A stretch of DNA of 21,518 nt from contig JACPQZ010000067.1 of assembly GCA_016190205.1 (NCBI GenBank), positions 1-21,518 on the forward strand, read 5' to 3'. Under the pieces are notes generated by a model that was given only the letters and a program-made list of their open reading frames with translations, was not told the origin of the DNA and searched no databases. Both the position numbers and the translations under genes were made by a program. Positions within the stretch are counted from its first letter, which is position 1, and the number at the start of each line of letters is the position of its first letter. Origin of the DNA: Candidatus Omnitrophota bacterium (GTDB lineage Bacteria > Omnitrophota > JACPQZ01). Positions 1 to 21,518 of the stretch are shown one piece after another.

Positions 1-263
1 GAAGCAAGTTAGAAATTCGAAATCAGAAATTCAAAACAACCGTTTTCGAGTTTTGAATTTCGGTCATTCGAATTTGCTTCGTGCTTCGGATTTTGGTCAT
101 TCGTATTTGTTTCGTGCTTCGAGTTTCGTATTTCGAATTTTATCGTTTCACTCTGGTATCTGGTCTCTGGAATCTTCTGGTATCTGGTTACTGGTTTCTG
201 GTTACTCAAGTCGTCAACTACGTTTCACGAATCACGAATCACGAATCACGAGTCACGAACACG
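1..263. repeat. Heptamer-repeat element R1 (5'-truncated) upstream of ftsA
   Basis: This AT-rich spacer is built from units with a 7-bp period. GAAATTC-type units lie at 12-32, a complementary TTCG-rich right arm at about 49-145, CTGGTNN units at 153-173 and 177-204, and five TCACGAA-type units at 225-259. The first 38 bases are roughly the reverse complement of about 49-84, so the inner part can fold as a hairpin. Complete elements elsewhere in the window have a CCAG arm to the left; here that arm would lie before base 1. The element stops about 18 bases before the ftsA start. The short ORFs in it translate to low-complexity text and are not genes. Confidence 0.85.
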
Positions 264-280
264 CTACTTAGACTAAGAAA

Positions 281-1513
281 ATGGCGCGCGACAAGCTCTT
301 AACCAGTCTGGACATCGGTTCGGAAAAGATCGCCCTCTACATCGGGGCGGTTTCCCAGGATCATTCCGTTCGAATCTTGGGTTACGGAGAGGCCCCCGCA
401 AAAGGCGTAGAAAAAGGACAGATCGTGGATCTCAACGAAGCGGGAGGAGCTATCCGGGAGGCCCTGATACGGGCGGAGGAGAGCGCGGGCTGCGAGGTTT
501 ACTCGGTCACCACCAACGTGGCTTCCGACCGTGTGGAAGGCTCCACCTGCTGCGGCCTTGTGATCCTGGCCCCCCGGGAGCGCGAGATTACCGCGCAGGA
601 TATCCGGAGGGCCGTTGAATCTGCCGGCCATCATTCCCTGTCTTTCCGGGAGCGTGTGGTTGCCAACATCGTGCAGGGCTATGTGGTGGACGAGCAGGAT
701 GGGATTCTCAATCCTTTGGGGATGGTGGGCACGCGGCTCGGGGCCACCTGCCATGTGGTAGCCGCGCCCTCCATACAAATGGAGAATATTCAGCGGAGCG
801 TTCGCTGGGCGGGCCTGGAGGCGGAGGGCCACGTGCCCGACGCCCTGGCCGCGGCGCACGCAGTTCTCACGGAGGAAGAGAAGACGCTCGGTGTTGTTCT
901 GGTCGAGGTCGGGGGGGCGTCCACGGACCTTATCATGATGGCCAGAGATTCGATTCTTTTTACGAGCAGGCTTATGGAGGGGAGCTCGCGGGTGCATGAG
1001 CGCCTGGCACGCGAATTCCGGACGTCGTTTGACGAGGCCCAAGCCCTCGCGCGGCGGGCCGGGTGCCTGCCCAGGGCGCGTGAGGACGGCGAGGAGACGA
1101 TCTATGTGCCCGGGGTGAGCGGCAGGCAGGGCGCCTCGTGGAAAGGGGCCCAGATTCGTGAAGTCGTGCGCAGTGAGACGGAGGCGCTTCTCAAGGCGGT
1201 ACGGGAACGGCTTCAAGCGTCGGGATTTCTCGATCGAGCCGTGTCCGGAGCCGTCGTGTGCGGGGGGTTTTTCCTCATGGCGGGAAGCGCCGAGACGGCT
1301 GAAAATGAGCTGGGGATCCCTGTCCGGGTGGGCCTGCCCCAGGGGATCGAGTCAGCAAACAGCCATCTGATGTCACCGCGGCATGCAGTAGGACTCGGGA
1401 TTTTGAGTTATACTAGTGGGGTGGACGGGAGGAACCTATGGCAGGGGACAGCACAAGGCCGGATAGTCCGGTGGTGGGACAGAACTCGGGAGTGGATCCA
1501 AGAAGCGTTTTAG
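281..1513 (+). CDS. ftsA: Cell division protein FtsA
   Basis: Actin-like ATPase that tethers FtsZ to the inner face of the cytoplasmic membrane and recruits later divisome proteins. The 410 residues match FtsA in length and order: an N-terminal phosphate-1 loop (LDIGSEKIAL, residues 10-19), an SHS2-type 1C domain with the ITAQDIRRAVESA segment, the NPLGMVGTRL segment, a phosphate-2 loop VEVGGASTDL (usually IDIGGGTTD), the adenosine-motif region VVCGGFFLMAG, and a C-terminal amphipathic helix (RIVRWWDRTREWIQEAF) that serves as membrane anchor. The ATG has no convincing Shine-Dalgarno; repeat R1 ends just upstream. Its last 76 bases overlap the next gene in another frame, and ftsZ does not follow. 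PilM is the nearest alternative but lacks this 1C domain and C-terminal anchor. Confidence 0.93.
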   Translation: MARDKLLTSLDIGSEKIALYIGAVSQDHSVRILGYGEAPAKGVEKGQIVDLNEAGGAIREALIRAEESAGCEVYSVTTNVASDRVEGSTCCGLVILAPREREITAQDIRRAVESAGHHSLSFRERVVANIVQGYVVDEQDGILNPLGMVGTRLGATCHVVAAPSIQMENIQRSVRWAGLEAEGHVPDALAAAHAVLTEEEKTLGVVLVEVGGASTDLIMMARDSILFTSRLMEGSSRVHERLAREFRTSFDEAQALARRAGCLPRAREDGEETIYVPGVSGRQGASWKGAQIREVVRSETEALLKAVRERLQASGFLDRAVSGAVVCGGFFLMAGSAETAENELGIPVRVGLPQGIESANSHLMSPRHAVGLGILSYTSGVDGRNLWQGTAQGRIVRWWDRTREWIQEAF

Positions 1514-2595
1514 ATTCGGCGCTTGCACAGCTCAAGGCACAGGCCGGATCTGACCTGCATATGAAGGTGGGCCAGACCCCTATGATCCGGACCAAGAGGC
1601 GGCTCGTGAAGCTTGCCCTGGAGCCGCCTACGGAAGAGATCATGGAGCAGCTTGCGGAATCGCTCTTGACGGAATATCAGCGTTTCCATTTTCAAAAGGA
1701 AAAGGAATTCGATTTGGCTTTTGAGCACAAGGAGTTCGGACGCTACCGCATCAACATCTTCAGACGCCAAGGCTTGATTGGAATGGTCGCCCGCGTCATC
1801 CACGACCAGATCCCGGGCTTTGAGGAACTGGCCCTGCCTCCCATCTTTGAAAAGCTGGCCCAAATGGAGAGGGGGATGGTACTCGTGACGGGGGCAAGTT
1901 CCCAGGGGAAGTCCACGACACTGGCCTCGATGGTGGATTTCATCAACCGGACCCGGGAGTGCCATATTGTGACCATTGAAGACCCCATCGAATATGTCCA
2001 CAGGGATAACCGGTCCATCATCAATCAGCGCGAGGTGGGGCTCGATACCCCGTCGTTCTACGATGCCTTAAAAGGCGTGGTCCGGCAGGATCCCGACGTC
2101 ATCCTGGTGGGCGAGATGAGGGATGCGGAAACCTTCCAGGCGGCAGTGCTCGCGGCCGAAACAGGGCACCTGGTCTTCAGCACGATGCATGCCCGCGACA
2201 TCAGCCAGGTGCTTGACCGCACCCTGGGATTTTTTCCCCAGAGCCACAGGGATCAGATCCGCCTGCAGCTCGCCTATAACCTGCAGGCCATCACTTGCCA
2301 GAGGCTTTTAAGGCGCAGCGGCGACGCGGGGCTCATCCCGGGATTTGAGATCCTGCTCTTCAATTCCACCGTGAGAAAGCTCATGGCCGATGACAAGATG
2401 CCCAAGATGGAGCAGGCCATGCGCAATGGAACCGAGGAGGGCATGCAGACCTTCAATCAGGCCCTGGCTAAACTCGTGCAGGAAAAAAAGGTGACCCTCG
2501 AAGAGGCCATCGAAAAATCAGCCAACCCTGAAGAGCTCAAGCTCCTTGTCAAAGGCATCATCCTCGACTCCGGGAGATCGATCCTGGGGCCGTAG
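1438..2595 (+). CDS. pilT: PilT/PilU-type type IV pilus retraction ATPase
   Basis: Hexameric secretion-type ATPase expected at the cytoplasmic base of a type IV pilus, driving filament disassembly. The 385 residues contain a divergent Walker A (GASSQGKS, 152-159, instead of GPTGSGKS), the Asp box TIEDPIEYVH (179-188), a Walker B-type segment DPDVILVGEMRD (218-229) and a His box around GHLVFSTMHARD (243-254). The tail GMQTFNQALAKLV followed by EEAIEKSANPEELKLLVKG resembles PilU/PilT C-termini. The ATG at 1438 is chosen because GGGAGG lies 7 bases upstream, although this creates a 76-base overlap with ftsA; an in-frame GTG at 1492 is the alternative. A pilus gene in the usual ftsZ position is odd. 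Whether it works as PilT or as PilU cannot be decided from this sequence. Confidence 0.88.
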   Translation: MAGDSTRPDSPVVGQNSGVDPRSVLDSALAQLKAQAGSDLHMKVGQTPMIRTKRRLVKLALEPPTEEIMEQLAESLLTEYQRFHFQKEKEFDLAFEHKEFGRYRINIFRRQGLIGMVARVIHDQIPGFEELALPPIFEKLAQMERGMVLVTGASSQGKSTTLASMVDFINRTRECHIVTIEDPIEYVHRDNRSIINQREVGLDTPSFYDALKGVVRQDPDVILVGEMRDAETFQAAVLAAETGHLVFSTMHARDISQVLDRTLGFFPQSHRDQIRLQLAYNLQAITCQRLLRRSGDAGLIPGFEILLFNSTVRKLMADDKMPKMEQAMRNGTEEGMQTFNQALAKLVQEKKVTLEEAIEKSANPEELKLLVKGIILDSGRSILGP

Positions 2596-2623
2596 CTTAG
2601 GGCCCGCAAGCGTATCTCGTGAA

Positions 2624-2652
2624 TTGACATATCCCTTATCAGTATGATAAAT
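2624..2652 (+). promoter_or_regulatory. Candidate sigma-70-type promoter before yggS
   Basis: A perfect -35 hexamer TTGACA (2624-2629) is followed after 17 bases by ATAAAT (2647-2652). GATAAA and TAAATT in adjacent registers are alternative -10 readings. Transcription would start near 2658-2660, only a few bases before the proposed TTG start of yggS. The gene would then be nearly leaderless, which agrees with the absence of a Shine-Dalgarno. Confidence 0.55.
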
Positions 2653-2699
2653 TACGTCTACTTTGAAATTAGCTGACCGATTAAATTACATAAGGGATA
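2630..2699. repeat. 10-bp inverted repeat straddling the yggS start
   Basis: TATCCCTTAT at 2630-2639 is the exact reverse complement of ATAAGGGATA at 2690-2699. The left copy fills the spacer between the proposed -35 and -10; the right copy lies in codons 10-13 of yggS. The left arm would not be transcribed from this promoter, so a protein-bound operator pair is more plausible than an RNA hairpin. Chance remains possible. Confidence 0.4.
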
Positions 2700-3376
2700 G
2701 CTTATATAAAGCAGCGGAGAAGAGCGGGCAGAATCCAGAAGCGGTCACCCTTGTCGGAGTTACCAAGTCTGTCCCGGTTGACCTGATTGCGGAGGCCGTC
2801 CGGTCGGGTCTTTCAGATATCGGGGAAAATCGGGTACAGGAAGCCCTTAAAAAGCGAGAAGAGCTCATCTCAATCCTTCCCCCGGAATATCCCGGGCCGC
2901 GTTGGCATCTCGTCGGCCACCTACAGCGAAATAAGACTAAGCACGCGGTCCGCCTGTTTGATCTCATTCATTCAGTAGATTCTTTCCCCCTCGCGGAAGA
3001 GATCGACCGCCGAGCCGAGGGTGCCGGGCGTGTCCTCGACATCCTGTTAGAGGTGAACGCGTCAGGGGAAGCCTCCAAGCAGGGGTGCGGACCCGGCGAG
3101 GTAGAGGAATTGGCGCAGGAGATCTCTCGTCTCACACACGTTGTGGTGAGAGGCCTCATGACGATGGCCCCTCTCGCAAAGGACCCGGAGTCGTCCCGGC
3201 CTGTTTTTTCGAAGGTCAAGACCTTGTATAACCGCTTGGCCGTACACAGGTTTCCGCGGGTGAAGATGGAAATCCTCTCCATGGGGATGAGTCAGGATTA
3301 CACCGTGGCGGTAGAAGAGGGGGCAAATCTCGTGAGGATAGGCCGGGCCCTGTTTGGAGAGCGCCATGTTCGGTGA
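2663..3376 (+). CDS. yggS: YggS/YlmE family PLP-binding protein
   Basis: Cytoplasmic fold-type III pyridoxal-phosphate carrier involved in PLP homeostasis; family members have no firmly known catalytic reaction. The 237 residues match the family. VGVTKSVP (31-38) carries the PLP lysine at 35, followed by the typical IGENRVQEAL, WHLVGHLQRNK, IHSVDS and LSMGMSQDY segments, with a VRIGRALFG ending. The start is taken as TTG 2663 because no ATG or GTG fits the conserved N-terminus and a stop lies four codons upstream of it. No Shine-Dalgarno is visible. The stop overlaps the proC start by 11 bases, implying translational coupling. yggS-proC-yggT is a recurring trio in many bacteria. Confidence 0.92.
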   Translation: MKLADRLNYIRDSLYKAAEKSGQNPEAVTLVGVTKSVPVDLIAEAVRSGLSDIGENRVQEALKKREELISILPPEYPGPRWHLVGHLQRNKTKHAVRLFDLIHSVDSFPLAEEIDRRAEGAGRVLDILLEVNASGEASKQGCGPGEVEELAQEISRLTHVVVRGLMTMAPLAKDPESSRPVFSKVKTLYNRLAVHRFPRVKMEILSMGMSQDYTVAVEEGANLVRIGRALFGERHVR

Positions 3377-4190
3377 CGACCGCATCGGTATCATCGGACT
3401 GGGGAATATGGGCTCCGCCATTATCAAGGGCCTGCTCTCGAGCGGGGTGGTCCTGCGCCAGAACATCCTGGGCTATGACCACCGCCCGGAGCCCCGCAAC
3501 TATTTGAACACCGAATTCGGCGTTCACGTCACGAACTCCTGCGACGAACTGGTAGGCGAGTCGGATTGCATTATCCTCGCGGTCAAGCCGAAGGATATTG
3601 ATGATGTCCTGATGCGCATCGGTTCGCAGGTGGGGGTGCACAAGACGGTGATCTCCATCGCGGCGGGGGTAACGGCGCGCCATATCGAGTATCTTTTGAA
3701 TACCGGCACCCCCGTGGTGCGTGTGATGCCTAATACGCCGGCCCTTGTGGGAGAGGGGATGAGCGCCCTCTTCCTCGGAAAATATGCGGATCTCAAACAG
3801 AAGATCCAAGCCGAGGCTATTTTCTCCAGTCTAGGCCAGGTGGTGACGGTGACTGATGAGCGCTTGATGGATGTGGTCACAGGGGTGAGCGGTTCGGGCC
3901 CCGCGTACTTTTTTTATCTTATCCAATGCCTGACCGAAGTGGCCGAGGAAGAAGGCATACCCGAGGAAGACGCGAGACGCCTTGCGTCACAAACGGCGCT
4001 GGGAGCGGCACGGATGGTCATCGCGACGGGGGAGGACCCTGCGGTATTGAGGGAGCGCGTCACTTCCCCCGGGGGCACTACGGAAGCGGCCTTCGAGGTC
4101 TTTCGCGAACTTAAACTGGGTGAAATTTACAAAAAGGGTGTTGAGAGGGCGATCCAGCGCTCCCGCGAACTTTCGCGTGGCGGACCCTAA
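3366..4190 (+). CDS. proC: Pyrroline-5-carboxylate reductase
   Basis: Catalyses the last step of proline synthesis: NAD(P)H-dependent reduction of 1-pyrroline-5-carboxylate to L-proline in the cytoplasm. The 274-residue protein has an N-terminal Rossmann motif (GIIGLGNMGSA, about 8-18), the VKP segment, the VRVMPNTPALVGEG motif, and the C-terminal dimerisation/substrate region with VSGSGPAYFF and RVTSPGGTTEA, all diagnostic of ProC. ATG 3366 is preferred over the upstream in-frame TTG at 3354 because GGAG lies seven bases before it and it places the Rossmann strand at the usual distance. It overlaps yggS by 11 bases and is followed by heptamer element R6. Confidence 0.95.
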   Translation: MFGDDRIGIIGLGNMGSAIIKGLLSSGVVLRQNILGYDHRPEPRNYLNTEFGVHVTNSCDELVGESDCIILAVKPKDIDDVLMRIGSQVGVHKTVISIAAGVTARHIEYLLNTGTPVVRVMPNTPALVGEGMSALFLGKYADLKQKIQAEAIFSSLGQVVTVTDERLMDVVTGVSGSGPAYFFYLIQCLTEVAEEEGIPEEDARRLASQTALGAARMVIATGEDPAVLRERVTSPGGTTEAAFEVFRELKLGEIYKKGVERAIQRSRELSRGGP

Positions 4191-4207
4191 CTTGTTAAGT
4201 AGCAGGA

Positions 4208-4267
4208 GCGGGATACGGGAAGCGGGAGACGGGAAGCGGTTCCCGGTTCCCGCTTAGCGATTCCCGA
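4208..4267. repeat. Heptamer-repeat hairpin R6 (CGGGAAG type)
   Basis: Four 7-base units of the GCGGGAT/ACGGGAA kind (4208-4235) are followed by the opposite-strand form, TTCCCGN units (4240-4267, one of them degenerate). The whole element is an inverted repeat that can fold as a GC-rich hairpin. It fills the proC-yggT gap. No T-tract follows, so it is not a classical terminator. The same unit in the other orientation appears inside carA at 14678-14705. Confidence 0.8.
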
Positions 4268-4275
4268 AACCGAAC

Positions 4276-4572
4276 ATGTTTATTTTGAGCAATTTTTTGG
4301 TGGCATTGGCAGAGGTGCTCAATATTGCGTTGGGCGTTCTCTACTGGGCCCTTATCATCAGGGCCCTGTTGTCTTGGGTGAGCCCTGACCCGTGGAACCC
4401 CATCGTCCAGCTTTTGAATAGAGTGACGGAACCCGTCTTGAGCCCCATCCGCAGGGCTGTTCCCTTCTTGGTGGCGGGTCTGGATTTTACGCCACTCGTC
4501 GCCATCCTCGCGATCTATTTCACACGGCTGTTTCTGGTAAAGTCCCTTTTGGACTTTGCGGCGCGTATTTAG
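4276..4572 (+). CDS. yggT: YggT/YlmG family membrane protein
   Basis: Small integral membrane protein of the YggT (YlmG) family, whose members have been linked to cell-envelope or division-related functions in bacteria and to chloroplast nucleoid distribution in plants; the molecular role is not settled. The 98 residues hold two hydrophobic segments (about 5-32 and 65-95) that flank the characteristic RALLSWVSPDPWNPIVQLLNRVTEPVLSPIRR region with its conserved Trp and Pro residues. The ATG lies 8 bases beyond repeat R6 with no clear Shine-Dalgarno. Its stop directly abuts the GTG of the next gene. Placement after yggS-proC is the family's usual context. Confidence 0.9.
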   Translation: MFILSNFLVALAEVLNIALGVLYWALIIRALLSWVSPDPWNPIVQLLNRVTEPVLSPIRRAVPFLVAGLDFTPLVAILAIYFTRLFLVKSLLDFAARI

Positions 4573-5409
4573 GTGAAAACAAAGCCCGGTTTGAATCAAA
4601 ATATCCGGAAGGCGGCTGAATTCATAATCGCGCGTGCGAGGTCGGAGCCCCGGATCGGCATTATTCTCGGCACGGGTCTCGGGGCGCTGGCGGAGCGGAT
4701 TGAAAAATCCACGGCGATTCCCTACCAGGACATCCCTCACTTCCCCGTATCCACGGTCGAAAGTCACCGGGGTCAGCTCGTGTTCGGGCTCCTGGCCGGA
4801 AGGCCCGTCGCGGCCATGGAGGGCCGCTTTCACTTTTATGAGGGATACAGCCTGGCGCAGGTGACCTTCCCGGTCCGGATCCTCAAGGCCTTGGGCGCGC
4901 GTGAGCTCATCGTTTCCAACGCCTGCGGGGCGCTTAACCTTTCATTCCGGAAGGGGGATCTCATGGTGATAGACGACCACATCAACCTCATGGGCGTAAA
5001 CCCATTGATCGGGCCCAACGATGAGTCCTTGGGCCCCCGTTTTCCAGATATGTCGGAGCCCTATGACCGTGAGCTCCAGAAGGTCTGTCTTAAGGCCGCG
5101 CTGGAAGAGGACATCTGCGTGCACCGCGGGGTGTACCTGGGCGTCACGGGGCCTAACCTCGAGACGCGGGCGGAATACCGCATGCTGCGCGGCCTCGGCG
5201 CGGATGTGGTCGGGATGAGCACCGTGCCCGAGGTGATTGTGGCGGTGCATGCGGGGCTTAGGGTGCTGGGTATAAGCTGTATCACCGACCTCTGCGACCC
5301 TGACCACCTTCGGCCCGTGGACATTGCTGAAATAATTCGCGTGGCCCAAGAAGTAGAGCCCAAGCTCACCCGGCTTATCGAACGCACCGTGTCTCAAATT
5401 TCGGTGTAA
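4573..5409 (+). CDS. punA: Purine nucleoside phosphorylase (PNP-I/MTAP superfamily)
   Basis: Phosphorolysis of purine (deoxy)nucleosides to base and pentose-1-phosphate for salvage. The 278 residues show the trimeric PNP pattern: GTGLG (33-37) phosphate loop, TVESHRGQL (61-69) with the phosphate-site His, MEGRFHFYEGY (82-92), VSNACGALN (114-122), and GVTGPNLETRAEYRML (190-205), whose Glu contacts the purine. The position normally held by the specificity Asn (SxxTN or SCISN in guanosine/inosine-type enzymes) is Asp239 here (GISCITDLC), so the base preference may be shifted toward 6-amino purines or may follow a distinct subfamily. GTG 4573 is the start, immediately after the yggT stop. The symbol punA is by family only; MTA phosphorylase is the alternative. 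Confidence 0.88.
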   Translation: MKTKPGLNQNIRKAAEFIIARARSEPRIGIILGTGLGALAERIEKSTAIPYQDIPHFPVSTVESHRGQLVFGLLAGRPVAAMEGRFHFYEGYSLAQVTFPVRILKALGARELIVSNACGALNLSFRKGDLMVIDDHINLMGVNPLIGPNDESLGPRFPDMSEPYDRELQKVCLKAALEEDICVHRGVYLGVTGPNLETRAEYRMLRGLGADVVGMSTVPEVIVAVHAGLRVLGISCITDLCDPDHLRPVDIAEIIRVAQEVEPKLTRLIERTVSQISV

Positions 5410-5415
5410 CTATTG

Positions 5416-5592
5416 AGTAACCAGATACCAGTTACCAGAAACCAGAAGATACCAGATACCAGATGATACCGACGATCGGACATCGAACCTCGAACTTCGG
5501 ACTTCGAAGGCCGATGTTCGAAGTACGAAGTACGGACCTGGTATCTGGTTTCTGGAATCTATCTGGTAACTGGTTACTGGTTTCTGGTATCT
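5416..5592. repeat. Heptamer-repeat inverted element R2
   Basis: The left arm carries CCAGNNA units at 5421-5448 and, after a 3-base slip, at 5452-5465. The right arm carries CTGGTNN-type units at 5538-5558 and, after a 4-base slip, at 5563-5590. The arms are near reverse complements. The core (about 5471-5535) holds another 7-bp family, GAACTTC/GGACTTC/GAAGTAC. As RNA this would form a long imperfect hairpin about 180 bases in size, ending 8 bases before the ileS ATG. No protein gene is supported here. Confidence 0.85.
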
Positions 5593-5600
5593 AAATTTAC

Positions 5601-8459
5601 ATGGCTAAAGACTACAAAAACACGCTTAACCTCCCCAAGACCCGCTTTCCCATGCAGGCGAATCTCATCCAGCGAGAGCCAGAAGTCCTGAAGCGCTGGG
5701 ACGCTGAAGACCTGTATGGAAAGATTCGCAAGAAATGCGAGGGACGCCCCAAATATATTCTGCACGACGGCCCCCCCTACGCAAACGGCGATGTGCATAT
5801 CGGAACGGCGCTCAATAAGACGCTCAAGGACATCGTCGTGCGTTACAAGACGATGTCGGGGTTTGACGCCCCCTACGTCCCCGGCTGGGACTGCCACGGT
5901 CTGCCTATCGAACATCAGGTTATGAAGGAGCTGGGCGCCCGGGCGCTCACCCTGACGCAGCCAGAAATCCGGCGCCTGTGCAGGGCCTATGCAGAGAAGT
6001 TTATTGATGTTCAGCGCCGGCAGTTTAGGCGCCTGGGGGTGATGGGCGATTGGATGAGGCCCTACCTCACCCTGGATCCCTCTTATGAAGCGGGGATCCT
6101 GGACGTTTTTCAGGACCTCGTCAAAAAAGGTTATGTCTACCGCGCTCAAAAACCGATTCACTGGTGTCCTGTCTGCGAGACGGCCCTCGCGGAGGCGGAG
6201 CTCGAGTATGAAAATCGCCGCTCTTCCTCCATCTACGTGAAGTTCCCGGTCATAGACGGGCCTTCGCTTAAACGCCTGGGCGATGGGGTCAAGGGGCGTA
6301 CGGTGAGCTTCTTGGCCTGGACCACGACCCCCTGGACACTTCCGGGAAATGTGGCGGTGGCCCTCCATCCCGATCTGGAATACGTGCTGGGCCAGGCGGG
6401 GGACGAGCTGGTCCTTGCGGGCGCGGAGTTTTTGAAGGCGAGGGGCCGGGAGCTGGGTCTTGTGCCATTGGCCGGTGCCGGACCGGTGCGGGGAAAGGAG
6501 CTCGAAGGAGCGCTTGCGCGCCACCCCTTTATAGGGCGCGACTCTAGAGTGGTGCTGGCCAAATATGTGTCCGCCGAGGAGGGGACCGGCTGCGTGCACA
6601 CAGCACCGGGTCACGGCACGGAGGACTACCTGACCGGCCTTGCGTATAAACTGCCGGTGCTCTCTCCGGTAGATTCACGGGGCCGGTTTACTGATGAGGC
6701 GGGGGAGTTTAAGGGGCTTTTCGTGATGGACGCCAATGCGCGGGTCGTCGAAACCCTCGAGCGAAAAGGCATGCTCCTCGGCAAGGCCGGCGAGCTTGAG
6801 CACTCCTATCCGCACTGCTGGCGTTGCAAGGGCCCCGTCATCTTCCGCTCAACCCGCCAGTGGTTTATTTCCATGGAGCGCAATGACCTGCGCGCGAAGG
6901 CCCTCGAGGCCATCAACGGCATTCGCTGGTTTCCGGGCTGGGGAATTTCCAGGATCACAGGCATGGTCAAGGTACGCCCCGATTGGTGCATCTCGCGCCA
7001 GCGCATCTGGGGGGTGCCTATCCCGGCTCTTCTTTGCAAGGATTGCGGCCAGGCCCTGGTCAGCGAAGACGTGATCGGGAAGATCAAAAGTCAGGTTCAG
7101 GAAAAAGGCACGGATGTCTGGTTTGAAAAAAGCGCCGAGGAGCTTGTTCCGGGCCAAAGCTGCGGCGCGTGCGGATCGCGCAACCTGGAAAAGGAAAAAG
7201 ACATCCTGGATGTCTGGTTTGAGTCCGGGGCAAGCCACCGGGCGGTTTTGAGGACCCGCCGGGAGCTTCAATTTCCTGCCGATCTTTATCTGGAGGGAAG
7301 CGACCAGCACCGCGGCTGGTTCCAATCCTCGCTTTTAACCGCCATGGGGGCGGAGGGCGAGGCGCCCTATCGTGCGGTCTTGACACACGGCTTCATGGTA
7401 GACGCCAGGGGGCGCAAGATGTCCAAGTCGGTTGGAAACCTGATCAATGCCATGGAGATGATCGACCAGCGGGGCGCCGACGTGACCCGGCTGTGGGTGG
7501 CTTCGGAGAACAGCCAGAATGACGTAACCTATTCGGAGGAGATTTTTAGCCGGATGGTAGAGGCCTACCGGCGCATCCGCAATACCTTCCGGTATGGTTT
7601 GAGCAACCTCTTTGATTTTGACCCAGCCCGAAACCGGGTGCGGGAACAAGACCTGGTGGAGATCGACCGCTGGCTCCTCTCGCGACTGGAAGGTCTGATC
7701 GGAGAGGCGGCGGGGGCATATGAGTCCTTTGAATTCCACCAGATTTATTCAATCGTGCACCAGTTTTGCACCGTGATCTTGAGCTCCTTTTACCTGGATG
7801 TCCGTAAGGACTGCCTTTATACGCTGGCCCAGAATTCCCCGGAGCGGCGCAGCGCCCAGACGGCTCTCTTCGAGGTAGTCACCGTACTCGCAAAAGTCTT
7901 GGCACCCATCCTTCCCTTTACTGCGGAAGAGGTTTGGCACGAGATACCGGGCGCGCGCGAGGCGGAGAGCGTGCATCTCGCGGACTGGCCCCGCCCAGGT
8001 AGGTTGCGCCGCGATCCTAAGCTGGAAGGAGAGTGGGAGACCCTGCTTAAGGTAAGGGATGCTGTCCTGCCTGTCCTGGAACGGCGCCGTGAAGCCAAGG
8101 AGATCGGAGACTCCCTTGAAGCCCGCACCGTCCTTTATGTGAAGGATGAGAAGCTCTTTGCCCACTTGAAGTCAAAACGCTCTCTTTTAGAGGAAGTGTT
8201 ACTTGTATCTCAAGTGGAGGTCATGTCTGGAGACGGCGCCCCTGCCGGAGCGCCCGAGGAAACTGCCCTAAATGGGGTGGTGGTCAAGGCGCTCCCAGCC
8301 ACAGGCAGGAAGTGCGCCCGCTGCTGGCGCTACCAGGAAAGCGTGGGAGGGGACGCAGAACACCCTGCGCTATGCGGACGCTGCGCCGGCGTGGTTCGGG
8401 CCTTTCGCGCGGATTTTGAGGGTCCTGATACAAAACGCCTGCCAGGTATGGTAAAATAG
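5601..8459 (+). CDS. ileS: Isoleucyl-tRNA synthetase
   Basis: Class I aminoacyl-tRNA synthetase charging tRNA-Ile, with an editing domain that removes misactivated valine. The 952-residue protein has the HIGH-type motif HIGT (66-69) after [11 protein letters not shown], the CP1 editing signature [12 protein letters not shown] (about 239-250) and [16 protein letters not shown] (about 328-343). It also has [13 protein letters not shown], an internal CxxC...CxxC zinc knuckle (about 479-524), the KMSKS loop (606-610), the anticodon-binding helical domain, and a C-terminal zinc finger starting CARCW (905). It is full length. The ATG follows repeat R2 by eight bases and lacks a visible Shine-Dalgarno. 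ileS next to a DksA-like gene and lspA is a widely conserved arrangement. Confidence 0.97.
8449..8457 (+). promoter_or_regulatory. Possible extended -10 element before the dksA-like gene
   Basis: The last codons of ileS contain TGGTAAAAT, a TGn extension plus the hexamer TAAAAT. No good -35 lies at the usual spacing. A start near 8464 would give a leader of only about six bases before the ATG at 8470, which has no Shine-Dalgarno. This is weak evidence for an internal promoter. Confidence 0.28.
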
Positions 8460-8469
8460 ATAGAATATC

Positions 8470-8877
8470 ATGAATAACAAGCCTCTCTCGAAAACCGATT
8501 TGGAGTACTGGAAAGCGATCCTCGCGGAGGAGCGGCGCCGGGTGACCGAACAGCTCCGCCACGTGGAAGAGGACGTCCTGAAAAAGTCTCAAAGAGATGC
8601 GACGGGCGACCTTTCGGGATACAGTTTCCACATGGCCGACGTGGGGACCGATAATTTCGACCGCGAGGTGACCTTGGCGCACGCATCGAACGGCCAGGGC
8701 ATCATCTTTCAAATAGACGAAGCCTTAAAACGTGTGAATGAGGGGACCTTTGGCATGTGTACATCCTGCGGCAAGCCCATCAAAAAGGAACGCCTCAAGG
8801 CGGTCCCCTATACCACCCTGTGCGTTCCCTGTAAGTCCCAGGAGGAGTCCCGCCCCGTCCCGCCCAGCCAGACATGA
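8470..8877 (+). CDS. DksA/TraR-family C4 zinc-finger protein (YlyA-like)
   Basis: Small predicted RNA-polymerase-associated regulator. The 135 residues comprise an N-terminal helical region (about 8-45), a central stretch with the acidic/Asp-rich ADVGTDNFDRE segment (56-67) seen in TraR/DksA homologues, a second helix, and a C4 zinc finger with C97, C100, C118 and C121 (CTSCGKPIKKERLK then TLCVPC). It lies between ileS and lspA, where B. subtilis has ylyA of the same family, so a role in modulating transcription initiation at stable-RNA or stress promoters is plausible but not demonstrated here. Its stop overlaps the lspA start as ATGA, implying coupled translation. Full DksA is usually longer (about 150 residues), so no gene symbol is given. 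Confidence 0.9.
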   Translation: MNNKPLSKTDLEYWKAILAEERRRVTEQLRHVEEDVLKKSQRDATGDLSGYSFHMADVGTDNFDREVTLAHASNGQGIIFQIDEALKRVNEGTFGMCTSCGKPIKKERLKAVPYTTLCVPCKSQEESRPVPPSQT

Positions 8878-9470
8878 GGTTGTTTTTCGCAAGCCTCGTT
8901 GTAGTCATCTTAGACCAGCTTACCAAATTAGCCGTGGAACTATTCTTAAGGGAATCCGTCCCAGTCATTCCCAACATATTTTATTTGACGCGGGTGCACA
9001 ATTCAGGGGGAGCCTTCGGGCTATTCACGGGGTTTACCTGGATGTTTGTTGCCGTGGGGCTATTGACCCTGGCTTTCGGACTTTTGTTCCGCCGCTCGAT
9101 TCAAACGGCCCCCCGCCTGATCCGCTGGGCTGCGGTTCTGATCCTGGGAGGGGCCCTCGGAAATCTCATCGACCGCCTGCGCTTTGGGTACGTGATCGAC
9201 TTTCTGGACTTCCGCGTCTGGCCCGTGTTTAATCTGGCCGATAGCTCGATCACCGTTGGGACGTGTTTGATCGTGTGGAGTATCTTTGCTGAACGTGGAA
9301 AAAGAAACCAGATACCAGTAACCAGTAACCAGAAGATTACAGATACCAGAAACCAGAAGGTTAAAAATCGGCTTTTTATTATCTTTTCTCTGCCAATGGC
9401 TCTATCACTTCTATCTGGTTTCTGGTCTCTGGTCTCTGGTTACTTCTCCAATGCATCCCGTATTATTTGA
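8874..9470 (+). CDS. lspA: Signal peptidase II (prolipoprotein peptidase) with repeat-derived tail
   Basis: Aspartyl membrane peptidase that removes signal peptides from diacylglyceryl-modified prolipoproteins at the inner membrane. Four hydrophobic segments (about 1-20, 56-72, 85-100, 125-139) and the family motifs are present: RVHNSGGAFG (40-49), GNLIDRLRFGYVIDFLDF with catalytic Asp109, and FNLADSSI with catalytic Asp123. Normal LspA ends at about residue 145. Here the frame runs on for another 53 residues encoded by heptamer element R3 (starting QIPVTSNQKITDTRNQK), including one more hydrophobic stretch (about 167-190), and stops inside lgt. The start ATG overlaps the preceding stop. The following lgt acts one step earlier in the same pathway. 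Confidence 0.93.
   Translation: MRLFFASLVVVILDQLTKLAVELFLRESVPVIPNIFYLTRVHNSGGAFGLFTGFTWMFVAVGLLTLAFGLLFRRSIQTAPRLIRWAAVLILGGALGNLIDRLRFGYVIDFLDFRVWPVFNLADSSITVGTCLIVWSIFAERGKRNQIPVTSNQKITDTRNQKVKNRLFIIFSLPMALSLLSGFWSLVSGYFSNASRII
9302..9447. repeat. Heptamer-repeat inverted element R3 within the lspA 3' end
   Basis: The left arm has CCAGNNA units at 9308-9335 and 9346-9359; the right arm has CTGGTNN units at 9415-9442. The arms are reverse complementary across a loop of roughly 55 bases. Unlike R1, R2 and R4 there is no TTCG-rich core. The element is translated as the LspA C-terminal extension and ends 4 bases before the lgt ATG. Confidence 0.82.
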
Positions 9471-10218
9471 CTGGGGTCCCCTACGGATCCACAGCTACGG
9501 GCTCATGGTCGCCGCAGGGTTTGCGGCAGCCATGCTTTTGGCCCGGAGGAGGATTTCCGAATCGCCGTTTTCCTTTAGCCGCCTGCTCGATTTTGGAGTG
9601 GCCCTCTTGATCGGCGGTCTGGCGGGGGGGCGGCTCCTGTACGTTGTCATGAACGCGGCCTACTTTCGGGTCCACCCGTGGGAGATGTTGATGATCCATC
9701 ATGGGGGCCTTTCCTACTTCGGGGCGCTGGCGGGAGGCCTTGCGGCGGGGGTTTGGTTCATCAGGCGTATCGGGGCGCCTTTTTGGGAGGCGGCGGATTT
9801 TATGATTATCTGGGTGCCGCTCGCACACGCCGTGGGCCGCGTGGGCTGTTTTTTGAATGGCTGCTGCTGGGGGACGGCGAGCACGGTCCCGTGGGCGGTT
9901 AAGTTTCCGCACTTAGGTTACGCCGCTCATCCCACCCAATTGTATGAAGCCCTGGCAAACCTGGCCCTTTTCGGGCTGATGCAGGTCATTTTTAAGCGGA
10001 AGCTGTTCGCGGGTCAGGCCCTTCTTTCCTACGGGGTGCTCTATGGCACCACTCGCTTTCTGCTCGAGTTTTTACGGGGTGATTCCCCGCACGCCGTTCT
10101 GGGGTTTTTAACCCCTTTTCAAGTCATGGCCGCGTTCCTCGTGGTTGTGTCGCTCGCTGCCTGGGCGCCCCTTGCCCTGCGCTCCTTTTTCCCGCTGGGC
10201 CGTTGTGAAGAGGCTTAA
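9451..10218 (+). CDS. lgt: Phosphatidylglycerol--prolipoprotein diacylglyceryl transferase
   Basis: Inner-membrane enzyme that transfers diacylglyceryl from phosphatidylglycerol to the lipobox Cys of prolipoproteins, the step before LspA. The 255 residues include the N-terminal HPVLFDWGPLRIHSYGLM segment, HGGLSYFGALAGG (84-96), the Lgt signature GRVGCFLNGCCWG (129-141) with the essential Arg130, HPTQLYEAL, and TRFLLEFLRGD (201-211). Several hydrophobic helices are evident. ATG 9451 fits the family N-terminus exactly. It overlaps the extended lspA frame by 20 bases and follows repeat R3 without a Shine-Dalgarno. Direct lspA-lgt adjacency lets the two maturation steps be co-expressed. Confidence 0.95.
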   Translation: MHPVLFDWGPLRIHSYGLMVAAGFAAAMLLARRRISESPFSFSRLLDFGVALLIGGLAGGRLLYVVMNAAYFRVHPWEMLMIHHGGLSYFGALAGGLAAGVWFIRRIGAPFWEAADFMIIWVPLAHAVGRVGCFLNGCCWGTASTVPWAVKFPHLGYAAHPTQLYEALANLALFGLMQVIFKRKLFAGQALLSYGVLYGTTRFLLEFLRGDSPHAVLGFLTPFQVMAAFLVVVSLAAWAPLALRSFFPLGRCEEA

Positions 10219-11110
10219 GCTCTCGGCCGGGCCGGGGGACGGAGGCAAAAGACTCGATCTTTTTCTGGGGACACTGCACGAGGAACTTGCCTCAAGGTCC
10301 CAGGCCCAGCGCCTCATCAAGGAAGGCCGCGTCCTTGTAAACGGGCAGACCGCCAAGGGCAGCCACCGGATAAAAGAGGGCGAGGAAATTTCAATCGAAA
10401 TCCCGCCCGCGCCCCCTTCTCACCTTGAGCCCCAAGACATCCCTGTTCCCGTTCTCTATGAAGATGACGAGCTCATCGTGGTGGAAAAGCCGGCTGGGCT
10501 CGTGACCCACCCCGGGGCGGGCAGGAGGGACGGGACCCTGGTGAATGCCTTGCTCTATCATTGCCGGTCCCTGGCCCCCACTTCTGATCCTGTGAGACCG
10601 GGGATTGTGCACCGCCTGGACAAGGATTCCTCGGGGCTTATGGTGGTTGCCAAGACGCCCCGAGCGCACGCGCACCTGGCGCTTCAGTTTAAGAATCGCA
10701 CCATCGAGCGGCTCTACCGCGCCTTTGTACTGGGAGTGGTCGAGTTTGACGAAGGGCGGGTGGATGCCCCCATAGGCAGGCACCCGGTCAATCCCAAAAA
10801 AAGGGCGGTCGTACCGGCTGGCGGAAAACCCGCGCTTAGCCTTTATAAGGTGCTGCGGCGTTACCGCGACGTCACTGATTTGGAGGTCAAGATCAAGACA
10901 GGGCGCACGCACCAGGTGCGGGTTCACTTAGCCCACCTGGGACACCCGGTGGTCGGAGATAGGGAGTACGGCAGGGCGGATGAGCGTATAACCCGGCCCG
11001 CCCTCCACGCCTTCGTGCTGGGGTTCAAGCACCCCGTGACGGGGGAGCGCCTTCGTTTTGAGAGACCCCTGCCGGAAGATATGCGCCGCTTTCTAAACAG
11101 TCTTGACTAA
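10205..11110 (+). CDS. rluD: RluA/RluD-family 23S rRNA pseudouridine synthase
   Basis: Isomerises specific uridines in RNA to pseudouridine; RluD-type enzymes act on large-subunit rRNA. With GTG 10205 as start the protein is 301 residues. An S4 RNA-binding domain spans about 15-65 (KRLDLFLGTLHEELASRS, RLIKEGRVLVNG), and the catalytic domain carries GIVHRLDKDSSGLMVVAKT with catalytic Asp139. KTGRTHQVRVHLAHLGHPVVGD closes the fold. The upstream in-frame ATG at 10145 would add 20 residues lying inside lgt with no homologous character, so GTG is preferred (14-base overlap with lgt). A homologue (ylyB) sits at the same place before pyrR in B. subtilis. The exact target uridines are unknown. Confidence 0.92.
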   Translation: MKRLKLSAGPGDGGKRLDLFLGTLHEELASRSQAQRLIKEGRVLVNGQTAKGSHRIKEGEEISIEIPPAPPSHLEPQDIPVPVLYEDDELIVVEKPAGLVTHPGAGRRDGTLVNALLYHCRSLAPTSDPVRPGIVHRLDKDSSGLMVVAKTPRAHAHLALQFKNRTIERLYRAFVLGVVEFDEGRVDAPIGRHPVNPKKRAVVPAGGKPALSLYKVLRRYRDVTDLEVKIKTGRTHQVRVHLAHLGHPVVGDREYGRADERITRPALHAFVLGFKHPVTGERLRFERPLPEDMRRFLNSLD

Positions 11111-11131
11111 GTCCGGAAACTCTGTTATCCT
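11103..11131 (+). promoter_or_regulatory. Predicted promoter of the pyr operon
   Basis: TTGACT (11103-11108) and TATCCT (11126-11131) are separated by 17 bases. The -35 overlaps the end of the rluD-like gene. A start near 11138 would place the PyrR-binding hairpin and the terminator in the leader RNA, as expected for attenuation control. Confidence 0.6.
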
Positions 11132-11137
11132 AATGTA

Positions 11138-11240
11138 TAGCCCTTTAATTCGGTCCTGTGAGACCGGGAAGGAAGGCAAAATGAGTCGGATACTCCGCAT
11201 AAAAATCGTACCTACCTATTCGAGGTAGGTCTTTTTTTGC
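11138..11240 (+). promoter_or_regulatory. PyrR-binding leader and transcription attenuator
   Basis: CGGTC at 11151-11155 pairs with GACCG at 11162-11166 around the loop CTGTGA, followed by GGGAAGGAAGGC. This matches the known PyrR-binding RNA pattern (UCC-GNGAG-type loop with a purine-rich 3' flank). GCC at 11140-11142 can pair with GGC at 11175-11177 as a lower stem. AGGAAGG (11170-11176) is complementary to CCTACCT (11211-11217) except for one A-A mismatch, giving a possible antiterminator that competes with both the PyrR hairpin and the terminator. High UMP with PyrR would favour termination. Confidence 0.82.
11210..11238 (+). terminator. Intrinsic terminator of the pyr attenuator
   Basis: An exact 8-bp stem, ACCTACCT (11210-11217) with AGGTAGGT (11223-11230), around loop ATTCG is followed by a C and seven T residues (11232-11238). 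It lies between the PyrR-binding hairpin and pyrR, the standard attenuator position. Confidence 0.88.
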
Positions 11241-11270
11241 CCACCTTTCTTTTTCCTGCTTGCTTGGACC

Positions 11271-11305
11271 GCGTAGCACGAAGCACGATGAACGAAGCAC
11301 GAACG
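11271..11305. repeat. Heptamer-repeat array R7 (ACGAAGC type)
   Basis: Five contiguous 7-base units (GCGTAGC, ACGAAGC, ACGATGA, ACGAAGC, ACGAACG) sit between the terminator and the pyrR start. CGAAGCACG is the reverse complement of the CGTGCTTCG found in R1 and R4, linking this small array to the larger elements. No inverted partner arm is visible nearby. Confidence 0.72.
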
Positions 11306-11327
11306 TTGCTCGCTAGGACAAAGTAAG

Positions 11328-11870
11328 ATGCCTCGCATAAAATCTAAGATTATGGACTCGAGGGCCATAGACCAGGCCCTCACGCGGATCGCGCACGAGA
11401 TACTCGAGCGGAATAAAGACACTTCGAGCCTTGCCCTCGTGGGGCTTCGCACCCAGGGGGTGTACCTCGCCCAGCGCCTGGCGGCGAAGATCAAGGAGCT
11501 CAACGGGGCAGAACTTAAGGTAGGTATCATGGACATCACGCTTTACCGTGACGACGTGCGTGGGGGGATACTCGTGCCCCAGGTCAAAGAAACCCTCATC
11601 GATTTTGACTTGGACGGCAAAAAGGTGGTTCTGGTGGATGACGTCCTTTTTACGGGCCGGTCGATACGCTGTGCCCTGGATCAGCTCATCGATTTTGGAC
11701 GCCCCAAGGAGATCCAGCTCGCGGTCTTGATTGATAGAGGACACCGGGAACTTCCCATTCGGGCCGATTATGTGGGGAAAAACATCCCCACCGCCGCGGG
11801 GGAGCAGGTGGTCGTGCGCCTTAAAGAAGGCGGGGGACCGGATGAAGTGGTTATTGAGGAGGAGGACTAG
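11328..11870 (+). CDS. pyrR: PyrR bifunctional RNA-binding attenuation protein / uracil phosphoribosyltransferase
   Basis: Regulator that binds pyr leader RNA when UMP is high and causes termination; many members also convert uracil and PRPP to UMP. The 180 residues match PyrR length, with the type I phosphoribosyltransferase PRPP loop VVLVDDVLFTGRS (100-112), DITLYRDD (69-76), LVGLRTQGVYLA (38-49) and the LIDRGHRELPIRADYVGKN segment (about 134-152). The start ATG has AGGA about 11 bases upstream. The cognate RNA site lies in the leader just before it, so this is autoregulation of the whole cluster. pyrR as first gene followed directly by pyrB matches the Bacillus pyr operon without the pyrP permease. 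Confidence 0.95.
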   Translation: MPRIKSKIMDSRAIDQALTRIAHEILERNKDTSSLALVGLRTQGVYLAQRLAAKIKELNGAELKVGIMDITLYRDDVRGGILVPQVKETLIDFDLDGKKVVLVDDVLFTGRSIRCALDQLIDFGRPKEIQLAVLIDRGHRELPIRADYVGKNIPTAAGEQVVVRLKEGGGPDEVVIEEED

Positions 11871-11872
11871 AC

Positions 11873-12799
11873 ATGCAGTGGCGTCATAAAGACCTCCTGG
11901 GTCTGGAAGAGCTGACGGCAGAAGAGATTGACGGCATCCTGGAGCAGACACGGGCCTTCCGGGAGGTCTCGCAGCGCACGGTCAAGAAAGTTCCGGCGCT
12001 TCAGGGAAAAACCATAGTCAACCTTTTCTTGGAGCCCAGCACCCGGACGAGGGCATCCTTTGAGCTTGCGGCCAAACGGCTCTCCGCTGACATCGTAAAC
12101 TTTCAGGAAAGCTCTTCGAGCCTGGCAAAGGGAGAGACCCTCAAGGATATGGCCCGCAATATCGAGGCCCTGAAAGTGGACTGCATCGTCATGAGACACG
12201 CCTCAAGCGGGGCACCCCATCTATTGGCGCGATGCGTCAAGGCTTCTATTATCAATGCGGGGGACGGGGCCCATGAGCATCCCACCCAGGCCTTGCTCGA
12301 TCTATTTACCATACGTGACAAGATCGGAAAGATCGAGGGCCTGCGCGTCCTTTTTGTGGGAGACATCACGCACAGCCGGGTGGCCCGCTCCAATATCTGG
12401 GGGATGTCCAAGTTTGGAGCGAAGGTGACCGTGTGCGGCCCGCGGACTCTAATCCCGTATGATATCGGAAGCCTGGGGGTGAACGTCAGCCATGACCTCT
12501 CGTCCAGCATCCGCGAGTGCGACGTCCTGTATCTCTTGCGCATTCAGCATGAGCGGCAGAGGAGGCACCTCTTTCCGTCCAACCGGGAGTATGCGCGCTT
12601 TTTCGGCGTGAACGAGTCGCTTTTAAACGGGGCGCGAAAGAATCTTCTCGTACTTCACCCGGGCCCCATTAACCGGGGGGTGGAGCTATCGGGGGACGCG
12701 TCGGAGGGGCCGCAGTCCTTGATCCTCGAGCAGGTCACGAATGGCTTGGCCGTGCGCATGGCGGTCTTGTATCTCGTGTCCGGGAGCGGAGAGTCATGA
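11873..12799 (+). CDS. pyrB: Aspartate carbamoyltransferase catalytic chain
   Basis: Condenses carbamoyl phosphate and L-aspartate to N-carbamoyl-aspartate, the first committed pyrimidine step. The 308 residues contain the carbamoyl-phosphate loop EPSTRTR (54-60), the mobile loop with [12 protein letters not shown] (81-92), [13 protein letters not shown] (131-143), an RIQHER segment and HPGPINRG toward the C-terminus. A strong GGAGGAGG Shine-Dalgarno lies upstream inside the end of pyrR, whose stop is two bases before this ATG. The pyrC start overlaps its stop (ATGA). No pyrI regulatory-chain gene is adjacent, as is usual for PyrR-controlled operons. Confidence 0.96.
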
Positions 12800-13536
12800 G
12801 CCTTTTGATCCGGGGGGCGGAGCTCGTTGATCCCGAAAAGAAACTGACAGGCACCCTGGATGTTTTAATCGAAAACGGGGTCATCTCGCGCATTGAGAAA
12901 AAGATCACGAACGGGTCGGCGAAGACGCTCGACGCCCGGGGGCTTCACCTCATGCCGGGACTCGTGGACATACACGTGCATTTGCGCCAGCCCGGCCGCG
13001 AAGACTGCGAGACGATTGAGAGCGGATCCCGCGCCGCTCTAAGAGGGGGTTTTACGAGTCTCTGCGCGATGCCCAATACAGACCCTCCGTGCGACACCGA
13101 GACGGTCGTGGAATATGTCAAGCATGAAGCAGGCCGCGTGGCGGGGGTAAATATTTATCCTCTGGGCTGTATTTCGCGCGGCCGGAAGGGTGAGGAGCTC
13201 GCCGAGATCGGGGGCCTTAAGGCGGCCGGCGTCGTGGGTTTGACGGACGACGGCGCCCCTGTGGTGGATTCAGAGCTCATGCGCAGGGCCATGGAATACG
13301 CCTCCGGGTTTGGATTGTGCGTCATTTCACATGCGGAAGACACCTCTCTGTGCGCGGGCGGGGTGATGAATGAGGGGGAGGTCTCCATGAGGCTGGGTTT
13401 AAGGGGAAGCCCCAACGCGGCAGAAAGCGTCATGATCGCGCGCGACATTGCCCTGGCGGAGCTTACCGGATGCCGCCTGCACATCGCCCATGTGAGCACG
13501 CGCCAGGGCTGTGACCTCATAGCCGAAGCCAAGTAA
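12796..13536 (+). CDS. pyrC: N-terminal dihydroorotase fragment before the stop
   Basis: The open part upstream of the TAA encodes 246 residues: the first beta-sandwich strands and most of the metal-binding barrel (His60, His62, Asp151/152, His179, His232). A GGAG-type Shine-Dalgarno precedes the ATG, which overlaps the pyrB stop. Without the final barrel strands and Asp305 it is not expected to be active alone. Confidence 0.6.
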
Positions 13537-13623
13537 AGAGGCATTTCTGTTACGGGAGAAGCTGCGCCTCATCACTTTTCCCTGACCGATGCCCAGGTCT
13601 CCAACTACGACGCGCGCTTTAAG

Positions 13624-14082
13624 ATGAATCCCCCCTTAAGAAGCCAAAGGGATGTGGCCAGGGTTCAGGAGGCCGTGGTGCGAGGGGAGCTTGCGGCGAT
13701 CGCGACCGATCACGCACCCCACGCGGAACATGAGAAGGCCGTGGAGTTTGACCGGGCGCCCTTCGGCGTGATTGGCCTTGAGACGGCGCTCGGGGTGGCC
13801 ATCAAGATATTTGTCGAGTCGGGTAAAATGGAAATCGCGGATTTAATCCACAGGATGAGCTTAGGTCCCGCCCACGTGGTGGGGCTCAATAAAGGGCGTC
13901 TCGCAGTTGGGGCCGATGCCGATTTGACGCTCGTAGATCTTAAATCCGAGTGGGAGGTGCGCGAGCAAGACTTTTTATCCAAGTCCCGCAACTCTCCCTT
14001 TATCGGCTGGAAGCTCCCGGGCAGGGTGGTGCACACGCTCGTGGGCGGCCGCGCGCTCTATCAGGATGGCAAGGTGAAATGA
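13624..14082 (+). CDS. pyrC: C-terminal dihydroorotase fragment after the stop
   Basis: From the first in-frame ATG after the TAA this encodes 152 residues, beginning [10 protein letters not shown] and including ATDHAPH with the catalytic Asp and the [18 protein letters not shown] ending typical of dihydroorotases. No Shine-Dalgarno precedes the ATG, and the conserved EAAPHHFSLTD stretch before it would be lost, so independent translation is doubtful. Its stop overlaps the carA start. Confidence 0.45.
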
Positions 14083-15314
14083 AGGGGATATTGGCACTCG
14101 AAGACGGCTTGGTGTTTAAGGGAGAAGGGTTCGGCGCCCGGGGCGAGACGAGCGGCGAGGTGGTTTTCAACACCAGCATGGCGGGCTATCAAGAGATTTT
14201 GACGGACCCTTCTTACAAGGGTCAGATTGTCACCATGACTTACCCGTTGATCGGAAATTACGGGACGAATTACGAAGACAGTGAAAGCGCCCGGCCGCAG
14301 GTGGAAGGTTTTGTCGTGCGGGAGATTTCACGGAGGGCGAGCAACTGGCGCTCGCGCGGAGATCTCGAGGGGTATCTAGAAAAATACAACATCATCGGGA
14401 TTTCCGGTGTAGATACCCGTGCCATCACAAAACACTTGAGAACGAAGGGGGCCATGCGCGGGGTCATCTCAACGATAGATATGGACGAAAAGGCCCTGGT
14501 GGAGAAGGCCCAGCGCTCTCCCGGCTTGGTGGGGAGGGATCTCGTCCAGGAGGTCACGTGCCCGGCGCCCTACGACTGGCGCGGGGAGTCGTCGGATAGC
14601 AGATTCGGGGTTGAACACACGGGCAGGAAGGAAGAGAGAGAAAGGAAGAGAGATGACGAAGGCGGATTTAATGTTGCGCTTCCCGCTTCCCGCATCCCGC
14701 ATCCCGAACGTCGTTTCAAAGTCGTTGCAATAGATTGCGGCATCAAGTACAACATCCTGCGGCGCCTGACTCAATACGGTTGTGACGTCACGGTGGTCCC
14801 GGCCACGGAATCTGCGAAGGCCATTCTGGCCAGGTCTCCGGATGGGGTTTTCCTTTCCAATGGACCCGGCGATCCGGAAGGCGTGCAATATACGATCGAG
14901 ACGATCCGCCATCTCCTGGTGACGGTGCCTATCTTCGGCATTTGCCTGGGTCACCAGTTATTGGGCCTGGCCTTCGGCGGAAAGACCTTCAAGCTCAAAT
15001 TCGGGCACCGGGGGGCGAATCACCCTGTGATGGAACTGGCGACACAAAAGGTGGAGATCACCGCCCAAAATCACGGCTTCTGTGTAGATGTCGCCTCCAT
15101 CACCCGGCAGGGCATTGAGCCGACCCATATCAACTTAAATGACAAGACGCTGGAGGGGATGCGGCACCGGGAACTGCCCGTCTTCAGCGTGCAGTACCAC
15201 CCCGAGGCCTCTCCCGGGCCGCATGATTCGAGGTACCTGTTTGAGCGGTTTATTCAAATGATGCAACATGTGAAATCCAATAGCACAAAGAAACCAGAAA
15301 CCAGAAACCAGTAA
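14079..15314 (+). CDS. carA: Carbamoyl-phosphate synthase small subunit (glutaminase)
   Basis: Hydrolyses glutamine and channels ammonia to CarB. The start is ATG 14079 ([10 protein letters not shown]), overlapping the pyrC stop; a longer upstream frame from 13950 lies inside pyrC and lacks family character. The 411 residues hold the N-terminal CarA domain ([34 protein letters not shown]) and a class I glutamine amidotransferase domain with nucleophile Cys289 (GICLGHQ) and His374/Glu376 (YHPEA). Between the domains (about 170-210) is a charged linker longer than usual, [11 protein letters not shown] then [10 protein letters not shown], part of it encoded by heptamer repeat R5. The final eight or so residues (KKPETRNQ) and the stop come from repeat R4. 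Confidence 0.94.
14635..14710. repeat. Repeat R5 inserted in frame in carA
   Basis: GCTTCCC at 14678 and 14685 and GCATCCC at 14692 and 14699 form four contiguous 7-base units followed by GAACG. Upstream, a purine-rich stretch (about 14632-14655) repeats with a 14-base period, GGAAGAGAGAGAAA-like. The units match repeat R6 in opposite orientation. The reading frame is kept, adding a low-complexity linker between the two CarA domains. Confidence 0.72.
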
Positions 15315-15583
15315 CCAGATAGATACCAGATGCCAGAAACCAGAAAAAATACGAAATTCGAATATCGTCCGCCACAAAGCCAGGCGGATCCGCCTTGGGC
15401 AGAAAATTCGAAGCAAATTAGAAATTCGAAATTCGAAATCTCAAACCCCGGCTTAAAATATTCGAATTTCGGTTATTCGAATTTGCTTCGTGCTTCGTAT
15501 TTCGAGCTTCGGATTTTATCTTTTCTATCTGGTCTCTGGTTTCTGGTATCTTCTGGTTACTGGCAACTGGTATCTGGTTACTT
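15289..15583. repeat. Composite heptamer-repeat inverted element R4
   Basis: This is the largest element. CCAGNNA units lie at 15294-15321 and 15326-15346. GAAATTC-type units follow, then a perfect 14-bp palindrome AGGCGGATCCGCCT (15382-15395). Next are GAAATTC units facing TTCGAATTT and GCTTCGT units (about 15405-15512), then CTGGTNN units at 15529-15549 and 15553-15580. Outer and inner arms are both inverted, giving a nested hairpin almost 300 bases long that fills the carA-carB gap. Its left edge supplies the carA stop. No gene is supported here. Confidence 0.87.
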
Positions 15584-15606
15584 ACGTAATATGGCATTAA
15601 AGACAC

Positions 15607-18600
15607 ATGCCCAAGCGAACTGATATCCGCAAGATTTTGATCATCGGCTCCGGGCCGATCATCATCGGTCAGGCCTGCGAGTTTGATTATTCGGGCACCC
15701 AGGCCTGCAAGGCCCTTAGGGAGGAGGGCTACGAGGTGGTCCTCATCAACTCTAACCCCGCCACCATCATGACCGATCCCCAGGTCGCAGACCGCACGTA
15801 TGTGGAACCCATTACCCCCGAATTTGTCGCTCAAGTGATTGAGCGCGAAAGGCCTGATGCGCTTTTACCCACCCTGGGCGGCCAGACAGGTTTAAATACC
15901 GCGATCCGTGTTCAGGAAGACGGGGTTTTGGAGCGCTTCCATGTGGAAATGATCGGCGCCCGATACGAGGCGATCAAGAAGGCGGAGGAGCGCGAGCTCT
16001 TCCGCGCCGCCATGGCCAAGATTGGTCTAGACCTGCCCAAGAGCGGGCTCGCCCGCACGGTCGATGAGGCGCGCACCATAGCCCGGAGAATCGGCTATCC
16101 GGTCGTCGTGAGACCCAGCTATACCCTGGGGGGGACCGGCGGCGGGTTCTGCTTTGACGAGGCCCAGCTCGAGGAAGTCGTGCGGAGGGGGCTTGATTAT
16201 TCCATGCGGCATGAGTGCCTGATTGAAGAGTCCGTGCGCGGCTGGAAGGAGTATGAGCTCGAGGTGATGCGGGATTTGAAAGACAACGTGGTCATCATCT
16301 GCTCCATCGAGAACTTCGACCCCATGGGGGTGCACACGGGGGACAGCATTACCGTGGCGCCCGCCCAAACCCTGACGGACAAGGAATATCAAAGGATGCG
16401 CGACGCCTCGATCGCGTGCATGCGCGAGATCGGCGTGGAGACGGGGGGGTCCAACATCCAGTTCGCCCTTCACCCGGCGACGGGCCGCATGGTGATTATC
16501 GAGATGAATCCCAGGGTCTCCCGCAGTTCAGCCCTGGCATCCAAGGCCACGGGGTTTCCCATCGCGAAATTTGCGGCCAAGCTCGCGGTGGGGCTCACCC
16601 TGGACGAAATCCCCAACGACATCACGAAAGAGACCCCGGCCAGCTTTGAGCCCACCATCGATTACTGCGTGGTCAAGATCCCCCGTTTTGCGTTCGAAAA
16701 GTTTCCGGGCGTGGATGACGAGCTGGGTGTGCAGATGAAGTCGGTGGGCGAGACCATGGCCATCGGCCGGACCTTCAAAGAGGCCCTGCAGAAGCGCCTG
16801 CGCGGTTTGGAGATCTCGCGCGCAGGGCTCGGGGCCGACGGCTCGCCGCCGGTCGAAACCGATCCGGCCTTGATCCGCAAACGGCTCGCGCGCCCGGCGG
16901 AGGACCGCGTCTTCCTGATTCGCGATGCCCTCCGGGCGGGACTTCGCGTTGAAGAGGTGAGCGCCATTACATCGATTGACCCGTGGTTTGTGGAAAACAT
17001 GAAAGAGATCGTGGATGCGGAGCATGAGCTTGAGGAGGCGGGCCGCGCAGGCTGGATCAAGGGAGGCCGCGGGAAAGAGGGCGGTGCGCTCCTTAAAAAG
17101 GCCAAGGTCCTGGGTTTTAGCGACGCCCAGCTCGAGGAGCTGTTAAAAACGGACGAAGACTCCATCCGCAACTTACGCAAGCGGTACGGGATTGAGCCCG
17201 TGTACAAGCGCGTGGATACCTGCGCGGCCGAATTCGAGGCCTATACCCCTTATTATTACTCCACTTACGAATCAGAGGACGAGGTCATGCCCACCGCGCG
17301 CAAGAAAATCATGATCCTGGGGGGAGGGCCCAACCGCATCGGGCAGGGGATTGAGTTTGACTACTGCTGCTGCCAGGCCTCCTATGCCCTAAAGGAGATC
17401 GGATTCGAGACCATCATGGTCAATTCCAACCCGGAGACGGTCTCGACCGACTATGACACGAGCGACCGGCTGTATTTTGAGCCGGTCACGTATGAGGACG
17501 TGCTCAATATCGTAGAGAGGGAGAAACCCGACGGGGTCATCGTGCAGTTCGGGGGTCAGACCCCTTTGAACCTTGCGGTCCGGCTGGAGGCGGCCGGGGT
17601 GCCTATCATCGGAACGAGCCCCGACGCCATCGACCGCGCGGAGGACCGGAAGCGTTTTAACGAGCTCCTCAATAAGCTGGGGCTTTTGGCTCCGCGCAAC
17701 GGGACGGCCACGAGCTTGGCAGGCGCCCAGGAGGTGGCGGCCCGGATTGGGTATCCTGTGGTGGTGCGCCCTTCGTATGTCCTCGGGGGCCGGGCGATGG
17801 AAATCGTGTATGACAAAGACAGCCTCCGGACTTACATGCTCCATGCGGTGCGCGCCTCGCCCAAGCACCCTGTGCTCCTCGACCGTTTTCTGGAAAACGC
17901 CATTGAGGTGGATGTGGACCTCATCGCGGACGGGAGGGATTTTGTGGTGGGCGGCGTCATGGAGCATATTGAGGAGGCCGGCATTCATTCAGGCGACTCC
18001 GCCTGCGTGCTTCCGCCGCACACGCTTCCATTGAAAACCGTGGCCCGAATTGTGGATGAGACGAAGGCCCTGGCGCGTGAGATCGGGGTCGTGGGCCTCA
18101 TGAACGTGCAGTTCGCGGTCAAGGATAGTGATATATACGTCCTCGAAGTCAATCCCCGAGCCTCCCGCACGGTTCCTTTTGTGAGCAAGGCGGTCGGCGT
18201 ACCGCTCGCCCGGCTCGCCGCCCAGGTCATGGTGGGGAAGACTCTCAAAGAGCTTGGGTTTACCCGGGAGGTGACGCCCCGGCACACGAGCGTCAAAGAA
18301 TCGGTGCTTCCGTTCGCCCGGTTTCCGGGGGTGGATATCATCCTGGGTCCGGAGATGCGTTCGACGGGAGAGGTCATGGGGATCGACACGGGCTTTGGCG
18401 AGGCCTTTGCGAAGTCCCAGCTCGCCGCCGGGCAATCCCTGCCGCAGCGGGGCACGGTTTTTTTGAGTGTCATGGACCGCGACAAACCGCAAATCCCGGA
18501 GATCGCCAAGCGCCTTAAGTCTTTCGGGTTTACCCTCCTCGCCACGGCGGGAACGGCCCGGTTTCTGGCCGAGCGAGGAATAGAGGTCGAAAAAATCAAC

Positions 18601-18861
18601 AAGATTGCGGAAGGAAGTCCCCATGTGCTGGACCGCATCAAGCAGTCAGGCATCGACCTCATCATCAATACCCCTAATGGCAAGGGCCCCATGCTTGACG
18701 AGGGCCGTATCCGGTCCAGCGCCGTGGGCTACGGCATTCCCGTCATCACGACCCTGCCGGGGGCGCGCGCGGCCGTAAACGGCATTGAGTGTCTTCTTAA
18801 GGGAAAGCTGGGGGTCAGAAGTCTTCAGGCTTATCATGCCGATCTTGCAAAACTCCGTTAG
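15607..18861 (+). CDS. carB: Carbamoyl-phosphate synthase large subunit
   Basis: Makes carbamoyl phosphate from bicarbonate, ammonia and two ATP. The 1084 residues contain both homologous halves. The carboxyphosphate half begins [31 protein letters not shown] and carries GGTGGGF-type ATP-grasp loops. The second half begins [26 protein letters not shown] (about 566-591), with [19 protein letters not shown] and [17 protein letters not shown]. The C-terminal MGS-type allosteric domain (from about 950) includes [13 protein letters not shown] and NTPNGKG. Length and motif order are normal, with no gap. The ATG lies 24 bases after repeat R4 and has only a weak ribosome site. The last 26 bases overlap pyrK. 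Confidence 0.97.
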
Positions 18862-19645
18862 GATCGTCTCCAATCGCCGCCTGGCCCAGGATCACTACCG
18901 GCTGCGTTTGGAGCGGCCGCGCTCCTTTCCCGAAATTGAGGCGGGGCAGTTTGTACAGCTTCGGCTGGAGGAGGGCTGGGACCCTTTTCTCCCACGGCCC
19001 TTGTGCCTGTATGAACATTCCCGGCTCTGGATGGATGTCGTTTATCAAGTCGTGGGGCGCGGAACGGCCATCCTCTCCAAGAAAAAGGCGGGCGCTTCCG
19101 TCGGGGTGCTGGGGCCGCTGGGACTGGGTTTTCCCATCCTACTGGACGGCGACACGTATGTATTTGTGGCCGGGGGAGTGGGTATCGCGTCTTTGTACCT
19201 CGCGGCCAAGGAGCTCGTGCGCCAGGTAAAGGGGCGCGCCAGGTTCATTCTTCTTTTCGGCTTAAAGAGTGTTGGGATGCTTCATTGTCATCAGGATTTT
19301 CGCGAGCTGGGTTTTGAGCTAAGGATCGCGACCGATGACGGGTCGTATGGAAAAAAGGGTTATGTGACGGGTCTCGTCGAGCAGCTTTTTGAAAAGGAAC
19401 AATTGGGAAGGGTCTGGGTGTATGCGTGCGGGCCCAGGCCGATGTTTCTGGCCCTGACCGGTATACTCCCGCGCTTCGGCCAGGACGCGTATCTTTCTTT
19501 GGATGAGCACATGGCCTGCGGGGTGGGGGTGTGCTTAGGCTGCGCCGTTAAGACCGTGCGTGGAAATGGCGATCCCTACCGGCTGGTTTGCAAGGAAGGA
19601 CCTGTGTTTAAGATGAGCGAGATTGATTGGGAAAGTAAAAAGTAA
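18836..19645 (+). CDS. pyrK: Dihydroorotate dehydrogenase electron-transfer subunit PyrK
   Basis: FAD- and [2Fe-2S]-containing partner of class 1B PyrD, passing electrons to NAD+. From ATG 18836 the 269 residues have a flavin segment ending RPLCLY (55-60; usually RPxSxY), an NAD-binding [10 protein letters not shown] (111-120), YACGPRPMF (197-205), and the cluster cysteines C228, C233, C236 and C252 (CGVGVCLGC then LVC). An upstream in-frame start at 18785 lies inside carB and is not favoured. The C-terminal SKK and the TAA are supplied by repeat R8. Overlap with carB suggests coupling; pyrD follows, completing the heteromeric enzyme. Confidence 0.94.
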
Positions 19646-19683
19646 AAAGTCAAAAGGAAAAATTACAATTCAAAATTCAAAAG
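19635..19683. repeat. A-rich heptamer-repeat array R8 at the pyrK-pyrD junction
   Basis: Units of seven bases run GTAAAAA (19635, 19642), GTCAAAA (19649), GGAAAAA (19656), a six-base TTACAA step, then TTCAAAA (19669, 19676). The array gives pyrK its stop and ends about 9 bases before the pyrD GTG. Composition is far more AT-rich than the flanking genes. Confidence 0.75.
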
Positions 19684-19691
19684 GCAGGCGG

Positions 19692-20603
19692 GTGGACTTA
19701 TCTACCTCGTTGGGAAGGCTTAAGCTCAAAAACCCCGTCCTAGTGGCCTCGGGCACGTTTGGGATCGGCGAGGAGATGCGCCGGATCTTTAACATTGATC
19801 TTTTGGGCGGCATCATCACGAAGAGCGTAACCCTCAAGGCCCGTTTTGGAAACCCCCCTCCGCGCATCTGTGAGACGCCCTCAGGGATGCTTAATTCTAT
19901 TGGATTGGAAAATGTCGGTCTTGAGCGTTTTCTCAAGGAAAAACTGCCCTTTCTCAAAAAGCGGAAAACGGTGACGATCGTCAATGTGGCCGGGCATACC
20001 CTGGACGAGTTCGTGACCGTGGCGCGGGCGCTGGACCGCGCGGGAGTCCGGGCCCTGGAGCTCAATCTATCCTGCCCCAACGTGGGCCGCGAGGGTTTAG
20101 AATGGAGCCAGGACCCGAGGCGCGCGGCCGAGGTTGTGCGGGCGGTCAAGCGCCGGGTCCGGGCCTGCGTCATCGCCAAGCTATCTCCCAATGTAACCGA
20201 TATTACGGAGATTGCCCGGGCCGCGAAGGACGGAGGCGCTGATGCGGTCTCCCTCATTAATTCGCTCATCGGAATGGCGATTGACCCGGTGACGCGCGCC
20301 CCGCGGCTCGGGGCTCAAACGGGGGGACTGACCGGTCCGGCCATCAGGCCTGTTGCCGTGCGCTGTGTGTGGGAGGTGGCGCGGTCCGTGCGCATCCCCA
20401 TTTTGGGGATGGGGGGGATTGCATCAGCCGAAGACGCCCTGGAATTTATCCTCGCGGGCGCGAGCGCCGTGGCCATTGGATCTGCCAATTTTGTAAATCC
20501 GAAGGCGGCGCTAGAGGTCATCCAGGGACTGGGAAACTACCTAAAAAGGTGCCAAATCCGGGGTATTTCAGACTTGGTGGGAGGGGCCCAGCCCCATGCT
20601 TGA
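19692..20603 (+). CDS. pyrD: Dihydroorotate dehydrogenase, class 1B catalytic subunit
   Basis: FMN enzyme oxidising dihydroorotate to orotate; class 1B works with PyrK and NAD+. GTG 19692 is preferred (303 residues). It puts LGRLKLKNPVLVASGTFG at the normal N-terminus, and AGG/GGCGG-like bases lie just before it, while the longer TTG-initiated frame from 19623 would translate the A-rich repeat. Motifs are LNSIGLENVGLE (68-79), NVAGHTLDEF, ELNLSCPNV with catalytic Cys128 in place of the Ser of class 2 enzymes, SLINSLIGMAID, and GMGGIASAEDALEFILAGASAVAIGSANF. The stop overlaps pyrF by eight bases. Confidence 0.93.
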   Translation: MDLSTSLGRLKLKNPVLVASGTFGIGEEMRRIFNIDLLGGIITKSVTLKARFGNPPPRICETPSGMLNSIGLENVGLERFLKEKLPFLKKRKTVTIVNVAGHTLDEFVTVARALDRAGVRALELNLSCPNVGREGLEWSQDPRRAAEVVRAVKRRVRACVIAKLSPNVTDITEIARAAKDGGADAVSLINSLIGMAIDPVTRAPRLGAQTGGLTGPAIRPVAVRCVWEVARSVRIPILGMGGIASAEDALEFILAGASAVAIGSANFVNPKAALEVIQGLGNYLKRCQIRGISDLVGGAQPHA

Positions 20604-21330
20604 CCGCGACGAGCTGCGCAAGAAAATCATCGTAGCCCTCGATCTGGATTCCTCCGAAAAAGCTGTGGAAATGGTTCAGATCCTAAAGGGGGAGGTAGGT
20701 CTTTTTAAAGTAGGTCTCGAACTTTTTACGGCCTGCGGCCCCGACGTCGTGCGCCGCATCCGCACCGAAGGCGCGGCTGTTTTCCTGGATCTCAAGCTAT
20801 ACGACATTCCCCATACGGTAGCTCGAGCCGTGCGTCAGATTGCGCGCCTGGGGGTGGAGATGCTTACCCTCCATGCCTATGGGGGCCCGGAGATGATTCA
20901 AGCCGCTGTAGAAGCTGCATCGCAGGAGGCAGGGCGCCTGGGCATTCCGCGTCCGAAGCTCATGGGCGTGACGATCCTCACCAGTCAGGCGGCGAGCGGT
21001 GGCGCGCAAGGCCCCGCCTCCATCCCGGGAATCAGCGTGGAAAAAATGGTGGTGTTTATGGCCAAGATCGCGGAGCGGGAGGGGTTGGACGGCGTCATTG
21101 CCTCGCCCCATGAGGTGAACGCGCTCCGGCAGAATGTGGGCCCGAAGTTCCTGATCGTAACGCCCGGGATCAGACCCCAGGGAAGCGACGAGCATGACCA
21201 GAAGCGTACCGCCACCCCCCAGTCGGCCGTCGAGGCCGGTGCAGATTATCTCGTCATCGGAAGGCCCATCACCCAATCCGCCGATCCCCTTATGACCGTT
21301 AGAAACATAATAGACAGCATTTGCTCTTAA
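20596..21330 (+). CDS. pyrF: Orotidine 5'-phosphate decarboxylase
   Basis: Decarboxylates OMP to UMP, the last step of de novo synthesis. The 244 residues are standard for the bacterial group I enzyme: ALDLDSSEKAVEMV (14-27), KVGLELF with Lys38, FLDLKLYDIPHTV (63-75) with the charge network Asp65/Lys67/Asp70, VTPGIRPQGSDEHDQKR, and YLVIGRPITQSADP near the end. The ATG overlaps the pyrD stop. pyrE, which often follows and would supply OMP, is not seen before the window ends. No T-tract terminator follows. Confidence 0.96.
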   Translation: MLDRDELRKKIIVALDLDSSEKAVEMVQILKGEVGLFKVGLELFTACGPDVVRRIRTEGAAVFLDLKLYDIPHTVARAVRQIARLGVEMLTLHAYGGPEMIQAAVEAASQEAGRLGIPRPKLMGVTILTSQAASGGAQGPASIPGISVEKMVVFMAKIAEREGLDGVIASPHEVNALRQNVGPKFLIVTPGIRPQGSDEHDQKRTATPQSAVEAGADYLVIGRPITQSADPLMTVRNIIDSICS

Positions 21331-21518
21331 ATCATGAAATGCCCGTCTTGTCCCCTTCGGCCTCGTGCGGGCCGATCTCAAGCAGCCAGGATACAGCACC
21401 CGGGGCCGGCACCCTTCTCCGCGAAACGGCCGGTATACTACGTATACCGGCACTTCCTTCGCCCACCCGCGCTTTTCGCGCGGGTGCCCGGGCTCGGTCG
21501 CTCGGGCCCCAGCGTGGC
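21331..21518. other. GC-rich non-coding end region with two perfect hairpins
   Basis: No supported gene lies after pyrF. Two exact inverted repeats are present. GCCGGTATAC (21429-21438) faces GTATACCGGC (21442-21451) over a 3-base loop, and CACCCGCGC (21464-21472) faces GCGCGGGTG (21478-21486) over TTTTC. A CGGGCTCGGTCGCTCGGGCC-type stretch follows. Neither has a T-tract, so they may be a processed 3' end, a protein site or a separate repeat family cut by the window edge. Confidence 0.6.

Follow-up and report, generated by a model that had tools for sequence, protein, structure and literature searches.

Heptamer arrays of an Omnitrophota genome as probable inverted arms of small hairpin elements encoding S23 proteins, and of their gene-less copies

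The stretch of DNA analysed here (the window; 21,518 nt of a Candidatus Omnitrophota genome, G000) carries eight repeat elements, E1 to E8, that use different units and all repeat every 7 bp. How can elements without a common sequence have a common period? To our knowledge, decades of reports on bacterial heptanucleotide arrays have offered only slippage or G-quadruplex ideas. The preliminary description of the window regarded the eight as a superfamily of unrelated-looking elements, made by one generating process instead of by copying. We consider it very probable that the heptamer arrays belong mainly to small mobile elements that form hairpins and encode an S23 four-helix-bundle protein, as the inverted arms at the two ends of such elements and as their gene-less miniatures. 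The 7-bp period would be shared because the arrays are arms of one S23/IVP superfamily whose heptamers have diverged, and the pattern of one period with different sequences would come from the lineages of S23 hairpin elements and their gene-less miniatures. Among the window elements are gene-less or single-arm copies of S23 element families of G000.

The periodicity itself is confirmed. Lag-7 identity is 0.53-0.85 at all eight elements, against 0.25-0.43 in dinucleotide shuffles (z 4.6-12.8), and Tandem Repeats Finder calls period 7 at each of them. The best of lags 2-23 in the shuffles reaches the lag-7 value in 0/500 cases for six elements, in 6/500 for E5 and in 2/500 for E6. A wider lag analysis, proposed in the preliminary description as a check, was run on 41 stretches totalling 551 kb, one third of G000 (1.65 Mb, 76 contigs), and finds the lag-7 excess there too, with 118 regions at lag 7 against 5-7 at lags 5, 6, 8, 9 and 10. 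Five regions per lag are masked N runs, without which the counts are about 113 and 0-2. The harmonics 14, 21 and 28 are also raised, as are lags 17, 24 and 25. The pattern CTGGN3CTGGN3CTGG occurs 251 times in G000 and its reversed form 30 times. In samples of 56 relatives from the phylum, lag 7 is again dominant (69 regions versus 2-12 at other lags), with a very patchy distribution.

Four of the window elements, E1 (1..263), E3 (5416..5592), E4 (9302..9447) and E7 (15289..15583), belong to the commonest class, CCAG/CTGG, and are copies of one dispersed inverted-repeat element with a fixed asymmetric anatomy; like the other four, they are assigned no strand. Its arm has four units at step 7 and, after a step of 10 or 11, three more; a core follows (9-206 bp in gene-less copies), and then the same arm inverted. 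The exact arm signature is found 68 times genome-wide and its reversed control 0 times. All 24 close arm pairs are inverted; a 10-arm is paired with an 11-arm in 15 of them, in either orientation, and with a second 10-arm in the other nine, and no pair consists of two 11-arms. The three-base spacers in the arms are position-specific, and for 16 of 17 cores a homologue exists at another G000 locus. Fixed anatomy, inverted pairs, position-specific spacers and homologous cores together show that a parent element has been copied. The reading of a family of families with a 7-bp period across the genome stands, while the four CCAG elements are not unrelated to each other, and a single generating process in place of copying does not hold. 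A search for target-site duplications of CCAG elements gave no signal. We rejected co-evolution of the two arms for perfect pairing, as own partners pair worse than random ones, which we ascribe to the arms differing by type (10 versus 11 step). Hairpin-capable elements have RNA fold z values of -5 to -14.

E3 is a full CCAG element without a gene, with a 10-step arm at 5416-5466, a core with CG-N5 units at 5470-5534 and an 11-step arm at 5538-5592. Its core is homologous to those of loci L060, L068 and L045, and its hairpin reaches -89 kcal/mol (z -10.4). E7, also gene-less, has its 11-step arm at 15289-15346, a core with a TTCG-type element at 15347-15525 that is common to L037, L038, L042 and L054, and a 10-step arm at 15528-15583 (hairpin z -14.0). 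In both cores a second unit family is nested, and several places show concentric nesting with CGTG outermost, then CCAG, then TTCG-type. E4, a third CCAG element without a gene, forms the C-terminal tail of LspA. E1 is the right half of a composite element, cut because the window starts at base 1 of contig C60; it has an inner TTCG-type arm (57-140), a CTGG arm with a 10-bp step (152-206) and an outer TCACGAA array (221-258), with unit spacing 7,7,10,7,7,7 and a lag-7 z of 9.1. Among the others, E2 (4207..4267) is a palindromic hairpin of CGGGAAG/CGGTTCC units with nine CpG in a single 7-bp register (RNA fold z -5.2), and E5 (11271..11305) is a lone ACGAAGC (CGTGCTT) array upstream of pyrR. 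E6 (14677..14706) is made of four CGCTTCC/CGCATCC units lying in the linker that joins the CarA domains, and E8 (19632..19683), where pyrD starts, is an array of GTAAAAA and AAATTCA units (lag-7 z 5.0).

Two of these sites can be compared with related genomes, as the preliminary description had suggested. E7 separates carA from carB by about 290 bp and provides the carA stop codon, whereas carB starts 0-20 bp past the carA stop in most of 15 relatives; two relatives (L214 and L225) have other inserts at this junction. The expansion of the CarA linker at E6 is absent from all 15.

The CCAG element has a parent with a gene. L294 (G000:C24:40217-40672) is a full CCAG element encoding a protein of PF05635 (E 2e-24), the S23 family found in intervening sequences of 23S rRNA, and its frame also matches the TIGR02436 four helix bundle (E 1e-21) and, weakly, the DGR protein Avd. 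Among solved structures, the protein distantly matches 2gsc (Xanthomonas campestris XCC0516) and 2rld, with five chains of each. No recognised transposase domain is found in this frame, and reverse transcriptase (PF00078), named in the preliminary description as a possible generator, has no match in G000 (93% complete), which speaks against that role. We know of no catalytic activity or function for S23 proteins, widespread as they are. On the same contig, the first ~140 bp of L054:18960-19210 are nearly identical to L294, and most of the frame is missing; this element is an internal-deletion copy of L294. Five PF05635 genes occur in G000, one without arms and four between inverted heptamer arrays of four different families, each family flanking one gene (CCAG/CTGG, CGTAC/CGCAGTA, CGTGCTT/ACGAAGC and GTGTGGTGAGTGATG).

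When the window elements are compared with the arms of S23 loci, the match is clear for five and weak for E8. The arms of S23 locus L333 match the CTGG part of E1 (score 26), an arm of E3 (28) and an arm of E4 (27), with 0/40 column-permuted controls in each case. E5 matches the arms of L331, an S23 locus of the same genome (score 24, 0/40 controls), and E7 matches an S23 arm at score 28, a score that 7% of controls reach, and L333 at 26. The first half of E8 resembles the arms of L403, an S23 locus of an Acidobacteria MAG, at a score of 22 (0/40 controls), which is weak once the number of tests is considered. No S23 arm match above column-permuted controls was obtained for E2, for E6, for the TCACGAA part of E1 or for the inner parts of E3 and E7, and E2 is placed in the S23 superfamily provisionally, by analogy. 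Of the 118 distinct arrays in the G000 sample, 55% find a match among the arms of the genome's own S23 loci (7% of column-permuted controls) and 45% among foreign S23 arms (19% of controls). For the CGGTNNT, CGAGACC, GTCGCTG and CGGGAAT families of G000, no S23 partner was found. These four families, together with E2, E6 and the inner cores of E3 and E7, count against the S23 reading, as do the missing target-site duplications of CCAG elements, the armless S23 gene of G000, the array-bearing phylum genomes without PF05635 described below and the lack of a known catalytic activity.

The association of arrays with S23 genes extends to the phylum. Within 200 bp of 73 PF05635 loci, a lag-7 array is found upstream at 50, downstream at 55 and on both sides at 40, whereas both-sided arrays at lags 5, 6, 8, 9 and 10 number 0, 0, 4, 1 and 0. 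Lag-7 arrays lie on both sides of only 1.0% of 588 control ORFs (at least 250 aa, same genomes); these are longer than S23 genes, a gap that the lag controls meet by using the S23 loci's own flanks. Upstream and downstream flanks are alike in inverted orientation at 55/73 S23 loci, compared with 2.0% of controls, and in direct orientation at 7/73. Across genomes, and also between different families, arm similarity tracks protein similarity (Spearman 0.21 over 1954 inter-genome pairs, 0/2000 permutations). Loci with TCAGCTA arms are shared by four genomes, at a protein similarity mostly of 0.69-0.77. Arms of the GCGTACAG type, in both G000 and a second genome (G023), are another case of arm and protein co-varying. 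Arrays are present in samples of 21/35 phylum genomes with PF05635 and 2/21 without (p 2e-4), a comparison slightly favoured towards association as some samples may contain the S23 locus itself. Where the sample of a phylum genome has no array, its S23 loci still have an arm in 22/24 cases; two array-bearing phylum genomes have no PF05635.

Outside the phylum, PF05635 is found in 23/25 named genomes and in 0/14 standard control genomes, where the 25 were picked for CTGG arrays, so that 23/25 is not an unbiased rate. Over 37 loci from named genomes and plasmids, arms are on both sides at 23 and on at least one side at 30. Eight plasmid S23 loci were not array-selected, and six of these are armed on both sides (Nostoc, Calothrix, Pseudanabaena, Aulosira). 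Since the heptamers of Nostoc and Calothrix also flank S23 genes, the cyanobacterial STRR, cited in the preliminary description as the closest parallel, are a fitting one. Nostoc plasmids provide the most direct evidence of mobility in this work, with three sites that occur in reciprocal forms, filled and empty, and a fourth that has both full and shortened copies. At site 1, four plasmids have the empty form TTCTAG[GA]TTATGC or a close variant, and pC052_D, pNsp_a and pNPM1 are filled with AATCAGGAGTCAG...S23...CTGACTTCTGGATTCTA or a close variant; TTCTA stands at both junctions in two of the three filled copies. Site 2 holds a GGGAAAA-armed S23 element in pNsp_c and is uninterrupted in pC052_D and pC052_B. 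At site 3, nrd genes that lie side by side in Calothrix NIES-4105 are separated by an AGTAGGG-armed element in Nostoc edaphicum. The fourth site has a full copy in Trichormus variabilis and a truncated one in pC052_E. Filled and empty forms identify the inserted unit as array-S23-array. The sequences thus compared show that arms flank S23 genes in many phyla, with gene lineages tending to a heptamer of their own, that whole array-S23-array units enter new sites, and that gene-less copies arise by internal deletion.

Other readings give the period or the movement a different source. In one, slippage with a 7-nt step imposed by the polymerase makes heptamer arrays independently, as long simple sequence repeats (Mrazek and colleagues); in most bacterial genomes no other class of long repeat is as abundant as the heptanucleotides, and a polymerase contact of 7 nt has been proposed (PMC4679880). 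Some arrays also drift in unit along their length, as slippage would have it. Canonical MutS is missing in G000 and in all phylum genomes with at least 10 CTGG hits (Fisher p 0.04), but MutS status does not predict lag-7 density (p 0.18), and we rejected loss of mismatch repair as the cause. The number of units is not what slippage yields, as it peaks at four without decay. The CGTGNNT, CGGTNNT, CGTACNG and CGGGAAG families of G000 are mostly [CGN5]4CG; maximal step-7 CG chains most often have five CG (52 chains; a further 27 have six), chains of at least five at other steps number 1-8 except at the first harmonic, step 14 (18), and chains of three CG at step 7 are not in excess in the G000 sample. 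Arms built on a fixed asymmetric 4-step-3 plan, close pairs that are always inverted and homologous cores speak against it as well, and the company that arrays keep with one gene family largely refutes slippage as the main process. We regard it as quite unlikely, and the slippage origin raised in the preliminary description is not upheld.

It is unlikely, too, that the heptamer hairpins are a REP-like element in their own right that carries S23 as a passenger and owes its movement to a different enzyme, for example a Y1 (RAYT) transposase. Insertion of IS elements into palindromic repeats is established for other repeat types, and G000 has four Y1_Tnp genes; however, Y1_Tnp occurs in 48/58 phylum genomes regardless of arrays, and a search for close inverted arms found none flanking the four G000 copies. 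With no association to arrays found, we rejected the RAYT/Y1 transposase as the mover. A passenger would also not be expected to co-vary with the heptamer between genomes or to arrive together with the arrays at an empty Nostoc site. Selection of the arrays at gene junctions as regulatory or structural sites (protein-binding iterons, G-quadruplexes or mRNA-stabilising hairpins) would fit the strong hairpins and the placement of the 105 clusters in the G000 sample, about half of which (58) are intergenic by a rough gene caller in a sample with 89% coding density. That same placement has 39 clusters (37%) inside predicted ORFs and 8 partial ones, cluster orientation shows no bias beyond background, and the carA-carB element is missing in relatives, which makes such sites a very improbable explanation.

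S23-encoding hairpin elements, the reading we prefer, have known counterparts. The intervening sequences (IVS) of 23S rRNA that encode S23p in Coxiella burnetii and Leptospira are sporadic, selfish and suspected to be mobile, and the Coxiella IVS has two to three tandem GACAGAT heptamers upstream of the S23p frame, from which no wider meaning was drawn (PMC4990558). An IVS is a hairpin of about 430 bp whose ends are inverted repeats and whose loop contains a PF05635 ORF, and full copies here are alike, terminal inverted repeats forming the stem. IVS sit in a 23S rRNA helix, whereas the window elements lie between or inside protein genes and so would work like IVS without being rRNA IVS. Long heptamer-array arms, several coexisting lineages and the dominance of gene-less miniatures further set the present elements apart. 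The cyanobacterial, Xanthomonas and Beggiatoaceae repeats are imperfect intergenic heptamer arrays, as here. The Xanthomonas GGGANTN arrays mostly have four units and form 70-75 inverted pairs, and were reported as generally not tied to mobile elements (PMC4692102); the Beggiatoaceae heptamer is TAACTGA (PMC4679880). The G000 unit CGGGAAT is a rotation of the Xanthomonas GGGAATC. In the papers cited here, those repeats are treated as parentless simple sequence repeats, whereas many arrays of the present analysis have a parent gene. In MITEs and REP/REPIN-RAYT systems, dispersed palindromic miniatures derive from a gene-bearing parent with co-varying ends, as here, where they also seem to depend on it; L054:18960, set beside the coding L294, is such a short non-coding copy with the parental ends. 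The parent gene of those systems codes for a transposase, whereas the one here codes for a four-helix bundle without known catalytic activity. The DGR accessory protein Avd has the same four-helix-bundle fold family as S23 (PMC10053308); DGR have a reverse transcriptase, unlike G000, where none was found.

How such elements might spread is suggested by the protein. A solved Xanthomonas S23 relative is a toroid, a homopentamer of four-helix bundles (PMC4990558), so a ring that reads repeated 7-bp steps is conceivable. We infer that the S23 protein may bind the heptamer-phased arm or stem that is cognate to it, in DNA or RNA form, and would help the element and its miniatures, in trans, to spread; the stem of the transcript is probably cut by RNase III, by analogy with rRNA intervening sequences. 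More tentatively, and as somewhat less probable than its contrary, we propose that heptamer repeats across bacteria (STRR, the Xanthomonas GGGAATC, TAACTGA and others) could be footprints of one superfamily of hairpin mobile elements, in which a ring-shaped S23/Avd-like protein would recognise a diverging 7-bp-phased arm and drive spread without a transposase or reverse transcriptase of its own. In the literature searched, which lay outside subscription journals and preprints, we found no paper linking heptamer arrays to S23 elements. Through this link the repeats gain a parent, and the S23 protein gains a target open to experiment in the heptamer arm of its own element. Bacterial repeats that have gone unexplained since they were first described would be accounted for. 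The link also points towards a superfamily of mobile elements whose mode of movement would have to be unusual, as neither a transposase nor a reverse transcriptase is recognised among what the element encodes.

A few sequence features of the arrays remain to be described. We rejected a universal CpG-every-7-bp anchor, which is very strong in G000 but not in other phyla, and is therefore a local property of these lineages. A recurrent GCTCGC/GCGAGC border motif, seen by eye, is not significant (8 versus 4 expected). In several long arrays, and not in all neighbours, register is kept through changes of unit family, an observation whose significance is not established. A CGCAA end motif is a real feature of several unit families, occurring in 22 of 77 arrays where 2 are expected.

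CGCAA terminates 22 of 77 tandem heptamer arrays, where 2 would be expected. This ending is found in several unit families and on one side of the array only, as in the arrays at L034:8569, L037:5437, L058:7549 and L056:3573, among others. A GACCCGA array is common to two contig ends of the window's own genome (the end of L031 and the start of L041), and therefore this assembly breaks at heptamer repeats. Given such breaks, the number of heptamer repeats in the genome is probably underestimated.

Canonical MutS (PF00488) was not found in this genome. Most of the phylum relatives searched are also without it, including every genome rich in CTGG arrays (10 or more hits). The association between MutS absence and CTGG richness has a Fisher p of 0.04, with phylogeny as a confounder.

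At the carA-carB junction, occupied in the window by a gene-less CCAG element (15289-15583), two relatives (L214 and L225) have different inserts, so the junction tolerates repeated insertion. Also in the window, pyrR (at 11328) is preceded by a putative leader (11120-11245) that resembles an attenuator of pyrimidine operons and would include a terminator hairpin. A TAA codon in frame (13534-13536) interrupts the dihydroorotase gene pyrC (12796-14082), whose reading frame resumes past it; this stop either arose recently or reflects an error in the sequence.

Genes of the S23 four-helix-bundle family (PF05635), often found between inverted heptamer arrays, also occur within CRISPR-Cas operons of cyanobacterial plasmids, between cas6 and cas4 in L377 and between cas10 and cmr3 in L380.
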